NCBI GenBank assembly: GCA_003971905.1
Contig: RSEE01000169.1
Location: forward strand, 1 to 64,000
DNA length: 64,000 nucleotides
Origin: Moniliella sp. 'wahieum'
Lineage: Eukaryota > Basidiomycota > Moniliellomycetes > Moniliellales > Moniliellaceae
Direction of reading: 5' to 3'
Below are positions 1 through 64,000 of this stretch, piece by piece. The first letter of the stretch is position 1. Each line of letters begins with the position of its first letter. The translations under genes were made by a program, and so were the position numbers. The notes under the pieces are model-generated. The model was not told the DNA's origin. It made no database searches and saw only the letters and a program-made list of their open reading frames with translations.

Positions 1-521
1 TCACCGCTCTTCCCTGAGTAATAGTCTCTCCGGAGTATCGCTCCCCCGTCAATCATCAAGGTGGCTGCGCCGACATCTCGAATCCCTATACTAAAGAAAT
101 AGCCTCTGCAATGACGAACCAACGATGTATAGATATATAACCTCTCCCCCTTTCACTATTCAGCACTCCGCTTCGCTGCCCCCTCATCTCGATTCCCACC
201 TATATAGAAGCTTTGCCAAGTCGTATAAACGATGTACATAGGCAGCATACGTACATTGATATGTGTTTAGGCGTGGGGTTTCCCTGCAACAGCCATAAGC
301 TCCGTCAATGATATGGATGTAGTAACTAGTAACTAGTAAGAATCAAAGATGATCGATGATCGATGACTTACCGGTTACTGCCTTCCCTTTCTTTCTGTGC
401 TCGTGACTACTCAAGAGCCACCCAGTCGCGATCGGCACCCACTTAGCGCTGCCTACGGCTTGATTGCCAGGCGACCTATATGCCATCATGCATCTCACCA
501 GAACTACGGTGCATCCGTGTC
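1..521. other. Left-edge non-coding stretch
   Basis: I see no supportable gene here. It holds two short heptad tandem arrays: two units of aACTAGT at 324-337 and two units of gATCGAT at 351-364. The 3' end of the farnesyltransferase alpha gene could extend into its right side, because the last stop of that gene is uncertain. Confidence 0.5.
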
Positions 522-2025
522 CTATCCCAGGAAAGGGAGGAGACCAGTCTGCCGCTGTACTCGGCAGCAGCAGAGGCAAGGACCGGTGATGAGGAATGCT
601 ATCAAGGGTAGGTATCGAAGCGTATATGATTGTCGGCTGTGGCCAGGAGGGGGGGTGGGTGGGTGAGAGAGGGATCGGATTGAATATTGAAGTGGGTCGG
701 CAAAACAAAGGGCCGAGCGCAAAAAAGCGCAACACAAAGGAAAGAAGAGGACCGGTGGCTCGCACGGTCCTTCAGTCCTTCCCACAGGGCCAAAGAGCTT
801 TCGTTTGTCGACCCAGTAGCGAGTGCGAATGGGATCGGCATTAACGAGGCGGGTGAGAAGGCGCAACGCACGAGCCCGATACGCATCCGCCTGGTCCGAG
901 GATAAACTAGGATCGCGTAACCGTGCTTGCAGACTATCCAACCTCCACTCTAGTGCATGCGGTGTCCCGTTGCCCCCCATATCGGCATCGGGAGAAGCTG
1001 CAATGTCTTCCTCCGAAGGACTGAGGCTGGAGGCGAACAAGTCCAGTTGGTCCCGTACCTGCGTGGCCAAACGTCCTTTGGACGTTGCGTAGGCCACTCG
1101 GTCCGGATCGTCCGAGTTGAGTATCCTGTTGGTCTCTTTCTCCAGTTGGGCATATGCGCCCCCCAAATACGCCCATGGCGACGCATTGTTCTTCGTCACA
1201 GCAATCTTGTTCTTGGTGTAGGTGATCCCCGCACACGCTCGCCAGGGGATCCGGCGTGGTGCTGAGCAAGCCGACGCCAAACTGAACAAAGTAGCGATGA
1301 TTCCATGCACTGTTGTTGAACAGGTCCGCAGCATCGCTTCGGTAAACTTGACCTCTTGGTCCCAGAGGGAGGGTGCAGTACGCGCCTGGAGCGAGCGCGC
1401 CGGACTCGCAGGACTGGATGCTTGCTCCGAAGGGTCCCGGCAAAGTACACCAAAGCCCATTCGCGGTGAATCCAGGTATGGTAGTTTTTGCCATCCTCAG
1501 CTAACACCGAAGCAGTTACCTCGAGCTCCGTGTTGGCCAGTTGGGACCACAGCGCATACGCCACGTCTTCCCCCTCCTCGGGGATACGAGCGAGGATGCA
1601 CCGCGCCAGCTCCTGCACCACGTTCTTGCGATGCTGCCACACTGGTACTGTTTCATGTGCTCGTGACACCGGTCGTCCAGAATGTCCATCTCGGCGGCCA
1701 AGCGAGCTTCGGTGGAGAGCACAGGGGGGAGGAAAGGGTCGTCGCGTGCCTGCTCGGGCGCAGGCAGCAGGTCGGCACACAGCAGCTGAAACCGGTAGGC
1801 CCAGATGGTGTAGTTGCTGCTGGCGAGTGTGGAGAGGAAGGTGGTGAGGCCGAGCGCACGCAGGCTCAGCTCGCCCTCGCGCGACAGGGTGCGGAAGAGG
1901 TCCATGGCGCGAGCAAAGTCGGGAGGATAGAGGATGGGACAGAGAGGCTCGTTGGTCTCCTTCTGCGGGGTGGGGGTGACGTCGGCCCACAAGGGACTGG
2001 CAGCGTCAAAGGCGGGTGGGTCCAT
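522..2025 (-). CDS. RAM2: Protein farnesyltransferase/geranylgeranyltransferase type I alpha subunit (frameshifted)
   Basis: This is the alpha subunit shared by protein farnesyltransferase and type I geranylgeranyltransferase, the cytosolic enzymes that prenylate CaaX proteins such as Ras, Rho and lipopeptide pheromones. The ATG at 2025 opens an acidic Pro-rich N-terminus. The five PPTA-type helical repeats can be followed in order: NYTIWAYR, VWQHRK, TWIHREW, NNSAWNHRYF and SPWAYLGGAY, then a C-terminal helix ending near YWVDKRK. They lie in different frames: breaks fall close to 1650 (after HMKQYQ), 1440, 1330 and 1190. No splice sites fit these breaks, so I read them as single-base indels. 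Length is about 400 aa, near the family range. The stop at 522 follows the open frame, but the protein may really end nearer 780. A Rho GTPase ending CRLL, a likely substrate, lies further right in this window. Confidence 0.85.
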
Positions 2026-3068
2026 GGCCACGGCAGCGCGCGAAGGCGAAGGGAGGGGGGGGGAGAACGGGAAGAGGAAGAGGAAGAGGAAGAAGAAGGA
2101 GAAGGCGAAGGAAAGGCGAAGGAGAAGGCGAAGGAGCAGGAGAAGAAGGGGCTGGTGAGGATGCTGCTCTGGGTGGTTGGCTGGCTGTCTTGCGTTCGTG
2201 CCTGCTACGCCCCAAAGGAGTACAATCGGGGCCAACGACCGAACGGCGGGCGGGAGTAGCTAGCTAGTAGGCCCTAGTAGGCCCGAGTCCATGTGAGGGG
2301 GAGTGCCTGGGTTGAGTGCCTGGCCGCTGCACTGGCACCGGCAGTGTGCCATGTGACGTCAGATCACACGTGGCGACGGCTGACGCTGCAGCTGGGGCAG
2401 CCAACGCCGCGCCGGCGCGACGCCGGAAACCAACTGGCGCCATGGCGGGGGGGGGGGAGGCGCAACCCTAGGGGTGGGGTAGACTGCCCCCCCTGGCGCT
2501 GGGCTGCTGCGGGCGGGGCTAGGGCGCGAGGAGCGCAGCAGCGTTCTGGTGTGGTCTAGCCCTGGCGCTCCGAGTTGTCTGAGAGCGCAGCAGCGCGGCG
2601 GGCATCATGCATCAGCGATCAGCGATCAGCAATCGATCAGCTGGGATCGGCTGGCATCCCAGTGCTGCCCCCACCGCAAGAAGAAAGACTATACGACCCG
2701 AGTAGGGTTAGGGCGTAGCTTGTTTTACGTTTCATCAGCCAACCCCATCGCATACATCACATCCACCCACCACATCACACCTGTCCATTCCATGCTGGAA
2801 CAGTATAGTGGCCCATGTAGATGCCCATCATTGGCACCATCCCCTCTGCTTGCCGACCCCATCCCCATTCGGGGCAAGCGACGAGCGACGAGGGAAACTG
2901 CATGGCCAGCCTCGGCCAGTTCCTGCACACTACAGCTCGCGCTGCTTGCCCACAATCTTCGTCTGCCGCGTAGACCGAATCCCGACTGTCTGCGTTCCCG
3001 TCCGTTCGCATCATCATGATCGCAAGCGTGTCAGCACATCCATCCTTCCCCCGTTTCCTTCTGTCCCC
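2026..3068. other. Intergenic region between RAM2 and RAD7
   Basis: GC-rich spacer with homopolymer G runs and no convincing gene. At 2606-2633 four in-phase heptads occur (cATGCAT, cAGCGAT, cAGCGAT, cAGCAAT). RAM2 and RAD7 are both on the minus strand, so this holds the RAM2 promoter and the RAD7 3' region. Confidence 0.5.
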
Positions 3069-5171
3069 TCAGCGCTCAACCTCACCGCACCACTCCCACC
3101 GACTCGACAGACGTACCACACGGTTGCACCCAAACACATGGATGCGCTTCAAGCGGCTGTGGAGCAGCTGGCCAACCAACTCATCTGCCACGGCGCGTAC
3201 AAACGAAACATCGAGCATTTCCAACACGGGGATTTGGCCCACCAACTGAGCCAGTCCTGCCTCGCTCAGGCGGTCGTCCGAATTGACACAGACAGGTCAG
3301 TGTTTCTCCTGCATGTGCCAAGATCGCAGTCAAGACTTCATCCCCCACCTGGTCGATGCGACTCAGATCAAGGCTCTGCAGCTCGGCCCGTCCCCCTCGC
3401 CCTCGCCCTCGCTCTCGCCCTCGGACGGCGTCCAGGCCGTGAACAAGTCCACCAGCCCGTCCGAGGAAAGCCGCGAGAGCCGGGACAGGTTGAGCGAATG
3501 CAACCCCCGACTCTTCTTGACCCCCACCAACACCTTGTCCGTCAAGGCGGTGTTGCCGGAAAGGTTGAGGTGGCGTAGGTGGGCGCCGACATGGTCCAGC
3601 AGAGCCAGCACCTCGGGATCGTGCAAACTCTTAGGTGGGACACCGGGAGCCGAGACCCCGGATCAGAGATATCGAGGTACGTAAGGTGCGTCAACGTGCA
3701 GTGGCTGGAGCGCCTTGGCGTTCAACGGTCCAATTTGGGCCAAACCCAACTGGCTCACGTTGGGACAATGGTGCGCCAAGGCGCGTGTACAGGCTCGGTC
3801 GAACCGTGCCGATTCTCGGATCTTGAAACTGGTCAGGCCACTGCCCACCCGGCCAAAGAACCTCCGCCAAGCTTCTTGCCGAACCAGAAACGGACCGTAC
3901 AATTCCACATCCGTCAAGTGCCCTCCCCACTTGTCCCCCCACGAAGCCAGGACCGAATCGTCAACCTGCCCACACAGTTGCAGGTTGACGAGACGCACAT
4001 GGGGGCACACGTCCGGGAACGTGGAAAGCGTCCGAGATGAAAGGTCACTGCAGTCGTACAGTCGTAACTCGCTCACGTTAGGAGCAAGAAAGAGCTTCAC
4101 CGTCTCATTGTCCAACCGACGGTTCCGACACAGTGCTTGGGCCACTTTGTCCCTGTTTTCCCCCGTCACACAGCACAGGTCCTCCACCTGCTCAATGTGC
4201 CGACTCATGACATTGATACACATCTCCTGCAGCGTCGGCAACCTCTCTTCTTGCAATGCGAGCAGCGCCTTGCGCCGGGCGAATGCCGACAACGTCCGGG
4301 TACGAGTCGCCTTGGAGATAGGGGGCGTTGGCGTGGACGTATGAACGCCCTCTTCGGTGGCGTTGGCGCCACACACATGGCAGATCGGACCGTTGGAAAC
4401 GTAGGTGGTATACGTCGTGATGGCAAACCGTTTCTCGCATCCGGCGCAGTAAGCCAGCGCTCCATTCGGCCTGATCATCGAGGCAGACGGACGAATCGTG
4501 ATGAGCGAAGTGGCACTAGCTCTACCTGTGCGCAACCTCATCCTCGTCGTTCGCAGAGGCGCTTGCATGCCTTCTGCCCACTCCACTTCCCCACACCCCA
4601 CTCCTCTTCGCCTTCATCGGATTCATCAAATGTCTTGCGCTTCCGGCTGCCCACCTCCGCCGCCGCTCGCACCCCAGTCAACTTCTCCCACGTTGAATCG
4701 ATCCTACCGCTGCCAGACCCAGACCCGAACCTAGACCCAGATCCAGATCCAGATCCAGACCCAGATGCATACCCAGACCCAGACCCGGACCCAGGTGCAT
4801 ACCCATGCCCAGGTCCGGACCGAGCCTCGGTTTCCTCTCCCTGACCGTTGCCCTGCAGCTGAACCGTGTTGTCTTGCTCCTCATCCCCATTCCCCTCATG
4901 TTCACCTTCATGTTGATCCCCGTCCCCAACTTGGCGACGGGCAAAGCGGCTGGGGTGGCCGCGAGGCGTTATGCCGTTTTCCTAGTGGGGCGGCAGACAC
5001 GCGTGAGCAATTGAACCAAAGACGCACATGCAGCAGCATTGAGTACTAACTACTGATTGCTGATTATAGATGCCAAATGGGAAGGGGGGAGGGGAAGGAG
5101 AAGGGGGGGCGACGCACGCGGAGGAACTCGGTAAGTGCACTGGTATGACCGCGGACGTTGATGTTGGACAT
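3069..5171 (-). CDS. RAD7: DNA repair protein RAD7 (nucleotide excision repair, LRR protein; frameshifted)
   Basis: RAD7 is the leucine-rich-repeat partner of RAD16 in global genome nucleotide excision repair, acting as a nuclear damage-recognition and ubiquitin-ligase component. Exon 1 (5171-5118) encodes the hallmark start with HTSALTEFLR. A 136-nt intron (4982-5117, donor GTGCGT) joins it in phase to ENGITPRG, rebuilding the conserved FLRENGI motif. A Gly-Ser repeat from a hexamer tract (about 4720-4800) follows, then a probable 55-nt intron (4471-4525). Next come a zinc-binding pair (YCAGCEKRF and ICHVCG), the conserved LQEMCI helix, an LRR array to about 3120, and the C-terminal signature VFGCNRV. 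Frame breaks near 4560, 3665 and 3290 are bridged by continuing homology. Stop TGA at 3069-3071; about 635 aa. Confidence 0.88.
4720..4800 (-). repeat. Exonic hexanucleotide repeat in RAD7 (Gly-Ser tract)
   Basis: Imperfect tandem CCAGAC/CCAGAT hexamers inside RAD7 exon 2, coding on the minus strand for alternating Gly-Ser. The unit is a multiple of three, so unit gain or loss keeps frame. Confidence 0.8.
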
Positions 5172-6545
5172 GGTGCGCAGGCAGGCGAGTAGAACTCGTG
5201 GTGGAGGTGCAGAGGTGCGGGAGTGGGAGTGGGCGTGGGATCGAGAGCATAGAGGCTCAGGAGGGACTAGGGACTATTGAATGGCTGTGGCAACCCGCTT
5301 TTGCCATCCAGTCCTCTGCTTAACTAGCTTAATTGCTACCGCTTAACGCTTAAAGTGCGCGGCTACGTCATTGCGTAATTAAATTTACCTCACCAAGTCG
5401 CTAGTCGCTAGTTATAGTGACGCGTTTACGAGTAACTCACTGGGACGAGTCACTAGACGGGGACTAAGTGTTGGTCACCACGTTCTTGAAGAGCAACAGT
5501 CACTAGTCACTGGCCTGATGCACCTGATGAGACCTGGAGCGGCCTGGAGGCCTGGATCCCTGATGGTCCTGGATGGTGAGGCAATCGCACTGGTGGTGGG
5601 GTAGGGGTGGTGGTCTAAGATCTAATCCAAAGCTAACCAACAACACTTAGGCAAAACGGCAGGGAGAAAACAAAAGGAACTCCTGCTAGGCCTGAGGCTC
5701 AGGTTGAGCCCTCAGCCTTAGCCTGACGGGAACTGAAGCTTGAAGGGACGCTGGCCAAAATGCACGAGCCACCCGGGGGCTCAACCTAGTCACCAGCCAC
5801 TCTTTTGACTATAGTAGCTTCAAGCGTAAAGGACACGGCGGCTAGTTTGACGCTCAGTACTAGGTACTAGGTAGGCTGTGGTAGCAGTAGCAGTAGCAGT
5901 AGCCAGTAGCCAATAGCCAGTAGCAGACAGTGCCACCCTTGCCCTTCCCCATCTCAACCTCTCAACCTCTCAACCTCTCAACCTCTCAACCTCTCACACT
6001 CTCATCGACCTCCCGCTATCGACTATCGACAAACGAGGTTGGGCCTGGGGGAGGTTATCATCCCACCTATCTGCCACGATGCCGCCCTGTTGGTCCTGGC
6101 GTCTCGCACTGGTACAACTCCTGCCGCATCCCTAACCCTGGCCGATATGACATGCGACATGTGAGCAGGCATGGGAGAGGAGACCCTTGAAGGTCAAGCC
6201 TAAGGGCCTAAGGCCTGATACTTGTACTTGATATACCATGCGTGAGGCGCTGGCCTGAGGCAGTACACACTAGGAAGGGAACGCGGGCGTGGGGGTAGGA
6301 CCAACGTGCGAACCGTGCGGAACCGTGCGGAACCGTGCGGAACGGACGAAACGCGCAAGAGGAGCAGACGGGTGGGAAAACGTAGCTCGCTAGCAACAAG
6401 CAAGGGATAGACCGACGAAGCAAGTGACCAAAGGGGAAACCCGCTTAAACGCATAAACACATAAACACATGAACACATGGACACCTCGCCCCTACCCGGT
6501 CCCCGGTCCCCGGTTCCCCCTCCCCGGTCGCCCTTCCCCCTTCAC
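5172..6545. other. Intergenic repeat-rich region upstream of RAD7
   Basis: No gene seen. It contains heptad remnants (cGCTAGT near 5396, GTACTAG near 5865), AGTAGC-type tracts at 5880-5925, five exact 8-nt units of ctcaacct at 5953-5992, and three exact 10-nt units of aaccgtgcgg at 6311-6340. Open frames here only reflect these repeats. Confidence 0.55.
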
Positions 6546-7986
6546 CTATCTCCGCGCGGGCACGGTCCGGGAGGACAAGATGTTAGCCCAACCGGGTTCC
6601 TCGTCGTCGCTCAAGGCCAGCTCAGCGAGGGAGATGATCCGGCTCGGCGGACGCATAGCGCGGGACTTTTTGCGCAGCGTACGGGTACTTCCCGAGCCAG
6701 AGGACGCAGAAGCCGAAGAAGGTAGACCCAGGCCTGGAAGGTGGTTGACCTGAGAGGCAGGGGACGCAACACCATCACTGTCGCCCTCTTCGTCTTGCTC
6801 TTGCGCTGGCGGTTGAGCCTCCCTGCGTGTGGATCGGCCGAGCGAACTGGCTCTTGGAGGGATGCCAGGGATGGGGGAGGAGGCCGCACTAACAGGGGAG
6901 CAAGGTAGGTCAGTTGGCGGGAGCGGTTGGGGGGGCGTTGGGGCGGAGTGTGCGGTTGAGGGTGAGGGTGAGGTAGAGGCTGGGCTGGGGTTGCGGTTGT
7001 GTTGTTGTTGTTGTTGTTGAGTCGGAGGCTGCGCGGTAGGTGGAGATAGAGATGGTGATGAAGGCTGAAGCGGAGATGGAGATGGAGATGGAGATGGAGA
7101 CGGAGACAGAGACTGAGACTGAGACTGAGACTGGGACGGAGACTGGGATTGAGGTTGAGGTTGCTGCCGCGGTTGGTTTTGAAGAAGAGGTTGAGGTTGA
7201 GGTTGAGGTTGGGGCTGAAGTTGAGGGTTAGGGAGCTGGTAGGACGGCTGTTGGTTGGCTGCTAACGGGGCCGCACTGGAGAATGGTGGTGGGTCGGATG
7301 CGCAAGGGGGGGAGATGGAGATGGGCGGGGGCGAAGGATGGAACGAAGGTGAGACAAGCGGTTCTCCCGTCTGCTCTGCGTCGGGACCAGGACCAGAGGG
7401 GGGAAGAGCGAGCGTGGTGCCGGCCACAGAGTGGGCCGAGGAGGGGGAGGAGGAGCGAGGGTGGCTACGCGACAGAGAGGGGGAGGAGGCCGTGCGGGAC
7501 CGAAGCTGCTGCTGCTGGGCACCAAAGTAGTCGCTGGTCCAGTCGGGTTCGAGCTCGGCAAATGCGTCGCCGCCACCACGTACGTCGGGCGGGCGGTGCG
7601 GGCTGGGGAGCAAGGAGGACGAGGTGACCGAGCGGAAGGAGCGGAAGGAGGTGCCGCTGAGCTGGGCGCGGATGCCCGTCGGCTGCGGGCCGATGGTCTC
7701 GCCCCATGCGCCGGTGCCCTGGGCGCAACCTCAAAGTGGAACTGGCGGCGACGCTCGAGCGGGCGGGGGGGCGGGACGGGGGTGCCAAAGGGCGCGCGGG
7801 GCAGCAGCGGATCGGGCTCGGCCTGGGACTGGAAGCGCGCAATCTTGTCGCGCACAGGCGCGGCGGCGTGGGTGTCGTGCTGGGTGGCGGGCAGCGGCGG
7901 GGGGGTGTGTGGGCGCGCTCGAGCGCAGCGATGCGCTCGCGCAGCGTCTCCTTGCGCGCACGCGCCGGCAGCTGCGCAGACGCCAT
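6546..7986 (-). CDS. Uncharacterised Ser/Pro/Gln-rich protein with N-terminal helical motif (frameshifted)
   Basis: Function not recognised. The ATG at 7986 starts a basic, probably helical N-terminus (RARKETLRERIAALE). A break near 7900 leads to a conserved-looking stretch with VRDKIARFQ and LLPRAPFGTP, and a second break near 7700 leads into the long frame ending at TAG 6546-6548. The middle is extremely low in complexity: runs of Gln-Pro, Ser-Gln and Ser-Pro dipeptides encoded by hexamer repeats (about 7050-7230), plus a Gln homopolymer near 7010. The C-terminus is charged and more complex (RIISLAELALSDDEEPGWANIL), which suggests a real protein and not a shadow frame. Length about 470 aa. 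It is divergent from KAP104, with about 650 bp between the start codons. Confidence 0.6.
7040..7230 (-). repeat. Exonic hexanucleotide repeat (Ser-Pro / Ser-Gln tract)
   Basis: Tandem GGAGAT, GACTGA and GAGGTT hexamers within the low-complexity gene; on the minus strand they encode Ser-Pro, Ser-Gln and Gln-Pro dipeptides. Confidence 0.85.
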
Positions 7987-8638
7987 GGGCAGAAGGATGG
8001 ATGCGGCGGCGGGGGGGCAGCTGGCAAGCGTGGGTGTGGGTGTGGTGCGCGGGCCTCCACGTCAGGCAGGCGGGGGGCGTGGATGCGGGAATGAATAATG
8101 GCAGATCGGATGTGATCTGCCTGCGCACCAGTCCCACCGGCCTAGTTCGGGTGCGCTGGGGGCGGGCCGACTTTGCTATTGCGATTGCTATTGCGATTGC
8201 TATTGATTGCTATTGATTGCTATTGCTATAGCACTTCTGGGTTGATTCCGGCCTCGGGTTTGTTCGCCTCCTCGTGCCTGGGGGCCGCCGCTTGCTCGGA
8301 ATCGCAATGGGTCCTTACCTCACCACCCAGTCCGCCCATGCCAGCACACGCATACACACCACCATCTAGGCCTGGCGGACGAAGCAAGCAGCCACAGATG
8401 GCGGGGTCGGTCGCGGTGGGATGGCGGATGCATCAGATGGCACACTGGGGCGCGCGCAGAGATGAGGTAAGCACACACCCACATCCCGCCCTGCGTTCCC
8501 CCCATTCCCGCCCAGCCGCCCCCACCCCCCCACCCGCACCACTAGGGTTGCCGTGTGCGTGGCAGCCGCAGCCGCCCCCCCCACTCGGCGCCACGAAGAA
8601 GTATCCCACCACCACCCTCTCGCCCCCGCCCCCTCCCA
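7987..8638. promoter_or_regulatory. Divergent intergenic region between the Ser/Pro-rich gene and KAP104
   Basis: The two genes point away from each other from this 650-bp interval, so it must hold both promoters. It contains a short ATTGCG/ATTGCT hexamer tract at about 8176-8225 and C-rich stretches just before the KAP104 ATG. I see no clear TATA box. Confidence 0.45.
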
Positions 8639-11535
8639 ATGGCTGCGTCTGCTGTCGACGCTGGGTGGGCCCCCGACGCTTCCGTCTACAGCGGCTTCCT
8701 CCAGCTCCTCGACGCCACCACCTCCGCCGACCGCGATGCCCAGCAGCGCGTCCACGAAGAGGTCGCCCGCCTCCAGGCCAACGTGCCCGACTATGCCGCC
8801 TACCTCATGTACGCCTTTGCCCACATCCAGCCCCCCGGCTCCGCGGCCTCGGCCATCGCCGGCATCATGCTCAAGAACCACCTCAACGACCACTACGACG
8901 CCGTCCCCCCCCCCGTGCTCGACTATGTCCGTGCCGCTGTCTTCCCGCTCCTCGCCTCGCCCTCCGAAATGGTCCGCCGGTCCGCCGCCGGCGTCCTCAC
9001 CTCGCTCCTCGAGCTGGGCCTCGCCGCCTGGCCCCAGGGCATTGCCCAGCTCATCCAGCTCATGAACAGCAACAATCCCGACGAGATGGAGGCCGCGTTC
9101 AAGGTGTTTGCCAACCTGACCGAAGACATTGCGCCCACCTTGGAAAGCTTGGTCATCAACGGCGACAAACCCATCGACGTTCTCATCCCCGGCTGGATCC
9201 AGGCTGCAACGTATACCGAGAAAGGGTGCGCGTCCATGCGCTCAACTCGCTCAACCGCATGGCCGACCTGCCCTCGCTGACGTTCCAAACGCACATTGAC
9301 GCCTTTGTCAGTGCGCTCTTTGTCTTGGCCACAGACGAGGACCCTATGTCCGCCGCGAAGTGTGCAAGGCCTCTCCATCCTCTTGCACACCCGCTTTGAC
9401 AAGCTCGAACCTCACCTGGATGGCGTCGTGGACTACATGCTCTACTCGATGCAGGAGGAGAACGAGGACGTGAACCTCGAGGCCGCCGAGTTTTGGCTCG
9501 AGTTTGCTGAGGAAGAAGCCATCTCAGCGCGTCTGCAGCCCTACCTCGGCAAGCTCGTCCCAGGCCTGTTGCAAGGCATGACCTACTCGGAGGAGGAACA
9601 GCAACTGCTCGGCTCGGCCGAGGACGACGCTAACGTCCCCGATCGTCCAGAGGACATTGCCCCGCGGCATCTTCGTGGCGCTGGACACACGAATCAGCAT
9701 GTGGAAGAGACGACTGCCACGCAAAGCCGATCCCGCGCAGCTATCGATGCGCGCTTTGAGGACGATGACGATGAAGACGAATGGGACGAAGATGAGTTGG
9801 AAGATTTCGACGATGAAGATGCCCACCGGTGGAACTTGCGTAAATGCAGTGCTGCCACCTTGGACGTGCTTGCCGTCCGATTTGGCGAGACGTTGCTGGA
9901 ACCCTTGTTGCCACTGTTGAGAGAACGCTTGTTCAGCCAGGACTGGCTCCAGAGGGAAGTGGCCCTGCTCGCGTTGGTGCGGTAGCCGAGGGTGCCTTCA
10001 GCGGCATCGTTCCTCACCCCTACTCTTGTCCCACTTCTGCTTAACACCCTCTCGGACAGCCAGTCGTTGGTCCGCTCCATTACTTGCTGGACGCTTGGCC
10101 GCTACTCCAAGTGGTACGTCGCCGATGCCTCCCCGGAGCACTTGGCGACGTACTTTGCGCCTGTGCTGGAAGGCTTGCTGCGCATGATTCTGGACCGTGT
10201 CAAGCGCGTACAAGAAGCGGGCTGTAGTGCGTTTGCTACACTTGAAGAGGATGCAGGCGTCACAATCGTTCCCTACCTCCCTCACATTCTCCAGGCATTT
10301 TCCCAAGCCTTTCGCACGTACCAAAGAAGAACTTGCTGGTCCTATACGATGCGATTTGCGTCATGGCTGATGCCGTCGGCTCCGAACTCAACCGTCCAGA
10401 GTATCTCCAGACCCTTTTGCCCGTCCTGATGGACCGCTACACACAACTCGACGACGACGATACCAACTTGATCGCTCTGTTGGAATGCTTGTCGTCAGTT
10501 GCCATCGCATCGGGCACAGGCTTTGCCCAGTACGCTCCCACTGTCTACGTCCGCTGTGTGAGTATGGTGGCGGACGCGTTGCAGCGGTACGGGGGGCGAG
10601 GTGGACTTGGACTTTGATGATGAGCGGGACTTCGTCGTGACGTCGCTCGATCTCCTGTCGGGTCTGTTGCAAGGCTTGCAGACTCAAGCCCAGCCCTTGG
10701 TCGGGGACACATCGCATAATTTGATGCCGCTACTGGTGCTGTGCCTCCAAGTGCCTGACAGCAGTATTCGTCAATCTGCCTATGCGTTGATGGGGGATTT
10801 GGCCATCTTCGCTTTCCCGCAACTGGCGCCTTCGCTGCCCTACATCCTGCCTGAGATTGTGCGCCAAATCGAGCTGGCATCACAAGAAGAAGCCGTTCAA
10901 GTCTGCAACAACGCCGTCTGGGCCGTGGGCGAGATCGCACTACAAATCCCCCGGACGACCTCAAACCGTGGATCCAACCTTTGATTCAACGACTGGTCCC
11001 GCTCCTGCTCGGTCGGACCCACAAGTCCCTGACGGAGAATGCGGCAGTGACACTGGGTCGACTGGGACTGGTCGCACCCGAAGCGGTCGCTCCGCATCTT
11101 GAGGTGTTTGCCCAAGCTTGGTGCACCTCCCTCTGGGACATTCGCGATAACGATGAGAAAGATTCTGCGTTCCGCGGCTTTTGCCGCATGGTCGAACTCA
11201 ATCCCAACGCTATCACCAAGTCGTTTGGCTACTTTTGCATGGCCATCGTCCGCTGGCAAACGCCCAGCAAGGAGCTGAATGACCAATTCATCAGGGTACG
11301 TCCCCCCTAACCCCCTCCATTCTACCACTTCGCCTTCCCGCTCTATTCCTCTTTCTCTCCCTCTTTCTCTCATTTACGTATCCGTCGACTGACTTCCCCC
11401 CCCCCCCTTCCCTTGCCCTGTGCCAGATATTGAACGGGTTCAAGCAAAATGATCGGTCCCGCCGAATGGAAGCTAACAAACAGCAGTACCCCCCCCCTGA
11501 TCGCGGAGCGACTGGCGTCGCGCTACGGCCTTTAA
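8639..11535 (+). CDS. KAP104: Transportin / karyopherin beta-2 (nuclear import receptor; frameshifted)
   Basis: This importin-beta family receptor carries PY-NLS cargoes such as hnRNP proteins through nuclear pores, releasing them on RanGTP binding. HEAT repeats run along the whole length. Transportin-specific features are the segment VPDRPEDIAPR followed by an acidic loop (rich in Asp/Glu near 9750-9820) and then WNLRKCSAATLDVLA, and further on VRSITCWTLGRYSKW. One 131-nt intron (11296-11426, donor GTACGT) precedes ILNGFKQ. The C-terminus reads LIAERLASRYGL and stops at TAA 11533-11535. Total about 920 aa, matching the family. Single-base breaks fall near 9226, 9345, 9363, 9977, 10010, 10325, 10593, 10950, 11455 and 11480; homology resumes at once after each, so the gene is probably intact in the organism. 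Confidence 0.93.
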
Positions 11536-12245
11536 CTTTGAATCCCCTTGCGCTTTTCGCGGTGGGACAAAATGGGCCCAATTCACGCCTTTGCATTTGC
11601 ACGTACAATCTTGGACCCCTCTTCTCCCCCCCCCCTCCTACTCTTACCCTTACCCTTACCCTTCTCTCTCCTCTTACCCTTCCCTTCTCTCTCTCTTACC
11701 CTTACCCTTCTCTCTCCCCTTACCCTCCTCTCTACCCTTAACAACAACAACACCCGGTGCCTGGTTTTACACCTCGGCGGTAAAGCATGCAAAGACAAAG
11801 ACAAAGATGGAGGAAATCAGGCTGAAACGCCAGCTTACTCTCTTCTATCATATATCACCCCTCCCGCTTCTCACTTGCGCCTCCCGCTGACGCGCGCTCC
11901 AGTCCTGCTCCCTATCGCTTCGAGGTAGCCAGGTCACGCTCTCAGCGTTCAGCCAGCGTTCAACGTCCACAGTTCAACCTTCAACCTTCAACCTTCAACG
12001 TACAGAACCTTCATGCGTCACATACAACCCTTGAGTGATAGGAGATGGGAAGGCCGCTTGGTCGGATGCTGGTGTTGGGGCTGGGGCAGTTGCGCATGCG
12101 AGGCGGGATGGTGCCAACGCGGCTTACGCGACATGGGTTTGATACAGACACCTCACACGAGGTGGTGCTAGAAGATATAGATTTCCTCGTCCTGCCTCTC
12201 TCTTGCTCTTGCTGTAGTTTGGGTTTGAGTTGGCGTCGTCCCGCG
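11536..12245. other. Intergenic region between KAP104 and the Zn2Cys6 gene (convergent 3' ends)
   Basis: Pyrimidine-rich DNA with CTTACC-type hexamers at about 11638-11740 and four TTCAACC-type heptads at about 11972-11999. No gene is supported. Confidence 0.5.
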
Positions 12246-14284
12246 TCACGTCCAACCTTGTGGCGAGATGAGCGCGTCTGGCGGAGAAGAGAGGAACGGG
12301 TGGAGGTCAGGGAGCGCGCTCAGACACGATTCCCAATTGGTAGGGATGGGGAAGAGGGGAGGGTGCTGGGTCGGGGCAGGCAACGTTGTAGGGGCGGAAG
12401 TTGCGCCGGCACTGTCGCTACCAGGAGCAGGGAATGAGAAGGTAACGATGGCGAAGGGTTGACGCCTCGGCGAGCTGTACGCACGCTCGAGTGGGAGGAT
12501 AAGAGCGGAGCGACCTTTTCCATGCGGTCCAACAGTGCCTGTGCACTTTCGCGCTCGGCAGGGTCGGTGGGTAAGATGCCCTGTGGGTTGAGTTGGGTCA
12601 GGATGAGGTGGTGACGCAGTAGGGCGGTTATGGACAAGACTGGGTGACCAAACAGGGCGAGGTTGAAGCCAATGTAAGGATGAGACTGGATCAAGTCGCG
12701 TGCCACGGTAGGCGTGAGCGTGTCGATAGGACAACTGGGTGCGAGGTATGCCCAAAACTGTAACACGTCTTCGAGATACGCCGGGACTTGAGGTAACACT
12801 CTTCGATTGAACTGCGGCGTCGCGCGTCGCGCCATCCCGTGACGTAGAACGGATGGTGCCACGAGATGACCATGTGGTGCGCACGGAAGCGCAGGAGAAG
12901 AGGGAAAAGATTAATCGACGAGGTTGTTTTCTGGGTGAGCGAGCGCTTGATGGAAGTTGCTCGGTAGGCTCGCATGCAGTTCGTCCAACTCCCTTTGCAG
13001 CTTGAGCGTCAACGCATACGATTCTTCTTCGCTCACCGTGGTCGCGCGTCGCGACGCACGCAAACATAGTCGCGAAATGTGGAAACGGTACATGATCGGT
13101 ACGGTCCAGAAACCAGATTGGTCGTTAGGCCACACCCAGGTATCGGTGTAGAGGAAGTAGGCGTAGGTTGGAGCAAGTCCAATGGCATCATTGGTCCTCG
13201 ACCGCCCTTGTACGTCCCTAGCATGTCAATCGTCATCAGCGCCACATACAAACGCATGTGGTCGTAGTACTCCTCCACTGTACAGTCGGGTGAGGATCGA
13301 GGTGCAGCTGGGCTGCCAGCCCGTTCTGCAGTACCCCAGTCGTCATCACGCTCGGCGTCCACAAGTTGGGCGAAAGGGACAAGACGAAGCACGCGACCAG
13401 CTCGACGCGCACAGTGTCGATGGTGGGACAGGAGCGGTGCTCAATCGATAGAAGAAGCTGCAGGGTAGCCTCCATAAACGTATGAATGGGCCGGCCGTGG
13501 TACGTGTCGTAGAACCAATGGTACAGCCCAGCGTTCGGAGAGAACACCATCCCCGACACGACCAGGGCAAGCACCAGAGCGAGGAACTCTACGTCGGCGC
13601 GTTCGATTTTCATTTGGCCAGCCCGGACTGCAGCCAAAAACGTCTCGTGCCGCTCGTACCGGCGCCAAAAGACAGAAGGATTGACGACTGCCAAACCATC
13701 AGCCGTAGAGTCAAAATATTCCTCGCAGCAGCGTCGTACCACCTCTTCCGCCGGGTAGATGTGGACCGCATGAAGGACCGTGTCAGTCGAGGAAGGGGTG
13801 GTGAGCGAGACCCAGAAGCTAGGGTAAAGGACAGAGGAGGTGACCTGCTGCGCCAGCACGCGCTTGTCTGTCACAGAGGGCGAGCCAGGAGGCGGTGGCA
13901 GCGCCGGCGGACGCAGGGGGGCGCCTGGGCCAGCGCGCGATTGAGGATAGACTCGAGCCGGTCGATGCGCTGGTGGATGGGCTGTGTGACGGGAGCCCAG
14001 GGCGGTGCGAGGGGAGGCGGTGGAGGCGCAGACGCAGGTGCAGGCGAAAGGGGACGCGGAAGGTAGTCGTCCTGGTACGAACAGCGCCTAGCCTGCCCAC
14101 GCGCAACACAGGTCCCACAGGCCGGCGCTACGCGGTCGCACTTGAGCTTTCGTTGGCGGCAGGTGGCGCAGGCGAGCTTGCGGGGCTTGCGGGGCGCCTT
14201 GCTGGACGGAGCAGATGGCGACGACGGCGTGCGCGGCGGCGGCGGCGAACGTTCCCGGCTGCCGCTCGGGCGGGGCGAAGACAT
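12246..14284 (-). CDS. Zn2Cys6 (Gal4-type) fungal transcription factor (frameshifted)
   Basis: A nuclear regulator of the fungal binuclear zinc cluster class. From the ATG at 14284, after a Ser/Pro-rich lead, residues about 38-66 carry the six-cysteine pattern C-x2-C-x6-C-x6-C-x2-C-x8-C (from CATCRQRKLKC to CSY). A Pro-rich linker and a short helix (RIDRLESILNRAL), probably for dimerisation, follow. The middle region resembles the fungal-specific transcription factor domain (LVVSGMVFSPNAGLY, RVELVACFVLSLS, HLDPHPTVQ). The later part reads MIDMLGTYKGGRG-like, FHISRLCLRASRR and LDELHASLPSNF. Breaks lie near 13870, 13280, 13110, 12905 and 12490. The target genes cannot be deduced; no obvious pathway gene is adjacent. 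The C-terminal stop is approximate. Confidence 0.85.
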
Positions 14285-14542
14285 GGCGGTCGTGTGGTGG
14301 CCGCGGTGGCTGGCAGCTTCGCGAGGGGGCTTAAGCTCTTAAGCCGCCCACTGACCCCCCGACGCGCCTTCCGTTTCCCGCCGCCACGCCCGTCCCGTTG
14401 CAGCCCGGCCGGTCACGTGCCGCTGCCCCACCGGACCGCCCAGTGAAACAGCCTGCCCCCCCCAAGAACACCGCCAACATAACCCTAAGGTATGACAGAT
14501 CTCAAAGGGCCTGCTTGACTGCCTCATGACCGGTGACCCCCT

Positions 14543-15200
14543 TTGCGGCATATGGTATCCCTATCCTGGCCTCGGCCGACGCTTCTGCTTCTGCTTCTGC
14601 TTCTGCTTCTGCTTCTGCTTCTACTTCTGCTTCTGCTTCTGCCAGTAATGCCGGACCCCCCTTCCCTCCTACTGGCTACGCCCTACTTTATCCACCCAAG
14701 CAATCAGATCTCCGATCGCACGTCCAAGCGCCCCTTTCCCTCGCCTGGAAGCTGCTTCCAACCCCGCCGCGCCCAAGGCCGATTCACCCACCTACACCAC
14801 TTTCGTCCCGACGGCCTTTGGCACAGTTGCACCACCACCTCCTTCCACCTCTATCGCCCCCGACCTCCCTCCCCCGCATGTCGTGCCCTCCGGTGCCGTC
14901 CTGGGCCACGGGCCCCAACCGTCCCAGATTCCTTGGCTTCGGACGCATCGATGATCACGGGCCAAACGTGGTTCTCGTGCTTTGGTCAGAGGGACATGCT
15001 GGGTGTTGATACGGGTTGTTTGCCCCACATTGGATCGCGGGGGGGACGCGAACCTCGACCCAGCCTTGTTGGTATGGGAAGAACCGTTGCCGCCGCCCCC
15101 AGAGGCTCCGTCGCGGCCTCAGCTTCCTTAGCCAGAAAGAGAAGGTCTGGAATGGCTGCCTTGCAGTGGTTTGAGTTGGAGCAATTAAGTGTGTGCCCTG
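14543..15200 (+). CDS. Possible low-complexity protein (weak call)
   Basis: A plus-strand stretch with an Ala-Ser tract from a hexamer repeat (14581-14643), followed by Pro-rich sequence that seems to continue in shifting frames to about 15180. No domain is recognised and no clear start or stop can be set. The hexamer period, seen elsewhere in this window only in exons, is the main argument for coding. It could equally be non-coding. Confidence 0.25.
14581..14643. repeat. (GCTTCT)n hexanucleotide repeat
   Basis: About ten near-perfect GCTTCT units with a single substitution (ctactt near 14620). In one plus frame it encodes Ala-Ser repeats, in another a Leu run. Confidence 0.9.
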
Positions 15201-15541
15201 GGTGCTTCTTGATCATCCAGTCCAGTATGTCCGTCCAATCGTTACTCGGTACTCGTTACTCGTTACTCGTTAAGCACCAGCACCCTTGCTTTGGGTCGGA
15301 CTCGACGGTAGCAAATCAGCCTCCTGCTGCTTACCCCCTCCTTTGCCTACCACCTACTCACTACGAATAGGCAGCTGGTTCCACTGTCCCGGTGCATGTA
15401 ACCCACCCTGCATCGGCCCCACCAGTGAAAACGATATCTCACAAAGGAAGTCTGGTGGCTGTAGGAAGAGGCAGATGCAGAGATAGATGTACCAAGCCAA
15501 ACGTGAATGTTAGACTGTGATCCTGCAGCTGCTCTTATCCC

Positions 15542-15613
15542 GGCTCGATAGCGTAGTGGTAACGCATCTCTGGCCAATAGGCGATGACATGTGTTCGATT
15601 CCCATTTGAGCCT
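15542..15613 (+). tRNA. tRNA-like element (possible degenerate tRNA, isotype unclear)
   Basis: The acceptor strands GGCTCGA (15542-15548) and TTGAGCC (15606-15612) pair with one G-T wobble. Next come TA, a D arm with GCGT/ACGC stem and AGTGGTA loop, and a T loop TTCGATT. A TTTT tract follows downstream as a Pol III terminator would. However, the anticodon arm does not fold into a normal 5-bp stem with 7-nt loop, and the T stem has one mismatch. I therefore cannot assign an amino acid. It may be a decayed tRNA, a tRNA gene with indel errors, or a tRNA-derived element. Confidence 0.5.
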
Positions 15614-18600
15614 CTCTTTTCCTTACTGTTTCCCCCGGGTTGTGCCTTCTCACAGTGAATGGGACACAACGCCATACACACCTTACACACTTCGTGGTCT
15701 TCTTTCCCTCGTTTTTTACCACCTAAAGTACCTATTAGTACGCCCACATCGCCCTCACCCCCTTTGTCGGCTGTACCCTGTATGCGCTGCGGATAGCGCC
15801 TGTCCCATTGTCCTACTGTTTAGTAGTGTTCAACGTTTGCGGGTTGACCTCTCCCCCTCTCATCTCCATGCTACTACAGCCAATGCTTGGTATTGCCCAC
15901 ACAGGTTGATGTGGTGGACCGTGTGTCGTTTATAGCAGCAGCAGGAAGACGATGTATCACAGCATGGATGACAGTCTACCAAATAAGCGACTACTAATCT
16001 ACTTTCTCGTCTTTATCTCTATATGAAGAGTGAGCATTCCACGGCCAAAAGAAGGGCGACAGGGGTAGGTGAGCGCTGCGCGTGCAACTTCTCCCGTAGT
16101 ATCCCCTCTCCCAAATATCTGCAATGGGATATGCTGTGTCGTCGCGAACAACACAACTTTTGCCAAGGGACAATGGGCCTCCGTGATACCGTGTCATCCA
16201 AGTCATCCATGTCAGTCACATGTCATCATGTCATCTGCATGTCATCGATCCGCGATGATGCGGTGTCGAGAACCAAACGTTGAACACTTTTTGGTTGGGA
16301 TGGAAGACAATGGGCGGGATCCTGTATCTCTATCTGTTTTCTTTCAGTTCCTGAAGTTAAGATGTGTGTGACATGTCAATGTCAATCTAACTGCGACAGT
16401 GTCAATATCAATGTCAACAAACAGATGGCGAAGCGAGAGCTGGGCTTGGAGGCTTAGAGCTGCTGAGAGCTAAGAAGAATAGCCGAACGAGCAACTTTAT
16501 TCTTGTGTCGCGACGTTGAACGTGTTGAACGTTGAACGTTGAACGTCCTTCGCCCACGAGTGCCTGCGTGGGCACAAAAGATTACCGGCCGGTTAGCAGT
16601 TACCGGTTACCGGTTACCCGAGAAAGTCGGTTGTACCTTGTTGTACCCTCCCAGTTGTTTTCCGTTGTTCAGATGTTCAACGTATACTGTGCTGTAGTCT
16701 CCAGATGGCCACCGGATCAATGACCGAACATTCATCACACCTATGAGAAGACACACACCATCTGAGGAGAGCGATACAGAGCTTGCCACATATATATCCG
16801 TCTCGCACATGCAGCACATTGTGCTATAGTGTCTATGGGAAACGTCCAACAAAGACCTGAGGGCCTGAGGCCGGAGCGAGCACTGAGTACTGACGCGTGA
16901 CGTGCTGACGTGTTCTGAGGCTGACACACTACTTGGTTCAACTTCAGGGTCTAAACAAACAGAAAGCTGGGGAAAGAGAGGATGCGCTCGGGTGTATTCA
17001 ATCGCATACCAAGGAAGTGTCTGTCGGCGGCGACGACGTCGCCGCTCCGTTATTATATACGTGTGAACGTTATCTGCGTTATCCAACGTCTCTTCTCCCA
17101 TCAAAAACAATGGAGATGGTCCATGCGTGGCGCGGGATAATCGATACTAAGGTACTAAGGCTTAACGCATCTGGCGCGGGAAGGCGTAAAAAGCGCAAAA
17201 CGCGCAAAACAGATGTGCAACACCCGCCGGAGCGTGTGACATGTGAGTAGTATGTGAAGCCTGCACAGGACCTGAGAGTGGGACAGACTCTCTGTCAGCG
17301 CCTCAACGTACTCATCAACCTCTAATAAAGCTAAAGCTTAAAATTTGGTGAAGCTTTCGGAGCGTTTGAAGCTTACAGTTACATCCTCGCTCCACTGAAA
17401 AGAAAACACACACTATCTTCGCTGGTGATCTATCCCTTCCTACTCCTTGCTGCGGATGTGTAGGGGGGAGCGGGGTTTGTGCTGGGTGCTCAGCGAGCTC
17501 AGGCTGAGCGCGCTGATTAGGCTGAAGCATGGAAGGAAGTGGAGATGGGGTGTGTGCCTGTGTGTGGTCCTGTGGTTCTATGTGTGGTCTGTGCGCGTCC
17601 TGATGGAGATACGGTCTTGCACGTGGGAAGTTAGTTTAATCACCTGGAAGCTTCGATGTGACACGCAAATAAAGGCCACAACACTGCAAATATGCTCTTC
17701 CATCTTCCACCCTACCGTCCACCCCACAACGTCCAACCCCGCAGGAGAGGTGGTTACAGGGAAATTCACATACGGTCGGGGCGGCGTATACTTATTGGGT
17801 GTTGTTCTGAAATCTGAGACGAACGTTCTTCCTATCCTCTCCTTCTCGCTGCGCACGTTGTAGATTCTCAGCTTTTCAGGTTTCATATTCTCGCAATCGA
17901 TTAGCGACAATCGACAATCTTGAATCCCCCCCGCTTCTTAGAACCAGGGTAACATGTGTAAAAACTCTTCAAGCTTCTGGTTTCAAGCTCAAGGCCAAGG
18001 TTGGAGAAGACGAAATGTGATGAGATCTGAGAGATCTCGATGTGCAGTGGTTCAACGTCCAGTGTTAAACGTTAATGCTGTTGTGTGGCCCATATATTGT
18101 AGTGCGCACGCGGTTTGTCAGTTTGTCCTTGTGCCGGAGGTATCCGTCCTCTGCGGGGCAGCCTATCCGCCCGTGGGCAAGGCACACGTGTGCACTGTGC
18201 TTTCTGTGCACGTTGGCCTGCTGGGCAGGCTTTTGTTAGCGTTTATTACGCAGCTCAAACCAAGGCGTTCAAGCTTCCAGGCAGCTTCAGGGGGAGGTTC
18301 GCATCGGGGTGGCCGGTGGGCCGGGGTGGTGTGGCGGTGGGCACAGTGCTTGAAGCTTGAGGCGACGGCCAGGAGCTTGAAGCTTTGAAGCTTGAAGCAT
18401 TTGAGGCTGATGATTAATGAAGGGTTTTGCTGTCCGCACCGGTACAGCGCTGGGCTGCTACGTACGCCTGAGGCTAGCGCCTGGTCATAATGAGTACCGA
18501 GTAGTCACAGTGACTTGGTGACTAGCTATTAGTTACTGGTGGCTAGGCTGGCTGGTCACGGCGGTGACCAGTGACCTGACGCGGACGCTGACTATCGGGC

Positions 18601-19508
18601 TAGTCAGTGACTCCACCACCATCGACCATCCCACACCACGGCGCAAGTGCCATGTCACATGTCAGCAGGGGGGCAACGGTACCACCAACTCGCCCGCGGC
18701 CTGAGGCCAAGTGCCTGCATTGACATCGTCCACGGGCCCTGTCACATGTCAGCCATACACAGCCCAGCCAGCCCTGGACTGGATGGAGGCGCTATCGATT
18801 ATGCCCTCTTCTCCCTCAAACTTCAGTGAAGCTTCAAGCTCATGCACATATGCTTTTCTCAAGCTTCTAGCTTCGGGCAGCTTCTAGCGTCTAGCTTGCA
18901 GCTTGCCGCCCTAGCTTCCAGCTCGTCAAGTTGCAACTGCAACAGAGCGAGTTTCATGGCCTGTGCTCTGTCCTGGGATGCCACCCGGCAGCACGCGGCA
19001 CATGATCGATGTCGGTGATCCATGATGCCCACGCCCGCTGGCCAGAAGTATTGGCCACCTGCCCGGCCTGTCAGTGTCCTGAGCGGCCCAGCGCGGAGGC
19101 TGAGTTGAGCGGGCCTTGGCGACCGTACGTGGATCGGATCATCGATGGGCTTCATCCATTCGGCCTCCCCTGGGGCGTCGCATCCCAAAACATCTCCCCA
19201 CAGGCCCCACATCGCATCATCCATCCCCACCCTGCTCAGCGCTCGGCCAGGCGCTCAGCCCAGCGCTCTGTCTGCGCCATCCGAAAGTTTTCCCTTGCAA
19301 AGTCGAGCCATGCAGGGCACTGCGACAGCCTCCCAGCCCACCTGTCTCTTCGCACGGGCATGTCTATCGCCCCACCTGCGCTGCCCGCCTGCCCAATACA
19401 TATAAACCCAACCCACCTTCTCATCCACCCACACCTGGCCCTGCTTCGTGCGATACCACCACCCCGCCTCCGCCCTGCTTCCCTCGCCCGCCGCTTCTCT
19501 GCCGACTT
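15614..19508. other. Gene desert with heptad arrays and short repeats
   Basis: Nearly 4 kb without a supportable gene; open frames are short and overlap on both strands. Notable elements are ttactcg heptads just upstream at about 15242-15270, AACGTT heptads at 16519-16547, tACCGGT heptads at about 16600-16617, and GCTTGAA heptads near 18349-18398. A TATAAA box at 19401-19406 sits about 108 nt before the ATG of the next gene. Confidence 0.5.
19401..19406 (+). promoter_or_regulatory. TATA box of the 19.5-kb gene
   Basis: TATAAA about 108 nt upstream of the ATG at 19509, in a C-rich context; position fits a fungal promoter. Confidence 0.45.
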
Positions 19509-20463
19509 ATGGCATCCCCCCTCCAGCTCCAGTGTCTCCACGACCTTTGCGCCGCGTGCGTCCCCCCGGCCAGCCCAGCCTTGTCAATGGCATCGTTGTT
19601 GGATGGTACGTATGCCCACCACCGTAATGTGCTGGCTACTCTCGGTGCTAATCCGACCCCCCCCCCACCACCCCCTCCAGACATGTCTCCTCTCTCCACA
19701 CCCACCGACAGCGAAGCCCCCCCGTCCCCGCACACTGGCCGTGGCCGTGGCCGCGGCCGCAGCATGGCCCGCCGCACCTCGATGCACCGTGGCAGTGACC
19801 CTTGCCGGCCCACTGGTCTTCCGCAGCCAGCCCTTGCTCATGACGTTACCCTCCCCTCGGCTGCCATCAAAACCGTCTCCCTCTCTCCTACCCACGCCAC
19901 CAACACCCAGCCCGAAAATTCCATGGGTGCAGCCTGCTTCTCCCTTCTCACCAGCTACGCTTTGGGTCAAGACCCATTATCCCGTCCTCCCTCTCCACCA
20001 GAGGACGGTGATCCCGACTCGCTCTTCCCATGGAGATGGGCATGGAGATGGAGACGGAGATGGAAGTGGAGATGGACCTGTTTGGGGACATGAACAAAGA
20101 CCGCACAGCCCTATTAATCGAGACGCAAGGATGCCTTTTGGTTCTTCTTCCGACTTGGCTCTGGCTCCACTGGGTGCCCGTGCCCGTGCACGCACTTACC
20201 TCCCCCCGCCTCGACCTGCCGTGGTAACACGCAAATTCTCCACTCCTACTCTGCGTCCTGTGTATGGCAAGCCCTCCCTTGGCCCTGTGGTGGAAAAAGA
20301 GGTTCGGGTCAAACATACGCCCATTCCCCCCTCACATCGCGATGCTGCGTTGCCCCTGCAAGATGCCCTGCAGCCACGCCGACGCTCTAGTAGGCGAGCC
20401 CCTTCCATCGAGGAAGAGCGCAGAGGAATTCCCATCCCCATCCCACCGTCCCGCCAGCGCTAA
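19509..20463 (+). CDS. Uncharacterised low-complexity protein (frameshifted)
   Basis: Not recognised. From the ATG at 19509 the frame reads a Cys/Leu-containing N-terminus (LQLQCLHDLCAACV), a Pro run, Thr/Ser-Pro segments and an Arg-Gly-Arg stretch. A break near 19800 moves to the frame that ends at TAA 20461-20463. That C-terminal part has a Gly-Asp tract from GGAGAT hexamers (about 20030-20080), then less biased sequence (RKFSTPTLRPVYGK, VVEKEVRVKHTPIPP) and a basic tail. The TATA box upstream and the hexamer repeat support a gene. A regulatory or scaffold role is possible but not shown. Confidence 0.5.
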
Positions 20464-21093
20464 TCGATCATCGATAATCCCCCTCCCCCACCTCCACTCT
20501 ATGACCCCCCACCGCCACGACCCAGTCACTGCCAACCCCTGCCAAAGCTGTGGGGTTGGTAGTTAGTTTCTCGGGTGACGAAACGAAGACTTCAACTGCC
20601 TCTGGTATCGATCTTGGATCTCATTGATCTTATCCATCTTTTCTCTACTACCTCCGCTCCCCCCCTCCTCTCTTTGTCCCCCTGTCTCCCCGCTCCGGCG
20701 CTTTAGCCCTCAGCCTGAGCCCTCAGGCCTCCCACTCATCTCATCGCCCCCATCCGGCGGCCTCTTTGCCCCTCGCCGCGGTGTCAGACTTTCCTCATGC
20801 CTGATGTCTGATGCCTGGGTAGGAAAAAGACAAAAAGGACTACCGTTGGGGATTCTTCCCCCCCGCATACCTATCTTCCCATGGGCCCCCAGCCTCAGGG
20901 CTTCACCTCTTCGAAGTGATCATCCATATGACGTTCTACTATTTCGTGCTTTGGATAGAACGTTAATGCTGCTGCGGCCAACAGATGGCTAATAATAGTG
21001 GGACTGCTGGGCTGCCGGGCCGATGGGGGGAAAAGAGAGGCTCTCATGCTTTTGCTAGTTCTTTGGTTGGCTGTTGTGACTGGTCACAGAAGT

Positions 21094-21120
21094 GACTAGT
21101 GACTAGTGACTAGTGACTAG
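21094..21120. repeat. Heptad array gACTAGT
   Basis: Almost four tandem 7-nt units with palindromic core ACTAGT and spacer G, exact phase. Confidence 0.95.
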
Positions 21121-21225
21121 ATACCCGATGCCCACAGAGTGGTTAGACGCCCACCGCACCTCTGCAACTCAGCCCCTCGGTTCGTTCAGCGTACGTCAAG
21201 TAAAATTGACAAGCGGGAAGTTTGA

Positions 21226-21267
21226 GCTTGAAGCTTGAAGCTTGAAGCTTGAAGCTTGTAGCTTGAA
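21226..21267. repeat. Heptad array GCTTGAA (core AAGCTT)
   Basis: Six contiguous 7-nt units; five are exact and one has a single substitution (gcttgta). Confidence 0.95.
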
Positions 21268-21505
21268 ACATATACCTCTGGCCTCAGGGTTGGGTGTACA
21301 AGATGGCCCCACCATCCACTCTCCCCACGTGTCATGGTGGGCCTTGCTGCGCCAGTGTTGCGTTGCTCTTACGTTCCCCCCCGGCGCCCCCAGCTAACAC
21401 AGGGGCTCCGGCACGGGTGCCGGGTGGCGGTTAAATACGAAAGACGCGTCTCAGATCTCAGGCACCGACAATCGGTGATTGCCACATCCTCGCACCAGAC
21501 CAGTT

Positions 21506-21540
21506 CATTAGTCATTGGTCACTGTTCACTAGTCACTGGT
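21506..21540. repeat. Diverged heptad array cANNNNT
   Basis: Five in-phase units: cATTAGT, cATTGGT, cACTGTT, cACTAGT, cACTGGT. The C-A at the start and T at the end of each unit are constant while the inner four bases vary. Confidence 0.85.
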
Positions 21541-21570
21541 CCCTGAGTCTGGCCGTCTCAGACTCGATTT

Positions 21571-21656
21571 CAGATCTCAGACTCAAAGCTTAAGATCTAA
21601 GATCTCATGCATCATGCATGCCACATGTCACATGTCACATGTCACATGTCACATGT
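21571..21656. repeat. Mosaic heptad array with changing palindromic cores
   Basis: Seven heptads (cagatct, cagactc, aaagctt, aagatct, aagatct, catgcat, catgcat), a 2-nt slip (gc), then five cacatgt heptads. Four different palindromic hexamers (AGATCT, AAGCTT, ATGCAT, ACATGT) share one 7-nt frame. Confidence 0.95.
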
Positions 21657-21903
21657 CACGGATCTCACACGTCCCGACGTCACGCTTGGCATGGTATGCA
21701 CATGCGTGCTTGCGTGCTTTGCGTGTTTCGCCACCCGGCTTGGCTCTGGCGCTTGGCTCCGCCCCGCCAGTGCCCCGCCCCACAGACACCAGTGCACCAG
21801 TCGACACCAGCCCACCTCGGCCTAAGGCCCCAGGGCCTCACCACCGCTCGCTACCCCAACTTTGGATTTGACTACACTCGCTCTGAGCGACGGCGAGACG
21901 CAC

Positions 21904-21949
21904 CTTGAAGCTTGAAGCTTGAAGCTTGAAAAGCTTGAAAAGCTTGAAA
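21904..21949. repeat. Heptad array CTTGAAG
   Basis: Tandem AAGCTTG units, the last two separated by an extra A each (8-nt spacing). Confidence 0.9.
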
Positions 21950-22427
21950 CATGTAGGGGGTTCCTTCCTCTTGCCCCCCCCGTTTTAGTACTTAGTGGAG
22001 CGGTGGGGACGGGATGAGCGGCTGGGACATGGGACACACACGGCAACAGAGCGCAGCAAGATAAGAGCTTTAGCACAACGAAAAGCTGCGAAGCTACGAA
22101 GCTAAGATCTACTCTAGTTTAATAGGGATCTATCTGAAGATCTAGGATCTAGCAGCTAAAGTGTCCAAGCTACAGACAGCGCGCGTTGAGCTCTGATATG
22201 GAATGGGCCGAAAATGTCATCCACATACGCACCTTGCCCCCCAACCATTAACGTTTAGCCACACCGCCATCAAAAGTGTACGCAAGTTTATAACAAGTTT
22301 TTTATCTCTCTAGTCCCCGCAACCCCACCCGCAAGCACCTTCCCCCCCAGTGATAATGCGAACGTACGAGCATCTTTGATGGCCATGTGGCAAACACGTC
22401 ACATGTCACTTGTCACTAATTAATCAC

Positions 22428-22454
22428 TCAAGCTTCAAGCTTCAAGCTTCAAGT
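22428..22454. repeat. Heptad array TTCAAGC
   Basis: Three to four tandem units, reverse complement of the GCTTGAA family. Confidence 0.9.
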
Positions 22455-22536
22455 TGCTAGAACTATATAAACTACGTGACGCGGGAACATCGATCATCGA
22501 TCACACGATCACGAGGCACTAGTCCCTACGAGCCGT

Positions 22537-22557
22537 TACGCGTTACGCGTTACCGGT
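22537..22557. repeat. Mosaic heptad array tACGCGT / tACCGGT
   Basis: Two tACGCGT units followed in phase by one tACCGGT unit. Confidence 0.9.
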
Positions 22558-23628
22558 GACCAGCCTCCGCGTGCGTGCCCACCATGTCCACACCTTTTTA
22601 TAGACTTGTCCACGTGCGCCCCCGTGGATTCGCCGCAGGGCACCATTGCTCGCCCCACACCTGCCACAGGGTTGGAGGTACGTTGAACGTTGAAGCTTGA
22701 AGGTCCAAGTTCTAAGATCTAACCTCTCTCCCCTTTCCGTCCTCAGGCCTCGGGCCCAAATACCCCACAAGTATATATATGGCACCACAGGCAAGTCCGC
22801 GGTCGTGGTCATCTCCAGAGAAGATTTGATATCGCTTCATTAATCATTGCACGCCGTGTGCCCCACACGCGCCCACATTCCATGTTGTGTTTGGGGATGT
22901 GGAGGGAGGTTGTTGGTTGGGGATTTGATGCTGCGTAACATGTTACAGGTAACATGCGTAACGGCCACAAAGAGACCCTTTTACGCCCCCACATTATGTC
23001 CTCAAAACAGAGGGTCAACGTCTGTTGAACGTTCAGTTGACCGTTGGAGCACGTGAGTACATGAGTTGTACACCCGTTACTTGTGTTACTTGTTCCTTGT
23101 TACTTGTTACCCTTTCACCCAACAAGTCCCTGACAACAGCGACAGCTGGGGGTGGGAAACTGAAACTGACAGGTCCTGCGGGCCGGTCATGGTCATGCAT
23201 CATGCATCATGTGAAGCGCCCCGCATGTGGAAAGCGTAACTGTGCCGAAAAAAAGCCAAAAAGATTCAAGCGCTTAGCTTCAAGAGCTTCAAGGCCATGG
23301 CTTGTGGGCAGGACCACCGCTGTTTTGCTTTTATATTTACCCTTGTTCATCCATTGCTACTAATGCACAAAATGCACAATAGCTCTCTCAGCTTTAAGCT
23401 TCAACAACGTTCAGCCATGCAACATGGAGGTACTGTGGGCAACTTTCCTTTGCCTGGACGTGTCGGCTACTTTACCTCGACGAGCAACAATGAGCAAGCG
23501 CAATGATTAATGAGCTGCAACAGTACCATCTGTGCATCAGCTGTGTATCGAGGACCCCCATCAGGCCATCATGTGCATCATGCATCATGACCTTATATAT
23601 GCACATCAAGTTTCAAGCTATCTTGAGG

Positions 23629-23662
23629 CTTCAAGCTTCAAGCTTCAAGCTTCAAGCTTCAA
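23629..23662. repeat. Heptad array TTCAAGC
   Basis: About five tandem units with AAGCTT cores. Confidence 0.9.
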
Positions 23663-23679
23663 AAGCCAAGCCCCTCTCT

Positions 23680-23693
23680 CAGATCTCAGATCT
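23680..23693. repeat. Heptad array cAGATCT
   Basis: Two exact units with AGATCT cores, about 20 nt after an AAGCTT array. Confidence 0.85.
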
Positions 23694-23931
23694 CGGAGCT
23701 CACAGAGCTGATACATGCATTACACCCCACAGCGACCTCTTTATTTTCTCCCATCTTCCAGTCATCATCGATCGTCTCCCAACTCCCATCTTGTTCTCTC
23801 AGTCTCAGCTCTCAGTCTCAGCGGGAACGTCAGTTACGCGTCCCTGGCGGGGCCCCAGGCGCGGGGGAGCGCTGAGCTTCAGGCCTCCGCGTCTGAGATC
23901 TGACAGCCTGCCGCACTGATCGGCCGGCACC

Positions 23932-23958
23932 GGCCTCAGGCCTCAGGCCTCAGGCCTC
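23932..23958. repeat. Heptad array GGCCTCA (core AGGCCT)
   Basis: Nearly four tandem units with AGGCCT cores and spacer C. Confidence 0.9.
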
Positions 23959-24576
23959 ACCCCCGCGCCGCGAGGTGAGATATCAGAGCGAGAAAAATGT
24001 TAGATGAACTGATCCCGTCCAATCGACTCATTGGCTGTTGTCGTAACTAGTAACTTGATTGGTTATTGTTGGGTCATATGCGCGCCTGTCCTTTGAAGCT
24101 TGGAAGCTTTACGCGTTACGTGCCTTGCGTCTTCCATCTTCTACAATCGGTTAGGTACCGACTCGTACGTGTTCCCATGTCTGCTTAAGCCTTAGGTGTT
24201 CAGCTCGCCCTTTTCAGCTCGCCCTCGTTACCGAAACACGACCCCGTGCGGGCATTGCACGACCAATTCCCAGATACGAGAGGCCATTACTTCGTTACTC
24301 GTTCTATTCACATCTTTCCCACGCCCTTGGGCCGTCGCTCCACCAGCTTCACACACCCTCTCCCCCGGCCCAGATCGAACGAGGTGGAATATCCTAGTCG
24401 CGCGCAATCGCAGATTTTGGGCAGCACTTACTAGGCGCGCTCATCTCTGTCCCTTCTGCTGTGGCCAAAAGCAGACCGGATGCCCCCGTTCCTATCACTC
24501 ACCCCTACTGGCGGCGGTGCGGAAGCGGGAAGGGGGGGTGGGGGTTCGTTAGGGCCTTGCGGAGAGCCAATATGCG

Positions 24577-26473
24577 TTAGGTAGGATAGATGAAGCTGGG
24601 GTCTTGCAAGTCGGTCGCGTCCAGTGCAGCACGGTTGACGGCGAGTTTGGTCCCCTGGTCATCGACCACGTAACCCACCGTCTCGACCGGTGGGCAGCCA
24701 AGTACGCTTGGCGCACCTTGTTACGTCGGTGCAAGATGAGCCAAATCAGGCCGATGAGCAGTGGCGACAAGGTGAAGGAGAGCACGATTTGCACCACCCA
24801 CGCAGGCACGTACTTGGGTGCATCCCGGTCCTGCCACAGTTGCGGGGAGATGATGTTGGCTACGGAATAGGCGATGAGGATCAAAGCTTGGCGCGTCAAC
24901 CGTTTGGTAAAGCTCGCTCCGGCCGTAGTGGTGCTCCAGGAGTACATGCAAATCCATCCCACTCCAAACGATTGCGACGCCAACAGATCGCTGCTAGTAC
25001 CCCACCGAGTTGGACAGCGGGAGCGACACAGCGACAATCGACCCTACCCACGAAGGAAGCGTCGACCACATTACACACCACGCCGTCGTGTTGGGCCAAA
25101 TGGCTAGCGTGGTCGTAGCAAACAAGGCCCAGATTACTGCGTACCCGGCCCCGGCTTTCATCCCACCACGCACACACACACCACATACACCCTCTCGTTA
25201 GCTTTCTTACTACAGGAGAGTGGGTCGGGGCAAGGCACGTACCGACACTAACCAAGTGGAGTCCAAGTTGGAGATCCCGCCCATTTCAGTGAAAAGCAAG
25301 TTTTGCTGGTAGGGCAAGTTGTTGGCCAATTGCTGGAGGAGGAGGGCGAGGCAAAAGAGCCAAGTAATGGATCCAGCAGCGCTTCACCGCATGAGCATGT
25401 TTGAACCGATTTTTCTGTTCGATGGTGTTGTGCTGCGTCGCCTGCACACGTCGGATGGTCCATACTTTCTCTTGGGTCGTGAGGAACCGCGCTGTCACCG
25501 GGTTCGCGGGGTACGCGACCCATACCAAACCCGATAGCAGTAGCGTCACACCCCCAATGAGAATGTGTAGGATCCGGTACACCCCCATGCGCTCCACCGT
25601 TGCGCTGTGCGCATACAACAGCCCATACGAGATAAACCCAATCGGGATCGGAGCGGCCATACAATGCATACCAGAACGGCTGCGATGCCGCCCGTTCGTT
25701 CCGCGTCATGAACATCTGTACACAATATCACATTGAGTTAGCGATCAAGGTGAGGACTGTTGGGGTGTCACCGCCGGGGGCCTGGGGGGGACTCACGCCG
25801 TTTGTGGTGGTCAAGAGGGGGATTGCTGTGCTCTCTACAAAGCCAAGGGCAAAACGGAGAATGATCACACCAGCCGGGTTGTAAGCGGCGCACATGAGCA
25901 TCGTCAACGCCCCCCAAAGTAGGATCATGGTGAAAATGACCCGGTTAAGGGGCAGGAACTGCATGGCCAACAGAGCGGGGATTTGACCCAAGAGAAACCC
26001 GACATAGAAGAGCGTGTTGGCATCGTCGTACAATTGGTTAGTCAGATGGGTCTTGTCGTACAGCCCCATCACGGCCTGGTCTCCGTACGCTCTTGGGTCA
26101 GTGCTCTGCTGGAGGGGGCGAGGAATAAAGGAGGGGTGAGGGGGAGGGGGGGGTAAGGGTAAGGGGCGCACCGAGTAACTGAGAGTTGCTTTGTCAGTGT
26201 AGAGCACGAGACAGATGAGCCAGGTGAGGGCAAAGACGCGCAGGAAGACTTTGCGTCTCAGCCGCCGTTCCTGCTCAGGCGTGATGGGAGGGACCTGGGC
26301 ATCGTGCTCCTGCATAAAGGCGAGGGTGACATCGGCATCCTTGATAGAGATCTGGAGCTTATCTGTGTTGGGCAGCGGCGCGTGGCGCCGGGCTCGGGCT
26401 CGCGCGAGGACAGCGAGCCGTCCTTGGACACGGGCTTGTCCAGCGGACTGGACACCTCCTTTTCCACGTCCAT
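24577..26473 (-). CDS. MFS transporter, DAL5/allantoate permease-like family (frameshifted)
   Basis: A 12-TM major facilitator of the fungal anion:cation symporter type that takes up organic acids, vitamins or ureido compounds; the substrate is not predictable. The ATG at 26473 starts MDVEKEV, preferred over upstream non-ATG starts. After LRRKVFLRVFALTWLICLVLY comes the family motif DKATLSYS, joined by a 96-nt intron (26076-26171) to AVMGLYDKTHLTNQLY. TM segments around FYVGFLLGQIPALL and WGALTMLMCAAYNPAG follow, then LRFALGFVES. An 81-nt intron (25716-25796) precedes MTRNERAASQPFW. Another intron starts near 25239. The last part contains ANIISPQLWQDRDAPKYVPA, and the tail DLQDPSFIYPT ends at TAA 24577-24579, as is usual for the family. 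Breaks near 26390, 25670, 25400 and 24690. Confidence 0.88.
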
Positions 26474-27705
26474 GGGGGAGTGGTGCTGGTGGTGGGAGGG
26501 GAAGGAGGACACGGGCGGCAGCGCTGGTTTTGATGCGCCAAGGGTGGGGTGGGGTCAATTTATCACGAGGGCGGTGGTGCGGCGCGGCGGACGAAGGCGG
26601 GGATGGGCTGGAGAAGCACGCCATGGGATGGGATTTTCAGTCGATGGGACCTGTCGAGACACACAGAAAGGCCGCAGCAAGCAGAGCAGCAGACCCCAGA
26701 TCGGCGCTGGGCAGCCCGCCGGGCGGAAGACGGAGGGGGGTTCGTCTGTCCATCAATCGACCGACCAGGCCTCCGCCCCCGCTCCGCATCCAGTTGGCTT
26801 GGGTTTGACGCAGCAACGCGTAACGCGTAACGCCTCAAAGGGCCGCGGCCGATATCCGTAGATGGTGCCACGTGCAGGGTGCCTATCTGTGTGCCTGACT
26901 ATCTCTGACTCGTTTGCCCGACGGGAGCCGCAAGGAGCCGCGACAGAGCAGTTGGACAGAAGCTTGAAGCTGCTCTGTAGGTCGCGGCGCCACTGGTCGA
27001 CTACTCACGAGTCACTCACGAGTCACTCACTACCCTAGCCACTTCGTTTCCTGCCACATGTTGCCACATGTCATCGATCATCGACATCGATTGTGCAATG
27101 GCGAATGAAACCGAGCACGCCACAGATAGCCGGCTCACTCGTCCTCAACGTCTCCACTAGGCCAGTCCATGGCGAAGCGATTGGAATCGAGGCGCCTCCC
27201 GGAGACGCCTGGGGCCTGGGGGCAGTGTCCCCACCCTCAGGGACCCCCCAAGAGCCGATACGAATATCGGAATGCGAACGACAGCGTAACCCTAGCTCTC
27301 TCTGCCCCCAGTCCGATGGCTTGCTCACGCGATGAGCCCAACTTAACCCTATCGCACATCCCCCGCAACTCCGCCGACAGCCGACAGCCAGAGCAAAAAC
27401 AGGGCGGGGTAAATGTTACATCCAGCACGCAGCTTCCAGGTCTGCTGTTCGCCTGCTGCTCCTCTCGGATCCATCCTCCCTCCCTCCCTACTCAGATCTC
27501 AGAACCAAACGAGGAGTGTCGTGTACAATGCAAATACAAAAGTCCATCCTTGGATAGAAAGGAAGATCAGACATCTCTCACATCTAGACCTCAGATCTCA
27601 CCCCGGACCGTCGTTCCCCTTGCAGACAGCCATCAAACGTCATTAGCCCCATCGCCATCGCATCGCCACCACCATCGCCATCACCATAGCCACCGCTCTC
27701 ATCCA
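26474..27705. other. Intergenic region between the MFS and ABC genes
   Basis: No gene supported. ACGCGT heptads occur at about 26815-26833, and an imperfect inverted repeat at 26938-26987 encloses an AAGCTTG unit. Both flanking genes are on the minus strand. Confidence 0.5.
26938..26987. repeat. Imperfect inverted repeat / hairpin
   Basis: Left arm ccgcgacagagcag (26938-26951) pairs with a right arm at 26970-26987 that contains ctgctctgt and tcgcgg separated by a 3-nt bulge. The 18-nt loop contains aagcttgaag. Confidence 0.7.
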
Positions 27706-30700
27706 TCAACGCGGCGTGCGCGCGCGCGTGTGCGACTGAGCATAGGCATAGGCATGGGAATGGGCATGGGAATGAGAGTGCAACGCCTGCAACCGCACCA
27801 TAGTACGGAACAGTCCGTCGCGTTCGGCCAACTGACGTGGCGTGCCTCGCTCCACCACCCATCATGAAGCACAATCACCTCGTCCGCCTGCGCCGCCACC
27901 GCCGCCACGCTCGGGCCGCACGCGACCCACTCGCAGACGCATTCACATGCGCCACGGCAATCGTCGTGCGCGCCCGCTGCGATGGTGCGGTCCGGTCCGG
28001 CTCAGACGCAGACTCAGACGCAGACTCGGACGCAGATTCGGACGCGGACTCGGACGCGGACTCGGACTCGGTTTGGGGTTGTGTGGTTTGGGGTTGTGTG
28101 GTTTGGGGTTGTGTTGGTTGGGTCTGGGTCTGGGTCTGGGGCTGGGGAACACAGCGGGCGCGAGCGCGACTTGGTCCAGAATGGCCTGGAGCGCCGCTTG
28201 GTGTTCCGGTTCCAGTCCGAGCGTAGGTTCGTCCAGGAGCAACAGGGGGGACGGCGCACGAGCGCGCGGGCCAGGGCGATTTGTTGTCGTTGGTGAGGCG
28301 GGAGGACGAGGACGCGGCCCGGTTGCTCTTCCCTGCTGGTACGGGGCGAGCCGAGGGGTGTAGCCTGCCCCGGTCCTAGTTGGGTCGCGGTCGAGGGAGC
28401 GCTGGTAACGCGACTGATCGAGTCGGGTGTCTCGCTGGCTTCGTTGGGGTTGGGCGAGATCCACGTCTCAAACCGTTCGGGGAGGGATTCGATCCAATCG
28501 AGGCAGCCGGCTTCGGCTGCCGCCTGACGTACCTGGGCCAACGGTACATTCAAATCCACTGCATCCACCATGGATTCAGGCGTCCACGTCAAGGCGGCCG
28601 CACCGAGTCGTATGTTCCACCCGATCGTACCTTCAAACAACGTGCCGCCCACCGTAGGCATGCCCCACCCTCGTGCCCACCTCGAGTCTGGCGCGAGGAT
28701 GGACATGCACTTCCTCATCTCGCCCGGGGGGACATTGGATATGTCGACCGAGTCCAGTTGGATCTGGCCGGCTGGGCTTGGGCTTGGGGTTGGGCCTGAG
28801 GCCGCAGGACCAGACTGGCCATCCGCTAGGTAAAAGCGCTCGAGCAGACTCATGAGCGCATGTGCGCCATTGGCCACGGCTTGGTGTTGCAGCTCGTGCA
28901 TGCTTACTTGGGCATTGTGCGACGCACTCCCGCCTGCACTCGCACTGATCACAGCCACATACGACCCGGGCAGCACGTCGAGCGTGAGATGTTGCAGCAG
29001 CGCCGGCGCTTGCGGTACGGGGATGATGGAAACTGATATCTTGCAACGTCACCCTCACCCCACGCGGTCCTTCGGGTTCCGTCCCGCCTGGCTCGCGTTC
29101 GCCCAGTTTGGTTTCCTCTTCGGCCGCTTCGGCGGCCGGCAAAAGACGAGCCACTTGAGGATCCGGATTGCGGCCAGTGGCGTTGAGTTCGATCTCGTTG
29201 CGTCGGTCGAGGAGACGGAAGATCTGGTTGCCAGCTCGACGCGCAACTTCAATGTCCGGCGCAAAGTTGAACACGTTGCCAGCTTGGATCGAACCAAAGA
29301 TGACGGCGGTCAAGACGGTGAAGAATTTTTCAATGGTAATGTGGCCATGCTCCAGCATCCGACTGCCATACCAAAAGCCAAGTGAAAGAACGAGAAACGC
29401 CAGACTTTGACTCAGTGCGTACACCCCATTGCCCCACCCCACAATATGGTACACCACCGCGGCAGGACTCATGCCACCGAGACGCGTGCCATGTTGGCTG
29501 GTGGATAAGGCCTGCTTGTACGCCTGCAGCAGTGTGCTGCAACTGCAAACTGTGCACTAGCCGTACCACGTCCCCATCGGGCCCGGCGACCGTGAAGAGC
29601 AAGCCCGACTGAATTGCCGAGCGCAAGTGCGCCCGCTTGATCGCCCCGTCCTTCAATACCACCAACAATCGACACGCTCCAGCGGACAACAAGAGTGGCG
29701 TACACGCAATACACACGCCAGCCATACGGGGACTGTAGATCAACGCAATAATGTACCCTGCCACCAACGTTGCGACACTCTGCACGATCGTGCCTAACGT
29801 AGCGCCCACCAAGCCGGTTAACTTGTTGGCTGCATCGGTTAACCCGGAAGCGTGGGTCAGCGCATACTCTGCTTCTCCGCCACCAGCATGGTCCCCTTCG
29901 CCTCCGCCCACCGTCGCGCCCGTCATGGCTCCCGCCAACGACATGGCATTGGGTCCGGCGGCCGTACGCGAGTGAATAAACGTCGGTGCGCGCGTGGCTG
30001 CCTTGACATCCCGCCCACTCGCATCGGGGAACGAGGAGGGTGTATCGGAGGGATTGTCAAAGTAGGAAATGTCGGCTCCGAGCAACTTGGACAGACACTG
30101 CGCTCGTACACGTTCAATCGTAATGGCGGCATTGAGCATCAGGTTGTGGGTTTGACCAAGATGGCCACACCAGCCAAAATGGCCACAATGAAAAAGTACA
30201 GAGCGTTGAGCTGGGCTTGGTGCTTCATCCGGTGGCGGTACGGCTCGGCACAGGCATGCGGTAACCGCGCCGTCTCGCGCGAGGAAAATACAAAGGTAGA
30301 CCCGGCCTCAGCCATGATCATAGGTGTGCACGTGGAAAAGTTGTGCAGCGAGCGACCAAATAAGATCGAATAGGCCGGGTAGGCACAGCCGGAACATGCG
30401 GCCGCCACTAGGCCGGGGGAAGAACAGCGGGATCAGCTTGTCCTTGTTGACCATAGCGAGGCGGTAAAGGAGGTACAAGGCACTCCATGCTTGGGACGGT
30501 GTAGGAAGGGAAACCTCCGTAGTCGGATCCAGAGCCGGGTGCGAAGCGGCGGACCTCGCACCTTGAATGGCACAACAGGCCGCGCGGTCTGGGTGTCAGC
30601 CAGTCGGTTGGCACGGTGAGACATCGTGGGCCTAGGGGACCTGGGTGACCGGGGTGACCGGGGGGCGGGGGGACCGGGGGGCAAGCGCGTGCGTCTTGTC

Positions 30701-33088
30701 CAGCGCAGCAGACGTCGCGTCGATCGTCTTGAGTTCGGGCGTGCCCGGGCGGGTCGAGTGCGAGTCGCGCAAGGACAGGTGATCCGAGCTCCCGAACCGA
30801 CGCATGCTGGTACCGTTGGCCGCCACGCGCGTACCTGATCCCGGATCCGTTGGGCCTCAATCAGTCGTGTGTACTCGCCGCCCAAGGCCATCAGCTCATC
30901 ATGCGTTCCGGTCTCAACCACCGATCCTCGGGCCATGACGATGATGTTATCAGCTCTTTCCAGGGTGCCACCGCCGCCCGCCTCGGCTAGACGCAGACGA
31001 TGCACAATTGAGATGGCTGTGCGGTTTTGCGAGATGGAATCGAGGGTATGTTGGACCAATTTGAGTTGTTCCTGTCCTTGGCCGTCTGGCTCTTCCCCTG
31101 CAGGCGCATCCATCGGGTAGTTGCTTCGTCGAGAATGATGACCGCAGGATCATGTACGATCGCACGGGCGATCGCGACCAGCTGCCGTTCACTGGAAGTA
31201 AGGTGTACTGAGCCCGGAACAGGAGGCGGAAGGAGACCAGGTGTCCCAGGTGGTGCAGCGACCACAGTGTCGTACCCGTGCGGCAGAGCCATGACAAACG
31301 CATGGGCATTGGCCAAGCGAGCTGCCTGCTCTACTTTCCTCCTCACCTCCCCGGGCTTTTGGTGTTCGATGCGACTGGTATCCAGGCCATAGGCAATGTT
31401 CGTCGCGATCGAAACACCAGGGAAGAGGATGGCGTGGGCTGCACCACCCCAATCCGCTGTCGCAGCCAACGCACATTCACATCTCGCAAATCCATACTGT
31501 CGAACCGGACACAACCCACGTCCGGATCGTAGAACCGGCTAATGAGTTGGGCGAGAGTGGACTTACCACTGCCGTCGGGACCGACGAGCACAGTCCGTGT
31601 CCCAGCGGGGAAATCCACACTGACATTCTTGAGCGCTGGACGGTCGAGGACAGCAGGGTAGGTAAAGTCGACTTGGTCAATTTCAATGTGCCCAATGCAA
31701 TCGGCTGGATCGACCGTTCGGCCTCTAGGATTGGTCGCGTCAATCTTTGGTCGCACTCTCTTGGTCACCGCCAGGATCTTGCCTGCAGCAGTGAGAGCAA
31801 AGGTGATGGCTTGCAAATTCGGCGCCAACATGGCCAACCCGAAGGCTCCCATCATCACACTGAAAATGCAGGTCATCACTGCACCCGACTCAATCTTGCC
31901 ATTGGCAATCAGGCGGTTGCCGCCGTACCAAAAGGCCAGCGCATACGCTGAATAGATGATGAGAAAGAACAGTCCCAACCCACCACCTTGGAGCAACGAT
32001 TTTTTCTGGGCGGCGTACGCGGGCCCGTGTAGACGGCGTACAAACGGGCCAGCACGGGGCCTACCCCGTACGCACGGCCAGTCAAGACGGCCGAGGGGTA
32101 GCGCAGCGCATCCTCCGCCACCGTTGCAGCGAGCGCCACATGGTCTAGCTCCAACGCTTCGTACTTGCTCATGAAAATGTTCATCACTACCGCACTGACG
32201 AGGATGCAGGGTATAATCGAAGTCAAGGCGCCTGCGAGCTGCGCGACAAAGTGTCAGTTGTTGGCATCGCAAGGCTGGTCGAAATTGGGGGGGGGGGGGA
32301 GGGGAAGGCGAACGTCAAAGGGGAAGGGGAGGCGGAGAAGAGACGTACGCGTGGACTCTCAACGTAGGCAACCACAAATCCGGCAATAAAGGTCGAAATG
32401 AACATGACGGTGGTGGGAATCTTATCGCTGATGCCTAGGAGGAGAGAGATGGGTTAACAGGTCAGTCAGAGTGTTCAACACGCGCCCTCAAAACACGCCA
32501 TTACCATACCCTCTTGGATCGTTGCCGCGTCTTCAATGAGGCGGGCGGCAATTTCGTTGGCGGTATCGGCTTGGGCCGGGGCGAGGAGATCAAAGTACGC
32601 AATGTCTTGGCGCATGGTGGCGTCGACATAGGCCAAGCGGATGCGGCGTGTCACGCGTTCGGCCGTGTACACCCACGTCGACATGTAGATCCACGTGACG
32701 CCAAACATGGTAGCGGCAATGTAGACGAGGTAGAGACAATTATTGTGCACGGCGCCGCGCAGCGCATGGCGCGCAGCGGCATGATACGCTGCGCGCTCGG
32801 TGGGGGTCGGAAGGGAGTTGGGAGGCTGGCATGCGCGTAGGCGAGCATGGCGGTGGTCAGCTCGCCAAAGACGAGGGCCATCAGGGGCTGGACGACGCCA
32901 GCTGCAACAGCGGCAACGAGGCCAAGGACGTTGAGGAGGCGCTCAAAGGGCGTGGCGTAGGCGAACACGTCCCTGAGCCGTGCTTTGTGGGGGGGCGGGG
33001 CCTGGGTGGGGCCGGGGGGAGGCCCAGAGCGGGCGGACTCGCCATCGCTGCCGGGCCGGGTGTGGGGGCCATCCAGGTCGCCGACCAT
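27706..33088 (-). CDS. Full-length ABCB (multidrug resistance/Ste6-like) transporter with divergent NBD2 (frameshifted)
   Basis: A TMD-NBD-TMD-NBD membrane exporter. The ATG at 33088 begins MVGDLDGP; TMD1 follows (LGLVAAVAAGVVQPLMALVFG, IYMSTWVYTAERVTRRIR, RQDIAYFD). Introns are at 32435-32509 and 32239-32348. NBD1 has Walker A GPDGSGKST, Q loop GVVQPTP, a non-standard signature LTSSERQ, Walker B AVIILDEAT and the H loop in SIVHRLRLAE. After a linker, TMD2 includes SKLLGADISYFDNP and AFLVLSLGFWYGS. NBD2 lacks a Walker A (GSYVAVISASAGGSASHN) and has LPPHQRQ as its signature. Its Walker B is LLLLDEPTLGLEP, followed by a long repeat-encoded insertion and then TTIAVAH. The end reads VVERGTPRQLAERDGLFRTM and stops at TGA 27706-27708. 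There are numerous indels. Substrate unknown; lipopeptide pheromone or drug export are family possibilities. Confidence 0.88.
28005..28115 (-). repeat. Repeat-encoded insertion in ABC transporter NBD2
   Basis: GACTCGGACGCG-type imperfect hexamers (about 28005-28070) abut three exact 15-nt units of gtttggggttgtgtg (28071-28115). On the minus strand the latter encode Asn-Pro-Lys-Pro-His. The tract lies between the Walker B motif and the H loop. Confidence 0.85.
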
Positions 33089-34142
33089 GGCGACTGGGGC
33101 GGGAGAGGGGCCGGAGAGACGGGAGGGGGCGGAGGGGGCAGCGAGGCAGATGGTGGGTGGGGGCGAGCGATGGTGGTGGTGGTGGTGGTGGTGGGGGGAT
33201 GGGCGCGGTGGAAGCGATGGAGAGGAGCTGGACGAGGAGAGGAGATGCGATGGGCGGCGGGCGAAAGAGGGTGGATGGATGCGGCTGATCGAGCGCCGGG
33301 CAGGACAGAGGATGGTGTAACTTTGGCGCGGGCCGGGGCAGGGCACGGCGCCAGTGTGTGCAGCGGCTGCCAGGGTGCTTTGTGCCTGGCCGCCCAGCGC
33401 ATCCGACACTGCCGCTGTGCCAGCAATCCAACCCTACATGGCAGGCGCTGACGCGTGACGGGTGAGGACGAGCAAGCAGGGGCCAGCGACGCGTGACGCG
33501 TGACTTCACGCGTGCCTGGTCGTCGCACCGAGGCACTCCCAGGCACTCCCTGCCCCTCCCCGGCGCTCCCGGGGACACCCCGCGGCTGCTGTGCGACACT
33601 GCCCCTGCGCCGCCCGCTGCGGCGTGCGGTTCCCCGCGCAACAGCCGTCGGCGCATCAGCGGGGGGCACTCTCGCCTGTCACACTCACATCACGCGCCCT
33701 ATGTCACATGTCACGCGTCACGCCTGCATTGGCCCGAACTGTGTCGGATTGTTGAAAGTTGCAGGGCTGGGGGTTAGTTCAGGCGACGTTCAGTTCAGCT
33801 TCAGCGTTCAATTGTTCACGTTCAGCGCGCTCAGCCGAGGCCTGCAACGGTTAATGAGGCTCAGTCTCAGCCCTGACGCTGGTTGGTCGGGCATCTAGTA
33901 GACCCACAGACAACCAACAAAAAGCAACATGGAAGCGAAGGAGGGTGGGGATGATATGTGTCCGTTGTGGCCAGCAGGGCAAGACAAACGAAGGATAAGC
34001 TAGAGTGCGGGGGAGGCATGGTCGATGGACAGTGAGGTATAGGCTAGGGGAAGGAAGAAATCGAAAGAAAACGAAAGAAAAACGAGAGGGAGGAGAGATC
34101 CTAGACGAGAAAAGAAGAGGGAAAAGAGATTCGGCCCTTTCT
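33089..34142. other. Intergenic region upstream of the ABC gene
   Basis: GC-rich 5' flank of the ABC gene, including GGT repeats near 33170-33192 and gACGCGT heptads at 33488-33503; no gene seen. The right part (33900-34140) is the A-rich 3' flank of the PIP kinase gene. Confidence 0.5.
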
Positions 34143-37127
34143 TCAAAACGACAACCAACGTCGTGGATCAGGCGCATCATCGTACGGCACGCGGCCGTCC
34201 TGGGCCACCTGCGCATCCACTTCCGCCGCGGCCTTGTCGGCCGCAGCAAACTCGCGCCAAGCTGGCCACCGGGCCGGCGGAGGTGCCGAAATCGCCTCCA
34301 TGAATCGCAGGAACCGGTCACCGTATCGGCCAGGTCGCACGGGGGAAATCCACTTGTGGCCAAGGTAGGTCGCCTTGAGCAGGTGCTCGGCCCGTTTGAG
34401 CGGCGTATACAGCGTAAACAGATCAATCACACCCAAGTAGTAGATCCAGTCGCCGGGATCATTCGAATCGGAATGGGAATGGGAATGGGAATGGGGATGG
34501 GAATGGGGATGGGAATCGGGATGGGAATGGAGTTGACAGGACGGGTACTACGCAAGCCACCTTCGTCTTGGTAAAACAGACAAAAATCGCGTTCCTTATC
34601 ATCTGTTTCGAGCAGGTCTTGGTCCACACTTCGTGGGTCCGAGCGTTGCACGGCTTGCCGCACCCGGTTCACCTCGCCCCGTTCTCCTCCCACCGACGAG
34701 GGCTGGAACACACTGAGCTTTTCTGCTCGTAGGTTCTCCGAATTGCCCCGGCGCACATCGTGCAGGCCAACCAGCAGACTGTAATCCATGATCCGCAGAC
34801 GCTCGAGCAGCGCCACGTCCACAGCTACCTGCTGATGGAACAACGTGTTCATTTCCGGTCCTAGTTCGAGGTGGCGGGCACGACGACGTAACCAGTTAAT
34901 GTCCTTCATGGTTGCCCCAGGTTTGTGGGCCAATTTGTCCTCGGGGTACTCGCGTCCTACCAGCGACCCTTTGAGGTCGTACGTCTCGTGAATGTCTCGG
35001 TGCGGGGGGAAGAGGTTGTTCATCACGACGAAATGGATCTTTCGACCGCCAGGTAACTTGACCCGATGCAGGCCAAAGAACCGACTGAGTAAAGTGTGCG
35101 GATGGGCACGTACATGCTCGTGGTACGCCGGCAGCATCGACAATAATACTTTCTTCTCCGACGGACGGATGGTCTTGATGATAAATCGATAGTCCCGACT
35201 AAAGTAAAAGAACGACCCGCTCTTGCCCGGAGACCCCAACTCACTGAGAATGTACTCGGAGGTGAGGGAGAAGAGATAATCGGCCGCGGTGAGGTGAAAT
35301 AGAGTGCGCAAGTCACGAAATACTTCACTACAATAACTCTTGAACTTAAAGTCGTACCGCGACTTGGGACCCAATTCGTTCCCGACACTGGAAACAGAAG
35401 AAAATAAACAGTAAACCAAGACAAGACGCGTCAATATCAATATCACTCTTCCATCCCCTCCCACTCTCCCTCTCCCCTTTGGAATCATTACCATTCCTCA
35501 ACCCAGAAGAACACGTACATATCAAATGTAAACTTGTGCGAAGCGCCATAATCGCTCTCCCTCAGCGGCCGACGCGGCTTGGCCTCACACCGCGACACGG
35601 CAATCCGAATGCCAGTAAGCATATTGTACATCAACACGTAATTGCCGTGCGTCTCGTCAATGATGCGGCCAAGAGCATGACGCGGTACCGAGGGTTTGCC
35701 CCCCTTAGGTGCAGGTGCTGGGCCTTGACTCGGCCTCGGATTGCGACTTGGTGCGTGCACTTGTACTTGAACTTGTACATGCGCGTGTGCCTGTGCCTGC
35801 GCTTGCGTCTGAGCAGGAACGTTGGCGAGACCAAGCTCATGCTGCTCATGCCCGGCCCGCACACCATGGGTCGGAGCAAGACCGGCACTGGGACCGGTCC
35901 GACCTTGTCGACCCTCATGCGCCAACGTCTTTTTCCGCCGCAACCGCTCCGCCGTCTTGTTGGCTTGCTGATCAAACGCGACATCGCCCGTGCAGATCGT
36001 CGGGGCAGTTGGTTTGGCGCCTGGTCGTGCGGGGTCAAAAGAGGTACTAGGTCCGACCAGACCCAGAGGACGAGATAACATCTCCCCCGCCCGTCCGATC
36101 GAGGGATCGATCGAAACGTAAATGTTTCCCTCGGCCGCCAGCCTCGTCCGATCCGGGCCCATGCGCGTGTCCAGCGGGGAGGACTGGGGCGGGCGCAGGG
36201 CTGGGCATAGGCTTGGGAAGCAGGTGCGCTTGACTCGGTCCACGCCCCATGGATACGGGCAAGGGAGGCGCGTCGGAAAAGAACGGAGGTTGGGACGAGG
36301 GAACAGTACCGATCGTAGATGCTGTGATGGCCGGCGATGGGGCCGAGTAGGTCGATAGCGCTTCGGTCGTAGACAATCGGTCTCCCAACCCCAATCCCGA
36401 CGGCGCCGAGCCGCCAGCAGAGGTGGAGGAGAGAGAACTAAACCTGGTCCGGCCGCTTTGGTTCGAGTTGCTCCGCATTCGCGAGGACCAGGGCGACAAG
36501 GGCACGCCGTGCTGCGCAACAGGATGCACGAGCGGCAGCGCGGCATGCGAAGGTGCAGATGCGGTCTCGGAGGGGACAACAGTGTCAGGGCCCAATGTAA
36601 TGGGGCCGCTGGGCTCTTGGGCAGACTCGGTCGGGCCAGGGGGGAGGGCGGAAGACGCATCCTGCGTCCCGCTGGCATGGTGTCTCGGGAGGAAACGCGG
36701 TGGCTGTTCCATGTGATAGGCAGAGCAAAGCCAGGGTCCGACGGGTTGGGGGGAAGGTCAGGCGCGGCAGAGGGCAGGGTGGGCACAGCATAAGGATCCG
36801 AGGGACTGATGTACACATCAAACACTTCGCCCGTCTCGGCCTCCATCACCCGAACCGTCTGAGAGGGAGCGGTAAGCGCACTGCGAATGCTCGAGATGGC
36901 ATTACACTTGTCCTCCTCTTCCTCGCTGCGGAGACCCAGGTTGAGCCGATGGCGGTGGGGTGTGGCCGGCCGCTCCACCGAGCGGTCGGGGGAGTCCGAG
37001 TCGTGGCGCGTACGGAAAAAGGGCGAGCGGGTCGGAGCGGGTGCGGGCTGGCGGAACGCCCACTGCTGCTCCCCACGGGGAACTTGGAGGGCAGCAGCCG
37101 GGGTGAAGGCGTTGCGCTGGACGACAT
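34143..37127 (-). CDS. MSS4: Phosphatidylinositol-4-phosphate 5-kinase (type I PIPK; frameshifted)
   Basis: Makes PI(4,5)P2 from PI4P at the plasma membrane, acting in actin and Rho signalling. The ATG at 37127 opens a long disordered N-terminus rich in Ser/Pro and Gln/Ala-His tracts. The core starts at GNYVLMYNMLTGIRIAVSR; a 131-nt intron (35388-35518, donor GTACGT) lies before NELGPKSRYDFKFKSYC. Kinase landmarks are GKSGSFFYFSRDYRFIIKT with the ATP-binding Lys, the YDLKGSLVGRE motif, IMDYSLLVGLHD with the catalytic Asp, DEGG, and IYYLGVIDLF. The activation-loop region is LKRAEHLLK, with the Glu expected of type I enzymes. The stop is TGA 34143-34145. An (Ile-Pro)n insertion sits between DEGG and IYYLGVID. 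Frame breaks occur in the N-terminus and near 34440. The Rho gene nearby may be functionally related. Confidence 0.92.
34472..34532 (-). repeat. Exonic hexanucleotide repeat in PIP5K (Ile-Pro tract)
   Basis: About ten GGGAAT/GGGGAT hexamers; on the minus strand they encode alternating Ile-Pro inside the kinase domain. Confidence 0.9.
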
Positions 37128-37505
37128 GGGTGGTGGCGGAGTGCTGGGTGCTGCCCGGAGCAGCTGCGGGCTGAGTGACGAGAGTACTGAGTGGGAGTGG
37201 CGAGTGGGCAGGGCAGTGTGATCAGCAGAAGGCAGCGCTCTGCCAGGTGACGAGGGTGGCGAGGCGAGGGATCAATGATCGATGGAGAGGGAGGATGCGC
37301 TTCGAGTCCGATGGGTGATCGGTGATCTGCCATCGCCTGTGGCGTTACATTTGCAGCGCCTCGTTCCTGGCCGCCAACAGGCAGCAACAGACTGTCCCCC
37401 TGCCATCCACCCACATCCATCCACCCATCCACCCACCCATCACATCCATCCATCCATCCATCCATCCATCCACTCCCACCGCCATCAAATACCATCCTGT
37501 CCTTT
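37128..37505. other. Intergenic region between PIP5K and the SLX4-like gene
   Basis: Contains a (CATC)n tetranucleotide tract at about 37442-37474. Both flanking genes are on the minus strand, so this is the PIP5K promoter and the 3' flank of the SLX4-like gene. Confidence 0.5.
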
Positions 37506-38010
37506 CTACTCGGTCCAGACGCACACCCCGCGTTTCTCCAGCCACGCACGCAGCGCCAGCCGGTCCCGGCCAGTCAGTGCCACCGTCCACCGCGGCTGGC
37601 CAGGTGCTCCACCACGCCGCCAGTTCCGCCAGACCGACCGGTTCCAAGCGCAGGATGCGTTCCCACAGTGCGCTTGGCGGAACGCTTCGGCCACCTCGGC
37701 ACCAGGAAGCGTGGTGGTTTCCTTACGTGCAGACAGGGTGAGGATCAAGTCCGTGCTGTCGCTGCCCATGCGCGCTTCGGCCTCGGCTCCTTCGTCGTCC
37801 GACCAAGCGGGCGTGGTGGCCTGGTCCGCATGGGCGAAGCGAGCGCGGGATCGCTCGGATCGCCCCCCCCATCGTGCCTGGGACGGGCGTGGGGACGCTC
37901 GGGGGAGGCTCCTTCTCGACGCGGGGCGACGCGGACGATGAGGAGGACGAAAGTGAGGACGCGGAGGAGGAGGAGATGAGGTCGATCGTCTCGGGCCCCG
38001 GGGCTGGCAT
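37506..38010 (-). CDS. Short SLX4-like protein (structure-specific endonuclease scaffold C-terminal domain; tentative)
   Basis: The ATG at 38010 starts a Ser-rich N-terminus (TIDLISSSSASSLSSSS), then acidic sequence and DLILTLSARKET. Near the end, two frames joined by indels give ERILRLEPVGLAELAAW followed by TGRDRLALRAWLEKRGVCV, stopping at TAG 37506-37508. The order (ILxxEPxxLxxLxxW, then a helix ending in a Leu-x-x-x-Gly-Val turn) resembles the conserved SLX4 C-terminal domain that binds the SLX1 nuclease. The protein would be only about 165 aa, much shorter than usual SLX4, so either a large N-terminal part is absent or the assignment is wrong. Other helix-turn-helix proteins could look similar. 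Confidence 0.4.
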
Positions 38011-38844
38011 GCGTGCACCACGGCGGTTGCTAGTGACGGTCGCCAGGATAGGAGCAGCAACGTGAGGGTAACATGTACACCCGCGTTCCTGTTCGCAATT
38101 CTGACGGACGCGCGAAGCCCTGGTGTCACGTGACGCGTGATGCATGATGATCGGTGAGGCGACGGGGGCTGCGTTGCTGGCTGATTCCGCCGATGATGAT
38201 GCATGGTGCATGATAGGAGATGGATGATGCATGATGGATGTGATTTGAGATTTGAGATTTTGAGATCTGCTGGGACGGATGGGAGTGCGTGGGGGGACGT
38301 GGGGAATGGGTTGTGAATGAGATGCTTATAAGATCTGAGAGTTGTGGTGGCTTGAGCGTATTAGTGTAGGGTTGCAGCGCAGGGAAACGACAGAGAGGGA
38401 TGCGAGGTCGGCTGTATCTCGCTCGCCCTCGCCAAGAAAACTCGGGCGAGCGGAGTGGGATGGACAGGATGGCACGCTTTTGTTGGCTGCGCAAAGGAGA
38501 CGAAAGAAGAGGGTAGGGTAGGGATGGTGCGGGCGGGCGCTGGCGCGACCAATCGACGTACTCTATAACTACCCTCGAGCTACGGCAGTTGAAACGCCAC
38601 ATGACCCACCACGCTTGCTGGGAAGTACATACTACAGTTATCGATTCGACCACAGGGGCACTCGGCCTGGCGCCGCGTCTTCGCCACTTCCAACTCTATC
38701 TGCTCTGCTGCCCATCAGGGAAGAGACAGCAGCACACACCCCGTCTTCTCTCCGTTTCAGCCACCACCACCAGCCCATCTCTCGCTCTTCCTCTCCTCGC
38801 CTCTCCTGCACGCCGTGCTTGGCCTGATCTGATCCCGCTCCCTC
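38011..38844. promoter_or_regulatory. Divergent intergenic region upstream of the Rho gene
   Basis: Separates the divergent SLX4-like and Rho genes, so both promoters should lie here. Mosaic heptads gACGCGT-gATGCAT occur at 38132-38145, gATGCAT units near 38224-38237, and gagattt units near 38250-38265. Confidence 0.45.
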
Positions 38845-39782
38845 ATGGCGCACTACTCCAGTCCTCCCCCACCCTTCGACGCAAGCTTGTCGTTGTCGGC
38901 GACGGCGGGTGCGGCAAGACGTGTCTCCTGACAGTCTTTAGCAAGGGCTACTTCCCCACCATCTATGTCCCCACCGTGTTCGATGTACGTATTTGATTGG
39001 TTTGTGTCCCCCCCCTTCGTACCTCGACCATCTGACACCTGACCGGCTGACCCCTTCCCCTCCCGCATCTCCTCACCACACAGAACTTTAGTACGTTCCG
39101 CTCTCCATCGCCCTTCCCTTCCACATCCGTGGGGCGTGGTTACCCCCCCCCCCTCCTCATTCCTTCGCATTGATCCCCTACTGACGATACACGCAGCAAC
39201 CGAGCTCGATGTGGACGGTACGGCGGTGGAGCTATCGCTGTGGGACACGGCCGGGCAAGAGGACTACGGTCGTCTGCGTCCTCTGATCTATTCCGACTGC
39301 GACGTGATCGTCATGTGCTTTGCGGTCAACAACCGTGACTCGTTCCTCAATGTGGGAACGGTGTGGGTTCCCGAAATTTGTCACTTTTCGCCCCATTCCC
39401 CCTACATCCTCGTAGGATGCAAGACCGACTTGCGTCACGACGGATCGTTTTCTCCTGGTGCCACGACCAGCTCGCCCATGGTCACGTATCATGAAGTATG
39501 TCACCCCCCCTCCTTTGTGCTTCTTGCTCGGTTCCGTCTGCGTGGTCAAGGCTAGTCACTGACTTTGACCATGTATGGTTTGTTGTGCTGTGTTGTATTG
39601 GTGTTGTTGTGTGGTTGTGTTAGGGTGCCATGCTCGCCCAACGCTACGGCGCTCGGGTTTTCCTCGAATGCAGCGCCAAGACCGGGGCAGATGTACATGC
39701 CGTATTTGAAGCGGCAGCACGAGTTTCCATTCCTCCTCCGCCGTCTCGGAAGCCACGGCGCGCGCAATGCAGGCTGCTTTGA
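38845..39782 (+). CDS. Rho-family small GTPase (4 exons, 7-nt microexon, one frameshift)
   Basis: A membrane-anchored GTP switch for actin, polarity and cell-wall control. From the ATG at 38845, one missing base in the C run near 38865 must be allowed to reach [18 protein letters not shown] with the P loop. Switch I is YVPTVFDNF, switch II is [14 protein letters not shown], the guanine motif is VGCKTDL with the Rho insert after it, and CSAKTG completes the G domain. Introns are 38985-39083, 39091-39196 and 39496-39623; exon 2 is only AACTTTA (39084-39090). A basic Pro-rich tail ends CRLL, a geranylgeranylation-type CaaL box, at TGA 39780-39782. Subfamily is uncertain: closest in feel to Rho1/Rho2, but switch and tail differ. 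Confidence 0.92.
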
Positions 39783-40293
39783 CCACTCCCTTTACGACCT
39801 CAGGCTGAGCTCTGTTCAGCCCCGGCCTGCTCTTTTCTCCCCGGTGGATATCCACCGTCCCTCATCTTTGCCTTGCCTCCTCTGGGGCTCTTCGCGCCCC
39901 ATCGGAACGCACACCAACACATCATGCGGTTCGTGTCAAGAAGAGGCGCCGAAAGGCATCATCTTCCCCGTACCTCCCCCCTGTGCTCAACTTTATCACA
40001 TCTTTCTTGTTCTTCTCCCCTTTCCCCGCGCCATCCCCTTCTCCCACCATACCCTGTGCATTGGATCCTGAAGGCGAGAGCGTGCGCTCCTGGCTCTTGC
40101 TTGCCTGAGGACCCATGAGATGTACAGATTTTTCCCTTTGCAGGGTTTCACTTGAGGTGTGCAATGTAGGACCGGTGAGAGGTAGATCCACAGATCCAGA
40201 GCGTTGGGTTTGGGAAGACGTTCTGTCACAGATCTCAGTAGGCATGTGTGGCAGAGATAGTTGGAGGTGATGTTAGCTATGGGGCTCACAGTT
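39783..40293. other. Intergenic region between Rho and tRNA-Phe
   Basis: Likely Rho 3' UTR followed by spacer; no gene or clear repeat recognised. Confidence 0.45.
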
Positions 40294-40393
40294 GTCGGGT
40301 TAGCTCAGATGGGAGAGCGTGAGATTGAAGAAAACTTCAATATCCGATCCATTGGATTCCTCAAGGTCCCCGGTTCGATCCCAGGACACGACA
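40294..40393 (+). tRNA. tRNA-Phe (GAA) with intron
   Basis: Acceptor GTCGGGT/ACACGAC with discriminator A, D arm GCTC/GAGC with typical AGATGGGA loop, anticodon loop TTGAAG and T loop TTCGATC. An intron of about 25 nt follows position 37, starting aaaacttc much as in the yeast tRNA-Phe intron. Exon 2 contains the Phe-like AGGTCC variable region. A T6 run right after the gene (40395-40400) is the Pol III terminator. Three stem mismatches are visible: G5-A68, A31-C39 and C51-A63. Confidence 0.85.
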
Positions 40394-41038
40394 CTTTTTT
40401 GTCCAGTGGTCAAGATTGGAGGTCGGTGCTTTTGCGTTACCTACGCTTCAGGTGAAGACATACTCAAACGAAGCTCGTGCCTTCAATGGCAACGGTAATA
40501 GGAAAGTATTTGCGACAATGCGAAACGCGAAAGCGAACAGGGCAAACTTCATCGATCATCGACGCCTTGGTCACTAGTATGCATAAGAGATGTTTCCGGG
40601 GTGCAGCGACACCTACCCTGCGATCACTCCCGAGAGTTGAGGGCAGCAAGAGGGGGACTACCCTCGTATCATTCGAGACTTGTCCCCTTCGTCATGGAAG
40701 GCTATACGGTGACACCTAACCAATGCGCTACCTCCGCACGCTACATTGAAGCTTGAAGGTGGCTCATTCAGAGCCCTACATGAAGGTGCGATAAAGGAAT
40801 GGAACTGTTGCAAGACCCCGTACCCGCCGTACGACGGACAGGGCGATGATTGCATTTTGGGGGTGCCGACTGATCGAACGTGACATCGTTCTCCCATGGG
40901 CAAGGTTAGCCACAAGAAGGGTACGCACGCTCAAGTCACTGCATGGTGTTACAGTCGAACTTAGCGGGACCTGGAATGGGCAAGCGAGTCAGCATCAGCA
41001 CCTCATGCACGTAACAAGGTGCGCCAGTCAATTTCAAC
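40394..41038. other. Intergenic region between tRNA-Phe and RPS12
   Basis: Contains the tRNA terminator T run at its left edge and an atcgatc heptad pair near 40552-40565. No gene supported. Confidence 0.45.
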
Positions 41039-41473
41039 TTACTTGAAGTACTCGGTGAGAACGTTCAGGCCCTCCGAGGGCTCGCCAAAGTCACGAACGA
41101 CAACGCACGAGCAGCCAACGACCTTGCGGGGGTTGCCCTCCCGGTCAATCTTGGCCAGACCAGCCCAGGTACCGAGCGTCTTGGCGTCCGACACCTTGAG
41201 CAGGTCAATCTTGTGGTCATTGCAAAGTGCCTCGATCAGCTTGATGTACTCGCCCTCGGTGTTGGTCTCAACAAGCACGCACAGCTGGGCGTTGCCACGG
41301 TCAAGGGCGTGGGCGCACTCGCGCAGGCCACGCGCCAAGCTGTCGTGGATAAGAGCCTTCTTGAGAACCTCCTGCAGGGCCTCCTCGATGGTCAGACCCG
41401 TCTTGACGGGCGCGCTCTCCTCAACGGCGACTTCCTCGACAACGTCGATTTGCTGCTCCTCAATGTCAGACAT
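41039..41473 (-). CDS. RPS12: 40S ribosomal protein S12 (eS12)
   Basis: A small-subunit ribosomal protein of 144 aa, complete in one uninterrupted exon. The ATG at 41473 gives [14 protein letters not shown]; upstream in-frame codons lack an ATG and look non-conserved. The acidic N-terminus is followed by the L7Ae-like fold: [52 protein letters not shown] and [14 protein letters not shown], ending TEYFK at TAA 41039-41041. It is divergent from RPS11, with 479 bp between start codons, which suggests a shared ribosomal-protein promoter. No frameshift, unlike most neighbours. Confidence 0.97.
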
Positions 41474-41952
41474 GGTACTGGATGCGGGTGGTGGGGATGA
41501 GCCTACCGACGTTGCCGATGGCTCCCTTGTTGCGCCTGGCTCCCGAGGCACCTCCACCTCCACCTCCCCTTCGCACAGGGCAGGCACTAGGCTAGTGAGC
41601 GGCGCACCCCGCGTCCAATTTCAATTGCAAACCCTTCTCGTTCTCCGGTGAAAATTTGGCGTAATAAAAAAGGCGGAGAGGGTGTAGTGGCCATGTGCTC
41701 CATAGGGTTGTGTTAGGCACAACGCCACTCTTGCTTTGCCTGGGCGCGGGGCGAGTGTGTTTTCGCCCTTTGCTTCGATGCACGACTTGGGAGGGAGCTT
41801 GCGGTCTTGAGCAAACCTCCACCGGTCCACGTCAACGTTGAAGTTCAACTAGGTGAGCGCTACTCCCTTTTTCCCTTTGGCTTTGCTACCTCTTCCTCTG
41901 GCCTGCCTGCTGACCCCCCCGCCTCCCCCTTGGTCTACCCGAAGCCTACACA
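41474..41952. promoter_or_regulatory. Bidirectional promoter region of RPS12 and RPS11
   Basis: 479 bp between two divergent ribosomal protein start codons. It contains pyrimidine-rich stretches before the RPS11 ATG (41880-41940) and a GAAATTGAACGTTGAAG-like patch near 41830-41850. Untranslated introns are possible but not provable. Confidence 0.5.
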
Positions 41953-42439
41953 ATGTCCAACGTTGAGCTTGGTGTGCAGCACGAGCGTGCTTTCCAGAAA
42001 CAGCCCCTCTTCCAGAACGCCAAGGTGGCCGCTGGCAAGAAGGTCAACAACAAGACCAAGCGCTGGCACAAGGACATTGGTCTTGGCTTCAAGACGCCCG
42101 CCGCTGCGATTGGTGGGACTACATTGACAAGAAGTGTCCCTGGACCGGTCTTGTGTCCATTCGTGGCCGCATCCTCACCGGTCGCGTCGTATCCACAAAG
42201 ATGACGCGCACTATCATCATCCGCCGGGAATACCTCCACTTTGTGCCCAAGTACAACCGGTACGAGAAGCGCCACAAGAACTTGGCCGCGCACTGCTCCC
42301 CTGCGTTCCGTGTGGACGTCGGTGACGAAGTGACTGTGGGCCAGTGCCGCCCGCTGTCCAAGACGGTCGGTTCAACGTGCTCAAGGTGACCAAGAACAAG
42401 GCCCTTGAGAAGGCTGCCAAGCAGTTTGGTCGTTTCTAA
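41953..42439 (+). CDS. RPS11: 40S ribosomal protein S11 (uS17), two single-base losses
   Basis: Binds 18S rRNA in the small subunit body. From the ATG at 41953 the frame reads [18 protein letters not shown] and [13 protein letters not shown]. One base is missing at about 42119-42122; the next frame then gives [46 protein letters not shown] and [17 protein letters not shown] second loss at about 42366 leads to [22 protein letters not shown] and the stop TAA 42437-42439. Length about 160 aa as in other fungi. Such an essential protein should not be broken, which supports the sequencing-error explanation. Confidence 0.95.
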
Positions 42440-43649
42440 GCCGACTGTCATTTCGCTGCTGCGCTCCTGTCTGGTTGTGCTGGGTGCCCCCCCCCCCCCC
42501 CCCCTTGCTCGGTCTGGCTGCCATTCAGCTGCGTCACGTTGCGGTCCAGAGGTAGCCCCGCTCTTGCTTGGCGTTGCTTTGCTTTGCTTTCTACCTTTGC
42601 GTCCTGCGGGTTGGAAGGAGGGGGAAGAGCGGGGATGCATCAGGGGGTCATCCTGCGCCCCAACTCAGATAGGCCCGTTGCTCTGTACCATACCTACCTA
42701 TACATGCGGTGGCCTCTGGCTGCGCTATGAATGTTCTCGATGCCGGGCGGAGAGGCCCAATCCATGCATGATGCATTCTCCTGCTTGTGCCAGCAGTGAC
42801 TAGTGACTAGGGAGGACGAGAGGCGAGATGAGGCCTGAGGATGGTATTGGTGGACTGTTGCGTGTCGGGAAACTTGGGTGGTACTGCAGTGGGGTTGCTA
42901 GGATCTGTAGAATTAGACCGGCGCGGTATATTGTAGCCGGAACCTCTCGTTTGGTCCCGGTCACCCGGTCACGTTAGCCCAGGTTGCTGGGATGGACAAT
43001 GCAGGCGCGATACCCGGCGCGGACGGATGCGCTTGCGTCCACGTTCTTGCCTTAGGTTTGTTCTACCACGTTCACAAGGCAAGATCTCTTGGGTCAGGGC
43101 TGCCCCGGATGCGGGGCAAGCGGCGTATGCCGACGACTTAGAGGCTGCCAATGAATGGGCTTGGCTGTACCCACTGACCGAATAGATTGGCTGCTTTCGG
43201 AATTGGCGTTGGTGCGCACCACGTCTCGTGCGCTGTTACATGATTCCACCTACTCTCTTGCTACCTGCTCTTTGGCTATCGACAGACTACCGTAACAAAA
43301 TGTGGAGCTGAACACCGTGGGGAGGAACCAGTGGATCGATGAGGAGATGAGAGGAGAGGAGAGGAGCCCCCCAAGGAAAGCCGACATGATCGAGATGGAA
43401 GGGGAACAGAGGAAGAGACCCACCGCAAGAAGCGGGTGGGGAAAAGGAAAACGAGAAGGAAAGGAAAAGAACCAGAAAAAGGAGAAAAAGAAAAAAAGAA
43501 AACAGGAACTGTGAGACAAGGGCGAGGACGGATGAAGCTGTAAGCTCGAAGCTTGAAGACAAGAGGTGAGTGAAAAAAATTTTGGGACGAGACAAGAGTA
43601 GAGAGAAAAAATCAAGTTGACGGGGGGGAGGATGAGATTAGGTTACATG
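42440..43649. other. Intergenic region between RPS11 and the 43.6-kb gene
   Basis: Starts with the RPS11 3' UTR, holding an 18-base C homopolymer at 42487-42504. A tgactag heptad pair lies near 42796-42810. The interval 42930-43210 looks less repetitive but matches no RNA family I recognise. 43330-43510 is a purine-rich A/G stretch. Confidence 0.45.
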
Positions 43650-45218
43650 TTACAGGTCGACGGCAATCAAGACGAGACCAGGGGCGGGCACAAGGCCCTG
43701 GACACCAGGCAAGCCCATCGTACTCCCCTCGTACTCCGACTCGGATGAGGCTACCAGGGTCGCCCCGTCGTACTCGACACGGAAGGGGTGGAGGCATGAG
43801 AACGAGGAGAGGGGCGGGGAGCGGTAGCACGACTCGAGGCTGAGTGGAGGGTGTGGGCAGACGAGGTCCGAGGTAAGTCGGTCGGAGTAGCACGGGTGAG
43901 ACTCAACGCAGCATAAGCACGCTCGATTTGAGGTCCGTAGCTAACCACGTACCCCCCCATAACATAACCCGTGAAGCAGCGAGCGAAAGACCGGTGTGTC
44001 AGCGTTCACCGACAAGATCAGCCGATCGCATCGCATCGTTTCTGACGCATGGTCCATCACGCGTAACAGCCTCCCGTAGTTCCGTCGGCAACGACGCATC
44101 CACCGACCGAGGTCCAGCGGCAAACTCCGCCGAAGACGAGGAAGCGACACATACAACGTCCGTACCGCGCGCAAATTGTCTTCCTCCTCCTCGGACGAAT
44201 CCAAGTCGGCATCCGAACCGTCTGTGCCACGATGGGAGGTGCTAGAGTGTCGCACCGCCAACACCGCCCCGGTCCAGCCAGGCACCACGGCCCCACCTCG
44301 GCATCTCCAGCTTGACACTGTCCTCGTCCGGTTGGGCAGGAACGGCGAGCCTGCGCTGCGCAGCGCGGCGCGCTACACGGCGACGGGCACGAGGAAGGTT
44401 GAACCGAGGGAAAATGGTTTGCAAAAATTCCAAGCCCTTTTGCCCTAAGACGGAGGGATCGGGCTCGGCGTGTGCTTGGCGCGGGCTGCAGGCAAGGACA
44501 GTGGAGTACCGTAGGGCGTGGGCGGCAGGCTGGTCAGGTCCGTCGCACCAGTATCACTACCACTGCTAGAGGTGCTGTCGGTGCACGAAATGGGGTGGAA
44601 AGAAGAAGCTTGCTTGGTGACGGTGACCTTGGGAGGCACGGCATGGCCCTCTGGGCAGGGCGGGTCGGCATCGAGGGAAGAACGAAGACGAGAATCGCGG
44701 GAGATGATGGTCCGGACAGCGGCCGAAGCGGACAACGACATAGAGAGCGTGTCCGGGGTACAGGCCGAACGGCATGGCGTCGCGCAGAGCAGGGAGGGGA
44801 GTCGGCAGGGAGCAGCTCAGTGAAGAACAGGAGTGATGGGGATGGGGAGGAGTGGGGACCACAGATGACAACGGCGCGGCCTCTCTCACAGGCACATGCC
44901 GACCTAGCGCATGGGTGTCCGAACGGTGCGTGTGGATCCGAAGCAGTTGCGGTCAAGGCTTCGGGCACCGGTTGGGCGCCAGGTATTTGCACAGGAGCGA
45001 TGTCAGGTCCACCACTTGACCGGGCGGTCCGACGCTGAGAAAGGCCGGGCCTGCTTGGGCCCGGCAGAGAAGGAAGAAGCGAGGGAGGCGTCGGCGGCGA
45101 GGGCGGCCGAGCAAGCGCCAAGCAGGGTGGAGGGGCGGGGGCCGGCAGCGGCGCTGGGCTGGCCGGCTCCCGTGCGATTATTACTGGGGGTCGTACTGGT
45201 GCTGGGCGTTGTCGACAT
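43650..45218 (-). CDS. Uncharacterised protein (Ser-rich N-terminus, basic and acidic segments; frameshifted)
   Basis: Not recognised. The ATG at 45218 begins a Ser/Thr/Pro-rich stretch. Through several frame breaks (about 45010, 44890, 44740) it reaches LSASAAVRTIISRDSRLRSSL and Ser/Pro-rich sequence. After another break near 44450 comes a basic patch: GLEFLQTIFPRFNLPRARRR. An acidic run (DLDSSEEEEDNLRAV) and the ordered segment LYVSLPRLRRSLPLDLGRWM follow. The C-terminal part reads VVSYGPQIERAYAALSL, FRVEYDGATLVASSESEYEG and LVPAPGLVLIAVDL, ending at TAA 43650-43652. The persistence of hydrophobic, charged and conserved-looking segments argues for a true gene of about 500 aa. No enzyme motif or TM segment is seen. 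Confidence 0.5.
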
Positions 45219-46008
45219 GGTGGCGAATGGTGGAGGGGCGACGGCGGGGCGGGGTGTGGAGTGAACCAACACGGCGATGGGCGCGGCGGGGCGGAGGCGG
45301 GCGGAGGAGGAGGAGGTGGTGGGTGGGTGGCTGGGTGGCGAGACAGTGACTACTTGCTGTGACTGGAAGCTGGAAGCGTCCCGGCACGCATCATGCATGC
45401 ATCATGCGTCCCATGTCACACGTGCTGCGCTCGCCCGGCTGTCTCCGCCTGGGGCGCAGAGCATTGGGCACGCCCAGTGCGCTGGTGGGAGCCCGTATGC
45501 GGCACGCCGGTTGCCTCATCGGTCTCATCGATCAGATCGATCATCCATCACCATCATGCGTCCTCCGCGCAGCCAGTCCGCACGGCGCCAGCCACGCGCT
45601 GGGGGGGACGCAGTAAGCACACACTGATCAAGTACAGAGTGCTGGACACTGCTCCGGCGCCCGTCCGCGGGCCACGTTCCACTGCGTCCAAATATTTGCG
45701 CTGCGTGCCGATGCGTGCCGATGCACGGAGAAGCCACCCCGAACGTGTGGGACCTGCAGTTGGACACTCGGCTGGTGCCCAGCCTTGGCACCGCCCCAGC
45801 CGCCGACTCATGACTAGTGACTAGTGACTGCGTCCTGTTCGCCCAATTTCCATCGGCGCGCCAGGCCCATTGCACCGATCAGCCCAGCCTGCCCACGGGG
45901 TTGTCGCGCGCGGAACTAGCGCAGGGCGGAATGGGCGTCCCTGCCCCACCCCCGCCCGCTCGCTTGCTCCACATTGGGGTCCCCACTCTCCAAAACGTCT
46001 CATGCATC
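45219..46008. other. Divergent intergenic region upstream of the eIF2-beta-like gene
   Basis: Promoter interval of two divergent genes. gACTAGT heptads are at 45812-45827 and ATGCATC units near 45390-45405. No gene seen. Confidence 0.5.
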
Positions 46009-46563
46009 ATGCCCGCTGAAGTGACGCACCACGCCCCCGCCCCCACCACGGAGCCGGCCACTGCCGCCGATGGCATCGCACAGGGCCCGGTACGACTGCC
46101 GACGACGACATGGCCGCCATGTTTGGCCCCATGAAGAAGAAAAAGAAGAGCAAAAAGACAGCCTAGAACTTTACTGACAACCTTGACAAATCTGCCCCGC
46201 GCCAGCGACGCTGTCGGGCAGGAACCCGCCCTCCCCCACCGGCTGACACGGATGCATCGGGACCATAAGCATGTGCAGGCGTTTGTTGGCTAAGTTGGGC
46301 ACGATCGGGAACGTAGATGGTACCGGCGGTTGATCATCAAGGGCCGTTTCCAGCAACAAGAGATCCAGAATGTGCTGCCCAAGTACATTGCCGAATACGT
46401 GCAGTGCAAAACATGCAAATCTGCCGACTCGGGAGCTCAGCCGGGAAAATCGGATTTTCTTCGTGAAGTGCAACACATGTCGCTCCAGCGGTCCGTTGAG
46501 GCTATCAAGATTGGGTTCCAGGCTATCACAGGCAAACGGTCCAGGATGCAGGCTGCAACGTAA
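46009..46563 (+). CDS. Translation initiation factor eIF2 beta subunit-like, internally truncated (frameshifted)
   Basis: eIF2-beta helps the eIF2 GTPase deliver initiator tRNA. The ATG at 46009 gives an Ala/Pro-rich start, then DDDMAAMFGPMKKKKKSKKT, one typical lysine box. A TAG follows at 46164-46166, and the downstream frame reads NFTDNLDK. With further breaks come MHRDHKHVQAF, LAKLGTIGNVDGTGG and IIKGRFQQQEIQNVLPKYIAEYV, then CKTCKS and FFVKCNTCRS (the C2-C2 zinc ribbon) and IKIGFQAITGKR, with stop TAA 46561-46563. Normal eIF2-beta has well over 100 residues between the lysine boxes and the NFTD region, including the eIF2-gamma-binding helix; here almost none are present. It may be a deletion in the assembly, a decayed copy, or a truncated paralogue. 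Confidence 0.8.
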
Positions 46564-47144
46564 CTGGTTCAACGTTCAGTGCGTTCACCCCCCCCTCTCG
46601 CACCCTCGACCCCTATGCATCATGCCCCTCTCGCTTTTAGACGGGGTGTCAGTCGTTTTACGCTTATGTTGTCTGCACGCTAGGTTCCCCACCTGGGCCA
46701 AGATGACGTTCACAGTCTAAACCCGCACCGGGCATACTCATACTAACGACATAGACGACATCTACACTGAGTACTGACTCCAGTCCTTCCAAGTGCACCA
46801 ATGTGAATCCTTCTGGGTTGGACGCATTGCACGGGCTCGGACATGCAGGTAGCGGTTCAGCTATTCAGACCGCCTACAAAGGGTACATCCACCTCCGCAC
46901 GTTCGTAAGCGCAGCATGGCCATGGGGGTAGAGATGGGTGCCATCGAGGGATCCTCTCAGGGAAGAGGCAGGTTTTGCATTGCCTATCGGCACCGGCAGG
47001 CCAGTGTAGGCAAAAGACGAGCAAGGCGTAGGGAAGAGGGGGGGGGAGGGGGGAGCGTAGCCTAACCAAAAACAAAATAACAATGGCCAGCACAAGAACA
47101 AGCCATGTGGCGGCTTTCTTGTCATTTTCTCCTCGTCACCTCGT
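46564..47144. other. Intergenic region between eIF2-beta-like and RPS9 (convergent)
   Basis: 3' flanks of two convergent genes; contains G-rich stretch near 47040-47055. Nothing else recognised. Confidence 0.5.
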
Positions 47145-47722
47145 TCACTCGTCGTCCTCCTCCTCCTCGTCACCGCCTTCGGCAGCGGCCTTGGCGCGCT
47201 TACGCTTGACGCGGCCTTCGCGGCCTCCGCCATAGGGCGAGTTGAGAGCAAAGTCAATGTGCTTCTGGCTGTCGAGACGGACGACAAACGAAGGCACATT
47301 AACAATCTGCTTGCCGACGCGAATGTGGCGCTGACGAATGAGCACGCGAGCATGATGAATCGATTTTGCCAGACCCGTCTTGAACACTTGGGTCTGCAAC
47401 CGACGTTCCAAAAAGTCTTCCACAGTCAACGACAAGACATAGTCCAGCCGCATCCGCGTCTCGTCCAGCACACCAATGCGAACCAGACGACGAATAATGG
47501 CGTTGCCCTCAAACAGACGCTTCGGGTCCTTCTCATCCAACTTGAGCAGCTCCCGAGCCGCACGACGGATCTTGGACAGCGTAAGCGAAATCCGCCAAAT
47601 CTCCGTCTTGTTGCGCAGCCCGTACTCGCCAGCCAACTTCAGCTCCGAGTCAAGACGCGACGCCTCAACGGACGACGCGGAACCTTGTAGGTCTTGGACT
47701 GCTTCCGGGGAGCGAGAGGCAT
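47145..47722 (-). CDS. RPS9: 40S ribosomal protein S9 (uS4), one single-base loss
   Basis: A primary 16S/18S rRNA-binding protein. The ATG at 47722 gives [17 protein letters not shown]; one base is missing near 47668, after which the frame reads [22 protein letters not shown]-binding helices and the S4 domain follow: [87 protein letters not shown]. The C-terminus is basic, then acidic (DEEEEDDE), ending at TGA 47145-47147. About 192 aa, normal for the family. No intron. Confidence 0.97.
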
Positions 47723-48495
47723 GGTGCTGGACGGGGGACAAGAGAACGCCCTACCCCTCCCTCCACCCGGACCACTTCTCAACGCGCGCCGGACGAAGCA
47801 GGGCACGGAGAAGCCACGACGCAACCCTATTGACGTTCAGGTGGGAGTAGACTGGCCTTGTTCCCTCCTGCTGCGGCTGGCCGCACGGAGGAGAGAGCGC
47901 CCCTCCGCCAGACCCATTATTTTGCAACCGTAAGGAATTCAGACACTCACCCCATACTGTGGTTTTGACGGGCCAACGTACCTCCCTCCAACCCTACCCC
48001 TTACTCGGCAGACGCCGCGTGCCACTGCCGCGTGCCACTGGCCTCCCTCGCTGTCCAGGCCTGCGACAAGACGGCGCGGTTGAGCTATCAGCAAGGGTGG
48101 TGAGGCCACCAAGCCCCAAGTAAAGTAGACAGTGTCAACGCTTCTTTCTTTCTGAGTTCCGTGTCCTCGTTGAGTAGGCGAGTGGGGGAGGCGAAATCGA
48201 CGGTCCCGGTGCCCCTTCCGGCCCTTCCATCCCAAGAGGTCGGGACTCCGGACTGAGTACTGAGTAAGACGCAAAGGTTCGGCCGCTGAGGACTGAGGTT
48301 GCGGGAGGATCAAATGGCGAGTGCGCCCCTCCCCAACCCCCCCTGGGTCAGCCGGTTCGACTGGCTTGTGACGTGCACACGTGTTGGGGGACAGGAGAGG
48401 CTGTTGAGCGGCTGAGCCCTGAGCTGAGGAGAGAAGACACTTGTTTCGTTACCGTCACCGTCACCGTCACCGTGTCCGTATCCGTCCGCACGGCT

Positions 48496-48549
48496 TGTTC
48501 CAGCTGTTCCAGCTGTTCAAGCTGTTCAAGCTGTTCAAGCTGTTCAAGC
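48496..48549. repeat. 9-nt tandem repeat TGTTCMAGC
   Basis: Six consecutive 9-nt units, two tgttccagc followed by four tgttcaagc. Confidence 0.9.
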
Positions 48550-49067
48550 GTCGGTTCCCCCGCCTTCGCCCCCTCGTTCATTAGTCACTAGTCACTCCAC
48601 CTACCTACCTTATCCGTATCCCGTAGGCAGGAACAACAATAGCTTCCAAAGGGAGTCACAACAATGGCGCAGGGCAACCTGAAGCACTCTACAGAGCGCA
48701 CGAGGTGCAGAGGAGAGGGAACAAGAGGGGGGGGAAACCAAAAAAACACAAAGGCAAGAAGGAGCCGTCAAGCTTCAGCGTCAAGCCTTCAAGCCTTCCA
48801 AGCGTCAAGCTCGCGTCAAGCTCGAAGCTAGCTTCCAGGAAAGATAGAACAGGGTGGCAACTAAGGTACCGTCGTACCAGCCGTACCACCGTATCAGACG
48901 CCTAAGCTCATGGGAGTTTGCCAAGCAACAGCAACCCGAAGCCAGAATCGGCGAAAGGATAGAAAAGGATATGGGGGGGCGGTGACGCAGTCAGATGGGC
49001 ATGGAGCATGGAAGAAGAAAGGGGCGGCTAAGGGACGGAAACAAGAAAACAAGATGCCCGATGTGGC

Positions 49068-49119
49068 ATGGACCATGGACCATGGATTATGGTTCATGGT
49101 TCATGGTTCATGGTACATG
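49068..49119. repeat. Heptad array with ATGG every 7 nt
   Basis: ATGG recurs at 49068, 49075, 49082, 49089, 49096, 49103 and 49110, exactly 7 nt apart, while the three bases between change from gAC-type (CCATGG cores) to tTC-type (TCATGG). Confidence 0.95.
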
Positions 49120-49235
49120 CATCGTTGGGGCCTGTCATCCGATCCTTTCATCGATCACAACATGGTGCCCAACCACATTCGAATCGGCGGGCGTCGCCTC
49201 GTCTGCGTCCGCATGGGGCCCTGCAGCTACTCTGC

Positions 49236-51070
49236 TCAGTTTCCCTCCAGGAGAGGTTCCCATTTGAGCAGCAACGTGGTCGCGCGTGGGTAAACTGGTA
49301 CTGCGCCTCCAAGTCGGCCGGAAGCGTGGTTTTAATAATCAACTTGAGCACCTTGTGGATCTTACTGTGCCGGATGCCCTGGACCGTGACATTGGGCAAC
49401 GACTCGAGAGTGGTAAGGTGCTGGTGTACACGGCGCATTGACTGGAATAGCATACCCACGTTACCACGCAGTAAGTCAGTTAGTAAACAAGTACAGTAAG
49501 TTAACGCCCACGGACCAGAAGAGCCCAAGCATGCGCAACATAGCAACAGAATAACGTACGTCTACCATATTCTCCTCGCGACCCAAAAACAGTTTCTGTA
49601 ACTCAAAACGCAACCGCCTCAGGAAACGATCGGAGCTGACCGCCGAACTTGATGTCGATGTCGTTGTCGTTGTCGTTGTAGTTGTCGTTGTCGTTGGCGC
49701 TGTCGTTGGCGCTGTCGTTGGCGCTGCCGTTGGCGTTGTTTTGTCGACTGTCCTACTAGTCATGTCGGCTGTCATGTCAGTCGTGTCCGGCTCGGGTCCG
49801 GCACGCGGGTCCGGCACAGGCACCGGATCCAACCGTGGCGACTTGGTGCTGGGCAAGGAACCGTCAATCGCGCCCTCTGTCGCAGCGGCTTGTTGGACCA
49901 CAGGAGGCTGCTTGGAAGGACGTCCACGCTTCCGCGGCGCAGGCTGGGACGAAGGCTCCAAACCCTGGTGGGTCACGGGCTGAAAGGGAACAAACCGAGC
50001 CACTTTCAGGAGGGCGGTCGCGCTTGCGCGGCACAGATGGAGACAAGGGGGGTGGGATGGGGGCCGTCTCTGGCTTTGGCTCTGCTGGCTCCGGCTGTGG
50101 CTTTGGCTCTGCGGGAGCGGCATCAGTAGCGACAGCAGTAGTAGCGAGCGGTTCCGGCCTGGGTGGCACAGGCACTGACGCGGACGAAGGCTTGGGTCCT
50201 GGGGCGGTCAAAGCTGTCTTGGCGGTCTTGGCGGTCTTGGGGCGTCCGGGAGGACGGGTACGTGCCTTGACGCGGCTGCTTAGCACCTGCTTGGCTTGCC
50301 TCACGCGTTCGTCGTGCTCCCGTGCCCACGCGATCGGGTCGGCCAGGACAATCTCGTACGCTTGGAGCAAGCCGGTGGGGGGCAGGCGGGGAGCGTGTTT
50401 CTTTTGGCGAGGAATTCAGCCGCGTCGGCAGTAGTCAGGGGGGTGAGTTCAGATGTGTGGAAGAACGCGCTGCGGGGGGAGAGGAGAAGATGGTGAGTGA
50501 CGCGTGGTGTGGAGAAAGGAGAATGGAGAGGGAAGGCAGGGGGACGTACTAGTCGGCATCGGGGATGAAGCGGACAATGTTGGCCTTGGTGGCGTTGTGG
50601 CGACGTTGGCGAACGGCCATTACGTCGGATGGGACCTGGTCGGGTCGACGACCTGCAGGGCGCCAGCCAAGAGAATCGGTTAGCTCGGCCAGGGTGGGCC
50701 ACGCGAGGGAGGACATGTGCATACCATGGCGGGCCAGGGGCGGTATCCGCGCAGCTGCGCAAGCACGAGCGTGTCGCGTTCGCTGCGGAGCGTCGGCCAG
50801 GAGACGCGCAGAGGGTCAGCCAGTGTGCCGACGGAGAAGAGAAGAGGCAAACGTACAAGCGAGGCGATGCGTCCATGGTGGGTCAACGCGCAGTAACAAG
50901 TCGAGACGTCAGCGGCCAGCACACCCAATCCCACCCCCGCCCCTACCACTCAAGTCCTCTTTAATCCACGCTGTTCGCGGCGCGTCGGCTGCTTACGTAC
51001 GCCGTTGCTGGCGTCCCTCGGAGGCTCCGCACTAATAAAGACGTCGAATCCCGTCGTTGGCGTTGGACAT
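49236..51070 (-). CDS. PWWP-domain chromatin protein with AT-hook-like motifs and C-terminal IBD/TFIIS-like helical bundle (frameshifted)
   Basis: A likely nuclear histone-reader protein. The ATG at 51070 gives MSNAND; the next codons need an indel and introns. The PWWP core reads RDTLVLAQLRGYRPWPAM, a 72-nt intron (50653-50724), VVDPDQVPSDVMAVR after one indel, VRFIPDADY, an 80-nt intron (50470-50549) and AFFHTSELTPL. A long Pro/Ala/Lys-rich linker contains AT-hook-like RPPGRPK and PRKRGRPSK, a Thr tract from GTT-type repeats (49650-49740), and RRLRFELQKLFLGREENMVD. After an intron with a good branch site (ttactaac near 49483), QSMRRVHQHLTTLESLPNVTV, IHKVLKLIIKTTLP and LLLKWEPLLEGN form a LEDGF-IBD/TFIIS-N-like bundle, ending at TGA 49236-49238. 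Confidence 0.8.
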
Positions 51071-51463
51071 GCTGAGCAATCAATCCCGCCCAGCACCACC
51101 AAGTCCCCGCGTCCACCCCATCGACCATCCTTCCCTCCTGCCATCTATCTCCACCGCGCATAGTATGCTCGGCGTCTTGCCCTTCGTACCATGCAAGCTG
51201 GTCATGATGCCAACCTCAGCATACAATTTTAGGACAGGCGCCTCCCCGGCCGTAGGCCTGCCAGTCTCCAACAGAAGAGCGTAGGCACAGCAGGCAGGTG
51301 ATCGAAGAGACCGCTGCCGCAACATACATCATCGGAGCAGCTGTTTCGCCCCACCAAGGTCCAGTCGGGCACAGCACAGTAGCAGCGCTGGGGACGAGAC
51401 CGAGGACCGAAACACCGCATGATCGATGACGAGGGAAGGACCTGCTGGTCCCAACCAGGCCAC
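51071..51463. other. Intergenic region between the PWWP gene and RPL39
   Basis: Short spacer holding the PWWP promoter and RPL39 3' flank; nothing else seen. Confidence 0.45.
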
Positions 51464-51860
51464 TTAGATGTTCAGCTTGGTCCGGCGCCAGTTGCGGCGG
51501 AACTTATTGTACTGGATCTTGTTGTCCGTCTTCATGCGGAACCACTGGGGGATCGGGCTGGCAAAAAGCGAAAAAAAATCGGTCACAGGTTAGTTAGGAT
51601 TCCAAAGTCAACGGGGAAAAGACAATTGGAGTGCCGGCCGGCGCAGAGTCTGGCCTCGCACCTCGAACTCCCATCGCATCGCCCGACACGGCGTGCGGGA
51701 CGGCAAGGCACAAGGAATGCAAGCACCAGGATGTCTGCGTCCAGGAGAAAGAGGAACGCGGGAATGAGAGGGAGGAAAGGAGGGATCGATCTACGTACCG
51801 GTTCTTCCGGCCGGCCTTAGCCAGGGTGGACTTGGTCCGGAACGTCTTGTGGGAAGGCAT
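51464..51860 (-). CDS. RPL39: 60S ribosomal protein L39 (eL39)
   Basis: The small basic protein lining the ribosomal exit tunnel. Exon 1 (51860-51799) encodes [20 protein letters not shown] plus two bases of Arg. A 241-nt intron (51558-51798, donor GTACGT, acceptor TTTTTGCCAG) follows. Exon 2 (51557-51464) encodes [17 protein letters not shown] and [11 protein letters not shown], stop TAA. The total is exactly 51 aa, the family length, and no indel is needed. Both exons are too short to be found by length alone. The intron is the longest I could define in the window, as is common for ribosomal protein genes. Confidence 0.97.
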
Positions 51861-52520
51861 GGTCGCTGCACAGAAGGGGAATACGAGTCAGTAAACACAG
51901 CGTTCCAAGGAAGGCCCGTAGCCATGCACAAGGCCATGCACAGCAACGCCACCGTCCGGGCAGCATCCACTCACCTGGTCTCGCAAAGTTCAGGGCTGGC
52001 AGAACCAAAGACGAGTTGCGTCGCCGCTAGCGTCGATGGGCTGGCGCAAGGCAGGGCGGTAGGGTTGGACTGGCCATAACCCTACTAGTGCGATTGCGGA
52101 GCTGCCGCAGCTTTTTTCAGCCCCCGTGGGGCTGGAAGCTGGAGGCTGGTGGATGCATGAGGTGCCTGGATATGAAATGTTGAAGGCGGGATGGTAGGTA
52201 CCAGGTGGAAAAACCCCGCACGTGCCTGCTTGCAACGCGCTCGCTCGCCCCAGTCGGTTGCACCTAAGATCCAAGGACGGGCCATGGGCCATGCAACTCC
52301 GAGAGCCGTGCCACCGCCTCTACCCCACTCGACCGTAATGACGCCGTCGTCGATATGAGCCGGACGGACCAATTCCCTCCTTTGCTCTCTTGCGCATCGT
52401 TCTCACCAACCTCACATGCAGCCTGAGTCGGCGCCTACCTCATTACCATCATCCTCGTATGTGCATGCGATCGTTCTGCCTTTCCAGTTGGCACAAGTGC
52501 GATCCTTGCTTACAAGGACC
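51861..52520. other. Intergenic region between RPL39 and the dehydrogenase gene
   Basis: RPL39 promoter side and dehydrogenase 3' flank. No gene or obvious tandem array recognised. Confidence 0.45.
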
Positions 52521-53686
52521 TTACTCGGTCGTGAACACAATCTTCCTCACCTTGCGTTGGGAGAAGAGGTCGTAGTACGTCGCTGCCTCGTCCAGCGGGG
52601 CCACCTTCTCCACAAACGTGGCGAATCGGTCCACATTTTTGGCGAGAAGCGAAAGAGCCGGCTGGGAAAAAAGGTAAGGATGGGAATGGTTAGCAAGCGT
52701 CCTGTGGCTCTTAGATCTTATGTTGTAAGTCTCCTACTTACCTTGAACACGGAGCGGACGGGACAGCGGCCAAACTGAAGACGAATGTTCTTGTTGTACA
52801 GCGCTGGTCCGTTCAGGAGCACGTCTTGAGTAAAGATGCCGCAAGAGGCCACCGCGCCAAACGGACGAACCAGGTTGATGGCCGTGCGAAGGGCAGAAGG
52901 TGCACCCACCTTCCAACGCAGCATCCGCCCCGCGTCCCTCTGTCAATTCCAACACCCGCGTCTGGACCGACGTAGCATCCATATCCGCAGGCAACTGCAC
53001 CGTCTCGTCTGCGCCCATTGTACGTGCTTCCTTCAGTCGGTCAGGACCGAATCAATCGCAATCACATGCCCAAAAAACGATTTGGCAGCTAACACTGCGC
53101 ACAAGCCCACCGGTCCACACCCAACCACCACGGCCGTAGTGGGCTTGGAGCGCTCCACCTCGTTGAGCAAATTGTACGCATTGGATGCGACAAAGTAACC
53201 AGTCGGAACCACGTCGGCCATAAGTACCTGCAACGGCAATGGCACCACCGACTCGTCCAGGGCATGGTACAGCGTCGTAGCAGCCAATTCAACGCGCACG
53301 TACTCGGCCTGTGCACCAGCTAAGAGCGGCGTACCAAAACATTTTCCACCCTGCAGGCACCGCCCCGACTCGCCCCGCTCACAGTAAAAGCAAGTTCCAC
53401 ACGACGTAGTGAAGGGCGACAAGACTTGGTCACCAGGCTTGAACTGCGTCACCGCCGATCCCACTTCCACCACTGTGCCGGTAAATTCGTGGCCCATGAT
53501 GATCCCGACCTCAGGCACTTTCTGACCACCGTGGTAGTAGTGCATGTCGGACGCACACAGCGCCGTACGGGAAACTTTGACGATGGCATCGGTGGGGGCT
53601 TGGATGGTGGGCGTAGGTACCTGCTCGACCGACACTTTGTAGGGTGCGTGCAGCACGACGGCTTTCATCTGGGTCGGGAGTGCCAT
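52521..53686 (-). CDS. Zinc-dependent medium-chain alcohol/polyol dehydrogenase (frameshifted)
   Basis: An NAD(P)-dependent MDR oxidoreductase, cytosolic; substrate unknown. The ATG at 53686 gives MALPTQMKAVVLHAPY. Catalytic zinc ligands appear in LCASDMHYYHG and GHEFTGTVVEVGS; the structural zinc loop has the four cysteines of CGTCFYCERGESGRC. The Rossmann motif is VVVGCGPVGLCAV, followed after one missing base (near 53045) by RLKEARTMGADE. A second break near 52925 leads to GAPSALRTAINLVRPFGAV. An 80-nt intron (52662-52741, donor GTAAGT) joins RSVFK to PALSLLAKNVDRF, and the end is RKVRKIVFTTE with TAA 52521-52523. Length about 355 aa, normal for the family. Confidence 0.92.
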
Positions 53687-56600
53687 GGCGCAAACAGAGA
53701 GGCGAAGGAGAGAGGGAGGGAGAAAGGGAGGGCGGGAAACAGAAAGGCGGGGGGATGGTGGCTCCCTTTTTTGGTGGGGGTTGGGGTGGGAAGAGATGGG
53801 ATGGCTGTGTAGGAGCGATGTGGGGCGACAGGCGACACGCATCATGCATCACTTAGTCACTCTGGGGCAGTCGGGCACAGGGACACAGGCGGAGAGGGTC
53901 GGAGAGGGTCCGTGCGCACCCGGCTCCTGCCTGGACCGAGGGGAGCGCTTGGGCTGGATGGCTTGGGAAGCACAGTGCGTATCCAACCAATACCGGCTGT
54001 GATGGGGCGCGTGGGCCGGTGGTCACACGTCACACCCACCGCCCATCGATCCAATCCCCCCACACGCCTTGGCGACGGGAGCGCATCCCGATTAGGTAAT
54101 GAATGTGACCAGCCGGGTTACAGGTCTTAGCGTGGACGAGCTCAGGAAAGGTGGAGGTGTGTGTGGTAGCTTGTTCATTCAGAGCATAGCAAAGCATCTC
54201 CTTTTTATACCCCAAAGAAAGAGGGTAAGCGAACGTATTGAAGATAAGGCAAGGCAGATTCGGGATTATGGAGGAGAAAAACGTGAGATAACGTGAGATA
54301 GGACGGAGGAGGAAGAACACAGCAGTACTATACACAAAAGAGCCTGAAATACTACAAGTTTTCTCGCACGTGGTAAAGTATTGTGTGATGACAGTGGAAC
54401 AGACAAACAAAGGCAAAGAGGAGGATAATCGATAACCCAAACGAGTGATGGATCCTTGTATGTACCTCTTCTTGAAGTTATTGATGGCTCCAGCAAAAAC
54501 GGCATCCACATCCCAAAATGCGCGCGGATTATTATTGCACAATGCGAAATTGGCTCTGTTTTTTCCGAATGTCGAATGAGAAGACGAATCTCGTCAACTC
54601 AAAAGTCTATCTTGCCTCCAGCTACATGAGAGCGCAAAAATGGTGGACCTCCAGGCTGTGCTCACGTTTGGAAGCACCCAAGGACGGGACGTTTGATCCA
54701 TTTTGGGAAAACAACTGCACGGAAGAATTCTGCAAGAAATGGGCCACGACGCCAAAAAAAGGTCCAAGCTGAGCTTCGTAAAACTAACTACACACGGAAG
54801 AAGGACTATGAAGGTTATCATCTCATCACTAAGCAATCTCCAAGTGGACTCAAATGACAAACGTACACGAAACGTAAGCGGATGACGTTTGACGCCACAA
54901 GTCTCAAAAAATGGAAAGGCCATCTGTGTCGCCTTTGAAAGTTCCTTCCATGTGCGGAGGAGTGAGAGAGAGAAACGGAATTTCCTGTGGCCGTTTTTGC
55001 CCTACAAGTATATGGACATGACACTTCCTTGACGCGAAGTCGTCCTCATAGTCCTCGCATGCTGCGCCTGTACCTTCATATAGTATTCTCTGTCGGTACA
55101 AGTGAATACCGCATATGTGTTTCTTCTTCGTTCTGCCCTTCACCGGCCTGACCTGCATTTCTTTTTTCCTCATTTCTCACCCTGATTTGTGATTCTTTAC
55201 ATCGGTGGGAGGTGACTATGACTCGTCCACCTCGTGCCCTCGGCTTCCTCTCTGCCTACAACTTGGCCATCGCTGATGGAGACTGACTAAATGGAGTCCA
55301 CAGATCGGTGGGAGTGTCAGATTCATATATGCCGTGCCAGGGGATCCTTGGCCTAACCCCTTCACCCGCGTGGGAATTATAGCGTGATTCACGTACTGTA
55401 ACCACATCATTGACAAAGCTTATGGCTGAGAACAGCGGAGGCGAACTCGAACCGGCGAAAACATCGCACGTTAAACGGCCACCGGTCGCAACTCAATGCG
55501 TCTCAACTCAACGTACCTTAACGTACCCTTAACCCTCATCGACCTCTCTCATCGACTCAGCACTGGTACTCACAACGTTCAACGTGTTCAACGTCGTCCG
55601 CAGTAGGCCTCGTCCGGGCTTCCTCACTGTCACCTCCTGCACGAGAACTCACGCAACGTAGGTTAAATCAATGAAGGGATCAGTTTGACTGTACGCGGGA
55701 AGGAGAAGGGGAAACTGGTTATAGTACATCATATACGAAGGTATCCAGGTGGTAGAAAACCTTGAAGAAGAACTTGAATAGCTGTGTATTGTAAAAAGGG
55801 TGGGGGGTCTGAGACCCGGGTCACTTGAACCTTGAACAGCTTGAACGTGAGCGTTTTGAGCGCTGAGCGGATCAATGTGTTACATGTTTTTGTGATGTGA
55901 CATGTGATGCATGATGATCGAGATGATCAACACGTCGTTTCGGAAGCTTGAGACGCGTACAGTAGTGCGCGTATTAGCGCGTCAACGCGTCAACGTTCAA
56001 CGTTCAACGTTGCTGGCTGTATATGAGTACACTCAGGAGTATGAATATGGCGCCTGCGACATTGTGACTGTTACATGTGACGGTGGCAAAGTCATGAATC
56101 GAAGAACCGACGAACTTGTTGAACACGTTGAACGCACAAAAAAACTGCACGTCTGCTGTGCGGTGCCACCATTCCCAGCGTCGCTACGGAATAAAATCGA
56201 CGTGAATTGTTTACTGAAGACGCTGACATGTTCGCGAGCTTCACATTAGGGAACCGAAACCCTGGTTTTACGGGTCCCGCAGGGCTCTATCTGTCCGGAT
56301 TCGATACACCGACCCCCCTTCGGACCCCGCTGAGTACCGAGTAGTGACGGTGGGATTGCGGCATCTCATCGATCACCAGCGGAGACCTTCCCTGCCCATC
56401 GGAGACAATTAGACTCACTGAGAACTGAACGATGAGTTCCACAGATCCAAAGTCAAGGAACACTGGCGTGAATTTAGGAGGGCCGTGAGTAGTCCATTCC
56501 TAGTGGTCGGGCAGAGCCATGCAGCGTCCGGGAAGGAGACTGCGCGTTATAGGTTCCGGACGTGAAAGCGTGGAGCTTCAACGGGCGAAGGAGGCCTGCG

Positions 56601-58031
56601 AGCGAGCTGATTGAAAGGGAGGAAGATTATTTAGGGCCTAGAAGAAGGAGTAGGGGAAAGGGAGCCAAGAAGCAATAATAGCAACGATTATAATGATACC
56701 GGAGCGAAGGTGTGGCTGGCAAGGCGACTTCGTCGTTGCCCTACAGCCGTTACCACCTCCTAACAAGCTGGATCGGCATCAATATTTTTTGTGCCGGGTA
56801 CATATATGCTCTTGCTAAAGCTGCAATGTCCCCCCTATTCATCGCGCGCGCCCCTATGTTGAACACACACCAGGGACGTCAGATCTCAGAGATTTAGGTG
56901 AGGAAGTGGCAGTGGCAACGTACTTTTTTGGGATAGAGTGATGTTCTGTGGGCTTCTTCGGCTGGTGGTACAACGATATCATCTGAGGGTCTTGCGTTTT
57001 GTTTCTTGGAGCATTTTTTCTCGTCCGTAGTCGAGTAGTCCCAGTAGCAAACTATTTGGCCACCCATACCGAAAACTACAGCAGACTACTATAAACTACT
57101 GTCTATTAAAGCCCCCCTGCTCGTCACGTCCCATAATCTCAGTCACTGGCTCTGTCACATGCAGGGGCACCTTGTTCGAAGACGTGTCGCATCATTTTCC
57201 AGGTCACACACATGTCACATGTCATACGGCATACATTTGTTCTGGCGGGCTCGGGCCGTGTATTACAGAGTGCAGGTGATTTGCGTGGAGCTTGTGAACA
57301 GATGGACGCCGAACCTAGCTACCAAACAGGGTGCAACTTCCTCGTTCCCACGGTGTTCCCACGGTCAGTAACTGAATAATGCCAAGTGTAGTGCACTGCG
57401 CAGAACGTGTTTCCAACGCCCCGCAGTACCTCTTCTTCTTAGTGTGAAGAAAACGGGTGTGACGCGGCCAAAAAACTCTTCATGTGTAAAACAAGGAGAG
57501 AGCGATGAGGAAACCAAGTGAGCCTAATACTGTTATCGTCTGGTGTCCCATGTGCCTCTTCCCCCTTGGAAAATAACTATACCCGGCTATACTGCGTGTA
57601 CTCTATCGCATCGATCAGCATATCAACATGCGACTACATCTATAGGATTTTCCCGCTATTATACTACCAACCCCACATACCTTGTTCATACTGTGGACTC
57701 CGGCCATCGGCTGTCCCATGCCCCACGCTGTGTCGGCACGTCTGCACATCTCACCTCTCTTGGACTTCATAATAACCGTTTTCGGTTTGGGCAGGCGGGA
57801 TTGGACGCTGGACGTTGGACGAAGGTGTTGGAAAAAGAACTGTGTGTTGGGCCGGCAAACATGCATCCTCACAAACACGCCACGTCACTCGCGGTACGTG
57901 ATATGTGATACCAATTGTGCATGACAGTCTCGGACCTATGATGCTCACACATGCCATAATGGTAGCCATAGTGGATGGCATGCCACCTGCCGATCCCCCC
58001 CCTCTGGCATCTTCTGGGATCCATCCAGTGT

Positions 58032-58066
58032 CACATGTCACTAGTCGCTAGTCGCTAATCACTACA
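58032..58066. repeat. Mosaic heptad array cACATGT / cACTAGT / cGCTAGT / cGCTAAT
   Basis: Five in-phase 7-nt units, the core drifting from ACATGT to ACTAGT to GCTAGT to GCTAAT. Confidence 0.9.
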
Positions 58067-59453
58067 TGTTCATTTGCCACACTTCACTCGCCACTAGTCA
58101 CTAGTCACTCGATGGGCGACGTGTCAAATGAACTTAGCTACAAGTATAGTAACTACTAGTAACTGCTAATGAATCAAACCGGCACAGGTTAAACCTCGTC
58201 GTCTTCGAGCGCGAGACACATGTTATGCACTCTCTGCGGCCCCGACCAACGTCCAACACTCACATGCATCACAACGACAGCAAGCACAAAAGAACCACAT
58301 CACAACTAATGTCACACGCATCACCTACTCCGACTTTTCAAAATCCGTACACACCGCTCACAACTCAGTATATACTCTGAGCGCTGAGCATGCGCGTACT
58401 CTCCCACTTCAAGCTTCACGCACCTTTTTTTGTAACGCTTGGAACGTTGAAAACGCACGTGTTGCAAGGACGCCGGCCGGCTATCCCCCCCCGCGTAAAG
58501 CGGGGTGACCGGTGAAAAGACACCTTCGTCGCTATATATACTTTGGCCGCTTTTATGCGTTACGGCTATTCACAGAAGGTAGTACCCAGTCCCGAGAGAA
58601 AGAGGTTTTGCAGGGAGGGAAAAGTCGGTGCACATTTAAGGGTGTCTACACCAAACCTCGCTATTACATGCTGAGAACATGAAAGGGGTGTATAGATGTG
58701 TGCCCCTGGTGTATAAACTTCCTCGAGGCGCATTTTTGGAGTGTTCTTTTCTATCGTGTGTGCTTCTCGTCTTCTCGTGACATGTGACAACTCTTCTGCT
58801 TAATTGCTCAAGGCCATGGTGTCAACCAACCTCTCGTGGCCAAAGCGTCGCCTGCCTCCTCCTATTGTTCGAGAGAAGGGCCGACGTATACAATACAGTG
58901 CGTGTGAGGAGCCGTCGGTCATTGGTTATTACGGACACGTACAATACGTTTTCAAGCACAAAATCTCAAAAGCAACAAAACGAGCTTCACACACTCTCGT
59001 TCTTGTACTTCTTCTTGCCAAGATGCACACTGATGTGCTTATTGAAGGGCTTCTCGCCCCTCTGTAATCCCGTGTATTTTTTGGTGCCTGTGTGTGTCAG
59101 TACTCATTACTTAGTAAATAGAAGCGCCGGGCCTTTGACAGAAGTACATATGTGTTGATCATGTTGATCGGCGAGCGCTCTAGGCTGATTAATTACTAGT
59201 GAAAAAAGCTGTTGAAGATCGAGAGATGAATGCATTATACGTTAGGCCTTTGGTCTCTCGATCGTTGATCTTGCCGATCGTGAGCACCAACCTATTGACA
59301 AGGCCTCCATCTTGTTTATTTGTCCCGCACAGATCTGCTTGGATCTGTTACTTCTGTCAGGTAGAATGGATGTGTTTAACATCTGCCCTATATCCTGCAT
59401 TCAATATTCGTATCCTTGGCGCCTTGGCACTGGCAATTACGGTATGCAGACAC

Positions 59454-59508
59454 ATCTCACATGTCACATGTCACATCTCAAGATCTCAAGCTTGAAGCTT
59501 GAAGCTTG
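59454..59508. repeat. Mosaic heptad array ACATGT to AAGCTT
   Basis: cACATCT and cACATGT units run into caagatct and then cAAGCTT/gAAGCTT units, with a single 1-nt slip at the agatct junction. Confidence 0.9.
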
Positions 59509-60416
59509 ACAGTCTCAGAGATCCCTAGCGTCGTTTAATGTTTAGTACTTAGTTGTTACCAGAGTTGGGACTACTTACGCAGCGTTACGCGTTACGCCTC
59601 TCTCGACAACATGAATTACGTGTTACGTGTTACGATCGTACCGGATGGGCGAGCTTCTGCGGTGTGCCGGACGTATATGCCTCGTGTGCCGAGCTCGAAA
59701 CTGTTTCGCGTTTCGTCCCAGTCCCTGGCACTTAGATCTATAAGCTTTTGCAACTGAGATGGATTCGACAGGTACCGCCGGTCCGTCCCGGCCATCTGGC
59801 ATGCAACACATGCACATCATTGATCACTCGATCACTGATCATCCATCCTGTTACAGTGCTCGTGACTAGTGCTAGTGATTGCCAGTGACTGTCACATGTC
59901 ACTGGGGAAAGTCGGGACAATGCTAGTGCCGGTGCAAGTGCTAGTGCTAGTGATTAGTGATGGATCAACAAAAGATCAAAAACCTTTTCTTGTGTTTCTA
60001 TTCCCGCAAAGCAACCCCAGGTTCCGATCAGCTGCTGAGCTCCGCCAGTCAAGCTACGTTTGGACGTTAGGTTGTGCGCAGTGGCGGTTCCTAGGTGCGA
60101 GGTATACTTACAGGAGGCTACATTCCAGTTGAGAAGGACGCAACGGTGATCATCTCACGGATCGATGATATGGTACTGCTTAGGCTAAGCGCTAAACCCC
60201 ACCATGAGTGCCTGTCTCGAGCCGTTCAATCTTATATGCGACGAGTTTTACACTACTTTCCTTCGTGCTACTCCATCTCAATGTGCTGGCTCGCTGCTTC
60301 GAGGCGCGAAGAAATGGTTCCGATTGCACGGCTCGTTGGAGGAGAGAGCAACATTCCGACCTCTTGTGTGCTTGAGCTCATGAGTGTCATGGCGTGCCTA
60401 CTTCAAGGTTATACAC

Positions 60417-60465
60417 GTTTAACGTTTAACGCTTAACGACCAACGCTCAACCTTCAACGTTCAAC
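60417..60465. repeat. Heptad array with AAC every 7 nt
   Basis: Seven exact-phase units: GTTTAAC twice, GCTTAAC, GACCAAC, GCTCAAC, CTTCAAC, GTTCAAC. The AAC end is constant while the first four bases vary. Confidence 0.92.
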
Positions 60466-60755
60466 ATTAACTTCGGCCGGCGAATGTCGGCGACACAGAC
60501 CAGTTGTGGCCACACACCTACACTCAATAGATGACCTGCCCAACACAACAGCATGCCGCTGTCCAACCAAACACTTAGTTACTCAAAGAGGGGTATCCTA
60601 GGGTACCCTCCCGCCCTCTCTTCTCCTTCGCGACTGGGGTACCGTCGGTGATTGATGATTCTACAGAATCTTTGATCACCTCTTCTCTCAGATCTCACAT
60701 CGCATCGGCTCATATCGCTCTCTCTCTCCGTTCCTAGCCACGTGCGGAGGCACAT

Positions 60756-60790
60756 GAGTATTGAGTACTGAGTACTGAGTACTCATCGAT
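60756..60790. repeat. Mosaic heptad array gAGTACT / cATCGAT
   Basis: gagtatt, three gagtact and catcgat units in one unbroken 7-nt phase. Confidence 0.93.
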
Positions 60791-61435
60791 CGATCATCAG
60801 CATACATGGGAGGGTACATGGCCTACCGTCACGCTCCCTTAACCATTATCGAGTATCGCAGAGAGAGCTATCATTTAGCAACTTAACAAACTGTGGGCCT
60901 GAGAGGCCTGAGATCTGAGACCTAGGGACCGGCACCGACAACCTTGGAGCTTGGCCGGACCAAAGAGACGGCAGTAGAGTACAGTAGAGCAACAATAGAG
61001 CGCACCACTAAAGCACAGCACTACAGCATTAGGGACCTGCAGATCACTTTGGAGCACTGTAGAGCACAGTGGAGCAACGTCGATCGAACAGATCAGCGGC
61101 ATATTATGCTTTCTGATATGGTACGAGCATCACATGCACTGTATAGCGTGCGGTCGGGGTTCCTATCTCATCAATCGTACCACCTTTTCTCTTCGTTTTG
61201 CCCTTCGTGTACCCTATACGTCGCCGCGCGCCGGGGTGTGTGAAGGACATGGGACGATGGTTGATTCACGAAGAACGCGTAACGAGGCAGTCGTGCTGCA
61301 ATTAAGGGGACAGGAAGACCCACCTACCAACAGAACGACAACATGTAATGTATTTGGAACAGAGGCACTCCCGCTCTCTGCCAGTGCTTTTCCTCCTCAT
61401 ATTGATTGATGCTTGTGTACCTCCCCCACCCCTCA

Positions 61436-61442
61436 TATAAAA
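61436..61442 (+). promoter_or_regulatory. TATA box of the GH5 gene
   Basis: TATAAAA exactly 100 nt upstream of the ATG at 61536. Confidence 0.5.
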
Positions 61443-61535
61443 CGGAGAGAGAGAGAGGCTTTCTATGGGATCCCCATCCCACTTGTCCCCCCTTCCACTC
61501 CTTTACACTCCAAGTGTCCCTCCCCAGGCCCCAAC

Positions 61536-63113
61536 ATGCACCTCCGCTCTTTTATTCCGTTCGTCGCATTCGCTTTCTCTTTGGCCCGTGCCGATCCCAT
61601 CCGCGGTGTCAGTCTAGGGTACGTTTCCCAGTATCTGTTTATTTATTTCCCCTTCTTGTATACTGCAAAATGGGGTATACGGGAGGCTGTGTGCTCCTTC
61701 ATCTGCTTCCCCGCGCACTATCCTACCCCGTATCTATTTCCGAGCGCACAGATCGAGAGACTGACACTGTTGATGGATTCCCGTACTCTTTCGTACACAG
61801 CGGCTGGTTGCTGGCTGAAAAGTGGATGGTACCATCGCTCTTCCAACAGACGGGTAACGATAGCGTAGTGGACGAGTGGACGTTTGGATCGGTCTCCAAC
61901 GCCCAGGAGTTGCTCACCAAACATTGGGAGCATTTCATCACCGAATCGGATTTCCAAAAGATGAGCGATGCTGGACTCAACTTTGTTCGGTACGTTTCTC
62001 TCCCCTCGTTTCCCTTGCCAAAGAAGAGGCTCTAGGCCATGCCGACGGAGGATGCCCATGATGCCCAGGAGAGGTGGTTTCAAAGCCACGGAACACTCAC
62101 TGACTTGCTGGAACATCAACCCGGCTACCCAACTACACAGGATCCCGATAGGCTATTGGGCATACGACAAGGATGACGACGAACCCTATGTCAAGGCCAA
62201 CCAGACCGCCTACCTGTCGCGTGCGGTTGGATGGGCCAACCAGCACGGAATCCAAGTCATGGTCGATCTGCACGGCGTGCCAGGCTCGCAGAATGGGCAA
62301 GCCACCTCGGGCCATAAGGGACCGATCGCATGGCAGAAGAGTGCCTCGAATGCCCAGCGCGCCCAAGCAGTTATTTCCCAAATCAGCAACGACCTCAAAG
62401 GCAAAGTAAGTCATATTGAACTGATCAACGAGCCTTTTCTCGACCGCCCCATTGCCAACTTGACCACCTACACCAAAAACTATTACGAGGCGGCGTACCC
62501 GACCACCCAGCCGAGCTTCACCGGGGTTCTGCACGACGGATTCCTTCCCCTGTCCAGCTGGGACGGCTTTTTGCCAGGAAGCATGCTGGATACCCATATC
62601 TACATTGGCCTGCAACCGTACCGTGGCATGGATCGTACGTCTCCTCCCCCCCTCCCCCTTTGTGCCGAAGCGAAAAGAGCGGCTGTTTTGCGCATGGTCA
62701 AGGGACTGTATAGCTGACCTCGGTTCACGTGCCCAGCCAATGCGACGGTCCCAGCGTACGACAACATTACCGACACGAACCTGCGGCAGATCTGCCAGCT
62801 CAAGGGCACGTTGGCCGCAAGCCAAGCGCACCACGCGACGCTGGTGGGGGAGTTTACGCTGACGCAGACCCCGTCTTCGGCGCAGCGGCGGGGGATGGTG
62901 GGGGTGCATAAGAAGCGGGCGACGCGGGACCAGGTGGCGTACCGCAAGGCGCTGTTTGACACGCAGCGGGCGGTGTACGAGGAGAATGGGGCGGGGTGGT
63001 CGATGTGGACGTGGAAGATGGACTATGCGAGTCCGTGGAGCTACGAGACGGGGCTGCGCAACGGCTGGATCACACGCGACCTCGCGTCACGGTGCGCGGC
63101 GGCTGCGTGCTAA
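61536..63113 (+). CDS. Secreted exo-1,3-beta-glucanase, glycoside hydrolase family 5
   Basis: An extracellular or cell-wall enzyme releasing glucose from beta-1,3-glucan ends, used in wall remodelling. The ATG at 61536 opens a signal peptide (MHLRSFIPFVAFAFSLARA). Introns at 61619-61800, 61990-62140 and 62635-62736, all with GTACGT donors, leave 1143 coding bases (380 aa) in perfect frame. Landmarks are IRGVSLGGWLLAEKW, NFVRIPIGYWAY, VMVDLHGVPGSQNG, IELINEPF with the acid/base Glu, DTHIYIGLQPY, and TLVGEFTLT with the nucleophile Glu. GWSMWTWKMDYA precedes the end CAAAAC and TAA 63111-63113. N-glycosylation sequons NLT, NAT and NIT are present. No GPI signal. It is the only multi-exon gene here needing no frame correction. 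Confidence 0.96.
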
Positions 63114-63282
63114 GCCTTAGCGCTAAGGGTAGATTGGGATGGGATGGGATAGCAATGGGACACTGGCGATCCACATCGCAGGGATTACGTACAGACGCAG
63201 ATAGCGAGATACTAGACGAAATGTTCAACTGCATTCCGCCGTGTCTGCTCCGCTGCGGCTGACCAGCGGTGGCCGCGACGAA

Positions 63283-64000
63283 TGGGAAGAAATACGAGCA
63301 CTCGCTCCCGCTCCTCTGCCCGACCTTCCCGCCCCGCCCCGCCGCCCCACACGGGCGCCCATGGCCGCCCTCGCCACGCTCCGGCCCAGCCCGCGCGCGT
63401 CGCTCCTTGCGCGCCCCAGCCCATGCCCCTACACACCCTCCCTCCCCTCCCCCCGCGCCGCCTCCCCCCTTCCCTCCCCCCTCCGACCCGCTCCTGGCCA
63501 GCCTCCTGCGCAGCACCCCCCCGCCCCGCCCCGCCCGCGCCCCGCCCGCGCCCGCCCCCTTCCTTTCCCTGCACCTTTCCTCGCCCTCCCCCGCCCCCGC
63601 CCCCGCACGCCCCCGCCACGCCCCCCCCCGCCCACGCCGCCATCTGCTCTCGCTCCAGCGCCTGCGTCCACACTGACCGCCTCCTCCACCGCTGCTGCCG
63701 CGCCCTCTTGCAGCGCCGCCTCTCCCCCCAGGACGCCCTGCCCAGCTCTACCACGATCTCCTCCACGCCCTCCGCCCTGCGCCCGCCAGCGAGAGCGCAT
63801 CGCCAACGAGGCCGCTGTTCTTCTTCTCGCCCGCCTCGTCAGCATCAGCATGCCCGACCAGGCCTGTCTGCCGAAAAAACGCCGCCCCGCCATCCGCACC
63901 CTCAATCGGCCCACGTCGCCCGTTCCCTCCTCCCTGCCAAATCCGCCCCGTTCCAAGCACCGCGCAACCGGCCCCACTTCCACTCCCCGCTCCAGTACTG
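63283..64000 (+). CDS. Unidentified gene cut by the right edge (partial, frameshifted)
   Basis: The plus strand here is extremely GC- and Pro/Ala/Arg-rich, and a start is uncertain; an ATG at 63283 opens MGRNTSTRSRSSARPS. From about 63650 the sequence becomes less biased in several plus frames: HRCCRALLQRRLSPQ, then LYHDLLHALRPAPAS, then RIANEAAVLLLARLVSISM and KKRRPAIRTLNRP. They read naturally as one protein broken by indels. It continues past 64000. I do not recognise the family; the first helical segments followed by a basic region could belong to a nuclear protein. Confidence 0.4.

Follow-up and report, generated by a model that had tools for sequence, protein, structure and literature searches.

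Palindromic seven-base units bounded by TNA triplets in a Moniliella genome and a proposed fold-back origin

Known fold-back duplications and heptameric repeats

The closest described systems are the 'alternative duplications' and the small inverted triplications (SIT, DUP/INV/DUP) of rad27/FEN1-deficient yeast and of cancers, for which the published SIT model, as given in the accessible text, has a 3' end that folds back, extends on itself and returns to the original template at an upstream nick (PMC12633238, PMC13334657). For the SIT segments, the available part of one account gives median lengths of 148/160/148 bp, together with a spacer of 30 bp and junctions of 6 bp (PMC13334657). Palindrome expansion and quasi-palindrome correction by intramolecular template switching are described for rad27-null yeast (PMC5677150), and heptameric simple sequence repeats (GGGAATC in Xanthomonas, GGGGA(C/T)T in Nostoc, and those of Calothrix) are described for bacteria (PMC4692102). 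Three further papers, as far as their accessible text goes, concern other palindromic or tandem repeats and have no bearing on the rule described below (PMC7218506, PMC4524435, PMC12699852).

The repeats analysed here occur in the window (the whole 64-kb stretch of DNA) and in 20 further stretches (200 kb, contigs C1-C4), which together form the 264-kb set. They share with the SIT and the alternative duplications the order of a direct, an inverted and a direct copy, as seen at 18 of the 26 7-bp indels between two haplotypes. Unlike the SIT, as far as the accessible accounts describe them, the copies are 5/2/5 nt long, the hinge is a 3-nt TNA triplet and no junction homology is seen beyond the T and the A; the setting also differs, with 297 units in 264 kb of a natural genome that has FEN1. 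Quasi-palindrome template switching is similar in that fold-back copying gives an inverted segment and, on return, a duplication, but in the available text each case begins with an inverted repeat and the sizes are variable (PMC5677150), whereas here the size is fixed and only the T and the A on either side of one base could pair. A priming inverted repeat of several bases is not seen in the empty alleles of single events, which show only uvTNA. The bacterial heptameric repeats are also 7-nt units that are dispersed in intergenic DNA and over-represented compared with other lengths, but in the accessible text each genome has a single consensus word or a small number of them (PMC4692102), whereas here many words share one symmetry and single-unit products occur. 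There is no fixed consensus here, as eleven A-first words are found in the window and AGCGCT is added by the genome-wide count, and the AAGCTT heptads of Pseudomonas and others are without the single-unit TNA signature. A literature search of titles and abstracts, with subscription papers mostly beyond its reach, found no description of the TNA fold-back rule.

Heptad arrays and the TNA unit

A sequence-only reading of the window had described dispersed 7-nt arrays with a shared palindromic grammar, and this is confirmed, though the basic unit is smaller than an array. Each of the eleven cores that it named is found as an exact heptad array inside the window. A palindromic hexamer is present, in some rotation, in 24 of the 35 exact period-7 arrays of at least 17 nt in the window, and it has the A-N4-T form in 23 of these, the sole exception being CCATGG at 49067; a calculation for random heptamers puts the share with such a hexamer at about 11% (1792/16384). 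For arrays of at least 20 nt the fraction is 16/21 in the window and 13/23 in the 20 stretches outside it. The proposed autocorrelation check gives a self-match of 0.362 at lag 7, compared with 0.252-0.305 at lags 2-6 and 8-15 (positions 20001-24000). In the 264-kb set the same A-N4-T palindrome recurs 92 times at a distance of 7 and 2-4 times at distances of 8-13, while the C-, G- and T-first palindromes are found 1, 1 and 0 times at a distance of 7. Differing A-N4-T words are also in register, with 29 pairs at a distance of 7 versus 2-7 at distances of 8-13. In genome-wide counts of selected palindromic words, four A-first words have 15-1081 three-unit matches and their T-first mirror words have 0-2. 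A twelfth A-first word, AGCGCT, which was absent from the earlier list, forms arrays too (15 three-unit matches genome-wide).

Small heptad clusters are found for ACTAGT+A (323-339) and ATCGAT+G (350-366), together spanning 323-366; for AACGTT (16526-16542) and ACCGGT (16600-16616), spanning 16526-16616; for ACTAGT at 45811-45827; for AACGTT at 55990-56006; for ACATGT (59457-59473) and AAGCTT (59493-59509), spanning 59457-59509; and for AGTACT at 60762-60778. An ACTAGT array of three units lies at 21093-21116 and an AAGCTT array at 21906-21929. The cluster density in the window is uneven, being highest in 16-24 kb and in 56-60 kb, where there are few open frames of at least 150 aa. The Pfam matches point to a eukaryote, and one of them, an rhp7-type zinc finger at 33.4 bits (cut-off 27), perhaps to a fungus.

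The one-base spacer can be any base, and the arrays are better parsed as TNA followed by a 4-nt palindrome than, as earlier, into a spacer and A-N4-T. The underlying unit is TNA-NNNN-TNA, with a self-complementary N4 and the identical N in both triplets. In the 264-kb set the N4 is self-complementary in 297 of the 533 same-N TNA pairs, compared with 5/221, 19/472 and 32/631 in the ANT, CNG and GNC control frames. When the product is written as [w L][rc w][w L], where w is 2 nt and L is 3 nt long, 300 sites are seen versus 23.0 expected, and sites readable as a 3-nt w with a 1-nt L number 229 versus 25.0 expected (264 kb). The loop ends, counted on both strands, are TNA in 356 of 614 cases, followed by TNG (43), with ANT, CNG and GNC at 2, 5 and 12. 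Several other stem and loop sizes also exceed expectation, as any tandem repeat does. A stem of 2 with loops of 2, 4 and 5 is seen 178, 33 and 42 times versus resampled expectations of 98.7, 8.0 and 1.0, and a stem of 1 with a loop of 4 is seen 382 times versus 85.7. The 2+3 geometry is therefore dominant, not exclusive.

Single products with TNA make up 140 of 256 in these 264,000 bp, compared with 10 of 215 in GC-matched bacterial loci (929,707 bp) and 8 of 70 in viral contigs (100,872 bp). Their frequency per 10,000 TNA triplets is 87, 68, 58 and 36 for the middle bases C, G, A and T, respectively, and no extended flank consensus surrounds the strongly preferred TNA. A second TNA is present 7 bases downstream in 30 of the 140 single products (in 13 of these 30 the arrangement is palindromic) and 7 bases upstream in 10, where 8% is expected by chance; repeated hits may explain these extra triplets. 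Array edges lie preferentially at TNA, which is taken as a hint only. Where the word switches beside an array, the palindrome is kept at 13 of 228 edges versus about 1.8 expected, and in 11 of these 13 the spacer is unaltered; one boundary enters this count from either side. The loci behind these edge counts include some overlapping pieces (L002/L026, L003/L009), so that a few edges are counted twice.

The inner dinucleotide uv is nearly unconstrained, save for the rarity of AT, TA and TT, and this bears on selection for a DNA-binding protein or an RNA hairpin for which TNA would be used at intervals of 7 nt. The uneven clustering in regions with few open frames would agree with such selection, but the avoidance of genes is expected of any frame-shifting 7-bp insertion, the uv dinucleotide is little constrained and the sites are polymorphic between haplotypes, so that selection is a most improbable cause. 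The suggestion that a protein reading A-N4-T causes the symmetry is not supported, because self-complementarity is testable by base pairing, not by sequence readout; the four inner bases, although self-complementary, are close to arbitrary, and one half consists of copies of the adjoining host bases.

Flank copying and the two haplotypes

This copying was assessed at the 182 palindromic sites without an in-register neighbour, the remaining 115 of the 297 being set aside. One half of the N4 is a copy of the adjoining host dinucleotide at 152 of the 182 sites, compared with a mean of 24.6 and a maximum of 40 in 1000 shuffles of a flank-swapped control. The left flank only is copied at 59 sites, the right only at 61, both at 32 and neither at 30. 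At 22684-22700 two words share one TGA, TGA-ACGT-TGA-AGCT-TGA, and copy its opposite flanks, the left word GT and the right word AG; the other allele, which adjoins a 5.06-kb insertion, reads GTTGAAGG, without the unit.

A second haplotype is present in the same assembly, and the alignment of the two alleles covers 28,906 columns with 96.65% identity and 462 indels. The 7-bp indels stand out, as the sizes of 5, 6, 7, 8 and 9 bp occur 10, 12, 26, 11 and 5 times, and those of 13, 14, 20 and 21 bp 1, 7, 1 and 3 times. The longer allele gains a uvTNA-v'u'-uvTNA product at 18 of the 26 7-bp indels, compared with 13 of the 404 indels that measure 1-6 or 8-10 bp. Twelve of the 26 collapse exactly onto the other allele, 3 nt of flank included, and on our reading these are six new single units and six one-unit array gains. 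Eight of the 26 do not fit the rule, and two more, at 58385 and 59827, show a gain in the vicinity but no clear event.

Whole single units are present in one allele only. The window has the empty site at 21075-21079 (plus strand; TGTGA, the other allele having TGTGA-CA-TGTGA, +7 bp) and at 58258-58262 (plus strand; ACTCA, versus ACTCA-GT-ACTCA), and, on the minus strand but given in plus-strand reading, at 21476-21480 (TGATT, versus TGATT-AA-TGATT) and 33874-33878 (TGACG, versus TGACG-CG-TGACG). It has the product on the minus strand, in the same reading, at 56879-56890 (TCAGA-TC-TCAGA) and 59542-59553 (TTAGT-AC-TTAGT), the other allele being without it. At three fitting sites on the plus strand, a single base within uvTNA is different in the empty allele: AATGA-TT-AATGA at 23502-23513 (other allele GATGA), GATAA-TC-GATAA at 54424-54435 (GGTAA) and CTTCA-AG-CTTCA at 58407-58418 (CTGCA).

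The arrays differ by 7, 14 and 21 bp between the alleles. The other allele is 14 bp shorter at the AAGCTT arrays of 21229-21252 and 22428-22451 and 21 bp shorter at the ACATGT array of 21628-21658, just upstream of which AGATCT and ATGCAT units are mutually in register but 2 bases off the register of that array. The window has one unit more at 23193-23211 (ATGCAT), 58092-58109 (ACTAGT) and 60415-60431 (AACGTT+T), 16 bp more at the AAGCTT array of 23631-23661, and 24 bp more at 23936-23959, where the other allele is without the AGGCCT array. Of two further allele pairs, one (L184/L186) has a difference of one ACTAGT unit, and the other (L185/L187) has no indel of at least 5 bp. These differences indicate that slippage or unit exchange acts on existing arrays, whose length changes by whole units as in microsatellites. 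As the account of the whole pattern, however, ordinary slippage with hairpins favouring self-complementary heptamers is very unlikely. It is ruled out as the origin because, in the window, 79 of the 102 clusters consist of one unit, which offers no repeat for slippage; single units are thus commoner than arrays, and whole ones appear in one allele only. The four counted palindromes that begin with G or C also have only 1-3 three-unit matches genome-wide, although hairpins of no lower stability are expected of them. Slippage is therefore contradicted as the origin, while the growth of existing arrays by it is likely, and the earlier view that ordinary slippage does not explain one length and one symmetry was right.

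Transposon excision leaves footprints in which a short duplication flanks a few palindromic bases, and TNA-like target triplets are typical for some transposon families. A DNA transposon whose target duplication is TNA (3 bp) or NNTNA (5 bp) would, with each insertion and excision, leave TNA, four extra bases and TNA; the unit resembles such a footprint, and allele B carries two large insertions within the aligned region. However, half of the inner bases copy the host flank (152/182 sites), not transposon ends, products that mix both flanks are found in 4 of the 236 non-palindromic TNA pairs, and the two insertions seem, by eye, to be flanked by other short duplications, about GAAGG and about GA. 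Terminal inverted repeats with TNA duplications are not in excess in the 264 kb (28, versus 24 for ANT, 79 for CNG and 123 for GNC), and the five 11-of-11 matches among the 28 are AAGCTT arrays. No intact TNA-flanked element was recognised in the 264 kb. Derivation of the four bases from terminal inverted repeats was dropped in view of this and of the host-flank copying in the allele pairs, and transposon footprints are an unlikely explanation. Two-sided fold-back at a double-strand break was also rejected, as both flanks are mixed in only those 4 of 236 pairs.

A fold-back model and its meaning

Product structure, flank copying, the excess of 7-bp indels and the presence or absence of units between haplotypes are direct observations. 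The heptads probably come from a recurrent mutation of fixed geometry, a 7-nt self-templated fold-back insertion that converts uvTNA into uvTNA-v'u'-uvTNA, and the earlier suggestion that copying runs in a fixed 7-nt register comes near to the result of the allele comparison. A strand ending in uvTNA would fold back, hinged at TNA, the folded end would copy u and v, adding v'u', and the extended strand would be rejoined to, or copy again, the original uvTNA, with a net gain of exactly 7 bases. The v'u'uv would be self-complementary, though uv is nearly arbitrary, because uv is copied by the fold-back, and A-N4-T palindromes with many cores and an unchanged spacer base would therefore follow. 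Longer arrays would arise by repeated events at one TNA and by the gain and loss of whole units, and an event that uses the flank of the opposite side would add a different word in the same register.

The allele differences appear to be mostly insertions rather than losses, and the folding strand is presumably a nascent 3' end. It would most likely be a short 3' flap, located at a nick or where Okazaki fragments join, which would extend on itself until flush and might then be ligated to the downstream 5' end, by analogy with the proposal for 'alternative duplications' in FEN1-deficient cells. A FEN1-like gene is present in this genome, so no FEN1 deficiency is shown. In the nearest-neighbour model a 2-bp stem with a triloop has a positive free energy (mean +1.99) that does not depend on loop identity here. 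The rate by uv tracks stem strength in part, with AT, TA and TT low, AA high, and GC and GG not. Loop thermodynamics was rejected as the reason for TNA, as the parameters hold no loop-sequence effect and the ranking of uv is not as observed.

The fold-back model leaves the TNA hinge and the 2+3+2 geometry, with its five-base flap, without explanation. It is conceivable, at rather low probability, that a dedicated enzyme (a nickase, a transposase-derived protein or a polymerase) recognises TNA and makes an end with a fixed five-base stagger or flap, which then folds back; the regularity would in that case be due to the enzyme and not to replication. Such an enzyme would agree with the dominant 2+3+2 geometry and with the strong preference for TNA in the absence of any extended flank consensus, and stem energy accounts for neither; sequence data alone, however, do not separate it from the flap mechanism. 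With similarly limited confidence, a heritable DNA-writing activity that recognises TNA and inserts a 7-nt self-templated 2+3+2 hairpin may be considered to shape the intergenic DNA genome-wide.

With the fold-back insertion as the preferred reading, a base-exact mutational rule would turn non-repetitive DNA into palindromic tandem repeats, which is the birth of microsatellites in this genome. Each 7-bp insertion shifts reading frames and gives length polymorphism between haplotypes. Fold-back duplication is described, in the accessible text, in repair-deficient yeast and in tumours (PMC12633238, PMC13334657), and template switching is, in available accounts, among the sources of evolutionary change in yeast. 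Here fold-back looks routine and polymorphic, with a fixed quantum, so that a natural organism could serve for the study of its enzymology. If a dedicated writing activity is indeed at work, this would be a repeat class defined by a symmetry rule, not by a sequence.

Heptad arrays and the TNA-NNNN-TNA unit

All eleven A-N4-T cores that the sequence-only reading had listed are found as exact arrays within the window. Among the 35 window arrays with an exact period of 7 and a length of 17 nt or more, 24 contain a palindromic hexamer, which is of the A-N4-T type in 23/24, and lag 7 is the top autocorrelation lag in both 4-kb bins of the 16–24-kb region. In the 264-kb sample (the window and 20 evenly stepped 10-kb stretches from contigs C1–C4), same-word A-N4-T palindromes are seen 92 times at distance 7 versus 2–4 times at distances 8 to 13, and the distance-7 pairs with other first letters number 1 (C), 1 (G) and 0 (T). 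The register is also common to different A-N4-T words (29 at distance 7 and 23 at distance 14, versus 2–7 at distances 8–13).

The genome-wide count that had been proposed for palindromic-hexamer heptads took in 12 of the 64 palindromes, each paired with its mirror word; three-unit matches were counted on the forward strand of 69.5 Mb (223 contigs), overlapping matches being separate. Within these 12 words, enrichment is seen for the four A-first words (15–1081), the T-first mirror words having 0–2 and the G/C-first words 1–3 matches: AAGCTT 1081 versus TTCGAA 0, ACTAGT 344 versus TGATCA 2, ATGCAT 508 versus TACGTA 0, AGCGCT 15 versus TCGCGA 0, GAATTC 1 versus CTTAAG 1 and CCATGG 2 versus GGTACC 3.

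The loci L001–L003 and L026–L045, picked for AAGCTT arrays, entered only the array-edge and self-comparison analyses. At array edges (for example in L035), six of the seven spacer-only changes between adjoining units swap C and G in one direction or the other, hinting at occasional local inversion within arrays. Self-comparison also reveals tandem repetition of a roughly 23-bp unit (L019:4958–5255). Tandem periodicity of 6 and 12 nt is present in the window at 2070–2145, 4713–4821, 7026–7226, 14581–14642 and 28001–28146; lags 6 and 12 are elevated at such stretches, where long open frames sit, and these may be coding repeats.

The expected counts rest on first-order Markov resampling of 500-base blocks, with five replicates for inverted repeats and three for the stem/loop scan, or on swaps within the data. 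Among inverted repeats of at least 6 bp in the sample, the strongest excess is at a single-base centre (191 versus 80.6 expected), with no excess at a zero-base centre (68 versus 69.2); for arms of at least 6, centres with G or C between flanking T and A number 89, the other classes 8–26. Pair counts for TCA..TCA, TGA..TGA, TTA..TTA and TAA..TAA are highest when exactly four bases separate the triplets; there, the inner bases are self-complementary in 130/235, 122/206, 24/53 and 22/41 cases, respectively, and in 10/49 and 10/47 of the mixed pairs TCA..TGA and TGA..TCA. Same-N TNA pairs are palindromic inside in 297/533 cases, compared with 5/221, 19/472 and 32/631 for the control frames ANT, CNG and GNC. 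For isolated TNA units (period run at most 12 nt, no in-register neighbour) this number is 86/217, and for the same control frames with runs of at most 12 nt it is 4/127, 16/355 and 25/466. In the window, 134 palindromic TNA-NNNN-TNA atoms occur in 102 clusters, 79 of which are single units. Therefore, the grammar is TNA-NNNN-TNA and the arrays are secondary growth of this atom, which describes the data better than the spacer-plus-palindrome unit proposed earlier.

Copying of the flanking bases

Of the 297 palindromic sites, 115 with an in-register neighbour were set aside. At 152 of the remaining 182, the inner four bases are predicted by the adjoining host bases: the left pair is identical to the last two bases of N4 in 59, the right pair to its first two in 61, and both apply in 32. 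Swapping flanks among sites gives a mean of 24.6 and a maximum of 40 (1000 shuffles). Sites with a copied flank have the form of the product uvTNA-v'u'-uvTNA, where v'u' is the complement copy of uv, or its reverse complement; halves copied from different flanks occur in 4/236 non-palindromic TNA pairs.

In the stem/loop size scan, the form with a 2-nt stem and 3-nt loop reaches 300 occurrences where 23.0 are expected; for sites readable as 3+1, the count is 229 with an expectation of 25.0. Stem 2 with loops 2, 4 and 5 (178, 33 and 42 versus 98.7, 8.0 and 1.0) and stem 1 with loop 4 (382 versus 85.7) also exceed the resampled expectation, because any tandem repetition raises them, and no dominant loop word is found at other sizes for which loop words were printed. 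The loop ends are those of TNA in 356/614 cases, the runner-up being TNG with 43 (both strands). In 140 single products, the middle base of TNA varies almost freely, uv is unconstrained but for the scarcity of AT, TA and TT, and there is no flank consensus apart from a further TNA at seven bases (30/140 downstream, 10/140 upstream; chance 1646/20117 TNA triplets).

In GC-matched bacterial loci (from L046–L165), picked for the presence of AAGCTT heptads, TNA is found in 10/215 single products (929,707 bp), and in the AT-richer viral contigs (L166–L179) in 8/70 (100,872 bp). The bacterial heptads are a different phenomenon, since few single products in these loci have TNA; among the matches listed, they are mostly AAGC/GCTT words. 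Among these matches, AAGCTT heptad arrays occur in many Pseudomonas genomes as well as in those of Stutzerimonas, Zobellella and Selenomonadaceae. By eye, inverted copies seemingly lie near some period-7 arrays of the bacterial and viral loci.

Differences between the two haplotypes

Among 40 scored candidates of an own-genome DNA search, contig C13 is the only other place with long matches to window 20900–24100. Alignment of four 10-kb C13 stretches (L180–L183) with the window, in blocks of 250 bp or more, covers 28,906 columns at an identity of 96.65%, and synteny and copy number suggest that C13 and the window contig, C169, are two haplotypes. The 462 indels include 10, 12, 26, 11 and 5 of 5, 6, 7, 8 and 9 bp, respectively, as well as seven of 14 bp and three of 21 bp (neighbouring sizes 0–1). 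The longer allele gains a product in 18/26 7-bp, 4/7 14-bp and 2/3 21-bp indels, compared with 13/404 of those of 1–6 and 8–10 bp and 4/22 other larger indels. An exact collapse to the other allele, with 3 nt of flank also matching, is observed for 12/26 7-bp indels; 8/26 do not fit the rule. The 18 gains are split evenly, nine per haplotype.

Clear single events are TGTGA to TGTGA-CA-TGTGA (21075), TGATT to TGATT-AA-TGATT (21476), TGACG to TGACG-CG-TGACG (33874), TCAGA to TCAGA-TC-TCAGA (56879), ACTCA to ACTCA-GT-ACTCA (58258) and TTAGT to TTAGT-AC-TTAGT (59542); at 58385 and 59827, two of the 18, the gains are nearby and not clear events. At 22684–22700, the window has GT-TGA-ACGT-TGA-AGCT-TGA-AG and the other allele GTTGAAGG; two events account for this, one copying the left flank and the other the right. 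Two further allele pairs, from flap-endonuclease loci, have an array-unit difference in one pair and none in the other.

Two larger insertions are present only in the C13 haplotype. The one of about 5.06 kb (L180:2507–7565, allele B of window 22699), directly adjoining a heptad site, has 160-bp direct terminal repeats, 99% alike, and is LTR-retrotransposon-like. The other, of about 4.7 kb (L181:1468–6188, allele B of window 16275), appears by eye to be DNA-transposon-like, with short terminal inverted repeats starting CACGGCTGCGG.

A proposed fold-back model

Base pairing is the simplest source of symmetry imposed on an arbitrary dinucleotide, for which a strand would have to fold back and copy itself. 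The uv-TNA-v'u' sequence would then be a 7-nt mini-hairpin, with TNA as the hinge followed by the two-base copy, and return to the start of uv would repeat five bases. A published model, as outlined in PMC12633238, PMC13334657 and PMC5677150, has a 3' flap at an Okazaki junction that folds, self-extends and then ligates to the downstream fragment or rejoins the template. A five-base flap ending in TNA would be flush after a two-base self-extension, which would account for the fixed 7-nt length, and a 3'-flap step of this kind probably lies behind the heptads. A FEN1-like gene on contig C14 is open across the matched part (E 2.1e-40 to FEN1 structures); a second copy on C19 (L186, compared with L184 on C14) is split near its start by single-base gaps, which may be assembly errors. 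In the energy model used, neither stem nor loop energy explains TNA, so an enzyme with a preference for TNA is possible.
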